This document shows positions 1 through 64,000 of a DNA stretch of 64,000 nucleotides, in pieces (position 1 is the stretch's first letter; each line of letters opens with the position of its first letter). The position numbers and the translations under genes are program-made. The notes beneath the pieces were generated by a model, which worked only from the letters and a program-made list of their open reading frames with translations, did no database searches and was not told the origin of the DNA. The stretch covers positions 1 to 64,000 of the forward strand of contig JAURCS010000002.1 of assembly GCA_030828385.1 (NCBI GenBank). Direction: 5' to 3'. Source of the DNA: Gammaproteobacteria bacterium. GTDB lineage: Bacteria > Pseudomonadota > Gammaproteobacteria > Pseudomonadales > Pseudohongiellaceae.

Positions 1-77
1 GTCACATATTGGCGTTTATTGGTTGGCTCGGACTCATAATCCGTTTGTCCCAGGTTCGAGTCCTGGTGGGCCCACCA
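1..77 (+). repeat. tRNA 3'-half direct repeat, att-like, copy 1
   Basis: Bases 33-77 are the 3' half of a tRNA with a CAU anticodon: loop CTCATAA, T-arm stem CCAGG/CCTGG around TTCGAGT, 3' acceptor strand TGGGCCC, then A and encoded CCA. Bases 1-32 cannot form the matching acceptor strand or a D-arm, so this is not a working tRNA. All 77 bases recur exactly at 12739-12815, and the 45-base core recurs at 9281-9325. The 3' ends of tRNA genes are common attachment sites for tyrosine integrases, so I read it as an att-type scar. The parent tRNA, Ile2 or elongator Met type, is not in the window. Confidence 0.85.
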
Positions 78-103
78 TTTTCCCTTCGATAAATTTCAGG
101 TAA

Positions 104-691
104 TGCTGCAACGAAGTTCCCGGCCTGCGATCACAGATTGCAGCCATTCCCGGCGTCAGTTTTCATTCAGACAAATATTCCGCTCCTTACAATCCAAACA
201 CCATGCTGACCGAGTCCAAACTGGCTGCAGGCATCCCTTCCTTCCAGGAATCACCTCTCTGGAACCACGCTGGCACATTCGTGTCCATGGTGATGAATTT
301 TTCAGGAGAAACCTACTGGGATTTCATGCAAACCTATGATGCCATCTACCAGGAAAACGGCTTGCGCTACATGGGTGGCCCGCTGCATATGCACACTCCC
401 CGTTCGATGATGACCCTGGCCGGTGTCCCGCTGAGCCCCTCCGATCCGGAAATGAACCAGGGCCGTATCGCCATGGTGGAGCAACTGATCCAGGCCTCAG
501 CGGAAAAGGGCTGGTCGGAATACCGCACACCGCTGGTGTTCATGGATCATGCCATGGAATCCTTTGATTTCAACAACCATGCCCTGAAACGCTTCAATGA
601 AACCATCAAGGATACGCTGGATCCCAACGGTATTTTGTCTCCGGGTAAAAACGGTATCTGGCCGCAGCGGCTGAGAGAGGAACAGGCATGA
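104..691 (+). pseudogene. 5'-truncated VAO-family flavoprotein (4-cresol dehydrogenase / vanillyl-alcohol oxidase type)
   Basis: The frame is open from 104, just after an in-frame TAA at 101, and carries only the C-terminal part of a flavoprotein of the vanillyl-alcohol oxidase / PCMH family. The terminal signature DPNGILSPGKNGIWP is typical of p-cresol, eugenol and vanillyl alcohol oxidising enzymes. Homology-like sequence (AAIPGVSF) starts before the first ATG at 203, so that ATG is not a native start. The FAD-binding N-terminus is missing and the tRNA-derived repeat ends 26 bases upstream, so the gene was cut at the repeat boundary. It overlaps the next gene by ATGA, as expected for a flavoprotein-cytochrome pair. 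It is unlikely to make an active enzyme. Confidence 0.8.
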
Positions 692-1029
692 AGAAAATAA
701 TTCATACAGCACTGACGCTTTTTTGCCTGGCCCCGTTTGCAGCAGGTGCACAGGACTCAGCGATGGAAACCGGGGAACGTATCTATCTGGCCCGCTGTGA
801 ATACTGTCATGGTGAAGGCCCGCAGAAAGGTGGCACCATGATGCTGCATCGGCGCTATGGGGAAAGTAAACCCGCCGTGCTGCATCAACGCATCGATCTG
901 TTACCGGAATATATTCGTAACGTGGTCAGGACCAATACGCCCGGTATGACGCCAGTGCGAATTACCGAGGTCAATGAAGAAGAACTTGATGCCCTGGTTG
1001 CGTTCCTGACGAGGAATAATCCAGACTAA
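688..1029 (+). CDS. Periplasmic c-type cytochrome (VAO-family partner subunit)
   Basis: A 113-residue protein with a Sec signal peptide (about residues 1-21, ending AAGAQ) and one heme-binding motif CEYCH at residues 37-41. A Met in NTPGMTP is the likely sixth heme ligand. Its start ATG overlaps the stop of the truncated flavoprotein (ATGA). This pairing matches 4-cresol dehydrogenase and related flavocytochromes, where a small cytochrome takes electrons from the FAD subunit. Since the flavoprotein is broken here, the cytochrome is probably orphaned. Substrate cannot be told from the sequence. Confidence 0.8.
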   Translation: MKKIIHTALTLFCLAPFAAGAQDSAMETGERIYLARCEYCHGEGPQKGGTMMLHRRYGESKPAVLHQRIDLLPEYIRNVVRTNTPGMTPVRITEVNEEELDALVAFLTRNNPD

Positions 1030-1031
1030 TA

Positions 1032-1427
1032 ATGGCCAACAAGACGCAGAAAATCATTTACTGGATAGCTACCGGTTATATGCTGTTTGCCATGTTATGG
1101 TCTTTTGTAACCTATCATGTGCTGAACGAAACCATTACCGATTTCTTTATCAGTTACAACTATCCGACCTACCTGATTTACCCCCTGGCGTATCTCAAAC
1201 TGGTCGGTGCAATTGTCATCATTACCAATTTGTATGCTGACCTGAAAGAATGGGTGTACGCGACCTACTACATCAACATGATCCTGGCCTTTGTCGCACA
1301 TTATGTCGCCCAGGATATGTTCTGGCATGCAGTCCTTGGATTGATTCTGGTTCCGGTCTCATACCTGCTAAGTAACAGGGTCCGCGGATATCCATCAAAG
1401 AAACTGATCACATATACAACTGCATAA
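1032..1427 (+). CDS. DoxX-like small membrane protein
   Basis: A 131-residue protein with four hydrophobic segments. The motif YPTYLIYPLAYLKLVGA and a following KEWVYA are typical of the DoxX-like family. It begins two bases after the cytochrome stop, so it belongs to the same former operon. DoxX-like proteins are poorly understood; some sit beside quinone-linked redox enzymes. The last codons (about 1408-1427) overlap, on the other strand, the end of the truncated DUF5676 gene, so its 3' end lies at a recombination junction. The last few residues may therefore not be native. Confidence 0.75.
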   Translation: MANKTQKIIYWIATGYMLFAMLWSFVTYHVLNETITDFFISYNYPTYLIYPLAYLKLVGAIVIITNLYADLKEWVYATYYINMILAFVAHYVAQDMFWHAVLGLILVPVSYLLSNRVRGYPSKKLITYTTA

Positions 1428-1590
1428 AGTTCATTGACCATTGCATCTCCGACAGATCCATATGCATCATTGATCCGCTAGCCTGCATGGACATATCTGG
1501 CATCGTCATTACTAACAATGAACAAACAAGCCAAAGTATGGCTGTGGTAATAACCGAGGCAAATGCAAAAGCTTTTTCATTCAACTTCAT
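1408..1590 (-). pseudogene. C-terminally truncated DUF5676 membrane protein
   Basis: 60 residues starting MKLNEKAFAFAS, with one transmembrane helix and a Met/His-rich segment MMHMDLSEMQWSM. This matches the N-terminal two thirds of DUF5676 proteins, which usually have about 80-90 residues and a second helix and sit in copper or mercury loci. The second helix is missing: the frame runs into the 3' end of the oppositely oriented DoxX gene and stops. It lies downstream of merR in the same direction and probably shares its promoter. The truncation places a DNA junction near 1430. Confidence 0.6.
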
Positions 1591-1635
1591 ACTTTCCTCC
1601 TATCAATCTTCATAAGTGTTGAGTTTTATAAGTCG

Positions 1636-2049
1636 CTACTTTTCATCCTGAGTAAAGTTCTCGATCAAGTGGCAAATCATTGTTCCAGTCGGCTCCATAT
1701 CCGGTTTTCCTTCCCAGTTTTTAATAGCAGATTTCATACGCTCTCTTAGTGCCAGCATTTCCTGAAATCTATGTTCTGTTTCTGTGAGGTGTTTCAAAAT
1801 CAAATCGCGAACCAAGGGACAAGGAGATTTTCCTTTTTCCGCCTCACCGATAATTTCTCCAATTTCATCAACAGTGAAACCTAATTGCCTGGCACTAATG
1901 ATGAAGCGCAGCCGTTGAATATCCTTGTCGTTATAGCTTTTATAACCACTCGCCGATTCCTTTATCGGCTTTAAATATCCTTTCCGCGTGTAAAACCTGA
2001 CAGTGTCCGGAGTAATCTTCAGCGTTTCTGCAACCTGGCTTACTCTCAC
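1636..2049 (-). CDS. MerR-family metal-responsive regulator
   Basis: 137 residues. The N-terminal winged helix (MRVSQVAETLKITPDTVRFY, then RKGYLKP) is typical MerR. A long dimerisation helix follows, then the C-terminal segment TGTMICHLIE. Cysteines in SPCPLVRD and MICHLIE are in the usual regions for metal ligands in heavy-metal MerR proteins. The gene follows copC and the cus genes in the same direction. A MerR-type promoter with a 19-base spacer (2108-2138) lies just upstream, so autoregulation is likely. Copper or silver is the expected inducer from the neighbours; the cysteine spacing alone does not settle the metal. Confidence 0.85.
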   Translation of the reverse strand: MRVSQVAETLKITPDTVRFYTRKGYLKPIKESASGYKSYNDKDIQRLRFIISARQLGFTVDEIGEIIGEAEKGKSPCPLVRDLILKHLTETEHRFQEMLALRERMKSAIKNWEGKPDMEPTGTMICHLIENFTQDEK

Positions 2050-2107
2050 TTATAACTCCTGGCGTGATATAATTATGTTTTTTCTTATCTTATCTACAGT
2101 TTCGGAA

Positions 2108-2138
2108 ATCTTAAGGGTGTGTCTAAGACACAAGTCAA
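2108..2138 (-). promoter_or_regulatory. MerR-type promoter with 19-bp spacer and dyad operator
   Basis: On the minus strand: -35 TTGACT (2138-2133), a 19-base spacer (2132-2114) and -10 TAAGAT (2113-2108). The spacer contains the perfect dyad TGTGTCTAAGACACA (2118-2132). An over-long 19-20 base spacer with a centred dyad is the hallmark of promoters that MerR proteins activate by untwisting DNA. It lies between copC and merR and would drive merR and the truncated DUF5676 gene. Confidence 0.8.
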
Positions 2139-2151
2139 GCGATTTTCAGTT

Positions 2152-2514
2152 TTAATCAGATATTCTGACTGTAAATGTAAATTCACCTTTGATTTCATGC
2201 GTATCATCACCAATCACAAGCCAGTTCACGCGATATTCGCCATTAGACAACATTGGAAGTGGCACGCTGAATTGGCTTGATGCTTGTTTAGAAGGTTCAA
2301 AACCTATATCCACCAAGACACCGTCTTCGAACTGTATTTCAACTTTCTCTAAGTAGGTGGGATCACTAAAACTCAGTGTCAAAACTTCCGGCCCACTGCT
2401 TAATACACCTTTATCTGCCGGGAAACTTTCTTTCAGTGCGTTATGTGCATACGCACCATTGATTAACAACAAAAAAACTAAAAACGATTTTGCAATAAAA
2501 CGAATAGCTCTCAT
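2152..2514 (-). CDS. copC: CopC-family periplasmic copper-binding protein
   Basis: 120 residues with a signal peptide ending GAYAH, so the mature protein would start with His, the N-terminal copper ligand in CopC proteins. The C-terminal GDDTHEIKGEFTF matches the conserved DTHxxKG segment that supplies further ligands. Length is normal for a single-domain CopC. The gene starts 13 bases after the cusA stop in the same direction, so it is likely the last gene of the cusCBA transcript. Role: binding or carrying copper in the periplasm. Confidence 0.85.
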   Translation of the reverse strand: MRAIRFIAKSFLVFLLLINGAYAHNALKESFPADKGVLSSGPEVLTLSFSDPTYLEKVEIQFEDGVLVDIGFEPSKQASSQFSVPLPMLSNGEYRVNWLVIGDDTHEIKGEFTFTVRISD

Positions 2515-2527
2515 AACTTACTCCTTA

Positions 2528-5500
2528 TTAACGTTGACATTGTGGGGATTTCCAGAGGTAGTACACTGCTGGGAGCACTACAAGGATTAAGATAAGCGCA
2601 GATACCATCCCACCAACCATGGGGGCAGCAATCCGGCTGGTAAGTTCCGATCCTGTTCCTGCTCCCAGGTATACCGGGAGCAAGCCGACGATCGTAGCAA
2701 TTGTGGTCATCATTACCGGCCTAACTCTATGAACAGCACCATCAAAAATGCTCTGCTTTAGCTGCTCTCTGCTAGGCCTTATATTTTTTTCAAGACTTTT
2801 CTCCAATACCATCTGCCACGACTGGTTCAGATACACCAGCATGATGACACCAATTTCAACCGCCACGCCTGCTAGAGCAATAAAGCCAACAACAACAGCA
2901 ACTGAAAAATTAAAGCCATTGAGATACATAAGCCAAAATCCACCAATTAGCGCTAGCGGTAGTGTTCCGATAATAAGGAGCACTTCACTAAAACTTCTAA
3001 AATTAAGGTAGAGCAACATCATAATAATTCCCAATGTCAGGGGAATAACAAAGGTCAACTTCTCTTTCACCCTTTCCATATATTCATACTGTCCAGACCA
3101 ATTAAGTGAGTAACCTGGGGGCAATTGCAATTGATCTTCAACAACTTGCTGGGCATTAACTACATAAGAGCCTACATCCACATCCTGGATATCCACGAAG
3201 GTCCAGCCGTTCAGGCGGGCATTCTCGCTTTTAATGCCGGGCGGGCCGTCTTCAATATAAACATCAGCAACATCGGACAAGGCTATGCGCTGCCCACTAG
3301 GGGTAACCATGGGCAATAATTTCAGTGCCTCCTCGGAATCACGATAGGCCTGAGGATAACGGAGTCTGACTGGATAACGTTCCAGTCCCTCCACGGTTTC
3401 TGTGATGTTCATGCCACCTACTGCAGTTGCCACCACTTGCTGGATGTCTGCAATGCTTAACCCATATCTGGCTGCAAGATCACGGTGTATATCCACTTTG
3501 ATATAGCGGCCACCGGCCACCCGCTCGGAATAAACCGATGCAGTTCCCGGCACATCCGATAAAATGCGTTCCAGATCCTGACCGATAGACTGGATGACAC
3601 GCAGGTCAGGCCCAGCCACCTTGATGCCCACCGGGGTTTTAATTCCGGTCGCCAACATGTCGATACGGGTCTTGATCGGCATGACAAAGGCATTGGTGAG
3701 ACCGGGAATACGTATGATGGCATTGAGTTCCTGGATAATCCCGTTCGTATCCATGCCTTCCCGCCACTCATCCCTGGGCTTTAATTGAATAAACGTTTCG
3801 ATCATGGTGAGAGGTGCAGGATCGGTTGCCGTATCGGCGCGCCCAATCTTGCCAAAAACGCTTTCCACTTCAGGCACAGTTTTAAGAAGCTTGTCTGTCT
3901 GCTGCAAAAGTTCTCTGGCTTTGCCAATGGAAATCCCCGGATAGGTCGTGGGCATATACATCAAGTCGCCTTCATCCAAGGGAGGGATAAACTCGCTACC
4001 TATTTTTGTTACTGGCCAGAATCCAACCATCGTAATAAGTATGGCGCCTAACAATGTGGTTTTCGGCAATTTCAATACTGCACTAATTACTGGACGATAA
4101 ATAAAAATGAAAAAACGGTTCAGTGGGTTTCGGTCTTCCGGTAAAACCTTTCCACGGATGAAGTAACCCATTAAAACTGGTACTAGGGTTATAGCCAGAA
4201 TTGCCGCTGCAGCCATAGAATAGGTCTTTGTATAGGCAAGCGGGGAAAACATTCTTCCTTCCTGCGCTTCAAGAGTGAAAACCGGGAAGAAACTTATAGT
4301 CATGATCAGCATACTGAAAAACAGGGCTGGCCCCACTTCAGTAGCAGCCTTACTGACAATATCCCAACGGTTTTCATCAGTAAGGGGAGTGCGTTCCATC
4401 TGTTTATGCATGTTCTCTATCATGACGATGGCACCATCCACCATGGTGCCTATGGCAATGGCAATACCACCTAGAGACATAATATTGGCATTAATTCCTT
4501 GCGCCTGCATGATGACAAAGGCAGCCAGGATACCTACCGGCAGACTGATGATGGCAACGAGAGAGGAGCGCACATGAAAAAGGAACACCATACAAACAAG
4601 TGCAACTACAACAAACTCTTCTAACAATTTCTCCCAGAGATTCTCCACCGCACTGGTAATCAAATCGGAACGGTCGTAGACAGTGACGATTTCCACACCA
4701 TCAGGCAGACTGGATTTGAGCTCCTCCAGTTTGGCCTTGACGCCTTCGATAACAGTTGCTGCATTTTCACCAAAACGCATGACGATAATGCCACCAACCG
4801 TTTCCCCTTCGCCGTTCAACTCGGCAATTCCACGGCGCATTTGCGGCCCCAAATTGATATCAGCTATGTCCTTCAACAAAACTGGTGTGCCCGACTCATT
4901 CAGTCCTAGAGGAATATTTTCCAGATCAGTGATATTAGTCAGATAACCGTTGACCAACACCATGTACTCGGCTTCGGCCATTTCCACTACGGAGGCTCCC
5001 ACCTCCTGGTTGCTCTGGCGGATGGACATCTGGATATGACTGAGAGGGATGCCGAACGCACGGAGTTTTTCCGGGTCAACCTGAATCTGGTATTGCTTGA
5101 CCATGCCCCCCACGGCGCTCACTTCCGACACACCGGGTACAGTTTGCAACTCATACTTGAGGAACCAATCCTGAATGCTGCGTAACTGACTTAGATCATG
5201 TTGCCCGGTGCGGTCCACAAGAGCATAGAGATAGACCCAGCCCACGCCAGTAGCATCAGGCCCTAACTGGGGATTTGCAGTGGGCGGTAAATCCCCGGCC
5301 ACCTGATTGAGATATTCCAACACCCGTGATCGAGCCCAATAGAGATCAGTATCATCATCGAAGATGACGTAAATATAAGAGTCCCCAAAAAAGGAATAGC
5401 CTCTCACTGTTACTGCACCCGGTACAGATAACATGGAGGTAGTTAAAGGATAGGTGACCTGATCTTCCACCACCTGAGGAGCCTGACCGGGATAGGATGT

Positions 5501-5650
5501 CTTGATAATGACCTGCACATCAGATAAATCAGGAATAGCATCCACCGGTGTCTGTCTGACAGACCAGACACCAGCAGCGATCAGTATGCCTGTCATCAAT
5601 AGCACGAAGAAGCGGTTATGTACTGACCAGTCAATGATGACCTTAATCAT
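2528..5650 (-). CDS. cusA: CusA/CzcA-family heavy-metal RND efflux pump
   Basis: A full-length 1040-residue HME-RND transporter. It has the N-terminal helix followed by QTPVDAIPDLSDVQVI, the DGAIVMIENMHKQME segment of helix 4, and the second half starting SEFIPPLDEGDLMYMPTTYP. Methionines in DLMYMP, PLTMIET and KTRIDMLATGIKTPVGIKV fit the Met relay of CusA-type Cu(I)/Ag(I) pumps rather than CzcA-type Zn/Co/Cd pumps. It forms the inner-membrane proton-driven part of a CusCBA tripartite complex. It lies between cusB (46-base gap) and copC. Metal choice is inferred from Met content and neighbours. Confidence 0.92.
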   Translation of the reverse strand: MIKVIIDWSVHNRFFVLLMTGILIAAGVWSVRQTPVDAIPDLSDVQVIIKTSYPGQAPQVVEDQVTYPLTTSMLSVPGAVTVRGYSFFGDSYIYVIFDDDTDLYWARSRVLEYLNQVAGDLPPTANPQLGPDATGVGWVYLYALVDRTGQHDLSQLRSIQDWFLKYELQTVPGVSEVSAVGGMVKQYQIQVDPEKLRAFGIPLSHIQMSIRQSNQEVGASVVEMAEAEYMVLVNGYLTNITDLENIPLGLNESGTPVLLKDIADINLGPQMRRGIAELNGEGETVGGIIVMRFGENAATVIEGVKAKLEELKSSLPDGVEIVTVYDRSDLITSAVENLWEKLLEEFVVVALVCMVFLFHVRSSLVAIISLPVGILAAFVIMQAQGINANIMSLGGIAIAIGTMVDGAIVMIENMHKQMERTPLTDENRWDIVSKAATEVGPALFFSMLIMTISFFPVFTLEAQEGRMFSPLAYTKTYSMAAAAILAITLVPVLMGYFIRGKVLPEDRNPLNRFFIFIYRPVISAVLKLPKTTLLGAILITMVGFWPVTKIGSEFIPPLDEGDLMYMPTTYPGISIGKARELLQQTDKLLKTVPEVESVFGKIGRADTATDPAPLTMIETFIQLKPRDEWREGMDTNGIIQELNAIIRIPGLTNAFVMPIKTRIDMLATGIKTPVGIKVAGPDLRVIQSIGQDLERILSDVPGTASVYSERVAGGRYIKVDIHRDLAARYGLSIADIQQVVATAVGGMNITETVEGLERYPVRLRYPQAYRDSEEALKLLPMVTPSGQRIALSDVADVYIEDGPPGIKSENARLNGWTFVDIQDVDVGSYVVNAQQVVEDQLQLPPGYSLNWSGQYEYMERVKEKLTFVIPLTLGIIMMLLYLNFRSFSEVLLIIGTLPLALIGGFWLMYLNGFNFSVAVVVGFIALAGVAVEIGVIMLVYLNQSWQMVLEKSLEKNIRPSREQLKQSIFDGAVHRVRPVMMTTIATIVGLLPVYLGAGTGSELTSRIAAPMVGGMVSALILILVVLPAVYYLWKSPQCQR

Positions 5651-5696
5651 TTATTTCCACTCCTGTGCTTTTCGTTAAAAACAGTCACTAAATACA

Positions 5697-7235
5697 TCAT
5701 TCGTCAGAACCCCTGATTCCAGTAATGATCTGGCCACCGCCCTGCCGGGTAATCTCTATTTCAATAGTTTCACCAGCATCGACTGCCGAAATATCCACTT
5801 CATCAGCCACTTCAAACATCATAGTCATGGTGGGCCATTCCCACTCAGGAATGGGATCATGTGTAATGGAAAGCATAGTGCCGCCCATGACGCGCTCTAC
5901 TAACCCTGTAACCCAAGCCGAATCGCCGTCGTTTTCCATTTCCTCATTGGACATAGCCATGTCACCGTCTTCCGCCATATCCATAGCTGCATCAGTTTGC
6001 GCCATGACACCACCGGCCCCTGCGCCCTGCCCCATGGACGACGTGGAATCCATACGCCTGAAATCAGAAGAAATACTTGATTCGGAATCCAGTAAAAACT
6101 GAGCCGATGTGACGATGCTATCGCCAACTTCCAGGCCCCTGAGGATTTCTGTTTGGCTATCGCCACGTCGTCCAATGTCGACCTCCACTGATTTATAGCG
6201 ACCTTCACCCAAAGCCAATACAACCCTGTCCTGTGTTCCGCTGCGAATAATCGCCTCATTAGGAACAAGCAAGGTGGAATCTTGCTGCTCACTATGGATA
6301 GTGACCTGGGCAAACATATTGGGTTTTAGGAGTTGATCCGCATTCTGAAAGCGAAGACGAACAGGGACGGTGCGCGTATCGGCATCCAGGGTGGGATAGA
6401 TGAAATCCACTTGTCCCTGCCATTCCCGACCGGGCAAGTAATCAAGTGACATGGTGACAAGATCACCCTCAGTCACAAGACTAGCCTGGCGTTCAAACAC
6501 CTCAGCTATCACCCACACTTCATCCAGCACACCAATGGACATCAGTGCGCTGCCCGGCTGGACGAAATGCCCTTCTCGGATGCCCAACTCGGCCAGCAAG
6601 CCATCCTGCGGTGCATAAACTGTTACTGTCTGCATCACGTTTCGACTGGAAATAAGTTGATCAATCTGACTTTGAGGCACCTGTAAGGCCAGTAACCTCT
6701 CTTCTGCGGACTGGATCAGACGCTCATTACTTCGATCCAAAGCCAGCACAAGTTCCTCCTGGGCATTAACCAATGTCGGGGAGTAGATGGAATAGACCGG
6801 CTGACCAGCCTGGATAAATTCGCCTTCAGTTTTTACATTCAGCTCTTCGATCCATCCTTCCACTCTCGGATGCATGTGCAGCAGGCGGTCTTCATCAAAG
6901 CGCACGTAGCCCACGGTGCGAATGACAGTGTGTAGTGGACCCATCTCTACCTGGGCTGTTCTTACACCCAGGTTATTTTCAACGACGGGAGAAATGGACA
7001 CTTCTCCTCCGCTACCGCCATCCTCATAAACCGGCACAAGATCCATCCCCATCGGGGATTTACCCGGCCCATCGCGCCGATAAGTAGGGTCCATCGGCGC
7101 AACCCAGTACTGGGGCTGGGGCTCTGAAGAAACCTGTTGTTGATCACCACTGGGACCCAACACAAAGACTAGCCCTCCTCCTACTGATGCCCCAATGAGT
7201 AGCGTTATTACTATCGTGATGGTTTTATTCATCAT
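5697..7235 (-). CDS. cusB: CusB membrane fusion protein with fused CusF-like C-terminal domain
   Basis: 512 residues. Order: membrane anchor (about 5-27), heavy-metal-binding motif YWVAPMDPTYRRDGPGKSPM (43-62, the classical Cys replaced by Val/Ser), periplasmic adaptor core with beta-barrel and coiled-coil hairpin, a Met/Asp/Glu-rich linker, and a CusF-like domain (about 439-512). That domain carries ITHDPIPEWEWPTMTMMF, with the His, Trp and Met residues that bind Cu(I)/Ag(I) in CusF. No separate cusF was found, so the fusion probably supplies the metallochaperone. The cusC stop is 10 bases upstream. Confidence 0.9.
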   Translation of the reverse strand: MMNKTITIVITLLIGASVGGGLVFVLGPSGDQQQVSSEPQPQYWVAPMDPTYRRDGPGKSPMGMDLVPVYEDGGSGGEVSISPVVENNLGVRTAQVEMGPLHTVIRTVGYVRFDEDRLLHMHPRVEGWIEELNVKTEGEFIQAGQPVYSIYSPTLVNAQEELVLALDRSNERLIQSAEERLLALQVPQSQIDQLISSRNVMQTVTVYAPQDGLLAELGIREGHFVQPGSALMSIGVLDEVWVIAEVFERQASLVTEGDLVTMSLDYLPGREWQGQVDFIYPTLDADTRTVPVRLRFQNADQLLKPNMFAQVTIHSEQQDSTLLVPNEAIIRSGTQDRVVLALGEGRYKSVEVDIGRRGDSQTEILRGLEVGDSIVTSAQFLLDSESSISSDFRRMDSTSSMGQGAGAGGVMAQTDAAMDMAEDGDMAMSNEEMENDGDSAWVTGLVERVMGGTMLSITHDPIPEWEWPTMTMMFEVADEVDISAVDAGETIEIEITRQGGGQIITGIRGSDE

Positions 7236-7244
7236 AAGTCCTCA

Positions 7245-8552
7245 CTAATTTGCCGAATTTGTTAATAAATAATTTATCTGCGCGAGTATTTTTCTACGCT
7301 CTATCTCAATGCCCAGCACTTCAATCTTGGCGTTTAACTCAGCGATATAAGCACGCATCACTTCTTCAAAATCACCTTCATCTGATGTGTAAGCCGCCAG
7401 CGTTGACTCCGTTAATTCGGCTATTTGTGCTAAAAGAGTCTTATTGAAAAGCGCTTCCCTGTCCTCCAATACAGACAACAGAGCCATAGCCTGCTGATAG
7501 GAAGCGAATAGATTTTTAAAGACTAAAATCCGCTCTGTTTTAATGGCTGAGGTCTGGTAATTTGCAGCTTCTACTCGAGGTCTCTGTCTTTTCTCGGTAA
7601 ATAATGGCAAATCGAAACTCACATCAAGAGAAACAAAATCATCCCTCTGTATGCCCATCGGGCCATTATCGCGGTAACCATAGCTGGCTCCGACACTGAA
7701 ACCCGGCTTATAACTCTGTTTTGCCAATTCCACACCGGTTTCTGATGCGTCGATTTGTTTATCCAGCACTTTCACTTGAGGATGTTCACTAAAAGCATCA
7801 GCCGCACTGCTTAAATCTGGAATAGCCGTATCGGGTAATTCAAATTCAGGTAACTCTGAAGATATTTCATGAAGAACAAGTTCATAAGGAATCCATTGAG
7901 CCAATTGCTGGCGGCTGTTTTCTAGCTTCTGCTGAAGTGTGGTTAATCTGTCATCGAGTCTTGTTAATTCGACTTCTGCCCGCACCACATCCTGTTGCCG
8001 GGCTGCACCAGCGGCATTGCGATAACGGGAATCCGTAATCTCGACCAGTTGCTCAAATAGGCTCCGGTCATTATTGATCAGGTTGATGGATTCTTGTGCC
8101 AAATAGGTATCAAGCCAAAGCCGAGTGACGCGCAAGGTAACTGCAGCAATACGTTCATCCCGAAGGAAGGGATTAACTTCACTTTGTTCAATCTTCTGTT
8201 GTTGGGTAAGTGCCAGACTGTCGCCTCGTGGAAAACTTTGTGTCACACCCACCTTAAACTGGGTCATTGGCTCCTGATCAAAACTGAGAGTGTTAATGGG
8301 CAGGTTCATCATACTGACCATCATCCTGGGATCAGGTAGTTGGCCTGCGTAGATAGCCTCTTCACGTAAGGCACTTTCACGATATTGACTCGCGGTTAAC
8401 CAGTCATCGTTGATGATTGCTTGTTCTATTGCAACATTTAGTGATAGGGCGTCTGTTTCTTGTGCATTCCCCATAAGAGGAAATGCAATCATCACAAATA
8501 CACCTAACTGAATGCTTAATAAAATTTTTGTTACGTAATTTCTTTCAAACAT
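7245..8552 (-). CDS. cusC: CusC/TolC-family outer membrane channel
   Basis: 435 residues: signal peptide (about 1-30, ending GNAQ), then two outer-membrane-efflux-protein repeats rich in coiled-coil helices (for example QQQKIEQSE and RAEVELTRLDDRLTTLQQKL). It lacks a lipobox Cys, unlike E. coli CusC. It is the first gene of the cusCBA-copC run and forms the exit duct of the pump. No MerR-type promoter with a 19-base spacer was found directly upstream; 8553-8706 is AT-rich. Confidence 0.85.
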   Translation of the reverse strand: MFERNYVTKILLSIQLGVFVMIAFPLMGNAQETDALSLNVAIEQAIINDDWLTASQYRESALREEAIYAGQLPDPRMMVSMMNLPINTLSFDQEPMTQFKVGVTQSFPRGDSLALTQQQKIEQSEVNPFLRDERIAAVTLRVTRLWLDTYLAQESINLINNDRSLFEQLVEITDSRYRNAAGAARQQDVVRAEVELTRLDDRLTTLQQKLENSRQQLAQWIPYELVLHEISSELPEFELPDTAIPDLSSAADAFSEHPQVKVLDKQIDASETGVELAKQSYKPGFSVGASYGYRDNGPMGIQRDDFVSLDVSFDLPLFTEKRQRPRVEAANYQTSAIKTERILVFKNLFASYQQAMALLSVLEDREALFNKTLLAQIAELTESTLAAYTSDEGDFEEVMRAYIAELNAKIEVLGIEIERRKILAQINYLLTNSAN

Positions 8553-8706
8553 CTTTCACCCCGTTTCAGGGAATTTCATAGAATTAAAGACACAACCCAA
8601 CACAATGCGGATTAGTGCTAGATGCCATGTATTAAGATGTTTAATTAACGATCAAAATATTCAAGAAAATCCTAAATACAAAACGTGCAGACGCACTAAT
8701 CCTGTA

Positions 8707-9111
8707 TTAGGCAACAATGGGTGGTCTGAATGGGCTTTCTAAAGTTGAGGAAGGAACTACAGAGATAGCGGAAATAATTATTTCTTTTGGTGCTTTTACA
8801 GCTTTCACTCTTAACTGAGGTAATAAGGCTGTATTGATACTTAGACATGAATTACAAAGTTGATCACACTCACAATGATTACTGTTAGCGTGTCCAGTTC
8901 CCTTGGCCAATCCAGACATGTCCATGTCTGCATCCATAGAGTTGTGGCTCATGTTCATCTCACCATGACAGGGTAATTCACTATCCATTTCAGCCATACC
9001 CATGTCTGAGTGTGACATCGGACATTCTAAAAAAGGAGCAGCTAAGACACAGCCACTGAAGAAAAACATCATCAGCAAAACAAGTCTAAATTTATATTTT
9101 GAAGCACTCAT
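8707..9111 (-). CDS. Met/His/Cys-rich secreted protein, probable copper-binding
   Basis: 134 residues with a signal peptide ending VLAAP. The mature N-terminal half is rich in Met, His, Asp and Cys (ECPMSHSDMGMAEMDSE, CHGEMNMSHNSMDADMDM), followed by the Cys cluster HCECDQLCNSC and a plain tail ending PFRPPIVA. The layout resembles small copper-resistance proteins of the DUF2946/CopL type, but I cannot assign it firmly. It lies upstream of cusC in the same direction, separated by 153 bases. Most likely it sequesters copper or silver in the periplasm. Confidence 0.65.
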   Translation of the reverse strand: MSASKYKFRLVLLMMFFFSGCVLAAPFLECPMSHSDMGMAEMDSELPCHGEMNMSHNSMDADMDMSGLAKGTGHANSNHCECDQLCNSCLSINTALLPQLRVKAVKAPKEIIISAISVVPSSTLESPFRPPIVA

Positions 9112-9193
9112 AAGAACATCTTATTCCCAACAAGCATAACTTATCAATACATTTATACATTTCTCTAAGCGTGAATTTTGCGTGTATTAGTCC

Positions 9194-9207
9194 TGCATAG
9201 TTATGCA
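9194..9207. promoter_or_regulatory. Short dyad upstream of the Met-rich gene
   Basis: TGCATAGTTATGCA, arms of six bases around GT, lies 83 bases upstream of the start at 9111 in an AT-rich region. It could be an operator for the copper locus, but no promoter elements align clearly with it. Confidence 0.25.
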
Positions 9208-9280
9208 TGGTGGTGCATTTATCGCAACGAACGCCACAGCAACCTATTGATTTATCAATATATTTATTTTAAATATTGAG

Positions 9281-9328
9281 CTCATAATCCGTTTGTCCCA
9301 GGTTCGAGTCCTGGTGGGCCCACCACTT
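9281..9328 (+). repeat. tRNA 3'-half direct repeat, att-like, copy 2
   Basis: The 45-base core (9281-9325), from CTCATAATCC to the encoded CCA, is identical to copies 1 and 3, and three more bases match copy 3. Upstream bases are AT-rich and unrelated to the flank shared by copies 1 and 3, so homology starts exactly at the anticodon loop. The repeat separates the copper locus from the dehydrogenase-sulfatase cassette; the dehydrogenase stop codon is only five bases after it. Confidence 0.85.
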
Positions 9329-9332
9329 TTCT

Positions 9333-10301
9333 TCACTTTGGCTTGTTTCTCGCCTGTTCCGGCTGTTTACCCTGTAGCACCCTTACCACTTCTTCGCATG
9401 CCCGCTGCCTAAGCTCGATCAATGAAGCAGTTGATGAAAATGCAACATGAGGCGTGACGATATTGTCCTCAGAATACAGCAGGGCTTCCGGTACAGCAGG
9501 CTCGTTTTCCAGCACATCAAGTGCAACCGCCGCCAAATGCCCCGACTGGATGGCTGCTATGACGGCATCGGTATCTACCACACCGCCGCGACTGACGTTG
9601 ATCAACAATGCACCTGGCTTGGTTTTCTCCAGTAGTTCGGAGTCGACCAAATGATGTGTTTCCGGAGTCAAGGGCACATGCAGGATTATCACATCACTTT
9701 TAGATACGAGTTCCGGTAATTCACACGATGTGACATCACCATCGCCAGGCCGCGTTCTCGTATGAACAAGCAATTCAACCCCGAATCCGGCCAATTTTTC
9801 CGCCGTTCGTCTTCCGATTCGGCCATAACCGACGATCCCCACGGTCATGTCAGCTACCCGTCGCAGCTTGGCAATAGAAGGGTCCCATGTACCACTTCGC
9901 ACGCCACGGTCAAAGGGCAGCAATCCCCTGGCCCATGCCAATAGCATGGCAACGGCATGATCGGACACTTCCTCAACACAATAATCGGGCACATTGGTGA
10001 CCCAGATGCCGCGCTTGGTGCAGGCATCCACTGCCAAGTTATCCAAGCCTACTCCCAGACGCGCCGCTATCTTCAGACCGGGTGATGCCGCAATGGCCTT
10101 CTCAGTCACTGGAGCCCAGCAAAACAACAGGGCTTCGGGTTGGTGACGCTGTACAAGTGCCTCGATCTCTTCCTTTGAAGCCGGCACTTTCGGACCGGCG
10201 ACGACATCACAACCCGCCATTTCCAGGATACTAGTTTCCAATTCGATATCCGGCCAGGCAAAGTCGGTGATCAACACGGTTTTACGGCTTTTCTTATTCA
10301 T
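9333..10301 (-). CDS. D-isomer-specific 2-hydroxyacid dehydrogenase (NAD-dependent)
   Basis: About 322 residues from the ATG at 10301; another ATG lies two codons upstream and the frame stays open to 10442, but the extension looks non-homologous. The Rossmann motif VGIVGYGRIGRR binds NAD. The catalytic residues of the family are present: Arg in INVSRGG, Glu in LENEPAVP and His in TPHVAFSS. It resembles phosphoglycerate-dehydrogenase-like and CtBP-like enzymes; the substrate is unclear. The gene ends almost at the tRNA-derived repeat. No strong ribosome-binding site is visible at either ATG. Confidence 0.85.
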   Translation of the reverse strand: MNKKSRKTVLITDFAWPDIELETSILEMAGCDVVAGPKVPASKEEIEALVQRHQPEALLFCWAPVTEKAIAASPGLKIAARLGVGLDNLAVDACTKRGIWVTNVPDYCVEEVSDHAVAMLLAWARGLLPFDRGVRSGTWDPSIAKLRRVADMTVGIVGYGRIGRRTAEKLAGFGVELLVHTRTRPGDGDVTSCELPELVSKSDVIILHVPLTPETHHLVDSELLEKTKPGALLINVSRGGVVDTDAVIAAIQSGHLAAVALDVLENEPAVPEALLYSEDNIVTPHVAFSSTASLIELRQRACEEVVRVLQGKQPEQARNKPK

Positions 10302-10572
10302 ATGCATAATTGTATTGGAGCGTTCTTTTACCAACTCGAGATGGCGAAAGACAGTGGCTTCCGCCCCAGCGCCGAAGCAATATAATCGAGTTGACTGTTT
10401 GCTAGCTTGCCAACCTCGTGGTGCAGGTCCAACGAACCGCAAAAGTCAGCCAGTTTGTCCAGTTCGACTTCCCCAAATGGCTGTTGCATGGGAACGTTCT
10501 CGGGCAAGGAATATAATGTAGAATAGCTAAATAATGTTATTAAAGATGTCTACACAATAAAAGGGAAATCAT

Positions 10573-12021
10573 ATGAAGTTTGTCAAACATCTGGTCTTCA
10601 TGGCAGCCGCGGCACTCCTATTATTGGCTTGCAGTCAGCCCGAACAGTCCCTCCCAACAGAAGCCACTATTGCCTCCACCAAGCCTAACTTCATCATTAT
10701 TTTTACCGATGACATGGGTTACACCGACATCAACCCTTTCAATATCGAGGACCTGCACACACCTAACCTGGATCGTATGGCGGCAGAAGGTGCCAGATTC
10801 ACTAATTTCTATGTCTCCCAGCCAGTCTGCTCAGCTTCCCGCGCCTCGTTATTGACGGGCAGCTACTCCAACCGGGTAGGTATTCAGGGGGCCTTATTTC
10901 CCGGAGATGGGCAGGGACTTGCACTCAGTGAAGTCACTCTTGCGGAAATACTCAAGGCAGAAGGGTATACGACGGGACATTTCGGCAAATGGCATCTAGG
11001 AAGTGATCCCATGTTCATGCCCAACAACCAGGGCTTCGATGAGTATTTTGGCATTCCCTATTCCAACGATATGTGGCCACAGCATCCACTGCAGGACAGG
11101 TTCAATTTTGACGACCTGCCTCTCTATGAAAACGAGGTAATAATAGAAACACTGGAGGACCAGTCTGACCTGACGCAGCGACTTACTAGAAGAAGCACTG
11201 AATTCATTCGGAAAAACAAGGATGCACCATTTTTCCTGTATCTGGCCCATCCGCAACCCCATGTTCCCCTTTTCGCCTCGGCAGCCTTTCGCGGTAGCAC
11301 TGGCATGGGCCTGTACGCCGACGTGATCGCCGAACTGGACTGGTCGGTGGGGCAAATCGTGGACACCTTGACGGAAGAAGGCTTGGATGAGGACACTCTG
11401 GTGATTTTTACTTCCGACAACGGGCCCTGGCTGGTCTTCGGCAATCATGCCGGTTCGGCCGATCCGCTGCGCGAAGGCAAAAATACCACCTTCGAAGGCG
11501 GTGTCAGGGTTCCCTTTATCGCCCGTTGGCCGGGACGGATTCCAGCATCCTATATCAGTGAGACGCCTTTCATGAGTATTGATCTGTTTCCCACACTTGC
11601 ACGCCTGGCCGGAGCGGATTTACCCACCCGAAAAATAGACGGAGTGGATGCTTGGTCGGTGCTCAGTGGACAAAGCCAGAACAGTCCACAAGAGGCCTAC
11701 TTTTTCTATTTCGCCGACAACGAACTACAGGGCGTTCGCTACAACCAGTGGAAACTTGTTTACCCTCATGCCTATCAGAGCCTCAATGGCCGGCCGGGCG
11801 GTCAGGATGGGCGGATGGGCACTTATGAAACGCTACAGGTGGAAGGGATAGAATTGTACGACCTTGCAAAAGATCCCGGTGAGAATATCAACGTGGCCGC
11901 AGAATACCAGGACATCATTGCCACCATCGAAACTCTCGCGGACGACATGCGCGCCGAGCTGGGCGACAGTCTGAATAATATCGAGGGCAGCGGTAGGCGG
12001 TCTGAGGGTAACAGTAATTAA
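10573..12021 (+). CDS. Lipoprotein type I sulfatase (arylsulfatase family)
   Basis: 482 residues with a lipoprotein signal (LLLLACS, lipid-modified Cys20). The metal-binding Asp pair is at 46-47 in FTDDMGY. The active-site motif CSASR is at 86-90; its Cys is converted to formylglycine by a maturase not found here. GHFGKWHLG and FTSDNGPW supply further metal and substrate residues. Start: AAAGGGAAATCAT precedes the ATG. Periplasmic or surface sulfatases of this type act on sulfated glycans common in algae and animal matrix. The nearby G8 proteins make a glycan role plausible, but the exact substrate cannot be told. Confidence 0.85.
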   Translation: MKFVKHLVFMAAAALLLLACSQPEQSLPTEATIASTKPNFIIIFTDDMGYTDINPFNIEDLHTPNLDRMAAEGARFTNFYVSQPVCSASRASLLTGSYSNRVGIQGALFPGDGQGLALSEVTLAEILKAEGYTTGHFGKWHLGSDPMFMPNNQGFDEYFGIPYSNDMWPQHPLQDRFNFDDLPLYENEVIIETLEDQSDLTQRLTRRSTEFIRKNKDAPFFLYLAHPQPHVPLFASAAFRGSTGMGLYADVIAELDWSVGQIVDTLTEEGLDEDTLVIFTSDNGPWLVFGNHAGSADPLREGKNTTFEGGVRVPFIARWPGRIPASYISETPFMSIDLFPTLARLAGADLPTRKIDGVDAWSVLSGQSQNSPQEAYFFYFADNELQGVRYNQWKLVYPHAYQSLNGRPGGQDGRMGTYETLQVEGIELYDLAKDPGENINVAAEYQDIIATIETLADDMRAELGDSLNNIEGSGRRSEGNSN

Positions 12022-12178
12022 GCGAAATCCCAAAATGGGGCTATCAAGTTACACTATCTAAATTGAAAAGGTTAAGGGGCCCCCTAAATATCCAGAGCGG
12101 GCAGTCATAGTCACTTTGTCTTGAATTAGTTAGGTGTTAAGGCTATATATTACTTATATCTGATAAGAGAGTAGCCAA

Positions 12179-12490
12179 ATGAAAAAACAATATGTAACTT
12201 TTAATGATTTCTACAATGAATACTTTCTCACTGGGCATAGCCATAAGTACACCAAGCTATTCCACTTCCTTGCGATTGGTCTTGCCCTAATATCCGGATG
12301 CTTATTCGTTGCAACCCTTGACTGGCGCTGGCTGGCTTTCGCCGTCTTGATTGGGTACAGCCTTTCTATCGCATCTCATTACCTCTTTGAAAAGAACCAC
12401 CCTGCTACTTACGACTATCCCTTCTATAGCTTCTTCAGTGCGTTTCGCATGTTCTTTGAAACACTTATCGGAAAACACCAAATCCTCTAA
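12179..12490 (+). CDS. Mpo1-like / DUF962 membrane protein
   Basis: 103 residues. The start FNDFYNEYFLTGHSHKYTKLFHF, two membrane segments, and SHYLFEKNHPATY followed by YDYPFYSFF match the DUF962 family. In that family conserved His residues bind iron; yeast Mpo1 is a dioxygenase in 2-hydroxy fatty acid alpha-oxidation. The conserved HxxxxEKNxPAT region is intact. It stands alone between the sulfatase and the third tRNA-derived repeat. The bacterial role is unknown; hydroxy-lipid oxidation is only an analogy. Confidence 0.75.
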   Translation: MKKQYVTFNDFYNEYFLTGHSHKYTKLFHFLAIGLALISGCLFVATLDWRWLAFAVLIGYSLSIASHYLFEKNHPATYDYPFYSFFSAFRMFFETLIGKHQIL

Positions 12491-12738
12491 GTCAGTCTAG
12501 TTTGGTTATAGTTGTTCGATAATCGTTCAGAATAGTATGACTACGCCGGGTATGGAACCTATTTAGCTGAGTGGACGAATACCCCCGGGGTGGGGTCTGG
12601 ATACAGAGGTTTTTTTAGAATGTTATGGGGGTACATGGGACAATTTTGGGACACTAATCCCCAATTTCTCACAACAGTCTACAATTGATAACCACATCTT
12701 TATGTTATTATTACGGGGTAAAACTTTTGCTTGCTGTT

Positions 12739-12815
12739 GTCACATATTGGCGTTTATTGGTTGGCTCGGACTCATAATCCGTTTGTCCCAGGTTCGAGTC
12801 CTGGTGGGCCCACCA
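12739..12815 (+). repeat. tRNA 3'-half direct repeat, att-like, copy 3
   Basis: 77 bases identical to copy 1 (1-77), including the 32 non-tRNA bases upstream of the anticodon loop. The pair therefore brackets a 12.7-kb segment as a perfect long direct repeat, as expected of attL/attR ends of one element or of a duplication. The 248 bases between the Mpo1-like gene and this repeat hold no gene I can see. Confidence 0.85.
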
Positions 12816-12886
12816 CTTCATTCCTCTCCGTTAGTTGCGGCACGCCTCAACGGATTAGCCCCAGCCTTTCACTGATACATAAAAAA

Positions 12887-12913
12887 ACCGGCGCGAGCGC
12901 CGGTATTTTTTCT
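12887..12913. terminator. Bidirectional rho-independent terminator after nhaB
   Basis: An eight-base stem ACCGGCGC/GCGCCGGT (12887-12904) is flanked by seven A on the left and a T run on the right, so it can terminate both strands. It sits 15 bases past the nhaB stop. Confidence 0.85.
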
Positions 12914-12928
12914 ACTCATGGTTTTTCT

Positions 12929-14449
12929 TTAGTGCGCAATATAAAGATCGATAGTCAATGCTGCGACCGAAGTACAGACAATAAAGTACGGCAGGGCCAT
13001 CCAGACCATACGGCCATATCCCAGGCGAATCCGCGGTGCTATTGCGGACATCAGTAGGAACAGGAAGGCAGCCTGGCCATTCGGGGTGGACATACTCGGA
13101 ATACCAGTACCCATCACGACCGCCACAGACTGTGCTTCAAAGGCCTCTTTCGCCATTTCACCTGCATCGTAAAGCTCCTTGATCAGGTCCATGTAAATCG
13201 TCGCAACAAACACGTTGTCACTGATTGCTGACAGGAAACCGCTGGAAAGAAATACCATGAATACCTGCTGAGGCCCTTCCAGAGTCAGCACCCACTCCAT
13301 CACCGGGGTAAACATGTGCTGAGTGTTGATCATGGCCACCACCACGTAAAAAACAATCAAAAGTGAAGCAAACGGTAGGCCCGGTGTAAATGCTTCGGCC
13401 AGCTTGTGCTCGTCTGTGACACCCGTCATGGCTGAGGTCAGCACAATGACCCCCAGGCCAATCAAGCCGATTTCAGCCAGGTGCAGGGCTAGCGCCGCTA
13501 CCATCAGGACAGCAACAATACCCTGGATGACCATGACGACCTTGTCATGGGGAGTCAGTTTGTCTTTGAGCTTCTTGTCTTCATCGGTCAGGATCTGGCG
13601 TACAGCAGGCGGCATTACAGCGCCATAACTGAACCAGCCCATTTTTTCGATCACGACACAGGTCAATATACCAGCAAACAGGGTCGGGATAGTGGCTGGT
13701 GACACCTGCATGATGAATTCCATGAAAGTCCAGCCGGCGGCGTTGCCAATCACGATGTTTTCGGGTTCTCCCACTATTGTGCAGACCCCACCGATAGCAG
13801 TACCTACCGCACCATGCATAAGCAAGCCACGCAGGAAAGCACGAAACTTGTCCAGGTCCTCACGATGCAACTCGTCAATATGCCCGTCATCCGGATCAGG
13901 GTCATCATGGTAACCAACACGGGAAACCACCTTTTCATAGACATCGTAGAAACCGGTCGCTATAGCCACCAGGACCGCCAGAATGGTCAGTGCATCCAGA
14001 AAGGCAGAGAGTACGGCCACGAAGATAATCGCCACCAGATTCATCACCACCGGGGACTTGATTCCCAGTAACACGTGGTTGATCAGGGCAAACAGCATAT
14101 CGCGCAAGAAATGCACGCCCGCCACCATGAAAATCACCAATAGTATGACCGGCAGACCGAGTTCAACTTCTTCATACAGGTGATGAGTGTCGGTCAATTG
14201 CAGGATCAGGATCTGCAACCCCAGCAAGCCACCGGTTTGCAGCGGGAAGCATTTCAGGGCCATGGCCAGCGTGCCAATGAATTCGGCCAACATCAACCAT
14301 GAGGTTAGAAGAGGCCCTAAGGTGAAGTAAGCGATGAAATTCAGGACAAGACAAATCAAGACTGCCTTTTTGTACCATGTTGGGGTATTCCCCAGAAACA
14401 TCTGCATTGTGAGTGATTGCTGTCCAGGGACTACCATAAAAATCTCCAA
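12929..14449 (-). CDS. nhaB: Na+/H+ antiporter NhaB
   Basis: 506 residues, polytopic inner-membrane protein, close to E. coli NhaB in length and along the whole sequence: LGNTPTWYKKA, EFIGTLAMALKCFPLQTGGL, FLSAFLDALTILAV, VGEPENIVIG, HLAEIGLIGL, TGVTDEHKLAEAF, SDNVFVATIY and ATPNGQAAFLFLL-like STPNGQAAFLFLL. It exports sodium for protons and supports pH and salt balance, in keeping with a marine host. It is followed by a strong terminator and is a single-gene unit. It lies inside a tRNA-repeat-bounded segment, which is unusual for a housekeeping transporter. Confidence 0.95.
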   Translation of the reverse strand: MEIFMVVPGQQSLTMQMFLGNTPTWYKKAVLICLVLNFIAYFTLGPLLTSWLMLAEFIGTLAMALKCFPLQTGGLLGLQILILQLTDTHHLYEEVELGLPVILLVIFMVAGVHFLRDMLFALINHVLLGIKSPVVMNLVAIIFVAVLSAFLDALTILAVLVAIATGFYDVYEKVVSRVGYHDDPDPDDGHIDELHREDLDKFRAFLRGLLMHGAVGTAIGGVCTIVGEPENIVIGNAAGWTFMEFIMQVSPATIPTLFAGILTCVVIEKMGWFSYGAVMPPAVRQILTDEDKKLKDKLTPHDKVVMVIQGIVAVLMVAALALHLAEIGLIGLGVIVLTSAMTGVTDEHKLAEAFTPGLPFASLLIVFYVVVAMINTQHMFTPVMEWVLTLEGPQQVFMVFLSSGFLSAISDNVFVATIYMDLIKELYDAGEMAKEAFEAQSVAVVMGTGIPSMSTPNGQAAFLFLLMSAIAPRIRLGYGRMVWMALPYFIVCTSVAALTIDLYIAH

Positions 14450-14580
14450 AAGCTGGTCATAAAGTGACTATTCAAAAGTTGTGTTGGATTGGAAATGCTA
14501 AAAAACACACAAGGGGTTTGTATCGGAACCGGAAGAATAATAGTACAGCTCCTAGGAGTCCAGTAAATCAGGCCAGTAGT

Positions 14581-14829
14581 TCATGAAAATGCTGGCTCTC
14601 TTGTCACCTCTGTCTTGGGTCGCAACACCATAATCAGGTCGCTGACCGGCCCGATGAAGGGGAAGAGTTTATCTGTGGAACCAAGCTTTTCGCTGAACAC
14701 GACTTTCGATGCTACCTTGATACCAAGTTTACCCGCCAGCTGCCCCATTGAATAGCCCTGCGTCATCTATGAGAACTCTTCTCTGGCGGAGATGGCGGCC
14801 TTGGAAATCTGGGCCTCGCTTCCGGCCAT
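14581..14829 (-). pseudogene. Unrecognised gene remnant with an in-frame stop
   Basis: Two open pieces lie in one frame, split by a TAG directly before an ATG at 14766. The upstream piece reads MAGSEAQISKAAISAREEFS, the downstream piece MTQGYSMGQLAGKLGIKV and onward, 61 residues ending REPAFS. A further in-frame TGA lies just upstream of the first piece. The codon pattern looks coding, but I do not recognise the family. It could be a decayed gene or two chance frames. Confidence 0.3.
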
Positions 14830-15225
14830 GCGCCGGCGGTATCAACCGTGAGTGCAAATCAAGTTCCTTGCTCTCATGACGGTTGGGACGAATGTGATAA
14901 CCGTTCAAACCGGAAACCAGCGTGACGCCCAGAGCTACGGCGCATGCAGGACGGTTGGCAACTGTGACTACAATCGTACGTATATAAAGCTCCTTGGTTC
15001 CCTTACTTAATTCAAAACAGGCAACAGCCTACCTGCTCACCCGGGTGAATGGAATCCTTGCCGGTGTTTGTTTGCGGCAGATCATGCACTCCAGAGATGA
15101 CTCTGCAGCGGCGGGCTTTCTCACTTCACTCTCATTTTATGGTCTGTAATAACCTCCCAGGGGTGTACCGAGGGCTTTATTCTTTAACTGCAGTAAGCGT
15201 CGTTACTCTGACACTTATCTGGTCG
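14830..15225. other. No recognisable gene
   Basis: About 400 bases between the remnant above and the first G8 gene. I see no convincing frame, RNA gene or strong terminator; a weak inverted repeat (AGTAA/TTACT, near 15190) is the only structure. Confidence 0.5.
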
Positions 15226-17856
15226 TTAGCGGCTGACCGTTATACTGGCTTGCAGATCCGTTGGACGAATAACTTCCATGACCGGAGGTGCGGCCACCAG
15301 CTTGACCCACATGGCATCCCTGTCCTTGAAAAATGAGGTCTCGTTCGCCTGGCGCAAGGCGTCCATGCTGCTCTGTTCCGTTCCGGAGACCGCATCGCTG
15401 AAACCCGGCAGTTCGAACATCACCCATGAGCCCTGGTCCATTTCGGCCAGACTGAGAGTCACTTCGTCTCTTTCGGTAAGCACCTCTATCTCCGTGCCCG
15501 CCTTCACCGTGCTCTGGTCACCGTTTATTTTGAATTCCTTGCCATTGCGAACCAGTGCGATGGGCGCCTGCGGAGGACGACGGGAAAACAGCGCAGCACG
15601 TTGGGAGCGAACAAGAGGCGTGTCCGGTGCATTGGGACTAAGTCCCCCGATCAATGCGTAACGAGCAGTCCGGGATTCGAGATCGACGGCGGCTGGAAAT
15701 TCCCCCCTGGCATCCGAGAGATTCAGGCGACCGATATCACCCGTGCATACAGCGGCATTCCAGTCGGGATGAATCTCACAGCTGTCGTCGGTGACGACGC
15801 TGTCATTCTCGCCGTCGTGCAGCATGATGTGGGAGTCGGGTATACCAGTCACCGAGCCGTCCAGGTCGTGGATCGACAGGGTCCGATAGGCATTGCCGCC
15901 GCGGTTGTCATTATCGAAGCGGGTATCGTATTTCGGAAAATAGGCTGGCTTGGCATTGACGAATTCCGCCCCCTGGATGGAGCTGTTGGTACTGAGCCCC
16001 GCACTGGTGAACAACAGGAAGGACAGCGCGCCTGTTTTTCTTAAGGAGTTGTCCTGGAAATTCACGAATGTGGTGTTTATCACATCATCGCGGTAATCGT
16101 AGTATTCATAGCCACGGATGGGGAAATCCGGAATGGCCGGCTTGGGCAAGCTGCGGCCATAGGCGATTTCCTCTGGCGTGGAGGGATTGCCGATGTTGTC
16201 GGTTTCGCCCACCACCAGCCCATCAATCAGCCGTGAACTGAACGGCAGGCTGCCTATATCACCAGCGGCCTGTGTCATGCCGATGGCATTGTCAGCAAGC
16301 GTCATGTTGCTGTAGACGTAGAGGTCACCCCGGCCCCAGAGGCCGCCATTGCGGTTCTTCCAGGCGGTCAGGTTCTCGAAGTGCGTCTCCATCACCTCAC
16401 TCTCCAGATCGTCAGGATCTGCCAAGGGCTGCAACGGCCAGGAGGCCAGACCGAAGGTGTTATCTTCGTCGATGTGCCGGTCGATCATGAATCCGTCGAA
16501 GTTGGAATGGGCCACGTTGCCCCTGAATGCGCGCAGCGGCGTTCGACGCGGCCAGGTGTTCAGGCTGTCATCCGTGCCCAGAAAGGCGCCATTCGGATGC
16601 ATTGGTATGGAAAACCAGAAGCCGGTGGAATCGGAACCGGCTGCCACGTTGTCGATGTAGCTGTTATCCGGGTTGGTGATCCAGTATGACGACACGGTAT
16701 TATCTGATGGCAGCAGGGTATGCCTGCCGGAAAAACTGATATCCCTGAGTTCACGGCGGTTTTCAGCATCAATCTCACCGTTGGCGGCCAGATTGTTTGG
16801 CACACATTCCATGGTGGGATGACACTTGGTCTGAATCGCCAGGTTTTTAACGAACGCGTTGCCGGTCTCGATGCCATCTTCCATGAAGAAACAATGGCCC
16901 ACGGTGTTGTAGGTGACATTGTTTTCTATCTGCAGGTCATTGGTGCCGTGCACGGTCACACAGCGGTTGAAGGTGTCGTGGATGGCCGCATTCCTGAGGT
17001 ATTGTCCTTTACCGCCCTCACCGACCAGGTGCCAGTGGATCGGATAGCGTGCCAGTTCCATGTGCTGGCCCATGCGATTGAGTTCGACGCCTTCGACATA
17101 CATTTTGCTGGTGATCATCGCCATGATGTGGCCACCGAAGTACGACTCCGCTGCATCTTCTGAAGCCTGTACCTTGATGTTACGGGTCAGGAGTCCCACT
17201 TCGCCGCGCTCATCCACACCATAGGTTATTTCACCAAAGTGCATGTATGCCAGGGGCTGGTCCAGGGTAATGGTGTTGCCGCTGATCGCCGTGATATGGC
17301 GCGTTTCGGCTTGGCGCGGGTTGTAATCCGTGGAGGCCAGCACAATTTCGTCGCCTACCTGCCACTGCTCGGCATTGAGAACTTTAATGGTGGTACTGCC
17401 TTTTTCAGCGGTTTCAGCCAGCCTGGTCCAGGTGTTGGTGATATTACCGTGCAGGTTCAGAGTGCCGCCCGACAGCATGATGCCGCGGTCGCCCATGCCC
17501 ATGAGCTGTTCGCCTTCATTGTTGTCAGTGAGCGTGATGATCGCCTTGTGGGTGAAGGGATTGGCTTCAGTGCCGATCTGCAACTCGCCGAACACCATAA
17601 TCCACTCGGTGGTGAGCGCCAGGTCTGACTCATCTGCAAAGACAAGCTTGCCGTTGATGGTGAGACCACTCAGAGCAGGCGGGCTGATGTCCAGCAAAAC
17701 TTCCTGGTCATTGGCAATCGTCACCTTGTCACCGGCGACCGGAACCTGGTTGTTGGGCCAGGTGGCCGGATCGGCCCAGCGCAGGGACTGCGCCTGGGCG
17801 GCGAATGCTGTAAAAACGAAAAATGGCAGAATGAATAAACGAATGGATGTGCGCAT
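15226..17856 (-). CDS. Secreted G8-domain, CEMIP-like beta-helix protein (paralog 2)
   Basis: 876 residues with a signal peptide (1-22, ending AQAQ). Residues about 24-140 form a G8 domain (WADPATWPNNQVPVAGDKV, then ISPPALSGLTINGKL). A right-handed beta-helix region follows with RYPIHWHLVGEGGKG (270-284), DTFNRCVTVHG and GHCFFMEDGIE (320-330). These strings closely match the animal hyaluronan-depolymerising proteins CEMIP and TMEM2. The C-terminus is a separate domain rich in D and E. It is a tandem paralog of the next gene upstream and may share its transcription. Likely an extracellular glycosaminoglycan or other polysaccharide-active protein; activity is inferred from distant homologs only. 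Confidence 0.8.
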   Translation of the reverse strand: MRTSIRLFILPFFVFTAFAAQAQSLRWADPATWPNNQVPVAGDKVTIANDQEVLLDISPPALSGLTINGKLVFADESDLALTTEWIMVFGELQIGTEANPFTHKAIITLTDNNEGEQLMGMGDRGIMLSGGTLNLHGNITNTWTRLAETAEKGSTTIKVLNAEQWQVGDEIVLASTDYNPRQAETRHITAISGNTITLDQPLAYMHFGEITYGVDERGEVGLLTRNIKVQASEDAAESYFGGHIMAMITSKMYVEGVELNRMGQHMELARYPIHWHLVGEGGKGQYLRNAAIHDTFNRCVTVHGTNDLQIENNVTYNTVGHCFFMEDGIETGNAFVKNLAIQTKCHPTMECVPNNLAANGEIDAENRRELRDISFSGRHTLLPSDNTVSSYWITNPDNSYIDNVAAGSDSTGFWFSIPMHPNGAFLGTDDSLNTWPRRTPLRAFRGNVAHSNFDGFMIDRHIDEDNTFGLASWPLQPLADPDDLESEVMETHFENLTAWKNRNGGLWGRGDLYVYSNMTLADNAIGMTQAAGDIGSLPFSSRLIDGLVVGETDNIGNPSTPEEIAYGRSLPKPAIPDFPIRGYEYYDYRDDVINTTFVNFQDNSLRKTGALSFLLFTSAGLSTNSSIQGAEFVNAKPAYFPKYDTRFDNDNRGGNAYRTLSIHDLDGSVTGIPDSHIMLHDGENDSVVTDDSCEIHPDWNAAVCTGDIGRLNLSDARGEFPAAVDLESRTARYALIGGLSPNAPDTPLVRSQRAALFSRRPPQAPIALVRNGKEFKINGDQSTVKAGTEIEVLTERDEVTLSLAEMDQGSWVMFELPGFSDAVSGTEQSSMDALRQANETSFFKDRDAMWVKLVAAPPVMEVIRPTDLQASITVSR

Positions 17857-17930
17857 GGAATCAGATGTCCCCTGATAGTGTGTTAATTACCCTCCCAAAC
17901 GGGTTACAGAGAATACCATGATTTTTTGGC

Positions 17931-17958
17931 AAAAACCCCCCGACAGGGACGTCGAGGG
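17931..17958 (-). terminator. Rho-independent terminator between the two G8 genes
   Basis: Read on the minus strand: CCCTCGAC, loop GTCCCT, GTCGGGGG, then TTTTT. One G-T pair is in the stem. It lies 25 bases past the stop of the upstream G8 gene, so the two paralogs are probably at least partly separate transcripts. Confidence 0.6.
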
Positions 17959-17982
17959 CCTGGCAAGCAGGCTGGATCCGGC

Positions 17983-20631
17983 CTAGCGGTTGAGCGTTAT
18001 ACTGGCCTGCGTATTCGATGGGCGAACCGGCATGATCAGCGGTTCGCTCACCACCAGTTTGACCCAGAGGGCGTCCTCACCCTGGAACCAGGACGTCTCG
18101 TTCGCCTGACGCAAGGCATCCATGCTGCTCTCCTCCATTCCCGAATCTGCGCTGGCGAAACCCGGCACTTCAAAGATGATCCATGAGCCCTGGTCCATTT
18201 CACTTACACTCATAGAGACTTCATCGCGCTCGGTCAGCACCTGGATCTCGGTGCCGGCCCGCACCGTGCTCTGGTTAGCTGTGATTTTGTGTTGCTTGCC
18301 ATTGCGGACCAGCGCAATCGGCGCCGGCGGCGGTGGTGGAGCAACCGGCGCGGGCCGGGCGGCCCCGGCGGGACGTGGGGTCGGACGCACGAAGCCGAAC
18401 CCGAATCCGCCGCGTAATTCCCCGGGCGCGGGCGGGCTGGCGATTTGACCTGCCCGGAAGTTCAGGCGGCCGACATCACCCGGGCACAACGAGGCGTTCC
18501 ATGTGGGTTGAATTTCACAGGTCTCTCTATCAGTGGCAACACTGTCATTCTCGCCGTCGTGGAGCAGGATGTAGGCATCTCCCATGCCTCCCACCGAACC
18601 GTCCAGGTCGTGGATCGCCAGGCTCCGGTAGGCCACAGCACCCCGGTTGTCACTGTCGAAACGATCATCGATATTCGGAAAATACACCGGCTTGGCGTTG
18701 ATGAATTGCGCACCGGCGACGGTGTTTTCAGTGGTAACCCCCGCACCCGTAAACAGCAGCCAAGACAGCGCACCTGTTTTACGCTGGTCATTGTCCTGGT
18801 AATTCACGAATGTGGTGTTCACCACCTCATGCCGGTAGTCATAGTATTCGTAACCGCGGATCGGAAAATCCGGAATGGATGTCTTCGGCAGGCTGCGGCC
18901 ATAGGCGATTTCCTCCGGCGTCATGGGATTGCCAATATTCTCGGTCTCGCCCACCACCAGCGCATCAACCAGCCGCGAGGTAAAGCCTTCACTGCCGAAG
19001 GTCCCGGTGGAATGGGTCATACCAATAGCGTTGTCAGCGAGTTTAGCGTTACTGAATACGTGCAGTTCACCCCGGCCCCAGATACCCCCATGGCGGTTCT
19101 TGTAACTGGTCAGATCCTCGAAGTGCGATTCCAGCATCTCGCTGTACGGGTCAGCCGGATCTTCCAGCGGCGTGTACGCGGTGAAGGACAAATCGAAGGT
19201 GTTGTCTTCATTGATGTTGCGGTCGACCATGAAACCGTCGTAGTTGGAATGGGACACGTTACCCCGAAATTCACGCAAGGGGGTGCGGCGCGGCCAGGTG
19301 TTGGCGCTGTCCTCCGAGCCCAGGAAGGCGCCATTGGGGTGCTCCGGCATGGAAAACCAGAAACCGGTCGCCTCACTACCGGCGGCAACGTTGTCCACGT
19401 AGGTATTGTCAGGGTTGGTGATCCAGTATGCCGCCACCGTATTGTCGGAAGGCAGCAGGGTATTCTCGCCGGACATGCTGATGCGCCTGAGGGCCTGACG
19501 GTTTTCACCATTGATCTCGCCGTTTGGCCCGAGGTTGTAAGGCACACAGTCCAGGGTGGGATGGCACTTGACCTGGATCGCCAGGTTCTTGATGAACGCG
19601 TTGCCGGTCTCGATACCGTCTTCCATGAAGAAACAGTGGCCCACGGTGTTGTAGGTGACGTTGTTCTCCACCCGCAGGTCGTTGGTGCCATGGACTGTCA
19701 CACAACGATTAAAGGTATCGTGGATGGCAGAGTTTCTGACATACTGCCCCCGCCCCCCCTCACCGACGAGATGCCAGTGAAGCGGATAGCGCGCCAGCTC
19801 CAAGTGCTGCCCCATACGGTTAAGCTCGACGCCCTCGACATACATCTTGCTGGTGACCATCGCCATGATGTGGCCACCGAAATACGACTCAAGCGAATCT
19901 TCAGATGACTGAATTTTTATATTACGGGTCAGGAGTCCCACTTCACCGCGCTCATCCACCCCGAAGGTAATCTGGCCGAAATGCATGTATTCCAGAGGTT
20001 CATTCAGGGTGATGGTGTTACCGCTAATGGCGGCAAGAGTGCGACGCTCGGCCTGGCGCGGATTGTAATCCGTGGAGGCCAGCACAATCTCGTCACCGGC
20101 TTGCCACTGGCTGGCATCCAGAACATTAATAGTAGTGCTGCCAGCCTCGGCAGTTTCAGCCAGTTTGGTCCAGGTGTTGGTGCGGTTACCGTGCAGGTTC
20201 AGGGTGCCGCCTGCAAGCATGATGCCGCGATCTCCCATGCCCATCAGTTGCTCATCCTTGACGTTGTCGGTGAGGGTAATGGTCGCATTGGCTGCGTGAG
20301 GCCTGTCTTCGGTACCAATCTCGAGCTCGCCGAACACCAGCATCCATTCGGTGGACAATTCAATATCTGACTCATCCGAGAAGCCAAGCTTGCCGTTGAT
20401 TGTGATGCCACTCAATGCGGGAGGGCTGACATCGAGTACGACATTGACGTCATCACCAATAGTGACTCTGCCGCCCGCTTGTGGAACTTCTCCTGCTGAC
20501 CAGATGGATGCATCAGACCAAAGTCCACTTTTCACTGCTTCCTGGGCCTGGACGCTGAAAGCAAAACAGGCTGATGCCAGTAATGAAGTAATGAACAAAC
20601 GACCGGATTTCATGGCTTTATTCCATTTCAT
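17983..20631 (-). CDS. Secreted G8-domain, CEMIP-like beta-helix protein (paralog 1)
   Basis: 882 residues, signal peptide ending SVQAQ; a second ATG six codons in (MKSGRLF) is also possible as start. Domain order equals that of its neighbour: G8 domain, then a beta-helix region with RYPLHWHLVGEGGRGQYV, HDTFNRCVTVHGTNDL and VGHCFFMEDGIETGNAF. It differs most in a Pro/Ala-rich linker (FVRPTPRPAGAARPAP and PVAPPPPPAPIALV) before the C-terminal domain. The near-identical long blocks show a tandem duplication followed by divergence. Export is by Sec; the likely site is periplasm or outside the cell. Confidence 0.8.
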   Translation of the reverse strand: MKWNKAMKSGRLFITSLLASACFAFSVQAQEAVKSGLWSDASIWSAGEVPQAGGRVTIGDDVNVVLDVSPPALSGITINGKLGFSDESDIELSTEWMLVFGELEIGTEDRPHAANATITLTDNVKDEQLMGMGDRGIMLAGGTLNLHGNRTNTWTKLAETAEAGSTTINVLDASQWQAGDEIVLASTDYNPRQAERRTLAAISGNTITLNEPLEYMHFGQITFGVDERGEVGLLTRNIKIQSSEDSLESYFGGHIMAMVTSKMYVEGVELNRMGQHLELARYPLHWHLVGEGGRGQYVRNSAIHDTFNRCVTVHGTNDLRVENNVTYNTVGHCFFMEDGIETGNAFIKNLAIQVKCHPTLDCVPYNLGPNGEINGENRQALRRISMSGENTLLPSDNTVAAYWITNPDNTYVDNVAAGSEATGFWFSMPEHPNGAFLGSEDSANTWPRRTPLREFRGNVSHSNYDGFMVDRNINEDNTFDLSFTAYTPLEDPADPYSEMLESHFEDLTSYKNRHGGIWGRGELHVFSNAKLADNAIGMTHSTGTFGSEGFTSRLVDALVVGETENIGNPMTPEEIAYGRSLPKTSIPDFPIRGYEYYDYRHEVVNTTFVNYQDNDQRKTGALSWLLFTGAGVTTENTVAGAQFINAKPVYFPNIDDRFDSDNRGAVAYRSLAIHDLDGSVGGMGDAYILLHDGENDSVATDRETCEIQPTWNASLCPGDVGRLNFRAGQIASPPAPGELRGGFGFGFVRPTPRPAGAARPAPVAPPPPPAPIALVRNGKQHKITANQSTVRAGTEIQVLTERDEVSMSVSEMDQGSWIIFEVPGFASADSGMEESSMDALRQANETSWFQGEDALWVKLVVSEPLIMPVRPSNTQASITLNR

Positions 20632-20817
20632 CTTATTGTTTTGAAATCAAGGGGTCAGAGTTATTGATTTCTTAATCAAGAATCAAGGTATCAGAAAAAT
20701 TGATTATAGAAAATATGAACTGATTTCCAATAACTAGAGTTACACACTTAATAGCACACTGAAATTGACCTCGATATATCTATCTGATTTGTAGAGATAT
20801 AAAGTTAAAGTGATTAA

Positions 20818-20930
20818 CTCATAATCCATTTGTCATTCATCAAAAGCCCGCAGGTCCCGAATACTCAAATCTATTCAGTTACAGCAACACCACTTTAGAG
20901 GATAAACGGTTTACCCTGGTGGCCCCACCA
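20818..20930 (+). repeat. Degenerate tRNA-derived repeat, copy 4
   Basis: The first piece (20818-20834, CTCATAATCCATTTGTC) differs from the core by one base. The last piece (20914-20930, CCCTGGTGGCCCCACCA) differs by two. Between them 79 unrelated bases replace 11 core bases. Order and spacing to neighbours suggest a decayed fourth att-type scar closing the cassette that starts at copy 3. The flanking 20632-20817 is AT-rich, holds no gene, and carries GGGGTCAGAGT (20651), a motif like those of REP-type palindromes. Confidence 0.5.
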
Positions 20931-20945
20931 TTTTCCAATTAACTC

Positions 20946-21431
20946 TTAATCCTGCTTCATCATCAATGGGGCACGGCTACTTTGATTATGCTCAGTGGTG
21001 ATTTTCCGTAAACAATGCATCAATTGAACCCGCTCTTTTTCATTTAGCGATTCGATTAACAGCTGTTGTGTTTTATCGAGGAGCTTCTCCGTTTTGTCCA
21101 TTAAGGAATGCCCCTTTCTTGTCAGATAGATAAGTTTTATTCGCCCATCCTCTGCAGAGGATTTACGTTGCAGGAGGCCTCTGGACTCAAGCCGTTTCAG
21201 GACATTGCCCGTGGTGCTTTTATCTATAGCGACCAGACCTGAAATGGTCACCTGATCTAGTCCTGGATTATGTTTGAGAACAAAAAGACTAGAGTACTGG
21301 ATGGGCGTTAAATTCAGCTCTTTAAAACACTGATGAAATATCCCGGTTGAGACCTGGTGGCAGCGTCTGACAAGATATCCCGGACGCGCATAAAGCTCTT
21401 CTAAAACAGTGCTATCTGATTTCTTTTTCAT
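20946..21431 (-). CDS. MarR-family transcriptional regulator
   Basis: 161 residues. The winged helix is visible: LTPIQYSSLFVL, then VTISGLVAIDKSTTGNVLKRLESRGLLQRKSSAEDGRIKLIYLT, split here by the recognition helix and the DxR wing typical of MarR. It is divergent from the Rieske oxygenase gene, with a double-dyad operator at 21543-21574 in between. It probably represses the oxygenase and ferredoxin genes until a phenolic ligand binds. The nature of the ligand is inferred from the target genes. Confidence 0.85.
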   Translation of the reverse strand: MKKKSDSTVLEELYARPGYLVRRCHQVSTGIFHQCFKELNLTPIQYSSLFVLKHNPGLDQVTISGLVAIDKSTTGNVLKRLESRGLLQRKSSAEDGRIKLIYLTRKGHSLMDKTEKLLDKTQQLLIESLNEKERVQLMHCLRKITTEHNQSSRAPLMMKQD

Positions 21432-21542
21432 CTAAAAACCACCACATACTCCAGTCCAGGAAATCACCAAACTGCTTCACCCATGATGCCAACAGGGGAA
21501 CAAGGGCTGCCAGGTCAGGCTATTGTATCAGCAATTATTTGT

Positions 21543-21574
21543 AAGTATGCTTACTATTATTAGTAAGCATACTT
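21543..21574. promoter_or_regulatory. Probable MarR operator over the vanA-like promoter
   Basis: A perfect inverted repeat, arms AAGTATGCTTACTA and TAGTAAGCATACTT around TTAT. Each arm is itself a partial dyad (AGTA....TACT), so two MarR dimers could bind. A TATAAT box follows at 21577-21582 and the oxygenase ATG at 21606. Binding here would block the oxygenase promoter. Confidence 0.75.
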
Positions 21575-21605
21575 ATTATAATAAATTATAGCGGGGAAGA
21601 GAAAA

Positions 21606-22637
21606 ATGATAGTAAACAATGCCTGGTATGTGGCCGCGTGGGGTGATGAGATCACTGAGAACCCTATTCCGAGACGAATCTGCAATGAACCCGTCGTGCT
21701 ATATCGAACCCTGGACGGCCAGGCAGTTGCCCTACAGGATAGCTGTTGCCACAGGGGCGCCCCTTTAAGCCTCGGCACAGTGATAGAAAAAGGAATTCGT
21801 TGTAACTATCACGGTTTAATCTTTGGTAGTGATGGCGCCTGTGTGGAAGTGCCAAACCAGGACATGATTCCAAAGAAAGCACGGGTCAGAAACTATCCAC
21901 TGGTTGAGAAAGACCAGATGCTCTGGATCTGGATTGGTGATGCCGAAAAGGCCGATGAAAAAATGATTCCTGACTACCCCTTTCATAACGATGCCGTTAA
22001 CTGGCCACACATTCACGACATGATGCCGGTGAAATGCCACTATCTGATGCTGGTGGATAACCTGCTCGATGCTACTCATCTGGCCTATGTGCATCCTGAG
22101 TCAGTTGGCGGATCAGCACCAAGCGTTCACATGGTGGCGAAGAATTCACTAGATGCGACTGATAATGGTATTACTCTCAGCAGGGAAATGAGCAATGCTC
22201 CGCCCCCCCCTGTTTATAATAATTGCGTACCCTTTCCTGGAATGATTGATCGCTGGCAGGAGTTTGAATTTATTGCCCCTTCCTTTGTCATCCAGTATTC
22301 CGGCGGTGTTCAGAACGGAGAAGACCGCAAAACTGCCGGTGCCCCTCGTTTTGATATGCGCATCTGGCATGCCCTGACACCGGAAACCGATACCTCATGT
22401 TTTTATTTCTGGTCCACATCCAACGGCCATGAAACGGACAATCCTGCTGCCACAAAGAAAATCGACAGTGAAATCCGCAAGGCCCTTGCTGAAGATAAAG
22501 TCATGGTTGAAGCCCAACAGCTGCGAATTAATGAATTCGGTGAAGAATGGCTGGTAGATAACAAAGCCGATGCACCGCGGGTAATGGCGCGTAGAGCCGT
22601 ATCGAGACTGCAGCAAAAACAAAATCCTGAGGCCTGA
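21606..22637 (+). CDS. VanA-type Rieske non-heme iron oxygenase
   Basis: 343 residues. The Rieske [2Fe-2S] ligands are C47-x-H49 (CCHRG) and C66-x2-H69 (CNYHG). The catalytic iron site is D155, H158, H163 in LDATHLAYVH. This matches vanillate O-demethylase oxygenase and related aromatic O-demethylases. The ribosome-binding site GGGGAAGAG precedes the ATG. A ferredoxin gene starts two bases after the stop. Cytoplasmic; it would demethylate or hydroxylate a lignin-type phenolic acid. The exact substrate is uncertain because VanA relatives are diverse. Confidence 0.85.
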   Translation: MIVNNAWYVAAWGDEITENPIPRRICNEPVVLYRTLDGQAVALQDSCCHRGAPLSLGTVIEKGIRCNYHGLIFGSDGACVEVPNQDMIPKKARVRNYPLVEKDQMLWIWIGDAEKADEKMIPDYPFHNDAVNWPHIHDMMPVKCHYLMLVDNLLDATHLAYVHPESVGGSAPSVHMVAKNSLDATDNGITLSREMSNAPPPPVYNNCVPFPGMIDRWQEFEFIAPSFVIQYSGGVQNGEDRKTAGAPRFDMRIWHALTPETDTSCFYFWSTSNGHETDNPAATKKIDSEIRKALAEDKVMVEAQQLRINEFGEEWLVDNKADAPRVMARRAVSRLQQKQNPEA

Positions 22638-22639
22638 TA

Positions 22640-22918
22640 ATGAGTGAAGAAAGAAGCTTTGAAGTAAAACTTGCCAAAAGCGGTAAAGTTTTAACCATTC
22701 CCGCTGACAAAAGCATTGTCGAGATACTGTATGAAAATGATATTCATCACCCCATATCCTGCGAACAGGGCATCTGCGCCACCTGTATAGTCAAAGTCCT
22801 TGAGGGCGAGCCAGACCACAGGGACTCTATCCTGACCAATGATGAGCGAAACGTGAACAGGGAATTTACCCCCTGTTGCTCACGCGCATTTTCCGACCTC
22901 ATTGTTCTGGACATATAA
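22640..22918 (+). CDS. Stand-alone VanB-type [2Fe-2S] ferredoxin
   Basis: 92 residues that correspond to only the C-terminal ferredoxin domain of VanB-like reductases. Cluster ligands C41, C46, C49 and C79 lie in CEQGICATC and TPCCSRA. EGEPDHRDSIL and the end SRAFSDLIVLDI are also VanB-like. The FMN and NAD(P)H domains of VanB are absent and the gene has its own start two bases after the oxygenase. Electrons must therefore come from a reductase elsewhere, or the gene is a trimmed relic. The compact, well-formed frame favours a working ferredoxin. Confidence 0.8.
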   Translation: MSEERSFEVKLAKSGKVLTIPADKSIVEILYENDIHHPISCEQGICATCIVKVLEGEPDHRDSILTNDERNVNREFTPCCSRAFSDLIVLDI

Positions 22919-23002
22919 AGAGCTGTCCTGATACACACTTGTTTTTCCTATGGTTGGATAAGAAAAATTGAATAAAACAGGAGAAAGGTTTGTTTTTAAA
23001 AA

Positions 23003-23970
23003 ATGTCAGGTACATCGCCGCATGGAGTGAAGAAGTCCCCGTCACTGGTATTTTCAAACGTAAACTGCTGGGGGGGATGTAGTCTTTTTGATGATGCCAA
23101 CAAGCATGAAAGTGCACCGAATATCGAAGAAATCCCGCAACCGGGGTTTTTAGAAAAGCGATCCGTACATATTGTGCTGGGTCTGCTGCTTTTTGTGGCG
23201 CTGTCACTGGTCATTCTGTCAGTAGACGATGAATCAGATAGTGCAGTGCTGGCTCCGGATAGCACTGAGGCAACACCCATTGCACTGTCAGAGCCCCCTG
23301 CTAGATCACAGGAATTTTCCCCCCAGGTTCTGGAAGACTTTAGAACTGCCCCGACAACAGGTTTGGAAATACAGCCGTAGCCCATACTGCCCCCTCCTCT
23401 TGCTGAACAAAGTACTGACATCAGCGGTGATGAAGAATCGTCACCGCAGGAAGAAGTGACGAAGGCTGACGTTGATGACTTTCCTCTTGAGGAAGCCCTG
23501 GCCAGGTACCTGATTTCCATGCGTGACGAGCTAAACAGGAAGTATGTAGAGCAATGTATACAATATCGCAGCCGCAATGGCCTGGGTGCAGAATGACCGG
23601 AAACCCTTGCCAACACTGCTGGCCCCATTCAAGAGGAAAAGGCGCTGGTAGATGAGCTGTTTGCCGTTATTACCGGACAGAGTGACTATGCGCGCATTTA
23701 AGCAGGGAACTGGAAAGAGAAAACGAAGCGTTGAGCTAAGTCCTCGCTGATTCCAGTAATCCTGCTGCATCACCGGCCAACACCAGGCTGGCGCTCAACA
23801 ACAGCTACCTGGTTTATCTTAGCGGTAATCCGAGTCCTGCTGTGACGATATTTGAAAGAATGAATGTATTTATTAATGACTACAACCGAACCATCAATAG
23901 CGGTCCGGTCCAGTTCAGGTGCAAGGACGGTCCCTGCCTCTATGAATACACCGGACCTGGCGCGGAATAA
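23003..23970 (+). pseudogene. Decayed gene for a single-pass membrane protein with coiled coil
   Basis: One reading frame runs from the ATG at 23003 through a TAG (23378), a TGA (23594) and a TAA near 23699, with protein-like sequence on both sides of each stop. Then a shift to another frame continues as SRELERENEALS, a further TAA, and a final piece ending PGAE at 23970. The N-terminus has one membrane helix (HIVLGLLLFVALSLVIL). Middle parts contain LEEALARYLISMRDELNRKY and KALVDELFAVIT; the last has TIFERMNVFINDYNRTI. The family is not recognised. Several stops plus a frameshift mark it as a pseudogene. Confidence 0.65.
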
Positions 23971-23978
23971 ACTGACGT

Positions 23979-24365
23979 TTAATCTATAGAATCTTCGCCA
24001 AAACCAACGCCTTCCCAACCATCAGAAGGTCGAACCAGCGTTAACATCTGCATGCGATTTGTGCCATTCTTTGCTCTTCGGCCTTTCAACACAACTTTAT
24101 CGCCAGCTTTCAGATCATTATGCTTCCAGCCGCGCCTGACAAGAATATTGCGAGGATAGGTTTCAGATTCCCATAAAACTTTCTCACCTTTGTCATTGGT
24201 TGCTTCTATATAGACACGACTATGGGGATTTTCAAACCACACTTCAGTGACAACACCTTCCACGGTCATTACAGAATCCTGATCATAAATTGACAGAAAT
24301 GAATGATGCGCAAAAACCGGGCTTACCGAGATGCATAAAATAAAAGCGAACAATTTTTTAGTCAT
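23979..24365 (-). CDS. Secreted DUF6152 protein
   Basis: 128 residues from the ATG at 24365, preceded by AGAGGAATGGGATT; the longer open frame upstream is not needed. Signal peptide ends PVFAHHSF, leaving the His-His start typical of DUF6152. The family marks VEGVVTEVWFENPHSRVYIEA, WESETYPRNILVRRGW and GDKVVLKGRRAKNG are all present. Function of DUF6152 is unknown; the fold looks like a small beta-barrel. It lies 40 bases after the partner-family gene (24406-25074) in the same direction, one of three such adjacent pairs in this window. Confidence 0.85.
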   Translation of the reverse strand: MTKKLFAFILCISVSPVFAHHSFLSIYDQDSVMTVEGVVTEVWFENPHSRVYIEATNDKGEKVLWESETYPRNILVRRGWKHNDLKAGDKVVLKGRRAKNGTNRMQMLTLVRPSDGWEGVGFGEDSID

Positions 24366-24405
24366 AATCCCATTCCTCTTACTAATGCTTACATGCACTT
24401 TGTCA

Positions 24406-25074
24406 TTAATCCCCGATATGTGGTCTGGGAATACAATCGTAATCCATAATTTCAAAATCCGAGCGCTTCCATTGAGTCGTCACGCTCCAGGGTTTTGAAT
24501 AATACAAAGGGTCATCAATAATGGTTTCCAGCGTTAATGTGTTTCCATCTTCGAGCATGGTGCGCTTTTCAATAACCCTGAGCTGATCTGAATGAGGCAC
24601 CCCTTGTGGTCGCAAATAGCCCTCAGTTAAACCAATGGTCTCTATAACTAGTGAATTATCATCTTCCCAAACTGCTTTTGAATAACCCATAAGTGTCGGA
24701 TAGGGATCATCAGGGTGTGGACGATCCACATATACCCGCCTGACCTGATGATCGTACTCATAAAGTATGACCACCCTGTCTTCTTCCTGCATGATTTCAT
24801 GAAGCATGGGGGCGGTGGTAATACGCACCAGGCTAAAGATGCATTGATGTGCCGGATCTGCCAGGGGGTCAGCAACCCAGGTATTAAAGGCAGCCAATCC
24901 TGCCTGGGTGTAGGGTGGCTCAACATCCCATTCCTCGGCTGACCAGCCTTCCATCTCCCAGGTCCCTGAAAAGTCAGGACGCTCCTGAGCGCAGGCACTA
25001 TTAAAACCGCATAGCAGAAACATCGGTAGTAAAAGCCATCCAGCTTTAAACAGGCTCAAATGCTTGGTTTTCAT
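24406..25074 (-). CDS. Secreted DUF6152-partner protein, function unknown
   Basis: 222 residues from the ATG at 25074 (GGAATTATT upstream); the frame is open further but the signal peptide MKTKHLSLFKAGWLLL...SACAQ starts here. The mature part begins RPDFSGTWEMEGW. The core has HQCIFSLVRITTAPM, RRVYVDRPHPDDPYPTLMGY and WEDDNSLVIETIGL, then a C-terminal WKRSDFEIMDYDC. Four more proteins with the same core occur in this window (26789, 30080, 45962 and the C-terminal half of 56696). No catalytic motif is evident. Probably periplasmic and working with the DUF6152 protein next to it. Confidence 0.75.
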   Translation of the reverse strand: MKTKHLSLFKAGWLLLPMFLLCGFNSACAQERPDFSGTWEMEGWSAEEWDVEPPYTQAGLAAFNTWVADPLADPAHQCIFSLVRITTAPMLHEIMQEEDRVVILYEYDHQVRRVYVDRPHPDDPYPTLMGYSKAVWEDDNSLVIETIGLTEGYLRPQGVPHSDQLRVIEKRTMLEDGNTLTLETIIDDPLYYSKPWSVTTQWKRSDFEIMDYDCIPRPHIGD

Positions 25075-25378
25075 AATAATTCCAACTCTGCTTTCAGTGT
25101 TTTTATCAAGAGACTGGTCATCGATTTTACCCGCTCTTCTTAACTTTTCCCGCATAGTGCTGACTTAACTACTCACATCTTACACAAGCCTGCCTGACCA
25201 TCAAGTCCAAGCCGGGAGTGTGATGCATTAAACATAATGGAATTATAATTAACGAACTAGTGACTTTTATAACAATAGAAAGATAAAGGATTTGAACCCG
25301 GTAATTCCATCAGTACCCTACTAAGGTATAGTAGCGCCAGGTTTTTGCACTCAAGCAACTCTTAAACTGGACAAGCAC

Positions 25379-25630
25379 ATGAAACTTCTAATACGCAATC
25401 TGGCCCGCAACACTACCGAAGCAGAATTACTGGCAATGTTTCAGGAATACGGCGCCGTCCAGTCCTGCAATCTGGTCATGGATGAAAAGACCAAAGAGTC
25501 GAAAGGCTTTGCCTTTATTGAGATGCCAAAGGCGGGCGAAGCCAAAGTCTCAATACAGCACCTGAATGGCAAGGACGTTGATGGCAGCAAGATTCGGGTT
25601 AAAAAGGCTGAAGTAAAGAGCACTGAGTAA
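25379..25630 (+). CDS. RNA-binding protein with one RRM domain
   Basis: 83 residues, almost entirely one RNA recognition motif. RNP2 is LLIRNLA near the start and RNP1 is KGFAFIEM in the middle. Length and arrangement match the small bacterial RRM proteins, some of which are cold-induced. It is a single gene followed by a terminator-like hairpin at 25660-25691. It lacks a Gly-rich tail. Targets are unknown. Confidence 0.9.
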   Translation: MKLLIRNLARNTTEAELLAMFQEYGAVQSCNLVMDEKTKESKGFAFIEMPKAGEAKVSIQHLNGKDVDGSKIRVKKAEVKSTE

Positions 25631-25659
25631 GCAGGGGAATCAGAAATATTACAAAAAAG

Positions 25660-25691
25660 AAAAGGGGACAGATTTATTTGTTCCCTTTTTT
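25660..25691 (+). terminator. Hairpin terminator, REP-like motif
   Basis: AAAGGGGACA, loop GATTTATT, TGTTCCCTTTTTT: a stem with one G-T pair and a T run, 30 bases past the RRM gene. GGGGACAGATTTATT is a motif I know from repeated palindromes linked to REP-associated transposases; related hairpins are at 29617 and 42226. Confidence 0.65.
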
Positions 25692-25712
25692 AGCACTCTC
25701 ACTGCTGAGTCA

Positions 25713-26429
25713 TCATTGTTCAACATTGTGATAGACATTCTGCACGTCATCAACTTCGTTCAGCATATCCATCAATTTTTCAAAAGCGGCAATATCATCT
25801 TCGCCACTCAGGTTGGTGTAGGTTTGCGGGATGAACTGGATTTCATCGACGTCATACTCAATGTCGCCAAAACACTCCGCAAGCGCTGTTTTGGCTTTGG
25901 CATATTCTGTGTGAGGAGCAAAAACACTGACCTTGCCGTCATCTTCTTCAATATCTGACACATCCACATCGGCATTCAGCAAAGCTTCCATCACCGCTTC
26001 TTCATCACCGGCAAACACCAGAATGATGGAGTGATCAAACATATGACTGACAGTCCCCTGGTTACCCAGCTTGCTGTTGGTCTTGGTGAAGCATTGACGT
26101 ACATCACCGAAGGTCCGGTTGGGATTATCGGTCAGGCAATCGACGATCAGCATGGAAGAGCCAGGCCCAAAGCCTTCATAACGGGCCAGTGAATAATCCT
26201 CACCACCGCCGCCTTTGGCTTTGTCTATGGCCTTCTCGATGACATGAGCCGGAACCTGGTCACGCTTGGCACGGTCAATGATACTGCGTAGTGCCAGGTT
26301 GCCATCGGGATCAACACCACCCTGCTTGGCCACCATATAAATTTCACGGCCATAACGTCCATAAATCTTGGACTTCATAATTGAAGTCTTGGCCATGGAT
26401 TCTTTACGGTTCTGGTAAGCTCGTCCCAT
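25713..26429 (-). CDS. YebC/PmpR-family protein
   Basis: 238 residues from the ATG at 26429, with AGGAATCTCC just upstream; in-frame codons before it look non-homologous. The sequence [25 protein letters not shown] is split here after residue 20 by the usual KxK-rich segment, then [37 protein letters not shown] and [10 protein letters not shown] follow. These mark the YebC family, close to E. coli YeeN. Members act as regulators or in translation of proline-rich stretches. Likely a core gene beside the accessory region. Confidence 0.9.
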
Positions 26430-26788
26430 TGGAGATTCCTGTGTTCGGGAAAAAAGATCAGATTTTAATGGTGGCTGGCAGAAAGTCCAATGCCAGTTAG
26501 GCCTGATTTTAAAATCACCGGGATAATAGTAACCTGATTCACTCAATAAGCCTTTCGTTCGATCGTTTGGCTTCAAGGACTGCCTGACATTTAACCACAG
26601 ATTTAACGCCCCTCACCTTATGATGCCGTCAAGAAACACCCGATTTTTTCCTCAAGGTGACCATCTCCCCCTTTTGTTTTGACTGATTCTTGATTATCTT
26701 TACTCAAGTTCAGAGAATGCTGTTCAGATAACGTTTTCCTGTCATAAGAATAATAGAAAAAATAAGTCACAATACCGGGGGGTAGTTG
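26430..26788. other. Intergenic, no gene seen
   Basis: About 360 AT-rich bases between the divergent YebC gene and the plus-strand operon starting at 26789. They must hold promoters for both sides, but I could not align a convincing -35/-10 pair. Confidence 0.5.
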
Positions 26789-27673
26789 ATGAAAAATACG
26801 CTGATGTCTGCAGTCTATGCTGCGGGGCTAGCTCTGATCTGTGTGCACTGTCTTGCACAAATTCCGAGTCCGGATGCGGAACGAAACGCCATGATTGAAC
26901 TGGGCAAACAGTTCGATACGGCTGAGGACCTGTACAATTACTTTGTCGATCAGGCCGGCTCCAATACCGGTATCAGCTATGACAATATGCCTGACTGGTC
27001 AGGTGTCTATTCCTGGCAGTTCCCGCCTGCCGGCCTGGCTTATGACACCTTTCAGGAACCCGGCAAGCTGGCGGACGTCAAACTCTACCCCGAGTATCAG
27101 CAAAAATACGAAGAACGGGTTGCCCTGCGCGACGCAGGCATCGAATTCGATCCCCTGGGCAACTGCCAGCCCCCGGGAGCCCCAAGAGGTTTATCCGAAC
27201 CCTTTCTGCGGGAATATGCCATTCAGCCCCACCAGACCTGGTTGATGAATGAAGTAGCCAGTGAAACCCGTCGCATCTATACCGATGGTCGCACTCACCT
27301 CAATGAGCTCGATCGTTTTCCTACCTATGATGGTGATTCCATTGGCTTCTGGACCAGCGATCATAAACTGGTTGTTCACACCAACCAGCTGCAATGGGGT
27401 ATGTACCAGCGTGGCCAGCCGGATTATTCGGATCAGATCGAACTGGTCGAGGTTTATCAGAAGGCCGATGACAAAACGCTGGTGCTGCATGTCTGGGCCT
27501 ATGATCCGGAAGTGTTGATGGAGCCCTGGTATACCCGCAAGGAATATATTCAGCTGACCAATACGGACAAGCAGATTCGCATGCACTACTGGTACTGTTT
27601 CGATGGCCAGAATAATGCTGTCGAGGAACAGGAAGACGGTTCAACCAATTTCATTGATTTCGATTTTGACTGA
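26789..27673 (+). CDS. Secreted DUF6152-partner protein
   Basis: 294 residues from the ATG at 26789 (strong GGGGGG upstream). Signal peptide ends VHCLAQ. It begins with a helical segment (ERNAMIELGKQFDTAEDLYNYF split by length limits), then PDWSGVYSWQF. The family core follows: GNCQPPGAPRGL, RRIYTDGRTHL, DGDSIGFWTSDHKLVVHTNQL and a C-terminal YWYCFDGQ. It is the first gene of an operon with a DUF6152 gene 28 bases downstream and hydroquinone dioxygenase subunits after that. The function is unknown; the operon suggests a periplasmic role in handling an aromatic substrate. Confidence 0.7.
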   Translation: MKNTLMSAVYAAGLALICVHCLAQIPSPDAERNAMIELGKQFDTAEDLYNYFVDQAGSNTGISYDNMPDWSGVYSWQFPPAGLAYDTFQEPGKLADVKLYPEYQQKYEERVALRDAGIEFDPLGNCQPPGAPRGLSEPFLREYAIQPHQTWLMNEVASETRRIYTDGRTHLNELDRFPTYDGDSIGFWTSDHKLVVHTNQLQWGMYQRGQPDYSDQIELVEVYQKADDKTLVLHVWAYDPEVLMEPWYTRKEYIQLTNTDKQIRMHYWYCFDGQNNAVEEQEDGSTNFIDFDFD

Positions 27674-27700
27674 TAAACCAATACTGATTTGAGGTGTGAC

Positions 27701-28087
27701 ATGAACAAACTGAGAATTCTGACTGGCCTGATCCTGGCCATGACCCTGATGCCCTTGCAGGCCCACCATTCCACTGCCATGTTTGATGATCAGCGCGAAA
27801 TCACCGTGACCGGCACCATCAAGGAATTTCAATACACCAATCCCCATTCGTGGCTGATTATTGATGTCACCAATGACGACGGCAGTGTCACCACTTGGGG
27901 CTTTGAAGCCGAGGGGCCCACTACCCTGACCCGCTCAGGCATACGCAAATCAACCCTGCCGCCGGGCACAAAAATTACCATCACCGGTCACCCGATGAAA
28001 GATGGTCGTAGCGCGGCGGCCTGGGTCGTGGCAGAGCTGGAAGATGGCACAGTGCTCAATCCCCGCGCCGGATTTGTAGCCAGATAA
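27701..28087 (+). CDS. Secreted DUF6152 protein
   Basis: 128 residues from the ATG at 27701 (GAGGTG upstream). Signal peptide ends LQAHHSTAMF, again with His-His at the mature start. ITVTGTIKEFQYTNPHSWL, TWGFEAEGPTTLTRSGI and GTKITITGHPMKDG match DUF6152. It is second in the operon of the hydroquinone dioxygenase genes, between the partner-family gene and the dioxygenase small subunit. Confidence 0.85.
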   Translation: MNKLRILTGLILAMTLMPLQAHHSTAMFDDQREITVTGTIKEFQYTNPHSWLIIDVTNDDGSVTTWGFEAEGPTTLTRSGIRKSTLPPGTKITITGHPMKDGRSAAAWVVAELEDGTVLNPRAGFVAR

Positions 28088-28123
28088 AGAATAGTTAGCA
28101 TTTTATAAAAGGGAAACTGAACA

Positions 28124-28630
28124 ATGGCACATGCTTATAAAACACGCTTTGGCGCCCTTGATGATTATGACAAAGGGCGAGTGGAACCGGTCGACGATGA
28201 TGTGAGGCACTACGCCTTTTCCAATTGTTTCGAGATCGCCAACAATTCACAGCCCTATGAAAAGGTGGTGTTCGGGCAAAATCAGGAATACGTACTGGAA
28301 GTCGTGCGCGCCGAGGGAGACTCCCCCTGGTATACCTGTGCTCATGATGAATTTGCCTTGAGCATGGACGGTGAGGCAGAAATTCATTTCATCGATCTGG
28401 ATGCATCCCAACGAGTTCAGGACAAGGAAAAAGAAGGCGCAATTCTGGTTAGCGCTGAACCAAAAGGGCCAGTCATGGGTTGGGTAAAAATCGGACGCGG
28501 CCATCAGGCCATGTTGCCAGCCGGCGCGGCCTATCAGTTTCGCGCTCAGTCACCCGCAGTCATTATTATGCAGACCTGCAAGGGTGAGTTATCCATCGAA
28601 CGCTGGGCAGATATCTGCCAGAGTGCCTGA
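28124..28630 (+). CDS. Hydroquinone 1,2-dioxygenase small subunit (HapC/PnpC type)
   Basis: 168 residues, no signal peptide, cupin-like: DSPWYTCAHDEFALSMDGEAE is split here around the metal-site-like strand, and GRGHQAMLPAGAAYQF follows. Size fits the 17-19 kDa small subunit of two-subunit hydroquinone dioxygenases such as HapCD and PnpCD. It starts 36 bases after the DUF6152 gene and ends 11 bases before the large subunit, whose four iron ligands are clear. The assignment rests on size, the partner and general cupin features. Cytoplasmic. Confidence 0.75.
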   Translation: MAHAYKTRFGALDDYDKGRVEPVDDDVRHYAFSNCFEIANNSQPYEKVVFGQNQEYVLEVVRAEGDSPWYTCAHDEFALSMDGEAEIHFIDLDASQRVQDKEKEGAILVSAEPKGPVMGWVKIGRGHQAMLPAGAAYQFRAQSPAVIIMQTCKGELSIERWADICQSA

Positions 28631-28641
28631 AGGGGAAAAAT

Positions 28642-29607
28642 ATGACTAATTCACACGGTTACCAGGATTTCACGCTCGGCGGCTTCGGCTTTACAAGAGA
28701 TGAGTATTTTTGCCATATCACCTGGCAGACTCATGATGGCAGACCCATGAGCCACACTATGGACGCAGGCAATTATCTGCGTGCACTGATGCGCGATGTA
28801 GCCTGGGGATTCTTCTATGGCTGGGTAAATTTCGATGATGTGATTGGCACCGTGAATCATTATGCCACCGTGGATTTATTTGCCGGGGCCTACAATGGTG
28901 CCATGAAAACTGCCGGCATCGACCGTCTTGAAAACTTTCCCACCGATGATATTCGCCAGGTATTTGAAGCCATGCTGGCTGACTGGACCAATGCCGACTT
29001 TGATCCCTTTGCTGCGCCTCAGGAAACCGGGTCCCCCTATGGTCCAAAAAATGGTGACAATATGCCCGCCATCACCCGAGCCCGCGAACTGGCCAGGCGC
29101 TGTGTCGGGCTTGAAGGCGATTTGGCACTGCGCACAGATGAAAGCGGCGCCCCGGTGAACAGAGCCTTCGCCGATGTGCCACAGGATAAACCGGAAATTC
29201 ATGCCGAGCCGGGCTATGAAAACCAGGTCCATGCCTTTAATTTATTTGCCTTTCTCTCCCGCTCCCAGGTGACCTGGAATCCCTCTTTTACCTCGGTGGT
29301 GAAAAACAGTTTCATGTGCCCCACTACCGAAGAACATATCCTCCCCATCATTCATGGCAATGACCGCGTTGAATGGTTTTTCCAGATGTGCGATGAAATT
29401 CACTGGGATTGCGCTCACAAGGATACGGGGGAACCATTGGCCAGGGTCATCATGAAAGCTGGGGACATGGCCGCCATGCCGGCTTACTGCAGACACCAGG
29501 GCTACAGCCCGAAACGCTCCATGCTGCTGGTCTGGGAAAACGGCTCCCCCACCCTGGTAGACGATATCAAGAGCGGCGCCGCACCAGAAGTGCCGGTTGA
29601 ATTCTAA
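28642..29607 (+). CDS. Hydroquinone 1,2-dioxygenase large subunit (HapD/PnpD type)
   Basis: 321 residues, no signal peptide, strong AAGGGGAAAAAT upstream. The iron ligands known from the PnpCD structure (His, Asn at +2, Glu at +6, His at +47) are all present with exact spacing: H238, N240, E244 in IIHGNDRVEW and H285 in CRHQGYS. This gives good support for extradiol-type cleavage of hydroquinone or a substituted hydroquinone to a hydroxymuconic semialdehyde. No maleylacetate reductase or semialdehyde dehydrogenase gene is in the window, so the pathway is completed elsewhere. A hairpin at 29617 ends the unit. Confidence 0.88.
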   Translation: MTNSHGYQDFTLGGFGFTRDEYFCHITWQTHDGRPMSHTMDAGNYLRALMRDVAWGFFYGWVNFDDVIGTVNHYATVDLFAGAYNGAMKTAGIDRLENFPTDDIRQVFEAMLADWTNADFDPFAAPQETGSPYGPKNGDNMPAITRARELARRCVGLEGDLALRTDESGAPVNRAFADVPQDKPEIHAEPGYENQVHAFNLFAFLSRSQVTWNPSFTSVVKNSFMCPTTEEHILPIIHGNDRVEWFFQMCDEIHWDCAHKDTGEPLARVIMKAGDMAAMPAYCRHQGYSPKRSMLLVWENGSPTLVDDIKSGAAPEVPVEF

Positions 29608-29616
29608 AGAAATAAA

Positions 29617-29652
29617 GGGGACGGAGGGAATTAAATTTAATCCCTCCGTCCC
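29617..29652 (+). terminator. Hairpin terminator, REP-like
   Basis: Perfect 12-base stem GGGACGGAGGGA / TCCCTCCGTCCC (29618-29629 and 29641-29652) around an AT-only loop, 10 bases after the dioxygenase stop, followed by an AT-rich tail. Very similar in sequence to 42226-42262. Confidence 0.75.
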
Positions 29653-29688
29653 TTATATTCTTTATTACCGATACTCAGGGTAAAAGCA

Positions 29689-30087
29689 ATGCACACACTA
29701 AAAATACTTTTCAGGATGGCTCTGCTGTTTTGCCTGTTACCTGCAATGCAGGCAAACGCTCATCATTCTGCTGCCGTTTTTTACAATACGGATGACGAGC
29801 CGATTTCAATAACAGGCACAGTAGCCAAATTCAATTTTCGAAATCCCCATGCCATCGTGGAATTACTGGTCACCACCGAATCCGGTGAAACCCAGCGCTG
29901 GACCTGCGAAACGTCAGCGCCGTCAGCACTACGCCGTCGTGGCTGGAGCCAGGAAGTAATGCAGGAAGGTGACACGATGACCCTTGAAGGTATTCGGGCA
30001 AGGGATGGCTCCCTGTTAATGCGAATCACCCGTGCAGTCAAAGCTGACGGCACGATAATCGGTGTATCCAGGAGTCTCGATGACTGA
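29689..30087 (+). CDS. Secreted DUF6152 protein
   Basis: 132 residues. Signal peptide ends MQANAHHSAAVF, with His-His after the cut. ISITGTVAKFNFRNPHAIVE, RWTCETSAPSALRRRGW and GDTMTLEGIRARDG fit DUF6152. Its last 8 bases overlap the next gene, the third partner-family protein, so the two are translationally coupled. The REP-like terminator just upstream suggests a separate promoter in 29653-29688. Confidence 0.85.
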   Translation: MHTLKILFRMALLFCLLPAMQANAHHSAAVFYNTDDEPISITGTVAKFNFRNPHAIVELLVTTESGETQRWTCETSAPSALRRRGWSQEVMQEGDTMTLEGIRARDGSLLMRITRAVKADGTIIGVSRSLDD

Positions 30088-30856
30088 TCTGCACAAATTC
30101 ATATGTCTGTTACTGTGTCTGGCAACAATGGGTGCTTCTACCATGCTGGAAGCACAACCCGATTTGAGTGGCTACTGGATGATTTCCTTTGGCCCGATTC
30201 CCCCCCAACGGGAAGCGACATCTGAAGAGCAGGCGATGATAAATGCGCTCCCCCCGGGCACCCTGCTGTTAGCGGACTCGGGACTGAGGGAGTTTCCTGA
30301 AGGGGATTATGGCGGTCTGAATATCACAGAGTCTGCCCGGCTGAAGGCAGCGAGCTATGATCCATCGGTCCAGGTTGAGTTAGGCAGTACCTGCCAGCCT
30401 CCCAGTATCATCTATTCCATGCAGGGGCCGTTTCCCATGGAGATTTACCAGGGACGTGACCTGGTGGTAATAAAGATGGAATATTTTGATGTGGTGCGAA
30501 TTATTCACATGAACATGGATGCGCATCCAGACAATTTACCGCCGACAGTCAGTGGTCATTCCATTGGCCATTGGGACGGCGATACGCTGATTGTCGATAC
30601 CATCAATATCAAGGAAAGTACTTTCCTGAACAATGGTCTGGATCATACTCAGGACATGCATCTGGTGGAACATTTTCGACTTGGCGAAGACGGTGAGAAA
30701 CTTTTCATCATGCAGGAATATGAGGACCCGGCCGTATTTGCCAGCCGCTCGGCCCGGCTGATTCCCCTGAACAAGGGTGGCGAGGACGATGTGGTCTGGC
30801 CCTATGACTGCGATCCTAGTTATGGCGCTGCTATCGAGACACGGGAACAGAACTGA
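30080..30856 (+). CDS. Secreted DUF6152-partner protein
   Basis: 258 residues from the ATG at 30080 with AGGAG five bases upstream, overlapping the DUF6152 stop. Signal peptide ends MLEAQPDLSGYW. The core of the family is clear: GSTCQPPSIIYSMQGPFPM, RIIHMNMDAHPDNLPPT and GHSIGHWDGDTLIVDTINI, then VVWPYDCDPSYG near the end. Two Cys (in STCQPP and YDCDP) are shared in position with some paralogs and may form a disulfide. No known enzyme motif. Confidence 0.75.
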   Translation: MTDLHKFICLLLCLATMGASTMLEAQPDLSGYWMISFGPIPPQREATSEEQAMINALPPGTLLLADSGLREFPEGDYGGLNITESARLKAASYDPSVQVELGSTCQPPSIIYSMQGPFPMEIYQGRDLVVIKMEYFDVVRIIHMNMDAHPDNLPPTVSGHSIGHWDGDTLIVDTINIKESTFLNNGLDHTQDMHLVEHFRLGEDGEKLFIMQEYEDPAVFASRSARLIPLNKGGEDDVVWPYDCDPSYGAAIETREQN

Positions 30857-30897
30857 AAAGCTGATAGCGCATGGTATTTTATGGCGCCCAAAAAAAC

Positions 30898-30931
30898 AAA
30901 CCGGTTCCAGACTGCAGTCTGGAACCGGTTT
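30898..30931. terminator. Bidirectional terminator between converging genes
   Basis: A perfect 34-base palindrome from AAACCGG to CCGGTTT centred at 30914/30915, with A-rich and T-rich flanks, lies between the plus-strand stop at 30856 and the minus-strand stop at 30954. Confidence 0.85.
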
Positions 30932-30953
30932 AATTTATGTCGCAGTTTTAAAA

Positions 30954-31625
30954 TCAGTCAGTAGCAAAACAATACAGCAAGCCTGCACCACCCACCTGAA
31001 CCAGCGCCTGCTGAGTGCAGCCTGGTGTACCATGGGATGAGTTCCAGGAAGAGCCCGGATCATTAAAAGAATAGCGATCGGCATGACCTACCCAGGCACT
31101 GCCCTCATCATTGCTGGTCCAGTTGTTACAGGTTCTGTCCTCACCATCCGGCATGGCCGTGCCATCCATCTGTGAACCCGTGAGCACATCGTGCTCGGTA
31201 AAGTCAGGGTTGCCATCAATGCGTGAAGCAAACTGGTGACCGTTTTCATCACGGATATGCATCCAGTTAAAATTTGAATTGTCATAGTGGAGATTTTCCA
31301 CGCTGGTGGCCATAACCACCCCCTTGGAATTCGCCCAGGGACCTTCACCAATTCGATCACGAGCATCAACACCATTACGACCTTGAGTACTCAGGTAGGC
31401 TTGCCAGGTATGGTGCCCTGCTCCGGCTTCAGTCGCCAAGGCCTGACAATGGGCATCAGCGCCGGCGAGCCCGCCCAGATTTCCGCCATCACCCATAGTC
31501 CTGCTGGTGATGAAAAATGTCATTTCAGGACGTTCGGCAGCAGCATCTGGCTGCGCTGCTGATACCAGGCAGGGAAGTGTCATTACCCACAGCAAACAAA
31601 GAGTTTTTACAGTTTTATTTATCAT
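30954..31625 (-). CDS. Secreted DUF1554 / endostatin-like lectin-fold protein
   Basis: 223 residues with a signal peptide ending LVSAAQ. FFITSRTMGDGGNLGGLAGA, DAHCQALATEAGAG and TWQAYLST are typical of DUF1554 proteins, which share a fold with collagen endostatin and C-type lectins. Cys in DAHCQ, DRTCNNW, TPGCTQQ and LLYCFATD probably form disulfides. Probably secreted or surface-exposed and binding rather than catalytic. It is a single gene between a terminator and the VOC remnant. Confidence 0.75.
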   Translation of the reverse strand: MINKTVKTLCLLWVMTLPCLVSAAQPDAAAERPEMTFFITSRTMGDGGNLGGLAGADAHCQALATEAGAGHHTWQAYLSTQGRNGVDARDRIGEGPWANSKGVVMATSVENLHYDNSNFNWMHIRDENGHQFASRIDGNPDFTEHDVLTGSQMDGTAMPDGEDRTCNNWTSNDEGSAWVGHADRYSFNDPGSSWNSSHGTPGCTQQALVQVGGAGLLYCFATD

Positions 31626-31671
31626 TGATTCCTGCTCCTTTTTTTATAGTTTTATCGTTACATAATTCCAG

Positions 31672-31752
31672 TTAAGACTGGACCAATTCAATAGTGATGC
31701 CATCAAGATCTTTAAAGCGAAATGTGTTTGCCTCTTCAGCAGAAAACAAGCA
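31672..31752 (-). pseudogene. C-terminal remnant of a VOC/glyoxalase-fold gene
   Basis: 26 codons ending at a TAA (31672) read CLFSAEEANTFRFKDLDGIT and then IELVQS. FRFKDxDGxxIELVQ is the usual last strand of VOC-family domains. An in-frame TAG lies just upstream, so only the tail is left. A full VOC gene is present at 35807-36865. Confidence 0.55.
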
Positions 31753-31773
31753 ACACTATCATTTTTATATCAA

Positions 31774-32727
31774 TCAGGGTGCAACCACCCCGTTGAATTT
31801 GCGCTCAACTGTCCAGTTGTCATCCCGACACAGACCACAGTCACTGCCAATGAAATACAGGGCACCCTGGCGATCACCGCGAAGCTGCCAGTTCAACCAT
31901 TGCACCGCAACCTGGGCGGCACTACCCCCGTTTTCATCCATGAACGTGCCACCGTGGCCCCTATCAATGTTAGCCACCGCTACAGGCACATGAACAAGGC
32001 GCTGGTAATCATCCATGCCATTGGCATAGGCAATATCTGTTTCGCCACCGAGAATATAAATAACCGGAGTATGGATATCGGCAAGTGCCTCTTTTCCAAT
32101 ATTCATGTCAGGAATGGCAACAGGCGGGGCTTCGTTGAAGATACCCGTATTGTGCATCACCAGGGTTTTTACCCGGGGATCAGCAGCAACCTGATTTACC
32201 TGTACACCACCACAACTGAATCCGGACAGCGCCACCTGGTCAGGATCAATGCGACCGTAGTAAGGACTTTCGAGGCGCTGGTTTTCTGCCACCGCCCAGT
32301 CAATGGCCTGACGCAAAGAGACAAATGAAGTCCGGGGCGACTGTTCACCTTCAGTAGGTGGCTCACGCTCAGGGGCACCCGGACCACTGAGAATGCGCCC
32401 ACCGGCAATTACCAGGTAACCGTGAGACGCCAGTTCCAGCAAATGGAAACGGGAGCTGGCACCATCAAAGGAACATCCTCCATTCCCCCATGCCACTATG
32501 CCCAGTTTCAGATCACCGAGAGCATCAAGATCACGTGGACGATAAATAACCTGATCCGGGAGGGAAGCATCCATCTCCTTGATGGCAGAATAAAGTCCAG
32601 TTCCAGTGTTATCAGAACGCTGGTTCAATCCCTGCATGACATCAGCAGGCTGGGCAGACGCAAAGCCTGGCAGAAATGCAGGCAGGGTACTTGCAATTAT
32701 CAGAGTAAGAATATGACGGTATATCAT
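31774..32727 (-). CDS. Secreted alpha/beta hydrolase
   Basis: 317 residues with a signal peptide ending GFASAQ. The nucleophile is S171 in SGFSCGGVQ. An oxyanion-type segment VAWGNGGCSF lies at 78-87 and a likely catalytic His is in RGHGGTF near the end. A C-terminal Cys pair (SDCGLCRDDN) and C85 suggest disulfides. Resembles dienelactone-hydrolase or polyester-depolymerase-like enzymes. Probably an ester or lactone hydrolase in the periplasm; substrate unknown. Confidence 0.75.
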   Translation of the reverse strand: MIYRHILTLIIASTLPAFLPGFASAQPADVMQGLNQRSDNTGTGLYSAIKEMDASLPDQVIYRPRDLDALGDLKLGIVAWGNGGCSFDGASSRFHLLELASHGYLVIAGGRILSGPGAPEREPPTEGEQSPRTSFVSLRQAIDWAVAENQRLESPYYGRIDPDQVALSGFSCGGVQVNQVAADPRVKTLVMHNTGIFNEAPPVAIPDMNIGKEALADIHTPVIYILGGETDIAYANGMDDYQRLVHVPVAVANIDRGHGGTFMDENGGSAAQVAVQWLNWQLRGDRQGALYFIGSDCGLCRDDNWTVERKFNGVVAP

Positions 32728-32974
32728 AATGATGCCCCTTCTTGTTTTCTTGTTTTGTTTTTAAATGACTGGTTTACTGAGATAAATAGTGATTCCTATA
32801 ATGCAGTCCTTTATCTGACGGGTAAAGTATAAAAAAGTCTAGTCGATGAGGGATATTATTGAACGCTAAAATCACTTGCAGAAAAAGCATTTTAAATTGA
32901 CTGAAATGCTGTAAAGGCAGGATTTACTAATCGTCCCCGAATACGATAAATCAACTTCAATGAGAGGTGACATT

Positions 32975-33436
32975 ATGATCAGAACAAAATTGCTTGCACT
33001 TATTGGCACTGCTTTACTTTGCTGGGGAACTGCTGCCCTGGCACAAACCGAAATCATGCCGGGCGTGAACGTGGCCAATGTCATCAGAATTTTTGCTACT
33101 CCCGATGGTGGCTCCCGGGTTGAAGTCCTTGCCATTTCGCCGGATGCAAAGCCTATTCCTGTTACCAGCATGACCGCAAGCGCCTACGCCGGTTCCGGCG
33201 TTAGCAGCGCCCCGGACTGGCACACGGCACCACGGAAACAGTTTGCGATCAATATGAGTGGCGCACTTGAGGTTGAACTGACCGATGGCACCCGCCAGCA
33301 CATTGGCAGTGATCTGGTATTTCTCGAAGACCTGACAGGCAAGGGCCATATTACCCGCGCCCTGGGTCCGGTCACCAATGTCTTTATTCATGTGCCGGAC
33401 GATTTTGATATCGTCGCCTGGGCCGCAGGCCGTTAA
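32975..33436 (+). CDS. Secreted cupin-domain protein
   Basis: 153 residues from the ATG at 32975, with GAGGTGACATT upstream. Signal peptide ends AALAQTE. The cupin core includes WHTAPRKQFAINMSGALEVE, split here by the strand break, then DGTRQHIGSDLVFLEDLTGKGHITRALG. His residues in the two cupin motifs could bind a metal. First gene of a three-gene run with an esterase (25-base gap) and a beta-lactamase-fold hydrolase (26-base gap). Possibly a dioxygenase, isomerase or sugar-acid-binding protein; not determinable here. Confidence 0.7.
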   Translation: MIRTKLLALIGTALLCWGTAALAQTEIMPGVNVANVIRIFATPDGGSRVEVLAISPDAKPIPVTSMTASAYAGSGVSSAPDWHTAPRKQFAINMSGALEVELTDGTRQHIGSDLVFLEDLTGKGHITRALGPVTNVFIHVPDDFDIVAWAAGR

Positions 33437-33461
33437 ACGCATATAACAAAGGGAAATCACC

Positions 33462-34484
33462 ATGCCAAAAATACAATCAAAAATTTACAGTGCCTGCCTT
33501 TTTCTTGGCAGCCTCTTGCTCAGTACCTGTTTATTCGCCCAAGGGGATTTGCAGCAGATCAAGGTCCACAGCCCATCCCTTGAAGGCAATCTCAATGGCG
33601 ATAGCGCCGAGCGTGATGTCTATGTTTACCTGCCCCCTGGCTATGAGGATTCCGGGCGGCGCTATCCGGTCATCTATTTTCTGCATGGCTATGGGGTTGG
33701 TGCTGAAATCTACGTAAACGGCGTACTGGGTTTACCGGGCTCCGTTGATGACGCCCTGGCAGCAGGCGCGCAGGACTTCATTCTGGTAATGCCTGATGCT
33801 TTCAATAAATACAGTGGCAGCATGTATTCCAATTCGCCCACTATTGGTGACTGGGAAAGCTGGATTGCCAAAGATCTGGTGTCCTACATCGACGCCAATT
33901 ACCGCACACTTGCCCAACGGGAAAGTCGCGGTTTATCCGGTCATTCCATGGGTGGTTACGGCACTCTGCGCATCGGCATGAAAGCACCGGAGGTTTTCGG
34001 TGCCCTGTATGCCATGAGTTCCTGCTGCCTGTTAAACAATGCACCGCCGCAGGAGCGGGTGGCAGCCGAACTCACACGAATGGCAGACGGGATAGAAGAT
34101 TACAAAATGGGATCATTTGAAAACGCCATGCTGGCGCAGGCTTCCGCCTGGGCACCAAACCCCGACAATCCACCCTATTACCTGGATCTGCCCTACAGTG
34201 ATGGCGTTGAGCAGCCACTGGTGCAACGCAAGTGGACTGCCAATTCCCCGCTGGTGTTTGTGGACCAGTATGTGCCGGCACTGAGACAGTATCGGGCTAT
34301 TTTTCTGGATGTGGGAAACGAAGATGGCCTGGAAGCCACCAATACGCAACTGGATGCGGCACTCACCCGGCTCGGCATTGAACACGCTTACGAAATCTAT
34401 GCAGGTGATCACGGCAATCGAGTCGGTCAGCGTTTCATCGACAACTTGCTGCCGTTTTTTACCGGACAACTGGTATTACAATAA
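33462..34484 (+). CDS. Secreted esterase of the esterase D / feruloyl esterase family
   Basis: 340 residues, signal peptide ending CLFAQ. PF00756-type esterase: YLPPGYEDSGRRYPVIYFLH with GYG (oxyanion region), S162 in LSGHSMGGYG as nucleophile, Asp in DVGNEDGL and His in GDHGNR completing the triad. Related enzymes cleave feruloyl and other acyl esters. Together with VanA, AAHS and the hydroquinone dioxygenase this fits release of phenolic acids from plant or algal material, but that is inference from context. Confidence 0.8.
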   Translation: MPKIQSKIYSACLFLGSLLLSTCLFAQGDLQQIKVHSPSLEGNLNGDSAERDVYVYLPPGYEDSGRRYPVIYFLHGYGVGAEIYVNGVLGLPGSVDDALAAGAQDFILVMPDAFNKYSGSMYSNSPTIGDWESWIAKDLVSYIDANYRTLAQRESRGLSGHSMGGYGTLRIGMKAPEVFGALYAMSSCCLLNNAPPQERVAAELTRMADGIEDYKMGSFENAMLAQASAWAPNPDNPPYYLDLPYSDGVEQPLVQRKWTANSPLVFVDQYVPALRQYRAIFLDVGNEDGLEATNTQLDAALTRLGIEHAYEIYAGDHGNRVGQRFIDNLLPFFTGQLVLQ

Positions 34485-34510
34485 AAAATATAAAAGTGAG
34501 GTTCAATGCC

Positions 34511-35755
34511 ATGAAGCAAAACATCAAACATATCCTGATCGCCCTGTTGCTGTTACCTCTAGCTGTTATTGCCGCACAGGACGATATTATTGCCGGCTTT
34601 TCCAGCGCACGATTGGCGGTTATGGACCAGGCCATTCAGGCAGAAGTCGATGCAGGCAATATTGCCGGCATTGTCGTGGCGGTATCTCGTCATGGCCAGA
34701 TAGTGCACAACAAGGCCTATGGATTTGCCGACCGGGAAAACCGAAAAAGAATGAATACGGAAAATCTGTTTCGCCTTTATTCCATGACCAAGCCGGTGAC
34801 CAGTGTGGCCCTGCTGACCCTTTATGAGAAGGGCATGTTCCAGCTCAACGATCCACTGGAGAAATACATACCGCAATTTCGTGATCTGAAAGTCTTTGCA
34901 GGCTATGACAGCAGTGGCAACATGATCCTGGAAGCCCCCAAACGTAAACCCACTATCCAGGATGCCTTTCGCCACACAGCGGGCCTGTCAGGCGGCCTCG
35001 GTAATCATGCGGTAGATGCCATCTATCGCGAGCACGGGCTGATGATGTTCCAGCTGGATTCCCTGAGCCAGGAAATTGAACAACTGGCTAAGGTTCCCCT
35101 GCGTTACCAGCCAGGGGAAGAATGGGTTTACGGCCTCAATCATGATATCCAGGCTTATCTGGTAGAAGTATTGTCTGGAATGCCTTTCGGTGAGTACCTG
35201 GAGCAGGTGATTTTTGAACCCTTGGCTATGAACGACACCATGTTTGGTGTGCCACGTTCCCGCGCCGATGATTTTGCTCATGTCTACCAACCCAATGGCG
35301 AAGGCGGATTACAACCGGAAACAGAGGATCGCTATGCCCGCTTTACCGATCATCATTTTGCGACACTGAGCCTGTCTTCCTCCACCGGGGATTACCTGAA
35401 GTTTGCGCGCATGCTGCTGGGCGGCGGAGAACTGGATGGGGTGCGCATCCTCGGCCGTAAAACAGTGGAGATGATGTCTCAGAACCACTTGCCTGAAAGC
35501 ATCCCTTCCATAAATAACGGCACCGGGCCTTCTGCAACAGGATATGGGCTGGGGGTTTCCGTGACACTGGATGCCGCACAACTGGGTAACATGGACAGCA
35601 AAGGCAGCTTCGGCTGGAGCGGTGCAGCGACCACGAATTTCCGTGTTGATCCGGCAGAAGACATGACCTACGTCATTATGGGACAGACTTTTCCCAGCAA
35701 CTCGGCAATCCTGAACAAGGTACAGACCCTGATTTACCAAGCCCTGGTGGAATAA
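34511..35755 (+). CDS. Secreted beta-lactamase-fold serine hydrolase (EstB / class C type)
   Basis: 414 residues from the ATG at 34511 (AGG nine bases upstream); the GTG at 34496 in the same frame is less likely. Signal peptide ends AVIAAQ. The catalytic SxxK is S91-M-T-K94 in RLYSMTKP. A Tyr motif follows in EWVYGLNHD, and HTAGLSGG is the usual class C landmark. Family members are esterases or transesterases more often than true beta-lactamases. It is the last gene of the cupin-esterase-hydrolase run. Confidence 0.82.
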   Translation: MKQNIKHILIALLLLPLAVIAAQDDIIAGFSSARLAVMDQAIQAEVDAGNIAGIVVAVSRHGQIVHNKAYGFADRENRKRMNTENLFRLYSMTKPVTSVALLTLYEKGMFQLNDPLEKYIPQFRDLKVFAGYDSSGNMILEAPKRKPTIQDAFRHTAGLSGGLGNHAVDAIYREHGLMMFQLDSLSQEIEQLAKVPLRYQPGEEWVYGLNHDIQAYLVEVLSGMPFGEYLEQVIFEPLAMNDTMFGVPRSRADDFAHVYQPNGEGGLQPETEDRYARFTDHHFATLSLSSSTGDYLKFARMLLGGGELDGVRILGRKTVEMMSQNHLPESIPSINNGTGPSATGYGLGVSVTLDAAQLGNMDSKGSFGWSGAATTNFRVDPAEDMTYVIMGQTFPSNSAILNKVQTLIYQALVE

Positions 35756-35806
35756 TGTCTGCCAGGCGAGAGGCCTCTAATAGGAGGCACCAAAATTATT
35801 AACTAT

Positions 35807-36865
35807 TTATAACAGGCATTGATTGCCCAGATAACCACCGCCACCACAGTAGGTAAGGTCCTGCATCTGCATCAGAATGCCATCCGGATCAGTAAAATAG
35901 ACTTCAGGGGTTCCGCCTTCGACGCCACCCCGTTCTGGCATGCGCCGGCTTACATAATGCATCATTGGGCCAATCTGGCCATCACCACGCGCGCTTAATC
36001 CGTAGTCAGTTAATTTCTCGAGCATCTGTGCTTCATCAAAATCATGAATATTGAAACTGGCATGATGAATATTGGCAGGAGCCTGCCCCTGGCCTGGAAA
36101 TGGGCCTGCATACATAACAAATTGATAGCCATCACCAATACCGGTTACCGGCGAACCTGGTCCCTGGTAGGCCTGAACCTTGAGATCGAAAGCCTCCTGG
36201 TAGTATGTGTTTGCGCCAACGCCGTCGTTGACAAAGGCCGTGAAGTGATTGATTTCATTCAAGTCAAAAAGTCCGGAGGGTGCAGGCTCACCCGCTTCGC
36301 AAATATTCCCCAGCGGACCACTGCCGCCGCAATAGGAGTCATCTACCAGCTGCACAATGACACCATTGGCATCGGCAAAATGAAGTTCCGGTGTTCCCTG
36401 CCTGTCAGCAACCCACACACTCATGGCATTTTCAATGCCTGGTGTGGATACATCTGGCGCCTGTATCTCTGTAAAGCCTGCCGAAACAAGCGCTTCGTGT
36501 TGAGTAACAAGATCAAAATCATGGACGCTGTATCCCAGCTTGGTGATCGCCGGCATTTCGCCCTGCATGACCTGTCTGACCGCCATAAACTGATTGCTGT
36601 CTCCTACCTGAAGACAGGTGCGCCCAGCAAAGGCTGAAATTATATTCATACCCAGAAGTCCCTGATAAAAATCTATGCTGCGTCCAACATCAGTGACTTT
36701 TATCTCAAAACAATGAAGCTTATTGAACTTGATGCCTGTTGATGAGGTTTGCGCCAAAAGTCTGGAGAAAGGCGATGAACAAATTCCAGAGACAGCACCC
36801 AGGCGCAGAAAACCTCTTCGCCTGAGTCGGGGAAAAGCTGGAATTGAGCAGGATGTGTTTTTCAT
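35807..36865 (-). CDS. Tat-exported two-domain VOC (glyoxalase-fold) protein
   Basis: 352 residues from the ATG at 36865 (AGAGG upstream). Tat signal RRRGFLRLGA, cut near LLAQT. Two VOC domains follow: CFEIKVTDVGRSIDFYQGLL and ELHFADANGVIVQLVD in the first, HFTAFVNDGVGANTYYQEAF and EVYFTDPDGILMQMQD in the second. Each ends with the same tail, YCGGSGPLGNIC and YCGGGGYLGNQC, suggesting internal duplication. Tat export of a VOC protein suggests a metal cofactor loaded before export. Reaction unknown. Confidence 0.8.
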   Translation of the reverse strand: MKNTSCSIPAFPRLRRRGFLRLGAVSGICSSPFSRLLAQTSSTGIKFNKLHCFEIKVTDVGRSIDFYQGLLGMNIISAFAGRTCLQVGDSNQFMAVRQVMQGEMPAITKLGYSVHDFDLVTQHEALVSAGFTEIQAPDVSTPGIENAMSVWVADRQGTPELHFADANGVIVQLVDDSYCGGSGPLGNICEAGEPAPSGLFDLNEINHFTAFVNDGVGANTYYQEAFDLKVQAYQGPGSPVTGIGDGYQFVMYAGPFPGQGQAPANIHHASFNIHDFDEAQMLEKLTDYGLSARGDGQIGPMMHYVSRRMPERGGVEGGTPEVYFTDPDGILMQMQDLTYCGGGGYLGNQCLL

Positions 36866-36951
36866 TTTTATGCCTCTAAACAAATGTCTTTATTCGGTAA
36901 ATTATGCATGGAATGTAATCGTGGCGCTAATCCCTGATTACATTGATACAG

Positions 36952-36980
36952 TTGTATTTTATACTTTGTCCGGCTATAAC
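36952..36980 (+). promoter_or_regulatory. Probable sigma-70 promoter of the first triad
   Basis: TTGTAT (36952-36957), 17 bases, TATAAC (36975-36980), then 44 bases to the ATG of the ankyrin gene at 37025. The -10 is good, the -35 weak. Confidence 0.4.
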
Positions 36981-37024
36981 ACTTTAAAAATAATATAAAA
37001 ATACCCGGGGGCATACACTGATCA

Positions 37025-38578
37025 ATGTTCTATACCCAATCAATTAGACTGATTGTTTTATTTTTCTGTGCCACCTCAGCAGTCTTGGCTCAGGATGCAG
37101 GCAATTTAGCCGATGCAGCCATGAAAGGTGATGCGATCCTTGTCGGACAATTGCTGGATCAGGGAGCAAACCCCGATGAATCAGGTCAGTTCGGCACCTC
37201 GGCAATACACTGGTGCGTTGAAGCTGAAAATATTGACCTGTTGAGTAAATTGCTGGCTGCTGGAGCTAACCCGGATCTTGAAACCTCTTATGGGGTAAGG
37301 CCCCTGGTTCTGGCTGTAGAGAAAGGTAGTACTGCCATGGTGGAACTATTGCTTGATGCTGGCGCCGACCCTGAGACACTGGATAATGCCGGGCAAAGTG
37401 CATTGATGCTCGCCGCACAGTCAGGCGAACTGGCCAATGTCAGCGCCTTGATCGAATCGGGTGCCAGCATTGACAGAACTGACGAACATTTTGGCCAAAC
37501 GGCACTCATGTTTGCCGCCCGCGCCGGGCATATCAATAACGTAGATTACCTTTTGAATCAGGGCGCTGATCCAGATGCCAGAACCGATACAGGCGAAACC
37601 CCGAACTGGGTAGCTCCCAATTCTCAGCGTGGATTCGGGTTCGGCATTGGCATTATTCGCGGTGGGACTCCTGCCGATCGCGGAAGACGGGAGCCTGTGC
37701 CAGGAGGGATGACACCACTATTGTATGCGGCTCGTCATGGTTATACAGAAATTGTTGATCTTCTATTGCAGCAAGGAGCTGATATTCAACTATCAGAAGC
37801 CAATAATATCAGCCCCTTGTTAATGGCAGTCGAGAATAACCAGGTTGAAACCGCTACCTTGCTTATTGCACAGGGGGCTGATCTTGATCAACAGGACTGG
37901 TATGGCAGATCGCCTTTATGGGAAGCGATCAACGTCAGAAATCTTTATATTCACAATGACCTGTTTGATAACTTTGTAAACAATCGCAACGAACTGCTCG
38001 AGCTGATAAAACTGCTTGTTGAGAAAGGCGCGAATATCAATGTGCGAACCAGTGAATCCCCGCCAATACGTCACCATTTATTATCCATCACAGGTACGCT
38101 GGAATGGGTAGATTTTACCGGGCAGACGCCTTTTATTCGTGCAGCCAGGGCTGGCGATATGGCGGTTCTGGAATTGCTACTTCATCATGATGCAGATCCA
38201 CTCATAACCACCTATGCAGGAACTAATGCCTTGATGGCAGCCGCTGGCATCAACTGGGTGGTTTCCCAGACCTGGACAGAGTCATCAGAGAATTTGCTGG
38301 CAGCGGTAAAATTATGTTTTGAACTGGGTATGGATGTTAATCATGTGAATTCAATGGGGCTGGCGGCAATCCATGGGGCGGCCAACCGGGGCTCCAATGA
38401 AATTATTGAATTTCTGGTTGAGAACGGCGCAAGGCTCGATATCATGGACAATGAAGGCAGAACCCCTCTCGACTGGGCCAAGGGTGTATTTTTAGCCACC
38501 CACCCGGCAGAAGAAAAGCCCGAATCAATGGCACTCATTACGCAACTGCTTGAAGAAAGAAATATGCCGGTTAAATAA
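37025..38578 (+). CDS. Secreted ankyrin-repeat protein, triad A
   Basis: 517 residues with a Sec signal peptide (ending AVLAQDAG). Nearly all the rest is ankyrin repeats, with consensus pieces such as GQSALMLAAQSGELANVSAL, GQTALMFAARAGHINNVDYL, TPLLYAARHGYTEIVDLLLQ and LAAIHGAANRGSNEIIEFLV. Roughly ten or more repeats are visible. A short Gly/Arg-rich insert (FGFGIGIIRGGTPADRGRRE) interrupts the array near the middle. Its stop TAA touches the ATG of the diheme protein. A scaffold binding the other two triad proteins in the periplasm is a reasonable inference. Confidence 0.9.
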   Translation: MFYTQSIRLIVLFFCATSAVLAQDAGNLADAAMKGDAILVGQLLDQGANPDESGQFGTSAIHWCVEAENIDLLSKLLAAGANPDLETSYGVRPLVLAVEKGSTAMVELLLDAGADPETLDNAGQSALMLAAQSGELANVSALIESGASIDRTDEHFGQTALMFAARAGHINNVDYLLNQGADPDARTDTGETPNWVAPNSQRGFGFGIGIIRGGTPADRGRREPVPGGMTPLLYAARHGYTEIVDLLLQQGADIQLSEANNISPLLMAVENNQVETATLLIAQGADLDQQDWYGRSPLWEAINVRNLYIHNDLFDNFVNNRNELLELIKLLVEKGANINVRTSESPPIRHHLLSITGTLEWVDFTGQTPFIRAARAGDMAVLELLLHHDADPLITTYAGTNALMAAAGINWVVSQTWTESSENLLAAVKLCFELGMDVNHVNSMGLAAIHGAANRGSNEIIEFLVENGARLDIMDNEGRTPLDWAKGVFLATHPAEEKPESMALITQLLEERNMPVK

Positions 38579-40864
38579 ATGCTGATACCAGGAAAAAATC
38601 CATTAATCGCTTTTGTATTGACGAGCTCTTTGTTGTCACTACCGGCATTGTCTGTGTTGGCACAGGATGTGCGGGATTTTATCGATGAGTATTGCGTCAA
38701 ATGCCACAATTTTGAAGATTGGGCCGGCAGCCTTGATATGGGCGCTCTGGATTTTGAGCATGTAGAAAATGATGCCCAAATCTGGGAGTTAATGATTAGA
38801 AAAGTCCGCATCGGCATGATGCCACCGGTAGGTGAAGAACGCCCCGACAATACCATGATGCAGAATTTTGCCAGAACCATTGCCTCTCAACTCGACAGCA
38901 CTATTGAATCAATTCCAGCATCGCCAGGTGTACACAGATTAAATCGGGTGGAATATGGCAATGTCATCAGGGATCTGTTTGCGCTTGATATTGATGTGTC
39001 CACCTTACTGCCAAGGGATAATTCTAGTGAAGGCTTTGATAACATAGCTGCCTCGCTGGGCTTTTCCCCGGCGCTGATTCAGGCCTATACATCGGCCGCC
39101 ATGAAAATAAGCCGCTGGTCAGTGGGTGACATCACTACGTCGGAAGTCTCAACAGCTTACCTGCCGCCGCCAGATTATATGCAGGACCGACATATTGACG
39201 GCATGCCTCTTGGCACCCGGGGCGGCATAAAAATAACCCATAACTTTCCTCTTGATGCGCAGTACGATATCAATGTCGGCGCCAGACTATTCAGTTTTAA
39301 CAGTGGCAGTGGCAGGCAATTATCCTCGACGCTGGATTTTACCATCGACGGGCAAGCAGTAGAGCTGACCAATAACAGCATCAGCAGGATTCCATTAACA
39401 GCTGGGCCCCATACCATCACTGCCGCCATTATTGATAATCGAAAATCTACCGGCGTTAACAATATTTACAAGGAATCCAGTATTGAAGGTAATGTAAACC
39501 GAATCGAGATAACCGGTCCCTTTAATGCCAGCGGTACTGGCACCACCCCGAGCCGGGAAAAAATATTTACCTGTTACCCGGCCACCAATGATGACGAAGT
39601 TTCATGTGCAAAAACCATAGTACAAAACCTTGCCAGCAAGGCTTTTCGCCAACCCGCGACAGAAAACCAGGTTGAATCCATCATGGTCTTTTACCAGAAC
39701 GGTTATGAAGAAGGTGGTTTTGAAAGCGGAATCCAGCAGGCCATCTCTCGTATATTGGTTGACCCGCAGTTTCTTGTCCGCTTTGAAGAAGAGCCGCAAG
39801 ATTTGCTTCCCGGTGAAAGATACCCGGTCAGCGATCTTGAACTGGCCTCAAGGTTATCGTTTTTTCTCTGGAGCAGTATTCCAGATGAGGAATTGATAGA
39901 ACTGGCGCTTGCTGAACGTTTGCATGAACCCGATATCCTCAAGGCCCAGGTCAACCGAATGCTTGCCAATGACAAGTCCGGTGCGCTGGTGGAAAACTTC
40001 GCCGGGCAATGGCTTTTTCTGCGTGACATGGAAAGTGTTACGCCGGAAGAAGGAAAGTTTAATGACAATTTGCGTATGGCTTTTATCAGGGAAACCCAGT
40101 TGTTGGTGGCAAGCATCATAGAGGGAGACTTACCGGTCACGGAGTTTCTCGATGCGCAATATACCTATCTCAACTCTCGCCTTGCCGAGCATTACGGTAT
40201 TCCCGGCGTCAAAGGCTCTGCTTTCAGAAAAGTCAGCTTGCCGGCAGACAGCCCCAGAAGAGGGTTGCTTGGCCATGGCAGTATTCTGACGGTGACCTCA
40301 ACGGCCAGCCGTACATCACCGGTCATTCGAGGCAGCTGGATTCTGGAAAACCTGCTCAGTGCCCCCGTACCAGCCCCTCCTCCCGGCGTAGAAACCAATC
40401 TTGATGGTGATGGCTCATCTGTAATTACCACTTCGGTCAGGGAAAGGCTAGAGCAGCACCGCCAGGATCCGGTGTGCAGTTCCTGTCACAGTGTTATTGA
40501 TCCTGTTGGCTTTGCTCTGGAGAATTTTGACCTGGTAGGCGCCTGGCGCGAATATGATGGTGATTCAAAAGTAAATCCCTCTGGCACACTGCTGGATGGC
40601 ACCGAGCTGAATGGACCTTCGGATCTTAGAAATTCCCTGATGAGCTATTCAGAATTATTTGTTGAAACCTTAACCGAAAAATTAATGACCTATGCCCTGG
40701 GACGTGAACTTGAGTACTTTGACATGCCGACTATGCGTTCAATAGTCAGGGAGGCAGAAAAAGAGGATTACAGATTCGCCTCCATTATCAAGGGTATCGT
40801 GACAAGTGACCAGTTCCTGTACAGGGTAAAATCAGATGGCGCGCACATCGCAGGTAGTCAGTAG
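38579..40864 (+). CDS. Diheme DUF1587/1595/1592/1588/1585 protein, triad A
   Basis: 761 residues, signal peptide ending SVLAQ. An N-terminal heme motif CVKCH (39-43) is followed by DUF1587 (HRLNRVEYGNVIRDLFALDI from 119), a carbohydrate-binding-like middle, DUF1595 (SCAKTIVQNLASKAFRQPA), DUF1592 (LASRLSFFLWSSIPDEELIE), DUF1588 (LGHGSILTVTSTASRTSPVI) and DUF1585. A second heme motif CSSCH (633-637) precedes IDPVGFALENFD. Family known from planctomycetes, myxobacteria and some proteobacteria, function not established. Probably a periplasmic redox protein. Confidence 0.88.
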   Translation: MLIPGKNPLIAFVLTSSLLSLPALSVLAQDVRDFIDEYCVKCHNFEDWAGSLDMGALDFEHVENDAQIWELMIRKVRIGMMPPVGEERPDNTMMQNFARTIASQLDSTIESIPASPGVHRLNRVEYGNVIRDLFALDIDVSTLLPRDNSSEGFDNIAASLGFSPALIQAYTSAAMKISRWSVGDITTSEVSTAYLPPPDYMQDRHIDGMPLGTRGGIKITHNFPLDAQYDINVGARLFSFNSGSGRQLSSTLDFTIDGQAVELTNNSISRIPLTAGPHTITAAIIDNRKSTGVNNIYKESSIEGNVNRIEITGPFNASGTGTTPSREKIFTCYPATNDDEVSCAKTIVQNLASKAFRQPATENQVESIMVFYQNGYEEGGFESGIQQAISRILVDPQFLVRFEEEPQDLLPGERYPVSDLELASRLSFFLWSSIPDEELIELALAERLHEPDILKAQVNRMLANDKSGALVENFAGQWLFLRDMESVTPEEGKFNDNLRMAFIRETQLLVASIIEGDLPVTEFLDAQYTYLNSRLAEHYGIPGVKGSAFRKVSLPADSPRRGLLGHGSILTVTSTASRTSPVIRGSWILENLLSAPVPAPPPGVETNLDGDGSSVITTSVRERLEQHRQDPVCSSCHSVIDPVGFALENFDLVGAWREYDGDSKVNPSGTLLDGTELNGPSDLRNSLMSYSELFVETLTEKLMTYALGRELEYFDMPTMRSIVREAEKEDYRFASIIKGIVTSDQFLYRVKSDGAHIAGSQ

Positions 40865-40898
40865 CCAACTGGAATAGATTCGTTGCCGGAGGCATAAG

Positions 40899-42224
40899 AT
40901 GGCCAATTTTATCAGTAAAAAACATCTGTCACGCAGAACCCTGCTCAGAGGCGCAGGTTCCATGTTGGCGTTGCCATTACTGGAATCGATGATTCCCGCC
41001 GGCACACTTAAAGCACAGGAAAGTATGTCAAAAACCCGTTTCGGGGCAATTTATTTTCCTCATGGCGCCACCATGTCAAAGTGGACTCCGCGTAATGAAG
41101 GAAAGAATTTTGAGTTTTCTGAAATTCTCAAGCCTCTGGAGTCGTTCAGGGATCAGGTCAACGTAGTAAGTAATCTGACACTGCCGCTGGCCTATGGACC
41201 CGGTGGCGCGACAGCCAATCACAATAGATCGGCAGCCAGCTTTCTCAGTGGCGCAAAACCCCTGCGTGGGGCAACTCCCGAACTTGGCGTGACCATTGAT
41301 CAGATCATTGCCAGGGAATTGAACCGGGATACCCCTTTGCCCTCCCTTGAACTCACCATAGAGGAAGCCACCATTAGCTGTGGCGAAGGCTTGAGTTGCG
41401 CTTATCGAAATACCATTTCCTGGCAGTCTCCACTTTCGCCACTGCCTATGCAGAACAACCCGCAGGTAGTCTTTGAACAATTATTTGGGGACGGCGCCAC
41501 ACCCGCGCAACGGGAAGCCAGAAGAAAACAGTCGCTGAGTCTGCTTGATGCTGTTTCCGAACAATTATCCTCTTTGGACAAGACACTGCCGGCCAGTGAC
41601 AAAGTGAGACTGGAGCAATACCTGACTGATATCCGGGAAATTGAGAGACGAATTGTTCAGGCGGGCGAAAAGGTGTCGGACGATGTTGCCGTTCCAGACA
41701 AACCCAATGGCATACCTGCAGATGTGGAGGAGCATATTAAACTGATGTATGACCTGCAGGTACTGGCCTGGCAGACAGAGATCTCCAGGGTATCAACCTT
41801 TCTTATGGCCAAGGAACTAAGCGGCGCCATCTATCCCGCCAGTGGCGTAAGGGATGGATTTCATACCCTTTCCCATCATTCCAACAATGAAGACAACAAG
41901 GCCAGGTTTGCCCTGTTGAATCGCTATCATGTCAGTCTGCTGGGTTATTTTCTGGATAAGCTCAAGTCTACGCCAGATGGAAACGGTAACCTGCTTGATC
42001 ACTCCATGATTCTCTATGGTAGCGGTATGAGTGATGGAAACTCCCACAACCATGATCCCCTGCCTGTCATTTTGGCGGGCGGTGCCTCCGGAAGGCTGGA
42101 GGGAAACCGCCATATAGTGATGTCTGAAAAAACCCAAATGTCCAACTTGCTTCTGGCAATGCTTTACAAACTGGATATCGAGCAGGACAGCTTTGGCGAC
42201 AGTAACGGCACCGTAATGATTTAA
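40899..42224 (+). CDS. Tat-exported DUF1552 protein, triad A
   Basis: 441 residues, GGAGG upstream of ATG. Tat leader FISKKHLSRRTLLRGAG, cut near LKAQE. DUF1552 landmarks: RFGAIYFPHGATMSKWTP, SFLSGAKPLRG, a Cys pair in ISCGEGLSCAYRNTISW, MAKELSGAIYP, LLDHSMILYGSGMSDGNSHN and GGASGRLEGNRH. The family is always found near DUF1592 proteins in my knowledge, and its activity is not established. It lies 34 bases after the diheme gene and is followed by a hairpin terminator. Confidence 0.88.
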   Translation: MANFISKKHLSRRTLLRGAGSMLALPLLESMIPAGTLKAQESMSKTRFGAIYFPHGATMSKWTPRNEGKNFEFSEILKPLESFRDQVNVVSNLTLPLAYGPGGATANHNRSAASFLSGAKPLRGATPELGVTIDQIIARELNRDTPLPSLELTIEEATISCGEGLSCAYRNTISWQSPLSPLPMQNNPQVVFEQLFGDGATPAQREARRKQSLSLLDAVSEQLSSLDKTLPASDKVRLEQYLTDIREIERRIVQAGEKVSDDVAVPDKPNGIPADVEEHIKLMYDLQVLAWQTEISRVSTFLMAKELSGAIYPASGVRDGFHTLSHHSNNEDNKARFALLNRYHVSLLGYFLDKLKSTPDGNGNLLDHSMILYGSGMSDGNSHNHDPLPVILAGGASGRLEGNRHIVMSEKTQMSNLLLAMLYKLDIEQDSFGDSNGTVMI

Positions 42225-42225
42225 A

Positions 42226-42262
42226 GGGGACGGAGGGATTTATTTTAATCTCTCCGCCCCCG
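42226..42262. terminator. Hairpin between converging genes, REP-like
   Basis: GGGGACGGAGGGATT pairs imperfectly with AATCTCTCCGCCCCC around an AT loop, directly after the DUF1552 stop, followed by an AT-rich tail. Close in sequence to the hairpin at 29617. It lies between converging genes (stops at 42224 and 42275). Confidence 0.65.
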
Positions 42263-42274
42263 TTTATTCTTTTA

Positions 42275-44500
42275 TTAATTTTCAGCCGCTTCTTCGTGAA
42301 TATCCTCTGACTCTTCCTCTTCATCATCATCGCTGGGCGCTGGCCTGAAGCCGAACGCCGGTGGCGGGTTATCCCTGACATCAATCGCCCTGGTAATAAT
42401 GTATTCACGAATGGCAAGCGAGTCTTCCGCACTCAGGGTGTCTGAATAATTAGCCATGCCGCGCTGCAACCTGGCTCCCTGTAGTACCACAGTATCCCAG
42501 CCTTCCTGGGAATGCAGGAACGGCGTGCGGGTCAGGTTGGGAAAACTGGAGCGCATCTGCACCCCCTCATTACCATGACAGACCGAACAGTTCTGTGCAT
42601 AAAGGGATTCACCGCGCGCGATGACTGCTGCAGTGGCAGTTGACTCCGGAGGGCTCAGTTCACGGGGGGTGTAGCTCATTGCCTGTGGCAATTGCCCATC
42701 ACCGCCTACCTTGAACACCAGCATGCGCGCATAAGTAGGCGCAAAATAGTCCTGACCACCGGAACCGCCGACACTGGCAGCGATATATTGCTCACCATCA
42801 AGCTCGTAAGTGATGGGCGCCGCATACACGGCAGACTGGGCATCGAAATTCCAGAGTTGCTCACCAGTCGTGGCATTCCAGGCACTCAGCTGATTGCCAT
42901 TGCTGTTGCCCATGAACACCAGATTGCCAGCCGTGGCCAGTGCGCCACCAGTCCAGCGTGGACCGCGCTCGGATTCCCAGACCACTTCACGGGTGACCGG
43001 GTTCCAGGCCTGTAACCAGCCGTCATTGGATTGTCTGTTGTGTGGCTTCAGCGTGTCACGATCAATCTGTCCACCAAAGGCAATCAATGGTGGCGGCCCT
43101 TCCTCGGGCATCTGTTGTGGCGCCATGGCCGAAAAGTTTTCCCAGGTGGGAATATAGATGAGACCTGTCAGTGGGCTGAAGGCATTGGGATGCCAGGTAT
43201 GCCCACCAGGGGCGCCCGGGCCGATATTGAAAGGCTCATCTGTGTAACGGGCACCATCTGCTTCAATTGGTCGTCCACTATCTTCATCAATACCGATAGC
43301 CCAGGTGACACTGGTGAAGGCATCACCGCTGATCAGCTCGCCGGTGATCGCGTCCAGCACATAGATAAAACCGTTCTTGGAAGGGTGGATCAATACATGT
43401 CGGGTTACGCCATCAATCTCCAGATCAGCCGTCATCATCGGGCTGGTGGCATCATAATCCCAGGAGTCGCCCGGCGTTTCCTGGTAGTGCCAGACATACT
43501 CACCGGTATCGGGATCAACCGCAACTACGGAGGCGACAAAGAGATTATCACCATCGTCCGGATCACGCATGGCGCGATTCCACGGTGTTCCATTACCGGT
43601 TCCAAAATAGAGCAGGCCGGTTTCGGGATCGTAAATCGCACCATCCCAAACGGTGCCGCCACCGCCCTGCTCCCAGTAAGGAATATCATCCGGCCAGGTA
43701 GCCTCAGCCACTTCCAGATGGGGCGCTTCAAAACCCATTTCCGGGTTTCCGGGTACAGTCCAGAAACGCCAGTCTTCCTCACCTGTCTGCGCATCGAAAG
43801 CAGCTATCCAGCCACGGGCGCCAAATTCACCACCGGAGCCGCCAATGAAGACCTTGCCATTGGCGATACGCGGCGCCATGGTAATTGAATAGCGTCCGGC
43901 CATCTCACCCAGCAAACTTTCCGGCACAGTGTTGGCATCCCAGACCAGCTCCCCGGTTGCTGCATCAAGAGCAACCAGGTGGGCGTCCAGCATACCCATG
44001 TAAATTTTGCCATCGAAAGCGGCTATCCCCCTGTTAACCAGACCCAGATTGGGATTGGGTTCCAGCACCGGGGTATAGGTCCATACCCGGTCGCCAGTGC
44101 GGGCATCAAAGGCATGCACCACATTACGTGCCGTGGACACATAAATTACCCCATCCACGTAAATGGGGGAGCCGTGCTGATTCTGGTTGGTGTCATAGTC
44201 CGCATACCAGGCCAGCCCCAAGTCTGCCACGTTATTTTCATTGATGGCGGCCAGGGGACTGAAACGCTGCTCGTTATAGCTGCCACCATAATGGGGCCAC
44301 TGGGAAGTATCAGCAGTTCCCAGAAGCTGGCGCTCCTGATCCACCGCAGCGGCAAGCGGCATTGACTGCGACTCTACAGTCCCCGCTTCATTGGCAGATG
44401 CCATGGTTTGAGCCGCAAGTTGCTCTTCCTGCTGACCGCAGGCCGTGAGTAAAAGGATAGTCGTGAATAATAGAGTCAAAACCCGGTAATTGTGTGGCAC
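42275..44500 (-). CDS. PQQ-dependent quinohemoprotein alcohol dehydrogenase (lipoprotein)
   Basis: 741 residues from a GTG at 44500. Lipobox LLLTACG (Cys21). Eight-bladed propeller repeats such as LDAATGELVWDAN and WNPVTREVVWESERGPRW. PQQ/metal residues: E225 in GGEFGARG, N303 in GTGNGTPWN, catalytic D348 in DSWDYD. The residue two past that Asp is also Asp (D350), a feature linked to lanthanide-using enzymes. The vicinal Cys-Cys pair was not found. C-terminal cytochrome domain has CSVCH at 638-642 and a Met in RGMANYSD. The tail is strikingly acidic (DDDEEEESEDIHEE). Likely oxidises an alcohol or aldehyde in the periplasm. Confidence 0.88.
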   Translation of the reverse strand: MPHNYRVLTLLFTTILLLTACGQQEEQLAAQTMASANEAGTVESQSMPLAAAVDQERQLLGTADTSQWPHYGGSYNEQRFSPLAAINENNVADLGLAWYADYDTNQNQHGSPIYVDGVIYVSTARNVVHAFDARTGDRVWTYTPVLEPNPNLGLVNRGIAAFDGKIYMGMLDAHLVALDAATGELVWDANTVPESLLGEMAGRYSITMAPRIANGKVFIGGSGGEFGARGWIAAFDAQTGEEDWRFWTVPGNPEMGFEAPHLEVAEATWPDDIPYWEQGGGGTVWDGAIYDPETGLLYFGTGNGTPWNRAMRDPDDGDNLFVASVVAVDPDTGEYVWHYQETPGDSWDYDATSPMMTADLEIDGVTRHVLIHPSKNGFIYVLDAITGELISGDAFTSVTWAIGIDEDSGRPIEADGARYTDEPFNIGPGAPGGHTWHPNAFSPLTGLIYIPTWENFSAMAPQQMPEEGPPPLIAFGGQIDRDTLKPHNRQSNDGWLQAWNPVTREVVWESERGPRWTGGALATAGNLVFMGNSNGNQLSAWNATTGEQLWNFDAQSAVYAAPITYELDGEQYIAASVGGSGGQDYFAPTYARMLVFKVGGDGQLPQAMSYTPRELSPPESTATAAVIARGESLYAQNCSVCHGNEGVQMRSSFPNLTRTPFLHSQEGWDTVVLQGARLQRGMANYSDTLSAEDSLAIREYIITRAIDVRDNPPPAFGFRPAPSDDDEEEESEDIHEEAAEN

Positions 44501-44598
44501 GCGGACGCCCCCTATAAAAAACCAAAATTAGAGCAAAGAATATATAGGCTGACCGGTGCCGTCCAGTGTGATTACTGATACTACATATGAAGGAATAC

Positions 44599-44640
44599 GC
44601 AGGGAGGTAAACTAAATTCTTCCCTCTTCTTTTTTTTCTG
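44599..44640. repeat. REP-like hairpin variant
   Basis: AGGGAGG and CTTCCCT flank an AT-rich loop with a T run after it. It lies between two minus-strand genes where the T run would point the wrong way for a terminator, so it looks like a relative of the 29617 and 42226 hairpins. Confidence 0.4.
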
Positions 44641-44683
44641 CACCAAAACAGCACCTTTTTTTAGCCTGTTAATTTCCTTTCTA

Positions 44684-45754
44684 CTATTTTGCCCTGCCAG
44701 TATAGCCATGAGCGATGGTGTCAATGGCTACGATCGCGTTGCGTGCGGCCTGTGTTCCCCAGGAACCGTAAAAAACGATACCGTATAGCGTTTTCTTGTC
44801 CTCACCACCAAAAGCCACGCCATGCATGCCTTGTGGACCCGGGATGGAACCGAGGAAGGTACCGTCGGGCGCGAACACATCCGCCGAACGACCGGTTGCC
44901 ACATACAGACGACCTTCACTGTCGATGGCAGAACCATCACCACCCTGCCCACCCTGCAACTGACCGAAGTCTTTCTGATTGCTCAATGAACCATCGGCTT
45001 CAACATCGAATGCCACTACAGTCGCGCCATTGGTGGCATAGAGGGTTTGTTCGTTAGCGCTGAGGATAATGCCATTAGCGTTAGGGACATCTCCGTATTG
45101 ACTGGTATTGCCCTGAGCATCGGCATAAAACACCCCGGTACCGGACACGGAAAAATATACGCCGCCCTTGGCATCAGCTGTCAGATCATTCATGACCCCG
45201 CCGACACATTCCAGTGGCTCGCCATTAAAGCTGTTAGTAAGCAATTTTCGCTCGGGCTCCAACTGTTCAATGCCGGTACCAATACCCCGTGTCGCCACAT
45301 ACAGGGCGCCATTCTTGCTGCGCGAAACCGCTCCGGCGGTATTGATATCATCATGAATGATGCGCGCCAGCCCGGTTTCAAGGTCAAGTTCCATGACATT
45401 GCCGGCATCGTTGTTGGCAAACAGCATGATGCCGTTATCACCGGCAATGGGACCGTCGGCATTATTGCCCTGCCAGCGCCAGACCACCTGCCAGATTTTC
45501 CCCCCCTGAATAACTCCAGGAATGGATGCTGTTGTGGGCAGTGTTGGCATGGGTGGCGATGAATTGTCATCGGGCCCTTCTCCAAATTGAATAGACGCGG
45601 GAGCTATGTTGCAACCGGCAATGACATCGGCAAAGCGGGGATCCAGCCTGGCCTGCAGTGAATTCCCCCGATCAAAAGCAGACGCTGGCTGCTGAGCTGA
45701 TACCCCAAGCGTCAGGCCTGAAAGCAATAATGCCAGAATTAATTTTGTACTCAT
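44684..45754 (-). CDS. Secreted SMP-30/gluconolactonase-like beta-propeller
   Basis: 356 residues, signal peptide ending GVSAQQ, GAGGGGAAG upstream of ATG. Propeller strands of the SMP-30 / gluconolactonase / LRE type are visible: MNDLTADAKGGVYFS, PNANGIILSANEQTLYAT and GSAIDSEGRLYVATGRSADV. The MNDLTAD and PNANGI segments correspond to the metal-binding Asn/Asp positions of these lactonases. It could hydrolyse a lactone formed by the neighbouring PQQ enzyme; that link is inference from position and common direction. Confidence 0.78.
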   Translation of the reverse strand: MSTKLILALLLSGLTLGVSAQQPASAFDRGNSLQARLDPRFADVIAGCNIAPASIQFGEGPDDNSSPPMPTLPTTASIPGVIQGGKIWQVVWRWQGNNADGPIAGDNGIMLFANNDAGNVMELDLETGLARIIHDDINTAGAVSRSKNGALYVATRGIGTGIEQLEPERKLLTNSFNGEPLECVGGVMNDLTADAKGGVYFSVSGTGVFYADAQGNTSQYGDVPNANGIILSANEQTLYATNGATVVAFDVEADGSLSNQKDFGQLQGGQGGDGSAIDSEGRLYVATGRSADVFAPDGTFLGSIPGPQGMHGVAFGGEDKKTLYGIVFYGSWGTQAARNAIVAIDTIAHGYTGRAK

Positions 45755-45961
45755 CGTCTTCCCCTCGTTATTCTTTTATTCCATCAGTAGTGATGACTGT
45801 CATCAAAATGCCCGCAACTCACAATTAAAACAAATTTTTCACTTTGCCGATCCCGACGTATTGTTATAAGTCTTTATAAAACACTAATCACACTATATAA
45901 AGTAACAAATATCAAAAGGCTCAGATAAAATAAGCCTATAATTTTGTAACGGGGTATATCA

Positions 45962-47023
45962 ATGAAAATCATTTTTATCATTTTTACGCTGGCAATGACG
46001 GCAATGCCTGCTAGCGCCCAATGGCTGGATCGTCCCTGGCCCGGTATTCCACGTACCGCAAGTGGTGAACCAGATACTGGTGCACCAGCGCCCCGTGGCG
46101 TCGATGGCCACCCCGATTTTACCGGTGTCTGGAGCGGGCCTCCTCCCGTCGCCAACCTCGACCCGGCACAATTACAACCGTGGGTTTCCGAACTTGCCAG
46201 TGCGCGCCAGCAGAATTTTTACAAGGATCGTCCCCTGTTTCGCTGTCTACCCAACGGGCCAGAAACAGAAAGTTCCGGCGGCTGGAAACGACTTATTCAA
46301 ACACCGGCGACCATTGTTATCCTGAACGAGGATCTTACTTATCGGGTGATTCATATGGATGGTCGTGAACTGGAAGCCGACCCGATACCAAGCTTTACCG
46401 GGTATTCGGTTGGTCATTGGGAAGGTGACACGCTGGTGGTCGATACCAATGGCTTTAACGATCAAACCTGGCTAAGTCGTTGGGGAGTTTCGCACTCTGA
46501 AGCATTGCGCGTAAATGAACGCTACAGTCGTCCGGATTTCGGCCACATGGAAATAGTGACTACCTTTACAGACCCGGAGGCATTTACAGCATCCTGGGGT
46601 TTTGAGACAACAATGGAACTGGCGGCGGATACCGAAATACTGGAGTCTGTTTGCGAACGTCGTAGTGACGATTGGTCTGGCAACTTATCGGATACCGAGG
46701 CGAAACGAGTATCCGTAGCCCCAGAAACGCTGGCACAGTATGTAGGTCTTTACCGGGGTATTTATGCCGGTAGTGAGCGAACCTATGAAATATCACTTTC
46801 GGGTACCGACCTGGTCGCCAGGATTGTTGGCGATTATGATGCCATTGGTCTCGGTGCCGCAGGACTGGAGCAAGGTGCACCGCGAAAACTGGTACCCCTG
46901 TCACAAACGCAATTTGATGGCCTGGGACTCGGGTATAATTTTATGGTTAATGAGGATGGTCAAGTGGAAAGTGTGAGTATTTCCCATGTCTCGGGTGACT
47001 ATACATATTCCAGACTGCCATAG
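45962..47023 (+). CDS. Secreted DUF6152-partner family protein with extra C-terminal domain
   Basis: 353 residues, signal peptide ending SAQWLDRPWPG. HPDFTGVWSGPPP starts the family region. The core is the best preserved in the window: RCLPNGPETES, VIHMDGRELEADPIP and GYSVGHWEGDTLVVDTNGF. After about residue 240 comes an extra domain (APETLAQYVGLYRG, EISLSGTDLVARIV, LVPLSQTQFDGLG) that looks like the beta-barrel tail of class C beta-lactamase-like esterases. No DUF6152 gene is adjacent, unlike its four relatives here. Confidence 0.72.
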   Translation: MKIIFIIFTLAMTAMPASAQWLDRPWPGIPRTASGEPDTGAPAPRGVDGHPDFTGVWSGPPPVANLDPAQLQPWVSELASARQQNFYKDRPLFRCLPNGPETESSGGWKRLIQTPATIVILNEDLTYRVIHMDGRELEADPIPSFTGYSVGHWEGDTLVVDTNGFNDQTWLSRWGVSHSEALRVNERYSRPDFGHMEIVTTFTDPEAFTASWGFETTMELAADTEILESVCERRSDDWSGNLSDTEAKRVSVAPETLAQYVGLYRGIYAGSERTYEISLSGTDLVARIVGDYDAIGLGAAGLEQGAPRKLVPLSQTQFDGLGLGYNFMVNEDGQVESVSISHVSGDYTYSRLP

Positions 47024-47378
47024 AACGAAACTTTATTATGTTATTAGGGTATAGCTGAATATCTGTAGGAGGTTTAAAGTCTTTATCCCTTCTATTGCAG
47101 AATTCTAGTGGCGCTAAATATATCGCCGGCGTTAATTTTAGAGGAAGAATCCCGACCACTAATTGCCCCACATTAGACAAAGGCTGCTGCAGTACCGCAA
47201 ACTGGAAAAAAGGATAACCAGTACAACAGGCAACAAATACCGCAGGCTGCCAATCATTGCTCCAAGAAGTTATTTTAGGGTGTCGAGCATGAATTTAATA
47301 AGGGCGTCTGGAACAAGCCAGCGCTTGATATTTCAGTACGCCCTTTATATTGCGTCCTCTTTATTGAGTTGCCATTAA
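47024..47378. other. No recognisable gene
   Basis: 355 bases between converging stops at 47023 and 47379. Short frames here have no coding character that I can see, and no clear terminator stem is visible. Confidence 0.5.
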
Positions 47379-47972
47379 CTACCAGCCTTCATCCAAAGGC
47401 AGCTCAGTATTGGCCTTGATATTCAACACCGCACAATGGTGATAGGTGAAGCCGCCTTCGCGGAAACCGGGATGCTCTTCCATAAACTGTACCACCTGTA
47501 AAAAGCAGCCTTCACAGTCGATATTCGGCATGGAAATTTCAGTTTCCAGCGGACCGGTACGTCGCTCCTGATTAGCCCACAAACCATCCAGGATGACCGG
47601 TGCCGCAGGTTCCATTGCCACCGGCGCATAATCCGAGCGCGGACCGCGATCAGTGTCTTTCATCACCGCTTCAGGATCAGCCGGCAGCCAGTTTATGCGT
47701 CTGGCCAGCGCAACCCGATAATGTCCCGGATGGTAAATGGTTTCTTCTATTGCAAGGCGCAGCATGGCGCCGCCCATGACGTCGGTCACCACGCCAGTAC
47801 GGGTACCACCATCAGCCACAGTCCCGCCGCAGGGTGCCATTTTCTGCGGATCGCCACGCTCATCCTCTTCTATCCAGGAGGCGGGTGAATTCAACTTGAA
47901 ATGACCATAGCTGTTGGCGGCCATCAGGCTAAAGGCCAGTCCAAGACCGGTTTTCAAAAAAGGATTAAGCAC
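47379..47972 (-). CDS. SCE4755-type LPMO-like copper protein
   Basis: 197 residues from a GTG at 47972, chosen because AAGGGAG lies seven bases upstream and the signal peptide starts there (VLNPFLKTGLGLAFSLMAAN). The cut before HFKLNSPASW leaves an N-terminal His, as needed for the histidine brace of lytic polysaccharide monooxygenases. A second His lies in IYHPGHYRVAL. PQKMAPCGG and DCEGCFLQVVQFMEE carry Cys that may form disulfides. Family known as SCE4755 polysaccharide monooxygenase-like; activity unproven. Confidence 0.75.
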   Translation of the reverse strand: MLNPFLKTGLGLAFSLMAANSYGHFKLNSPASWIEEDERGDPQKMAPCGGTVADGGTRTGVVTDVMGGAMLRLAIEETIYHPGHYRVALARRINWLPADPEAVMKDTDRGPRSDYAPVAMEPAAPVILDGLWANQERRTGPLETEISMPNIDCEGCFLQVVQFMEEHPGFREGGFTYHHCAVLNIKANTELPLDEGW

Positions 47973-48209
47973 ATCAAACTCCCTTGTAATACTCCTACAC
48001 ACGGCGGAGTTATTATGAGTAACGAAGTGGAAATTTATCACAGACAGAAATAAAAAAAAGCAGGCAATAAATACACTTCATTTCTTTGCCTACCTAACGG
48101 GTAAGTCTAAATCACTTATGGAACCTCTGATTAATCTTATTTCACACTTTTTTGGCAATTATGGGCAATACAGTGGTAAATTTGTAAGTTGTTCTTATGG
48201 GGGATAATT

Positions 48210-49544
48210 ATGTCAGTTACATTTAGTGAAGTTATGTCAAAAAAACCACTACGGCTGTTTCAGGTGGTTACATTTATTATTTGTGTGATCGTGCTTGTCG
48301 CAGACGGTATGGATGCACAGATGCTTGGTGTTGTGGCACCTCTCATCATTGAGGATTTTGGTATTGACCGGGGTACTTTTGGTTTGGCGCTGAGTGCAGC
48401 GCTGGTCGGTTTTGGCCTAGGTTCCTGGAGCGGAGGATGGCTTGGAGACACCGTTGGACGACGCTGGTCGCTGGCGCTGGCTGCAGTAGTTTTCTCCCTT
48501 GGCACAATCGCCGTTAGTACCTCCGCAGATGTCTGGCAAATGGCATTTTGGCGTCTTGTCAGTGGCCTGGGCTTCGGTTCTGCTTATGCCAATGCCATCA
48601 CTCTGGCTGGCGAGTGGCTGCCGGGACGCTGGCGCTCAGTGGGCGTAACCACCCTTTCAGTGGGCACACCCGCTGGCGGTATGGTGGTGGGAATCATCGC
48701 GCCCAGTTTGGTGGACAGTTATGACTGGGATGGCTCCTTTATCTTTCTCGGTATTCTTACCTTGCTGGTGGTTGCGCTGATCATTGCTTTTTTGCGCGAC
48801 AGTCCCACTTTCCTGATGGCAAGAGGTAAGGTTGAGGAAGCGAAAAAAGCTGCACTTAAGGTTACTGACGAAGCGCTTGATCTCATGGAAGAAACGCACC
48901 TTCCTGATTCAGATGGTGGCACCATTGGTGTGTTGCATCGCACCAACAAACGACTCAATATCGGCGTTGGTATTGCCTTTACTTCAGCGACGATGGTGGC
49001 TTATGGTATCCTGGGCTGGACCACCACCATACTGACAGCCAAAGGCTTCGAGTTTGACCAAGCTTCCTATGCGGTTGCCGTCGCCGGAATGACTTCTATC
49101 TTATCTTCCATTGCCGCCGGCCTGATTGTGCAGCGCTTCGGTTCAAAACTGGCCATGAACTCTTTCAGTGGCATTTTGCTGGTGACCCTGATCCTGCTGA
49201 CCATTATGCTGGAATCACTGTCGGGAGTGCCAAGTGACAGCGAGAGGTTAATAGTGGTTACATTGATCGGCATCGCTGCTGCTTTTTTCAGCGCCAGTAT
49301 TGCAAGCATGTATGCCATCATGACTCACGCCTATCCACCATCCTGCCGTTCGGCCGGAATTGGTTTTGGAATCTTCATGGGTCGCTTTGGTGCTATCGGC
49401 TCCAGCGCCTTCGGTGGCACGCTACTTGATATCGGTGCCGGCAGTACAGTGCCGTTTTTTGCTGTCATGTGCATTGGTGCTGCGCTGATTTCCACTGCGG
49501 CATTCGTCATTGACCGACCTGTACCACCGTTAGCCAAGACCTGA
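48210..49544 (+). CDS. MFS transporter, aromatic acid:H+ symporter type
   Basis: 444 residues from the ATG at 48210 (GGGGGAT upstream); an in-frame TTG at 48189 is rejected. Twelve membrane helices. VADGMDAQMLGVVAPLI in helix 1 carries the DGxDxxxxxxxxP pattern of AAHS carriers such as PcaK and VanK. GGWLGDTVGRRWSL is the loop 2-3 MFS signature. Probably imports a benzoate- or phenylpropenoate-type acid with protons. It lies alone, divergent from the LPMO-like gene, with terminator-like structure after it. Confidence 0.85.
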   Translation: MSVTFSEVMSKKPLRLFQVVTFIICVIVLVADGMDAQMLGVVAPLIIEDFGIDRGTFGLALSAALVGFGLGSWSGGWLGDTVGRRWSLALAAVVFSLGTIAVSTSADVWQMAFWRLVSGLGFGSAYANAITLAGEWLPGRWRSVGVTTLSVGTPAGGMVVGIIAPSLVDSYDWDGSFIFLGILTLLVVALIIAFLRDSPTFLMARGKVEEAKKAALKVTDEALDLMEETHLPDSDGGTIGVLHRTNKRLNIGVGIAFTSATMVAYGILGWTTTILTAKGFEFDQASYAVAVAGMTSILSSIAAGLIVQRFGSKLAMNSFSGILLVTLILLTIMLESLSGVPSDSERLIVVTLIGIAAAFFSASIASMYAIMTHAYPPSCRSAGIGFGIFMGRFGAIGSSAFGGTLLDIGAGSTVPFFAVMCIGAALISTAAFVIDRPVPPLAKT

Positions 49545-49625
49545 CACTAAAAAATATAGACGACCATAACCTGGCAACTTTTTAATATGCCTGCATGTTA
49601 TTAAGTTGCCTAGTTAAGAGGAAAA

Positions 49626-49663
49626 GTAAAAAGGGCGAGCCTTATAAAAATGGCTCTTTTACT
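49626..49663. terminator. Likely terminator between converging genes
   Basis: GTAAAA...GAGCC and GGCTCTTTTAC pair around an AT loop with a three-base bulge on the left arm, between the MFS stop and the NTF2-like stop. Confidence 0.5.
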
Positions 49664-49672
49664 GCGACAGGA

Positions 49673-50242
49673 TTAACGAGGGGTATAGGTATTAAAGTAA
49701 GCAGGAGGTAAACCCCCATCCTGGGTAATGAGACGTTTGGTGATATACCAGGCGCCATTCACTTTTCTAAATTCAGTATCTTCACGGCCCTGCTCTATAA
49801 GACGAGGGGCCAGGTATACCGAATCATTCATGACTTCTGTGTATATCATGTGAGCTGTCGCAGTATTACCATTGACTATGATTCGCGGGTTGGTCATCAA
49901 CACATGAACCTTGCCAGGCACATCTTCTTCCGGAGAGATTTCTCCATAGTTATCGTATAGCCCCTGAATCTCTTTTTTCCCTTTATACACCAACCCGTTG
50001 ATATCCAGCACCGCATCATCGGTATACATGGTCGTCCAGTCATGGCCGTCGTCCACTTCAAAACCGTAATAATAGGCGAGCAGCATATCTTCTATCTGCA
50101 GTCGATCTAGTAGTGTTTCCTGGGTAGTGATTGGTATTTGTGCAGCAACGGGAAGTGCTGCGTAAAGGGCCAACAAAAAGCATCCGCATAAAGCGACTTG
50201 CAGGCGTCGCAGAACTTTATTTACAGGTAATGAGCCGAGCAT
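49673..50242 (-). CDS. Secreted NTF2-like (SnoaL) protein
   Basis: 189 residues, GAGGAATATCA upstream of ATG, signal peptide ending PVAAQIP. LLDRLQIEDMLLAYYYGFEV, YTDDAVLDINGLVYKGKKEI and HMIYTEVMNDSVYLAPRLIE (all shortened to fit) match SnoaL/NTF2-like domains, ending FRKVNGAWYITKRLI. Such folds include hydratases, isomerases and binding proteins for ring compounds. A polar pocket with Asp/His is plausible but no specific reaction can be given. Confidence 0.75.
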   Translation of the reverse strand: MLGSLPVNKVLRRLQVALCGCFLLALYAALPVAAQIPITTQETLLDRLQIEDMLLAYYYGFEVDDGHDWTTMYTDDAVLDINGLVYKGKKEIQGLYDNYGEISPEEDVPGKVHVLMTNPRIIVNGNTATAHMIYTEVMNDSVYLAPRLIEQGREDTEFRKVNGAWYITKRLITQDGGLPPAYFNTYTPR

Positions 50243-50316
50243 TGATATTCCTCTTTATATTTTTTCTTCGTAATTTATAAAGCTTACAATTATCCAGATG
50301 ATTACTGACAGGTCTG

Positions 50317-50574
50317 TTAGTTTTTAGTTAATCCATCACGATACTTCGGATAAGCCATTATGAATCTATCTTCATTGCGCATTGGAATGTCACTCAGCGA
50401 GCTTGCATCCATCACGGCATCTTCTTCGATGATGCCATTAAGATATAACAAATAGGCAGTCTGGGAATAGACCTCATTGTCATTCAGAGTCTGTGGCATA
50501 TTAAATGGCATGGCACGCCGAATATAGTAATACACAGTACTGCCATAGGGCCATAAGCTGCCCACCGTTCTTAT
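50317..50574 (-). pseudogene. C-terminal fragment of a SoxD-like cytochrome c
   Basis: About 85 codons reading RTVGSLWPYGSTVYYYIRRA, then MPFNMPQTLNDNEVYSQTAY and LLYLNGIIEEDAVMDA. This is the C-terminal heme-ligand region of c-type cytochromes related to SoxD, with the axial Met in AMPF. The CxxCH motif and everything before it are missing: an in-frame TAG (50575) that ends the upstream frame sits directly before it. No good start codon. A gene relic. Confidence 0.65.
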
Positions 50575-50973
50575 CTATTGCAACTGATCCAGCTTACCGT
50601 GTTCGCCCACAAGACGATCACTCAGTGTTTTTCTGATGTCTTTCATGCGCCCGATTCCACCGTAGTGAGGCAGGTTATAAGCTATGGTTTTTGTTTCATC
50701 ACTCAGGGTGTCTTCTAGAAAAATTGGCATATCGATTTCAATATCCTGAACGCACCGGGAAAACCTTTTTTCGCTGCGCACATGGGCGCCAGTTGCGCGA
50801 TAGTGAAAATCCGCACCGAAAATCGATTCAAAAAAATCGTAATAATCACCTTCACTATAGCCAACGCACGTTTTAAAACCAAAAAGAAATAGTTCCGCTA
50901 AATAACACATTCTGCTTTCCCACTTGAAAAGCGTTCTTTTGACTATTTCTTTACAATCTGAACGCCCGTTCAA
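50575..50973 (-). CDS. Hypothetical protein fused to a cytochrome relic
   Basis: 132 codons, in the same frame as the cytochrome fragment and ending at the TAG that precedes it. Sequence includes RTLFKWESRMCYLAELFLFG, SEGDYYDFFESIFGADFHYR and GRMKDIRKTLSDRLVGEHG. I do not recognise the family, and no signal peptide or heme motif is seen. It may be a small cytoplasmic protein or itself a 5' or 3' truncated gene joined to the relic by a deletion. Confidence 0.4.
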   Translation of the reverse strand: MNGRSDCKEIVKRTLFKWESRMCYLAELFLFGFKTCVGYSEGDYYDFFESIFGADFHYRATGAHVRSEKRFSRCVQDIEIDMPIFLEDTLSDETKTIAYNLPHYGGIGRMKDIRKTLSDRLVGEHGKLDQLQ

Positions 50974-51192
50974 ACCCTGCTTATAACTATAGTTATTCTT
51001 TGCGTCATAAATCTATATGTGGCACTATTTCACGACTTTTTCTGATCTTTTAGCAGTAGATTCGTATCAGCAAACATAAAAAAATTAGGTTCTTATTAAA
51101 CGCACTGTCAGAATAGAAGCCTCATTATTTAGCAATTAGCTCCTTACCTCTGATAAATAGTACGTTACCATCAATTGTTGAGGGGGACTTGC

Positions 51193-52788
51193 ATGATGGA
51201 TATCCAAAAAAAGGGATTTTTCCCTGCTGTGCTTGCAGTGACACTTGTACTAACCGGTACTCTCTGGGATATAGACAAAGCCTATTCCTCTGCCACCATG
51301 GTGGATGCCGCCCGCGCTGATGACCAGACACAGTTGCAGCAAATGATCAATAACGGTGCTGATGTGAATATTCCAGCGCCTGATGGCACTACCCCTTTGC
51401 TTTGGGCAGTATTTAATTCATCCTCGGACATGGTTCAATTATTACTTGATGCAGACGCTGATCCAAATATTCCCAATAAGCTTGGAATAACCCCTTTACT
51501 GCAGGCTAGCCGTTATGGCGATGCCAGCATGATTAATATGCTAATCAGCAGTGGGGCCAATCTTGTGCACAGCGGACTCGGTGTAGAATCTCCGCTCATG
51601 TCCGCAGCACGATCCGGCAACACCCAGGCACTAAAGGCCCTTCTTGAGGCTGGCGCCAATCCCAATGCCAGTGAGCCTGTTGATAATCAGACTGCCCTGA
51701 TGTGGGCAACAGCCGAAGGTCATCTGGATGTTGTCAAGATACTGCTTGATGCTGGTGCCGATCCCAACATGCAATCCCGTGTATCAGAACTGACAAAACG
51801 CAAAAACGCTGATTTTCCATCAGGCGGTTTTGCGCCCCTGCACTGGGCAGCACGCAACGGCGACGAAGCAATGATCAGAACCCTGCTTGATGGCGGCGCT
51901 AACATTAATGTCAGAAATGGTGATGATTCCACGCCGATGATGCTGGCGATAGTGAATGACCGTTTTGATATTGCCGCCCTGCTGCTGGATCTTGATGCTG
52001 ACGCCAATGATGGCTCGCTTTATTTCGCAACCGAGATGCGCGATGCTACCACCGACTGGCGTGCCCGAGACGGAACCATCTTCCGTGCCGATCATCCCAA
52101 CGAACTCAGCGCCATTGACCTTACCCGTCTGTTATTGGAAGCGGGCGCTGATCCCAACAAGCCCTTTATTGGCCAGATGCACAATACTTCAATGTGCTGT
52201 GATACCAAGTCCAACATGACACCATTCTATAGAGCGGCAAAAGCTGCGGATATAGCCGGCCTGAGCATGATGCTTGAATATGGTGCTGATCCGAACTGGA
52301 AGCCGGCATCGGAGACCAAATATGTTGGCATTGATGGTGAAGAAGAAGTCGTTAGCCGCTCTGCCCTAATGGTCGCTATTACCGGCGGCAAGGGAGTCGC
52401 CATTGCCGGCGGCCCCAATGATTTGCGCAACGGACCACCTGACTTTCGGGAAAAAGGCGTGCGTGACCCGGTTCAGGCAGCCAAGCTTCTTCTTGAGGCT
52501 GGTGCCGATGTCAGCGTTAAAGGCCCTGATGATCTTACCGCTCTGCATGTTGCAGCCAATGCCGGCCAGCTCGACATTGTCTATGCCCTTGCAGCCAATG
52601 GCGCATCGCTTACTGCAAAGAACAAGAGTGATCAAACACCACAGGAACTGGTTGAAAATACCCCAGCCAAAAAACCTACTCCCGGTTTTTACTTCGATGC
52701 ACCGCCAGCTTCACAGGAAGAAATTATTGCCGCACTGATTGAATTGGGTAGCATGAACAATACTGGTCAGGGAACTAGCGCACAATGA
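51193..52788 (+). CDS. Secreted ankyrin-repeat protein, triad B
   Basis: 531 residues from the ATG at 51193 (AGGGGG upstream; a second ATG follows at once). N-terminal hydrophobic signal (FFPAVLAVTLVLTGTLW). Ankyrin repeats fill the rest: TPLLWAVFNSSSDMVQLLLD, TALMWATAEGHLDVVKILLD, APLHWAARNGDEAMIRTLLD, TALHVAANAGQLDIVYALAA. Insert with HNTSMCCDTKSNMTPFYRAA near residue 340. Its stop overlaps the next start by ATGA. Same place in the set as the triad A ankyrin protein. Confidence 0.9.
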   Translation: MMDIQKKGFFPAVLAVTLVLTGTLWDIDKAYSSATMVDAARADDQTQLQQMINNGADVNIPAPDGTTPLLWAVFNSSSDMVQLLLDADADPNIPNKLGITPLLQASRYGDASMINMLISSGANLVHSGLGVESPLMSAARSGNTQALKALLEAGANPNASEPVDNQTALMWATAEGHLDVVKILLDAGADPNMQSRVSELTKRKNADFPSGGFAPLHWAARNGDEAMIRTLLDGGANINVRNGDDSTPMMLAIVNDRFDIAALLLDLDADANDGSLYFATEMRDATTDWRARDGTIFRADHPNELSAIDLTRLLLEAGADPNKPFIGQMHNTSMCCDTKSNMTPFYRAAKAADIAGLSMMLEYGADPNWKPASETKYVGIDGEEEVVSRSALMVAITGGKGVAIAGGPNDLRNGPPDFREKGVRDPVQAAKLLLEAGADVSVKGPDDLTALHVAANAGQLDIVYALAANGASLTAKNKSDQTPQELVENTPAKKPTPGFYFDAPPASQEEIIAALIELGSMNNTGQGTSAQ

Positions 52789-55229
52789 AGATAAGAGCCT
52801 TTGTAACAAGCGTTTGTATTGGCGCTATAGGCAGTACACTGGCGCTGGCTGTCTCTGCGGCTGATAATAATTCCGCCCCTGAAGCGATGCTGGCTGAGCA
52901 GTGGTCAATGATTGAAAACTACTGTACCGATTGCCATAACTATGATGAATTCAGAGGGGGCATTTCTCTTGAGGGGCTTGGCCCTGATGATGTGCATGCC
53001 AATCCGGATGTTTGGGAAGAGGTCTTGCGCAAACTTAAGATCAGCGCCATGCCTCCGCGCAAACAGGATCAACCCGCGAAACAACAACGCCAGCGCTTCG
53101 TCGCTGCTCTTGAAAAAACGCTGGATGCAGCCGCCAATGCGGATCCCTATGCCGGGCTGACGACCATTCATCGACTCAATCGCGCTGAATACTCCAATGT
53201 TATTCGTGATTTGTTCGGTCTCGATCTCGACCTCACCGAACTCTTGCCCAGTGACGGCGGCGATTTCGGTTTTGACAATATTGCTGATCTGCTGCGCACT
53301 TCGCCCATGTTGCTGGACCGCTACATGACTGTGGGACTTCGCGTGGCCGACATGGCACTGGGTAATCCGGATGCCTCGTTAAATACCGCGACTCTTAAAA
53401 TCCCCTTTGATACCTCCCAGGACAAGCACCTCAGAGGTCTCCCTATTGGTACCCGTGGCGGTATTGCAACAACCCATTATTTTCCTGCTGATGCCGAGTA
53501 TATCTTTGCTGCGCGCCCACTCAACGGCGTTGCAGAAGGCTATTTTGGTATCGAGGGACATGATCGTCCCCATGAATTTCTGGTGTACGTCGATGGTGAG
53601 GTTGTTTACTCCAGCGAGATCGGCGGCCCTGAAGACCACAAGGTCAGTGTTGAAGATGGCTATGTTAGTGTCATTCCCATCATCGACAAAAAACTCACTT
53701 CGCCAAAAATCCCCATTACTGCAGGCCCCCATGAAGTAATCTTTACCTGGCGTGAACGTGTGTCCGCCGAGCAGAACTCATGGCAACCATCGTTGCGGGC
53801 CTCACTGGAAATCCATAACCCCTCAGGCATGCCACGCCTGGAAGAAGTGCGAATTGAAGGTCCCTATAATGCCACTGGTGTAAGTGATATGGCGACACGG
53901 GACCGGGTCATGACCTGCGAGCCAGAGTCGGTAGCAGAAGAAGATGCCTGCGCAAAAGAAATTCTTACCAAACTTGCCAAACGTGCATTCCGGCGTGCTA
54001 TTACAGAAGATGATATTGCTGCTCCTTTGGCCTTCTATAAAAATGAACGCGCCAGCGGAGGTGACTTTGACCAGGGCATCCGCGCTTCTGTAGCACGCAT
54101 GATAGTCAGTCCGTTTTTCCTGTTCCGCGTCGAGACCGATGCCACTGACACGCCGGATGGAACCGACCAGATGGTTAATGGTTATGAACTGGCCTCACGA
54201 CTGTCGTTTTTCCTCTGGTCCAGTATGCCCGATGATGAATTGTTTGAGCTTGCCGAAAGCGATGCGATCAAGGATGCGGATACGCGCGTTGCGCAGGTAG
54301 AGCGCATGCTGGCAGACCCGCGCGCAGATGAGTTTGTAAAGAATTTCGTCGGCCAATGGTTGCAACTGAGAAATCTGGAAATTCGTGCCCGTCCCGACAT
54401 AAAAATGTTCCCTGACTTTGATGATAATCTACGCAAGGCATTTCGTCAGGAAACAGAAATGCTGTTTGCCCATGTATTGCGGGAAAATCGTCCCGTGCAT
54501 GAACTGCTCACAGCAAACTATACTTTTGTTGATGAACGTCTGGCGCGTCATTACGGCATAGAGGGAGTCACCGGCGCACGCTTTCGCAAGGTCAACGTCG
54601 AAGACAGCAACCGGTGGGGATTATTTGGCCATGGCTCACTGCTGTCACTGACCTCGGCATCAAGCCGCACCTCGCCGATTATGCGAGGAAAATTCATCCT
54701 CACAGAATTCTGGAACAATCCTCCACCGGCCGCTCCAGCCAACGTGCCGGCACTGGAAGCAAGTGCTCCTGTAGATCGTCCATCAACAGTTCGTGAACAA
54801 CTTGAGAGGCATCGCGCCGACCCGGCTTGTGCTGCCTGTCATGATTTTATAGATCCGGTGGGCTTTGCTCTGGAGAATTTCGATGTAGACGGTTCCTGGC
54901 GCGACACTACCCGTGAAGGCCTAAAGATTGATTCCACCGGGATTCTGCTTGATGGAACGCCCGTTAATGGGCCCGCAGCACTGCGAAATGCGCTGCTGGC
55001 AGATCCGGAACTATTTGCCAGTACAGTTACTGAAAAGCTACTGGTATACTCTTTGGGTCGTGGACTCATCCCGAGGGACATGCCTGTAGTCCGGGAAATT
55101 GTGAGACACGCCGCTCAGAGCGATTATAGCCTGATGTCGATAATTCTGGGGATTGTGGAAAGCTATCCTTTCCTCATGCGAACCAATAGTTCGGCGTCAG
55201 ATATTAACGCCATAGCCACTAGTGACTGA
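52785..55229 (+). CDS. Diheme DUF1587/1595/1592/1588/1585 protein, triad B
   Basis: 814 residues, signal peptide ending AVSAAD. Heme motif 1 is CTDCH (47-51). DUF1587 follows (HRLNRAEYSNVIRDLFGLDL), then DUF1595 (CAKEILTKLAKRAFRRAIT), DUF1592 (LASRLSFFLWSSMPDDELFE), DUF1588 (FGHGSLLSLTSASSRTSPIM) and DUF1585. Heme motif 2 is CAACH (682-686) before FIDPVGFALENFD. Translationally coupled to the ankyrin gene. Same architecture as 38579-40864 and 61354-63825. Confidence 0.88.
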   Translation: MKIRAFVTSVCIGAIGSTLALAVSAADNNSAPEAMLAEQWSMIENYCTDCHNYDEFRGGISLEGLGPDDVHANPDVWEEVLRKLKISAMPPRKQDQPAKQQRQRFVAALEKTLDAAANADPYAGLTTIHRLNRAEYSNVIRDLFGLDLDLTELLPSDGGDFGFDNIADLLRTSPMLLDRYMTVGLRVADMALGNPDASLNTATLKIPFDTSQDKHLRGLPIGTRGGIATTHYFPADAEYIFAARPLNGVAEGYFGIEGHDRPHEFLVYVDGEVVYSSEIGGPEDHKVSVEDGYVSVIPIIDKKLTSPKIPITAGPHEVIFTWRERVSAEQNSWQPSLRASLEIHNPSGMPRLEEVRIEGPYNATGVSDMATRDRVMTCEPESVAEEDACAKEILTKLAKRAFRRAITEDDIAAPLAFYKNERASGGDFDQGIRASVARMIVSPFFLFRVETDATDTPDGTDQMVNGYELASRLSFFLWSSMPDDELFELAESDAIKDADTRVAQVERMLADPRADEFVKNFVGQWLQLRNLEIRARPDIKMFPDFDDNLRKAFRQETEMLFAHVLRENRPVHELLTANYTFVDERLARHYGIEGVTGARFRKVNVEDSNRWGLFGHGSLLSLTSASSRTSPIMRGKFILTEFWNNPPPAAPANVPALEASAPVDRPSTVREQLERHRADPACAACHDFIDPVGFALENFDVDGSWRDTTREGLKIDSTGILLDGTPVNGPAALRNALLADPELFASTVTEKLLVYSLGRGLIPRDMPVVREIVRHAAQSDYSLMSIILGIVESYPFLMRTNSSASDINAIATSD

Positions 55230-55287
55230 ACTCTGGAATTTTAATTCCGGAACCAGTCTCTAGAAAAATACATACAGGAGAATAAGA

Positions 55288-56622
55288 ATGTTCATTTCAA
55301 AGAAACATCTCAGTCGCAGGACGCTTCTTAAGGGAACGGGAGCCGCCATTGCACTGCCCTTGCTTGATGCAATGGTGCCAGCCGCTACGGCACAATCACA
55401 AACTGCAGCAGCAGCGAAACTCCGCTTTGGTACAGTTTATGTACCCAATGGTATATTTCCCGCTGACTGGCACCCGGATAAAGCAGGCAAGGATTTCGAA
55501 TTCAAACGCGTGATGAAGCCGATTGAGCCGTTTCGCAATTATGTCACCACAATCAGCCGTCTGAAATCACCCGAAGGCAACCAGGATATGGGAGGCATTC
55601 ACATGGGTGCCAGCTCTGCATTCCTGAACGGCGCCGGTCCCCTTAGTGAAAATGGTGATTTCAATGAACTGCGTTCCAAAAAGACTGTTGACCAGTACAT
55701 TGCCGATGCCATCGCTGGCGATACCCCCTTGAGATCCCTGGAACTGGGTACTGAAGACATGGGCACCTCTGCCGGAGCCTGCGACAACTACCCATGCATG
55801 TATTTCAACACCCTGTCCTGGTATGACGATCATAGCCCACTGCCCGTTGGTATTAGCCCGCAGGTCACCTTTGAACGCATGTTCGGCGATCCAGGCACCC
55901 CCGAGCAACGTCTGCGTCGACTGGAAACCAAGCAAAGCATGCTGGACTCAGTGCTTGACGAATCCAAACGTCTGGAAGGTATGCTCGGAGCAAGCGACAA
56001 CGCCTTGCTGGAAGAATATATGACCAATATTCGTCGTATTGAACTGCAGGTACAGAAACTGTCGAATCGTTCTTCGGTGATTGCCAACACCTCCGGTGGT
56101 CCGGTTGGTATTCCTGATGACTTCGACGAGCATATGAATGTAACCTATGACCTGATGCATCTTGCCTACCAGGGTGACATGACGCGTGTGTTCAGCTTTT
56201 TAACCGGTCATGAAGCCAGTGGTCGCAGTTATGCCCACATCGGGGTGAATGAACCTCACCATAATGTCACCCATCACCAGAATACCGAAGAAAGTATTAC
56301 CCGGTACGCCAAGATCACCACTTACCAGATGCAGAAGTTTGCTGATTTCGTTGCCAAACTGGATGCGACACCCGATGGTGATGGTTCATTGCTGGATTCT
56401 ACGCTGCTGTATTTTGGCGCAGGCATGAGTAATGGTCTAGAACATGATCGACATAACGTACCGGCCCTGCTGGTAGGTAGTGCTGGAGGCCGCCTGCAAG
56501 GCAACCGCCATATTCAGGCCAGGGAAGACGAACCTACGTCCAACCTGTTACTTGGCATAGCGGATTTGATGGGAGCGGAAATCGATACTATTGGTATCGC
56601 AACAAGTCGCTTCCTGCTTTAA
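55288..56622 (+). CDS. Tat-exported DUF1552 protein, triad B
   Basis: 444 residues, AGGAGAATAAGA upstream. Leader MFISKKHLSRRTLLKGTG with twin Arg, cut near ATAQSQ. RFGTVYVPNGIFPADWHP, SSAFLNGAGPLS, the Cys pair in GACDNYPCMYFNTLSW, LTGHEASGRSYAH, HHNVTHHQN, LYFGAGMSNGLEHDRHN and GGRLQGNRH mark DUF1552. His-rich segments could bind a metal. A strong terminator follows. Confidence 0.88.
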   Translation: MFISKKHLSRRTLLKGTGAAIALPLLDAMVPAATAQSQTAAAAKLRFGTVYVPNGIFPADWHPDKAGKDFEFKRVMKPIEPFRNYVTTISRLKSPEGNQDMGGIHMGASSAFLNGAGPLSENGDFNELRSKKTVDQYIADAIAGDTPLRSLELGTEDMGTSAGACDNYPCMYFNTLSWYDDHSPLPVGISPQVTFERMFGDPGTPEQRLRRLETKQSMLDSVLDESKRLEGMLGASDNALLEEYMTNIRRIELQVQKLSNRSSVIANTSGGPVGIPDDFDEHMNVTYDLMHLAYQGDMTRVFSFLTGHEASGRSYAHIGVNEPHHNVTHHQNTEESITRYAKITTYQMQKFADFVAKLDATPDGDGSLLDSTLLYFGAGMSNGLEHDRHNVPALLVGSAGGRLQGNRHIQAREDEPTSNLLLGIADLMGAEIDTIGIATSRFLL

Positions 56623-56638
56623 AACTTCTTAAAGCGAT

Positions 56639-56668
56639 AAAAAATGGGCCTGAGGGCCCATTTTTTTT
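56639..56668. terminator. Strong terminator after triad B
   Basis: TGGGCC, loop TGAG, GGCCCA, with A run before and eight T after (56645-56668). It works in both directions, between converging stops at 56622 and 56696. Confidence 0.9.
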
Positions 56669-56695
56669 GTCACATTTCCCTGGTTCGTTCCAGGA

Positions 56696-57814
56696 TCAGG
56701 GATTCAGATACACCTCAGGATCCAGATACTTTTCAAGCATCCCTGCTTCATGCAAATCCAGAAAATAACCAGTGGGATCACAGGCCAACTGCTCGTTTAC
56801 ATCAAGGTTATTACCGCGCGCGGAACCACGTACGCGGGTCAGAGGCGCCGTGTAGTAAGGGTCATGGATCGTCATCACTCGATCCATAGTCAGCCTGTCA
56901 TCGGCAAAGCTGTAACGCTCAACGATTCGTGTCTCTTCGCCAGACATGGGATAACCGGTGCCGTCCAGCCATCCCGGTAACAGGTACGTAGTTTCAATAA
57001 CCAGTTCATCATTTTCCCAATGACCCACGGAAAAGCCATTGGAGGTGGCTGGTATCCCTGCAGTGGGCGTTCTGCCATCCATCCAGATTCGACGCGGGGA
57101 GTTGTGGTCAACGTAGAGAAACAGGTAATGTGTGCCTGCATCGTAAATAGTCATATTGTAGGGATTACCAAACAGACGGGGCAGCCCATAGGCAAGACAA
57201 CGCAGGGCCGGATCGTCATATTTATTAATGCCTTCATAAATAGCACGGGCTTGTGAAGTCATAGGCATTGGCTTGGGCTCCAGATCATCCACCGTGGTAC
57301 GAAACTTGTAACGGTTGCTCCAGGGGCCAGTGATGTCGATCGGGTAAGCGCTAATAATGTCACCGTAACCATAGTCGGCAGCACTGGCATACTCTTCATC
57401 TGCAACTGCCTGATTAGCGTCTGCAGCAGCGCTGCCAAAGCGCCCGCCATCAGCAACTGCAATACCACGGATAAAAAGTTTTTTTGCCCCATTTCTACCC
57501 AGCTGCCCTTCTACGGAAACAATATCCCCTACCTTGACGCTATCACGGTTCCAGTTCTGCCCGCGTAGCGAAGTCACACTGGCTGCCTGTAATTCCCAGG
57601 ATTCCATCGAGCCGTCAGCGCCCTCCACATCGACCCGATAGCGCACATGGGGATTACTGAAGCGTATCTGGGTAACAACACCCGTCAGCTCTGCGCGCGC
57701 ATCAGCATCAAATTCCAGACCAAAGGAGTGATGGGCCTGGGCCTTGCCAATCATTAACAAGATTGCCAACATTGGTAGCACTATCATTAACCTAACACTG
57801 GTTATTTTCTTCAT
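56696..57814 (-). CDS. Fusion of DUF6152 with the DUF6152-partner domain
   Basis: 372 residues, AGGGAGAAAAAC upstream, signal peptide ending GKAQAHHSF. Residues about 28-125 are DUF6152: LTGVVTQIRFSNPHVRYRVD, WELQAASVTSLRGQNW, GDIVSVEGQLGRNG. From about residue 160 it is the partner family: ITGPWSNRYKF, LRCLAYGLPRLFGNPYNM, RRIWMDGRTPTAGIP and GFSVGHWENDELVIETTYL, with ACDPTGYF near the end. Elsewhere in the window these are separate adjacent genes. The fusion is good evidence that the two act together. It is last in the minus-strand run of triad C. Confidence 0.82.
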   Translation of the reverse strand: MKKITSVRLMIVLPMLAILLMIGKAQAHHSFGLEFDADARAELTGVVTQIRFSNPHVRYRVDVEGADGSMESWELQAASVTSLRGQNWNRDSVKVGDIVSVEGQLGRNGAKKLFIRGIAVADGGRFGSAAADANQAVADEEYASAADYGYGDIISAYPIDITGPWSNRYKFRTTVDDLEPKPMPMTSQARAIYEGINKYDDPALRCLAYGLPRLFGNPYNMTIYDAGTHYLFLYVDHNSPRRIWMDGRTPTAGIPATSNGFSVGHWENDELVIETTYLLPGWLDGTGYPMSGEETRIVERYSFADDRLTMDRVMTIHDPYYTAPLTRVRGSARGNNLDVNEQLACDPTGYFLDLHEAGMLEKYLDPEVYLNP

Positions 57815-57887
57815 GTTTTTCTCCCTGAAACCTCGGGCACAGTTGCAGCCGGTGATTTCAGTTCTGCAGTTCGATAACTTTGCTGGT

Positions 57888-58355
57888 TTATTTTCGGGTT
57901 ATAGCGTTACTTTCAGCACCAACTAAAAAATTCTGACCATCCCGCAAAGCGGTGGTCAATGCCATGATGTGCTGCACGGTAATGCCGTAATAGGTGTTGT
58001 AGGAAACGTCCAGCGCACTGGAGGCCAGGTTCAATACCTTGGTATAGAGTCGCCCTGGTGGATTCTTGCTGCCAAAACGCGGAGCACTTTTAAACATCCC
58101 TTCCAGTGTCAGCTCTCCCAGTGAAACCATTACCTGGGTCATGTTATCGGTTATCTCACCATCCATGCCGATGGCAAGTTCCATTGCCGCCTGGGCTATT
58201 TGATCGGCACTGGCAGTGGCGCTTGTCACGCCTTCTGGCAAGGCCTCAATGATGGCTTGCCGGGTTGCCCTATCATTGGCAACCTGGGCACTGACTGAAA
58301 GCGCACTCATGGAACAGATTATTAAAAGTGTCAGCAGCAGTTTTTTTATATTCAT
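57888..58355 (-). CDS. Secreted hypothetical protein of triad C
   Basis: 155 residues with signal peptide ending LSVSAQVA. The rest is helical with no Cys: ADQIAQAAMELAIGMDG, MVSLGELTLEGMFKSAPRFG and RLYTKVLNLASSALDVSYNT. I do not recognise the family. Its start overlaps the ankyrin stop by ATGA, so it is translationally coupled to it and likely part of the same complex or pathway. Neither of the other two triads has it. Confidence 0.65.
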   Translation of the reverse strand: MNIKKLLLTLLIICSMSALSVSAQVANDRATRQAIIEALPEGVTSATASADQIAQAAMELAIGMDGEITDNMTQVMVSLGELTLEGMFKSAPRFGSKNPPGRLYTKVLNLASSALDVSYNTYYGITVQHIMALTTALRDGQNFLVGAESNAITRK

Positions 58356-59854
58356 TGCTGCTGACCTGTGAGGCTGTCGATAAATGCCACCGTATCCATA
58401 TGCCCCATATCCCGGGCAAGATCGCGCGGTGTATAACCACCCACATCGCGCACACTAAAATCCACCCCCTGCTCCCAGGCGAATTGCAGGGCTTCATTCC
58501 AACCTGCTTTTGCTGAACCATGAGCAACATTTTGACCGTTGGCCGCCAGCTGATGAATATCAGCCCCGGCAGCCAGTAATAGTGACATGATCGCGGCAGC
58601 ATCCGCTCCGGTTTTATAAGCCCCGGAGATCGGTGTTTCCATAAATATGCCATAAACGCGCCAGACTCCTGCCGCGCTATGCATGGGCGTTACTTCGTAG
58701 ACCATATTGGCGATATCGACCCGTGCGCCAAATTCCAGCAACAGTTTCACTGCCTCAACGTCACCACTCTTGGCGGCGTTATGCAGGGCTGTGGCGCCGC
58801 CACTGAGTACCCGGGAATCCGGACCCGCATCGGTATAAGCGCGATCCCCCCCGGAGCGGTAGGGCGGTTCTTTTTTCAGTCGCATATCCACATAGGCGCC
58901 TTTTTCCAGCAGCGTTCTGGCAATATCAAGCGCAGTCAACGTGTCTGTTGACGGCAGATCGCCACGACGACTACTCGGTATCAGGTGCAGATCAATGGCA
59001 GAATATAGGGGTGTTCGCCCATACCAGTCCCAGCGCTGAATATCGGCACCTCGCTCAATCAGGATATTGGCGGTATCGTAATGCAGGTTTTGCAAGGCCA
59101 TCAGCAAGGGGGTGCCACTATCGATATCAGTCAGATTAATGTCCGCCCCTGCATCAAGTAGCGCTTCCACACACTCCGCACATCCTTCCCTGGCGGCATA
59201 CAGTAAAGCAGTGAAACCGCCGCGCTGCAGTGGTTTGTTGCGAGGTTCTGACGTAATCCAGCGGGGCCAGTCATGATCTTTTCCCCGGGTGTCTGCTTCC
59301 GCTCCATATTCAAGCAACAGTTTCACCATCTGGGGCTGTTTTTGTGATGCCGCCCACATCAGGGCAGTCTGACTGCCCCAGTTTTCCACCGCATTTACAT
59401 TTGCGCCACGCTCTAGCAGCAGTCTAGCAGTTTCAGTATTGCCTGTTCTGGCCACCGCCATTAACAGTGTCTGGCCTTCAGTATTGGGTGACTCGATATC
59501 ACCGCCGGCATCCACCAGCGCTTTCATAATGGCAAAGTCACCATGAACGGCCGCCACGGTCATGGGACTGGCGTGATAATCATTGCTCTTATCCGGGTCA
59601 GCACCCTGTTTCAGAAGTGTCTCAACCAGCTCAAGATCGTTTTTATAAACCGCCCAGTGCAGGGCCGTGGTGCCATCTACGGACAGCGTATTGACATCGG
59701 CGCCGGCGGCAAGCATTTCCATGACTGCAGCACGCTCCCCGGCCTCGGCGATATCCGGCAGCGAAGCAGGCCAGGCAGTATTGGCATTCATTAGCAGAAT
59801 GACCGCGGTCAGGCATGAAACAATGAAGCGAAAGTGGGCTGTTGAAAAAATCAT
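58352..59854 (-). CDS. Secreted ankyrin-repeat protein, triad C
   Basis: 500 residues, signal peptide ending NTAWPASLPD. Repeats: TALHWAVYKNDLELVETLLK, SPMTVAAVHGDFAIMKALVD, TALMWAASQKQPQMVKLLLE, TALLYAAREGCAECVEALLD, TPRDLARDMGHMDTVAFIDS. An insert at the middle (TEPRNKPLQRG region) matches the place of inserts in the other two. It is third in gene order here, after the diheme and DUF1552 genes, unlike triads A and B where it is first. Confidence 0.9.
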   Translation of the reverse strand: MIFSTAHFRFIVSCLTAVILLMNANTAWPASLPDIAEAGERAAVMEMLAAGADVNTLSVDGTTALHWAVYKNDLELVETLLKQGADPDKSNDYHASPMTVAAVHGDFAIMKALVDAGGDIESPNTEGQTLLMAVARTGNTETARLLLERGANVNAVENWGSQTALMWAASQKQPQMVKLLLEYGAEADTRGKDHDWPRWITSEPRNKPLQRGGFTALLYAAREGCAECVEALLDAGADINLTDIDSGTPLLMALQNLHYDTANILIERGADIQRWDWYGRTPLYSAIDLHLIPSSRRGDLPSTDTLTALDIARTLLEKGAYVDMRLKKEPPYRSGGDRAYTDAGPDSRVLSGGATALHNAAKSGDVEAVKLLLEFGARVDIANMVYEVTPMHSAAGVWRVYGIFMETPISGAYKTGADAAAIMSLLLAAGADIHQLAANGQNVAHGSAKAGWNEALQFAWEQGVDFSVRDVGGYTPRDLARDMGHMDTVAFIDSLTGQQQ

Positions 59855-59869
59855 GGTTCTGGACAGGCC

Positions 59870-61201
59870 CTAAACCTCCGAGAAAATCCCTGTACTGTTG
59901 CCAAGGGATTCCACTCCGGAAATACCGGCACGTTCCAGCAGCGTAAGAATCAGGTTGGCATGGGGCGTATTCGCTGCATAACTCAGATGCTGACCTCCTT
60001 TCAGGCGGCCATTGGCGCCACCGAAAATAGCTGACGGTAGCGGATTGGCATTATGCGCATTGGAGTCGCTCATATTGCTGCCAAACAGCAGGATTGAATG
60101 GTCGAGAATGGAGCCATCACCATCTGCCGTGTTGTTTAAACGATCCAGGAACCTGGCAAAGATTTTGGAGTGGTAGGTCTGAATGACTGCACATCTGTCC
60201 ATCTTGTCCTGCACATAGCGATGATGGGACAGCGGATGGTAGGCATCCGAAATTCCTACCTGATTGTAGGTCAGCATACTTATTTCTGCCGACAACATCA
60301 TGGAAGCAACCCGGGTTAAATCCGCCTCATAGGCCAGCGCTGTCAAATCAAACATCAAGTTTATATGTTCTTCCCAGTTTCCGGGCACGCCCAGAGGAGC
60401 ATCCGGAATATCCAGGCCACTGAAATCCTGTTCGCCAAGCTTTTCAACCTGACGTTCCACATCACGCACTGAATCCAGATATTCATCCATGCGCTGGCGA
60501 TCAGCACTACCCAGTCGGCCATTCAGGGAAGTAGCACTTTCCGCCACCAGATCCAGCAGGCTGAACTTCTGATTCATGATGGAGTCGCGTTCTTTTGCCG
60601 TATCACCCTGGCCGAACATGCGGAAAAATAATTTACGTGGATTATGCTCCATTGGTAATGGCTGCGTTCGGGTTCTAAAGGAAATAGTGGAACCATAACC
60701 ACAACCCAGGTTGCTGTCGCAAGCACCGGCACTTGAGGCCTTCACTTCAGTACAAAGTTCGATGGAAGGAAAAGGCGTGTCCTGACCAATGGTCTGGGCC
60801 GCAATCTGGTCGGCGGAGATACCGTAATTTGGATCATTCTCATCAACAGTAAAAGGCGATGCGCAACTTAACCAGGTACCTGGTGACGTAGCATGCACCC
60901 CGGCGCCTTCGGCGGCAGTATTGCGCAGGTTACTGACAATGGTCATCTGCTCTTTATAGGCTGCCAGAGGTCTTAGAATCGGTGTTAATTCAAAATCGGA
61001 GCCGACGCTGGCAGGCGTCCACTTATCCATAATGGCGCCATGGGGAAAATAGAAAAATCCCAGTTTGGCTTTGGGGGCCGCAGCAGTCTGTGCCAGGGCC
61101 GTGCCTGCCGGAATCATGGCATCCAGTAATGGCAGGGCAATTGCTGTACCCGCCCCCCTTAACAGGGTTCTGCGTGACAGGTGCTTTTTAGAAATAAACA
61201 T
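59870..61201 (-). CDS. Tat-exported DUF1552 protein, triad C
   Basis: 443 residues, GGGGAAGAGAT upstream. Leader MFISKKHLSRRTLLRGAG with twin Arg, cut near TALAQTA. KLGFFYFPHGAIMDKWTP, the Cys pair in GACDSNLGCGYGSTISF, MLSAEISMLTYNQVG, HPLSHHRYVQDK, ILLFGSNMSDSNAHN and GGANGRLKGGQH are the usual DUF1552 landmarks. It is 15 bases from the ankyrin gene, and 152 bases follow the diheme gene before it. Confidence 0.88.
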   Translation of the reverse strand: MFISKKHLSRRTLLRGAGTAIALPLLDAMIPAGTALAQTAAAPKAKLGFFYFPHGAIMDKWTPASVGSDFELTPILRPLAAYKEQMTIVSNLRNTAAEGAGVHATSPGTWLSCASPFTVDENDPNYGISADQIAAQTIGQDTPFPSIELCTEVKASSAGACDSNLGCGYGSTISFRTRTQPLPMEHNPRKLFFRMFGQGDTAKERDSIMNQKFSLLDLVAESATSLNGRLGSADRQRMDEYLDSVRDVERQVEKLGEQDFSGLDIPDAPLGVPGNWEEHINLMFDLTALAYEADLTRVASMMLSAEISMLTYNQVGISDAYHPLSHHRYVQDKMDRCAVIQTYHSKIFARFLDRLNNTADGDGSILDHSILLFGSNMSDSNAHNANPLPSAIFGGANGRLKGGQHLSYAANTPHANLILTLLERAGISGVESLGNSTGIFSEV

Positions 61202-61353
61202 ATCTCTTCCCCTTGATCCGCTATTGGATCGCCCTTTTCCAGTGCCCTGACTTTACTTGATTTTTTTAGCAGGCAAATAACTATACAACAATATTCAGGA
61301 TTTATGACCCACCGTTCTGCAAGATGGATACTGTTTTTCGCCTGTCTGGACAG

Positions 61354-63825
61354 CTAATTTGCTGCCGCCAGAGTTTCATTGTCGGCGTTATGCTTCATAC
61401 GAAACTGCTCACTGTTCACGATATTCAGAACCAGCGCCGAGAAGCGGTAATCATCGCCCTCTGCTTCCCGTACAATACGCCTTACTGTTGGCATATCCTG
61501 ATATTCGATACTGCGACCCAGGCCAAAGGTCATCAGTTTTTCGGTAAATGTTTGCACAAACTGATCCGGCCTGCTCAGGATTGCCTGCCGCAGGGCAACC
61601 GGACCATCAACGGGAGTGCCATCTGCCAGCACCCCGGAAGAATCGATGGGTGTTCTGGCCTGACGATCATTATCACGCCAGCGTCCAACCGCATCAAAAT
61701 TTTCCAGGGCAAAGCCGAGCGGATCAATCACCCCGTGACAGCCATTGCAGGACGGGTTAACCCGATGCATTTCAAGGCGCTCCCTTACCGTGGTGTATTC
61801 CTGACCTTCTTCTATCTCAACAAAACCTTCCACATCTGGCGGTGGTGCTGCTGGCGGTGTACCCATGATGTTTTCCAGTAGCCAGGCCCCGCGTAATACC
61901 GGTGAGGTACGATTTGGATAGGACGACACCATGAGTACCCCGCCTTTCCCCAGAATGCCCCAACGTCTTTCATCTGCCAGTGTGACCTTGCGAAATTCTG
62001 AACCACGAATGCCATTGAAGCCGTAATGCAAGGCCAGGTTTTCATTCAGGTATGTATGATCTGCGGTAAGTAAATCCAGTACACTGCGATCTTCACTGAA
62101 TATACTCTGCATAAACAGCAGGGCTTCCTGTGTCAGATCTGCCCTGATATTGCCATCAACATCACGAAACAGTTTTCCATCAGGGGTAATATTTTCAAGC
62201 TCAGCCAGACCCAGCCATTGATAGCCAAAATTACGCGCCAGATTCTCCGCGCGCGGATCTTTCAGCATTCTCTTAACCTGCTGTTCCAGTATCACCGGAT
62301 CTTTCAGCCCGTCATCGATGGCAATCTCCAGCAATACTTCATCAGGAATTGAGCTCCAGAGAAAAAAAGACAGCCGTGATGCCAGCTCCAGACTGCTAAG
62401 CTCAAAGGTGGCGCCGGGCGGCAATGACTCGGGTACTGGTTCCAGCCGGTAAAGGAATTTCGGGTGTACCAGAATGCCTGACAAGGCAAAGGATATCCCT
62501 TTCTCAAAACCGCCATCGGCATAACCCGCCTGATACATGCGCATTAACAGTTCGCTATCTTCATCCGCCAGAAATCCACGAAAGGCTTCACTGGCAAGAT
62601 CTGTGATGATGTTTCTTGCACAGGTTACTTCTTCCACATCATTGTCCGGGTGGCAGGAAAAGATTCTGTCGCGACTGGGTGTTGAGCTTAATCCCGTGGC
62701 ATTAACCGGACCATAGATTTCAAACTGCCGGACATCGACAATAGCATCCTGGCCCTTTCGCGGGGTCAACTGCTGCAAGGGGGCGTCTGATTCAGCAAAG
62801 GAGCGATGCAGAAAAAACACGGCAACTTTATGGGGACCCGCCGTAGTCGTTAGGGGAATATCGCGGATTCTTGCATTAAGGGCATCCACAGCCGGGGCGC
62901 GCAGCTTGTCCAGTTGCTCCGCTTCCTCCATGCCGCCAATGGTTGTTTCGAAAAATTTCCTGCCATCAATAGTGGCGATCAGAGTATTACCATGCTCCAT
63001 ACTGCCAACTGCCAGCCCCGATGCCATGCTGGCAATATTCAGCAGGTAGTCACCATCACTGGGGAAATAATGCTCCACTACGGCGCCGCCCCGCGAGCCC
63101 AGTGGTAAACCATCAATATGAAATGACTGTCCAACTGTTGAAAAGGAGTACGGCGTACCCGATGCTCTGGCAGTTGCCGAACCAATCGCCTGCTCACTGA
63201 CCACTCTGGCAGCACCAAGGTACTGATCAATAAAGGAAGGTGTTACCTGCAAGGCGGTAGCTATATTGTCAAAACCATCTTCTGCACCATCAACCGGAAG
63301 CAGTGCCGCCGGATCGATATCCAGCTTTAACAAATCCCTGATGGCATTGGCATATTCAGTCCGATTCAGGCGATGCAGCAGTTTCTCACCAGGGTCGACA
63401 AATTCTGCAGGTTGATCGAGATTACCCTCCAGCCAGGCTACAAATTGATTGATCTGCTGATTGGCAGGCTTTTCCTGGCCCGGAGGTGGCATCATTCTGC
63501 CACGCAGCTTTCGTACCACTTTTTCCCAGACCTCGGCATCTGCACTAATGGCATTGTGATCCAGCAGATCAAAGGCAAGCCCTCCGCTGTAATCATCGAG
63601 ATTGTGGCAATCGACACAATATTCACTGAGCAGGGCCCATTGTGTTTCTGCCTGCGCCTCCAACTCTGACGGCGAAAGAATGGCCGTCTCAACTGGCATA
63701 TCGGCAACAGCTGATCCGTCGTTATCGCGGCAAGCCGCCAGTAACAGAAATGAAGCCAACAGCACGCCGGCCCTGAATTTCAGGCCAAGGCTATTCACGG
63801 ACTTTGCTTGAGGAACGATAACCAT
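61354..63825 (-). CDS. Diheme DUF1587/1595/1592/1588/1585 lipoprotein, triad C
   Basis: 823 residues. A lipoprotein signal, SFLLLAACRD with Cys32, sets it apart from triads A and B, which have cleaved Sec signals. Heme motif 1 is CVDCH (70-74). DUF1587 (HRLNRTEYANAIRDLLKLDI), DUF1595 (CARNIITDLASEAFRGFLA), DUF1592 (LASRLSFFLWSSIPDEVLLE), DUF1588 (LGKGGVLMVSSYPNRTSPVL) and DUF1585 follow, with heme motif 2 CNGCH (693-697) before VIDPLGFALENFD. First gene of the minus-strand run, in effect. Confidence 0.88.
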   Translation of the reverse strand: MVIVPQAKSVNSLGLKFRAGVLLASFLLLAACRDNDGSAVADMPVETAILSPSELEAQAETQWALLSEYCVDCHNLDDYSGGLAFDLLDHNAISADAEVWEKVVRKLRGRMMPPPGQEKPANQQINQFVAWLEGNLDQPAEFVDPGEKLLHRLNRTEYANAIRDLLKLDIDPAALLPVDGAEDGFDNIATALQVTPSFIDQYLGAARVVSEQAIGSATARASGTPYSFSTVGQSFHIDGLPLGSRGGAVVEHYFPSDGDYLLNIASMASGLAVGSMEHGNTLIATIDGRKFFETTIGGMEEAEQLDKLRAPAVDALNARIRDIPLTTTAGPHKVAVFFLHRSFAESDAPLQQLTPRKGQDAIVDVRQFEIYGPVNATGLSSTPSRDRIFSCHPDNDVEEVTCARNIITDLASEAFRGFLADEDSELLMRMYQAGYADGGFEKGISFALSGILVHPKFLYRLEPVPESLPPGATFELSSLELASRLSFFLWSSIPDEVLLEIAIDDGLKDPVILEQQVKRMLKDPRAENLARNFGYQWLGLAELENITPDGKLFRDVDGNIRADLTQEALLFMQSIFSEDRSVLDLLTADHTYLNENLALHYGFNGIRGSEFRKVTLADERRWGILGKGGVLMVSSYPNRTSPVLRGAWLLENIMGTPPAAPPPDVEGFVEIEEGQEYTTVRERLEMHRVNPSCNGCHGVIDPLGFALENFDAVGRWRDNDRQARTPIDSSGVLADGTPVDGPVALRQAILSRPDQFVQTFTEKLMTFGLGRSIEYQDMPTVRRIVREAEGDDYRFSALVLNIVNSEQFRMKHNADNETLAAAN

Positions 63826-63894
63826 GGTGTTATTTTTTTATTACTTTTATGCTTCCAATACTTGTTAATTTAATTATTTCTTCGCAGCGTTTGC

Positions 63895-64000
63895 TTACGG
63901 AATATTTAACAATCTGAAATTCTGGGCATCGCGATAACGTCCCTGAAAACTCTGGAAAGCCAGTGTCATAAACAGGGTTGGGTCACCCATTTGCGCCTCA
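63895..64000 (-). CDS. Partial gene, C-terminal end only
   Basis: The last 34 codons of a minus-strand gene that enters from the right: EAQMGDPTLFMTLAFQSFQG, then RYRDAQNFRLLNIP and TAA at 63895. It is in the same direction as triad C and 69 bases upstream of the diheme gene, so it may head the same operon. Too short to identify. Confidence 0.5.
   Translation of the reverse strand, partial: EAQMGDPTLFMTLAFQSFQGRYRDAQNFRLLNIP

Follow-up and report, generated by a model that had tools for sequence, protein, structure and literature searches.

Cbp2D of Cellvibrio japonicus is, by description, an exported protein in which X183 and X132 domains with one CxxCH motif each occur together with DUF1587; the organism is reported to require it for growth on insoluble cellulose, and a role in cellulose use beyond the feeding of LPMO was recently proposed (PMC8981238, PMC12542752). 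A second described system comes from freshwater Verrucomicrobia (He et al. 2017, PMC5615132): genes encoding PSCyt3 are stated there to adjoin, as a rule, a member of a single family of unknown genes, and the paper says that nothing is known of what these genes do. The PSCyt3 proteins, as described there, are of the same multi-domain cytochrome type as the diheme proteins considered here. DUF1592-type cytochromes and DUF1552 proteins occur in many of the soil and water bacteria sampled in this study.

Three gene sets compared with described systems

The window, the whole stretch of 64,000 nt analysed from a Gammaproteobacteria bacterium (JAURCS010000002.1), contains three sets (A, B and C) of one ankyrin-repeat, one diheme DUF1592 and one DUF1552 gene; ORF calls and Pfam matches agree with the initial annotation in placing them, with the set B ankyrin gene opening at a TTG (51175) and the previously reported ATG (51193) retained as an in-frame alternative. 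Set A (plus strand) encodes an ankyrin-repeat protein with a hydrophobic leader (37025..38578, 517 aa), a diheme protein with CxxCH motifs at residues 39 and 633 (38579..40864, 761 aa) and a DUF1552 protein with a twin-arginine (RR, Tat-type) leader, an HxxSHH motif and a predicted alkaline-phosphatase-superfamily fold (40899..42224, 441 aa). Set B (plus strand) follows the same order, with an ankyrin-repeat protein bearing a hydrophobic leader (51175..52788), a diheme protein (52785..55229, 814 aa) and a DUF1552 protein carrying the motif variant HxxTHH (55288..56622, 444 aa). As previously noted, the ankyrin stop touches or overlaps the diheme start in both sets, the genes abutting in A and sharing four bases in B. 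Set C (minus strand) comprises a diheme protein with a lipobox-like leader (61354..63825, 823 aa), a DUF1552 protein (59870..61201, 443 aa) and an ankyrin-repeat protein with a hydrophobic leader (58352..59854, 500 aa). Just upstream of its diheme gene lies the 3' part of a metallo-beta-lactamase (MBL)-fold gene (63895..64000, minus strand), which the window end cuts; the whole gene occupies positions 63895-64860 of contig C72 (L013:3896-4861).

All three diheme proteins have exactly two CxxCH motifs and the domain order DUF1587-1595-1592-1588-1585 above Pfam cut-offs, and all three DUF1552 proteins match PF07586 (HXXSHH). Diheme identity is 41% between A and B and 44% between A and C, and by sequence comparison the sets are diverged paralogues. 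An Rfam scan of the window gave no match at the gathering score.

In domain layout these diheme proteins look similar to the redox part of Cbp2D as described in the literature, with a cytochrome domain, DUF1587 and a C-terminal CxxCH domain; Cbp2D differs in having CBM, YceI-like and FN3 domains, to which the three window proteins show no Pfam match. The comparison with the PSCyt3 pairs diverges at the ankyrin gene: the word ankyrin does not occur in the main text of PMC5615132, and such a gene lies beside none of the 23 divergent Verrucomicrobia DUF1592/DUF1552 pairs for which enough flank was available. For that paper the search index gives three occurrences of DUF1552, a word absent from its main text. 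The literature searched, which did not cover most subscription journals, yielded neither a report linking ankyrin proteins to DUF1592 or DUF1552 nor a paper containing both DUF names. The pairing of a DUF1592-type gene with a neighbour is already known, and the ankyrin partner is unreported in the literature searched.

Co-location and shared inheritance of the three genes

The 2.62 Mb source genome harbours 12 complete sets, including A, B and C, spread over many contigs, and 16 of its 17 ankyrin genes of the trio family have a DUF1592 or DUF1552 gene at a distance of ~1.1 kb or less. The same association recurs in a single-chromosome member of the Vicinamibacterales (G060), where 30 of 36 ankyrin genes have a DUF1552 gene no farther than 5 kb away against a mean of 2.8 expected under rotation, the top count at offsets >10 kb being 10. 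Corresponding fractions in two further genomes are 15/19 (G059) and 6/6 (G065), so that ankyrin genes are indeed nearer to DUF1592/DUF1552 genes than chance predicts. Across 37 genomes of the source family, ankyrin and DUF1552 gene counts per genome rise in parallel (r = 0.985). The trio was found in Acidobacteria, Gammaproteobacteria, one alphaproteobacterium and one verrucomicrobium, and a genome can hold dozens of versions of it; DUF1552 itself occurs in 7 of 115 genomes of the Verrucomicrobia phylum sample of G061. One set is borne on a plasmid (NZ_CP117882.1) of Novosphingobium sp. KACC 22771, which provides a named organism for testing the trio.

Among loci with enough flank, an ankyrin gene accompanies 69 of 73 DUF1592 proteins inside one clade, whereas the divergent Verrucomicrobia pairs have none. 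On the tree constructed in this study, ankyrin presence switches a single time, coinciding with one DUF1592 clade, which the trio marks. Gene order was scored in 92 distinct complete sets, counted after dropping one locus entered twice (L096 = L101). The order diheme, DUF1552, ankyrin, correctly recorded for set C, had been taken for a changed one; it is the commonest arrangement (72/92), that of A and B occurring in 14/92. Order changes on the tree number at least 8 (8; 9 without one duplicate row), as against 15–18 in shuffles. Pairwise distances among the three proteins also agree, with Mantel r of 0.73–0.80 in the 12 source-genome sets (0/9,999 permutations).

Because gene counts run in parallel, the association survives changes of order and protein distances are congruent, it is close to certain that the trio is a single functional unit. 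The initial annotation had read retention through reordering as the sign of a physical or functional complex, and it is the functional part of that claim that these results bear out.

Motifs were counted across the same 92 complete sets. The diheme protein has two CxxCH motifs in 89 (three in 2, one in 1), the DUF1552 protein carries H..[ST]HH in 90, and a pattern rule applied to its first 60 residues finds a twin-arginine leader in 88. By simple motif rules, all three proteins are probably exported.

Predicted architecture of the diheme and DUF1552 proteins

Structure comparison suggests that the set A diheme protein may contain a CBM35/36-like domain (residues ~184–319), giving a predicted layout of N-terminal cytochrome c domain, possible CBM35/36-like domain and helical DUF1592 core, with the second heme placed towards the C-terminus. 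Foldseek returned nothing for the diheme model at E <= 0.001, and the diheme profile found one relative among PDB sequences (E 0.74). The profile of the N-terminal heme domain gave no X183 match among PDB sequences; since its best match (E 0.026) is a phage portal protein, likeness to solved X183 domains is unsupported by sequence. None of the matches listed in the structure comparison covers the helical DUF1595-1592-1588-1585 part, but this does not indicate a new fold.

The DUF1552 protein is predicted to adopt an alkaline-phosphatase/sulfatase fold, although sequence identity to that superfamily is only 6–14% and its nucleophile region holds, as judged by eye, an apparently invariant His. 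Seven His residues are highly conserved, and H108, D134, H322, H326, H327 and H383 are invariant in an alignment of 54 rows. The DUF1552 profile has no relative among PDB sequences at E <= 1; viral structures gave one sulfatase-like match at E <= 0.001. The initial annotation had DUF1552 carry a Tat-loaded cofactor within a redox machine; the predicted fold makes a redox cofactor inserted prior to export unlikely, a metal site being the better guess, and the use of Tat would more probably reflect a metalloenzyme exported in folded form than a carrier of a redox cofactor.

A proposed exported module and its alternatives

We propose, with a probability of about 0.45, that the trio is a dedicated exported module acting on plant-type substrates that are polymeric or glycosylated. 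On this reading, in which chemistry and substrate are inferred, the diheme protein would work in the periplasm or on the outer membrane, binding a plant-type substrate that is polymeric or bears glycans and exchanging electrons with it in one direction or the other. The DUF1552 protein, exported folded via Tat and probably with metal, would act on the same substrate by taking off or transferring a group. The ankyrin solenoid, one dedicated protein per set, would be a partner-specific subunit that keeps the other two together. Diverged versions are probably substrate- or condition-specific. Counted in favour were co-location, the clade-specific partner, parallel counts, few order changes, congruent distances, leaders and folds, as well as the Cbp2D precedent by analogy and the MBL-fold, PQQ dehydrogenase and catabolic gene context. 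With a constant third partner, a predicted DUF1552 fold and a possible sugar-binding domain, two domains of unknown function become a testable three-protein system. A sharper version, which we regard as doubtful, makes the trio an exported oxidative machine of a new class, one that cleaves recalcitrant polymers or glycosides, in which the DUF1592 core would perform redox chemistry on substrate held by the CBM-like domain, the DUF1552 metalloenzyme would remove a blocking group and the ankyrin solenoid would join both; if so, a genome carrying about 12 to 30 versions would draw on them as a substrate-specific repertoire akin to polysaccharide utilisation loci.

Alternatively, the ankyrin protein could be a dedicated assembly factor delivering heme to the diheme protein or protecting it, without becoming a lasting subunit. 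The precedent is Cj1386 of Campylobacter, described in a review as a heme-trafficking protein encoded downstream of katA and involved in full catalase activity, and termed ankyrin-containing in the reference list of the same review (PMC4518328). The analogy, drawn from the description, is that an ankyrin gene neighbours the gene of a heme protein, the partner being a catalase in one case and a diheme c-type protein in the other. Generally one ankyrin protein is co-inherited with each diheme protein, as a dedicated factor would be; however, the divergent DUF1592 proteins do without one, and general cytochrome c maturation systems already attach c-type hemes. Ankyrin distances, moreover, track DUF1552 and diheme distances to nearly the same degree (partial r 0.43 and 0.38, respectively, in 74 sets with one locus counted twice; 0.32 and 0.41 in the 12 source-genome sets), and we judge this explanation unlikely.

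It is similarly improbable that the three are merely co-regulated catabolic enzymes for one substrate class, organised like a polysaccharide utilisation locus without physical complex. DUF1552 copy number does range from 0 to 19 within one family, operon-like spacing would account for co-inheritance without contact, and the source-genome sets lie near catabolic genes, namely a polysaccharide-monooxygenase-like gene (one such gene in the genome exceeds the cut-off), a tannase, pcaIJ, pcaF, both VanA-type oxygenases and two of the three RPE65-type oxygenases. Against this, the MBL-fold gene (18 loci), a frequent fourth gene of trio loci, and the PQQ dehydrogenase gene (15 loci) come and go while the trio stays, and since catalysis by an ankyrin repeat is implausible, its function is more likely to be binding.

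Coincidental grouping, or recent duplication of a single block, is suggested by three sets lying inside 27 kb; both can be dismissed given the rotation test, the clade-restricted partner, the parallel counts, the only 41–44% identity of the set A diheme protein to B and C, and the recurrence of sets on many contigs and in other genomes and phyla.

A transposase was also considered as a recurrent neighbour of the trio and rejected; the 24-member cluster concerned is instead a family of secreted proteins, and one of its members in the window matches DUF6152.

Co-location of ankyrin and DUF1552 genes

The putatively exported ankyrin-repeat protein, the diheme DUF1592 protein and the DUF1552 protein constitute, with a probability of about 0.95, a real functional unit, and the functional association proposed for their genes in the initial annotation is backed by co-location, clade-linked presence, changes of gene order and congruent distances. 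The 6.1 Mb chromosome 1 of a Vicinamibacterales genome (G060, the source of locus L089) contained 40 DUF1552 matches and 49 matches to the ankyrin protein alignment (A3), the latter merging into 36 genes. A DUF1552 match lay within 5 kb of 30 of these 36 genes, and 31 of the 40 DUF1552 matches had such an ankyrin gene nearby. This co-occurrence is far above chance, as 10,000 rotations of the ankyrin positions gave a mean of 2.8; the only 2 that reached 30 were shifted by 43 and 357 bases, and the top count among rotations offset by more than 10 kb was 10. Co-location extended to 6/6 ankyrin genes and 6/6 DUF1552 genes in G065, 15/19 and 15/17 in G059, and 2/4 and 2/15 in the Verrucomicrobia genome G061.

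Across 58 related genomes, with ankyrin genes counted as A3 matches at E ≤ 1e-10, DUF1552 and ankyrin counts were correlated (r = 0.904), as they were in 37 genomes of the same family (r = 0.985). Both were present in 22 of the 58 genomes and neither in 19. Five genomes had DUF1552 alone (G008, G020, G027, G034 and G040), and all of their matches were weak (best E between 1e-43 and 8e-4). Ankyrin matches alone occurred in 12, with best E values of 1.3e-34 or weaker and 21 such matches in G054; these are taken to be other ankyrin proteins.

Taxonomic breadth and the clade-specific ankyrin partner

GTDB species genomes were scanned with the diheme protein alignment (A1); of 586 confirmed relatives the best 80 were used, these loci being picked on similarity to the diheme proteins of the window and not on ankyrin content. 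Ankyrin was found in 71/80 (A3 HMM) and DUF1552 in 75/80 (E ≤ 1e-5, partial hits included). By record title, these best 80 of 586 belong to Acidobacteria (Vicinamibacteria, Bryobacterales and Terriglobia), Gammaproteobacteria, one Verrucomicrobia and a few further or questionable labels. On a plasmid of Novosphingobium sp. KACC 22771, the diheme, DUF1552 and ankyrin genes are consecutive. Trio genes occur in MAG records titled Klebsiella pneumoniae (L018, ankyrin and diheme genes, the set being cut by the end of the stretch) and Akkermansia muciniphila (L090, all three genes), titles that look doubtful.

For clade counts, DUF1552 regions were added: 31 came from G061's phylum and nine from the family of the window, in genera other than its own. 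Diheme genes flanked on both outer sides by 2 kb or more of sequence were scored for an ankyrin hit of >100 bits within 3 kb, with diheme proteins of ≥750 bits assigned to the clade and those of 700 bits or less considered divergent. An ankyrin gene accompanied 69/73 clade diheme genes (12/13 in the source genome of the window, 51/54 in loci from the best-80 scan and 6/6 in the family) vs 0/23 genes for divergent Verrucomicrobia diheme proteins. L096 and L101 are one locus, counted once in these 69/73 and in the 92-set and 89-row figures below. Short flanks led to the omission of 38 clade rows (27 with a hit, 11 without) and six divergent rows (two with, four without); the second fragment of L044, without an ankyrin hit, was omitted too. 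The four full-flank clade misses were L092 and three loci that have no DUF1552 either, L011, L061 and L044. As counts start at diheme genes, L108, L109, L110, L122 and L137, with DUF1552 and neither a diheme gene found nor an ankyrin hit, fall outside them; in L137, from the family genome G007, a 17.5 kb stretch with the DUF1552 gene showed no diheme or ankyrin gene.

On the FastTree tree, a single change suffices to separate the 89 rows with an ankyrin gene from the 23 without. Within G061, the clade-type pairs L101 and L102 have an ankyrin gene and the other eight examined pairs have none.

Gene order, co-descent and divergence of the sets

All nine genes of sets A (37025-42224, +), B (51175-56622, +; begun at an in-frame ATG, 51193, in the initial annotation) and C (58352-63825, −) are present as the initial annotation described them, as judged from open frames and Pfam, and each diheme protein has DUF1587, 1595, 1592, 1588 and 1585 in order with exactly two CxxCH motifs. 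By simple rules, a KKHLSRRTLL leader was assigned to the start of every DUF1552 protein and a hydrophobic N-terminal leader to every ankyrin protein. The source assembly (2.62 Mb, 149 contigs, completeness listed as 100%; the window covers bases 1-64000 of contig C72, which is 125 kb long) holds 15 DUF1592 (PF07631) matches, 17 DUF1552 (PF07586) matches, two of which belong to a single split gene on C61, and 80 Ank_2 matches over 17 open frames. Except for C72:94034, the ankyrin genes (16/17) have a DUF1592 or DUF1552 gene no more than ~1.1 kb away. Twelve sets are complete, those on C99 and C102 are truncated by contig ends, and no ankyrin or DUF1552 partner accompanies the diheme gene of C53 within its examined stretch. 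The split gene of C61 (L016:9754-10963) consists of two overlapping frames adjoining an ankyrin gene, reflecting either decay of this set or an error in the sequence.

Order and leaders were analysed in the 92 distinct sets that contain the whole trio. The order diheme-DUF1552-ankyrin occurred in 72/92 and ankyrin-diheme-DUF1552 in 14/92; four had the ankyrin gene in front on the opposite strand, and two were odd calls at loci with overlapping frames. The three main orders require a minimum of 8 changes on one tree and 9 on another vs 15–18 with shuffled labels (20 shuffles), and the proposed retention through reordering holds, the trio having been kept together over at least 8 order changes. 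Among the 12 complete sets of the source genome, distance correlations were 0.80 (diheme/DUF1552), 0.75 (diheme/ankyrin) and 0.73 (DUF1552/ankyrin), with 0/9,999 permutations as high; 73 sets from elsewhere gave 0.75–0.78 (0/999 permutations). The congruent distances show descent as sets; alone they are no proof of contact, because linked genes co-inherit anyway. Persistence of the trio through order changes is beyond what linkage alone explains. The ankyrin protein probably binds one or both of its putative partners. Export of the whole trio is highly likely; with start codons uncurated, the leader rules found an RR pattern in 88 DUF1552 proteins and a hydrophobic stretch in 80 ankyrin and 74 diheme proteins among the 92 sets.

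That A, B and C are copies of one block is ruled out by the identities of A's proteins to those of B and C, at 41% and 44% (diheme), 41% and 43% (DUF1552) and 29% and 32% (ankyrin), respectively. For all three proteins, the set closest to A is on C89 (48% diheme, 53% DUF1552, 48% ankyrin), which shares its gene order; the set on C116, second closest in DUF1552 (51%) and ankyrin (43%), has the other order. The diheme protein of L019 (Pseudomonadales) is 59% identical to that of A.

Precedents and neighbouring genes

Cbp2D of Cellvibrio japonicus comprises a CBM, a YceI-like domain, FN3, X183, DUF1587 and X132, with one CxxCH apiece in X183 and X132 (PMC8981238). By domain order, its X183-DUF1587-X132 portion would correspond to the layout of the diheme proteins in the window. 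A 2024 Teredinibacter paper states that Cbp2D X183 could slowly pass electrons to an LPMO and reports no donation from TtX183 domains to TtAA10 (PMC10916295). A 2025 study describes cbp2D and cbp2E as essential for growth on insoluble cellulose, with the hypothesis that a heterodimer cleaves the polymer directly (PMC12542752). A lignocellulose secretome lists a Cellvibrio CBM2-DUF1592 protein (PMC6004670). According to He et al. (2017), genes for PSCyt3 usually adjoin an unknown gene family, with nothing known of functions (PMC5615132).

Neighbours were surveyed in 98 stretches (17 loci of the source genome, the 80 best-scoring relatives described above and a portion of the window), some of the source-genome stretches overlapping. 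The commonest neighbour, in 31 loci, was a secreted family delimited by clustering, with window members in 23979-30856, 45962-47023 and 56696-57814; most scanned members lack a Pfam match, and 56696-57814 matches DUF6152. A family of 134-residue proteins, which presumably begin like DUF6152 proteins, occurred near sets in 10 loci and PQQ dehydrogenases in 15. Metallo-beta-lactamase-fold (MBL-fold) proteins, above the Pfam Lactamase_B cut-off and below those of the matched quinoprotein-relay hydrolase models, were encoded by 20 genes over 18 loci, 16/20 no further than 400 bases from a set gene. At L008:5638-10687 (C72 104637-109686), genes for diheme, MBL-fold and ankyrin proteins are consecutive with no DUF1552, whose slot is taken by the MBL-fold protein, the leader of which contains RR; in L012, the MBL-fold gene sits between the DUF1552 and ankyrin genes. 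The same position in L003 (2625-3200) encodes a 191-residue CxxCH protein with weak cytochrome c matches, a possible electron partner.

A glycan-bearing or polymeric plant-type compound is a tentative candidate for the substrate. The window also encodes a VanA-type oxygenase, a PnpD-type protein, a gluconolactonase-like protein, a PQQ dehydrogenase and a transporter matching an aromatic-acid symporter model below cut-off. An SCE4755-family polysaccharide monooxygenase-like protein (47379-48041, −) is the sole NF043005 match in the source genome, above cut-off. Near sets were 2/2 VanA_C proteins of this genome (~14 kb and ~3 kb off) and 2/3 RPE65-type proteins (~1.4 and ~6.7 kb off); given that regions up to 15 kb from a set gene make up 15.9% of the genome, 4/5 near gives P ~0.003 for families chosen after being seen near sets. 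Two adjacent ~880-aa proteins (15226-20631, −) carry G8 and CEMIP beta-helix domains, best known among animal hyaluronan-related proteins. An AcrB-type pump, a CusB/CusF-type adaptor and an outer-membrane protein (2528-8552, −) form what looks like a metal efflux operon, and an NhaB gene was found.
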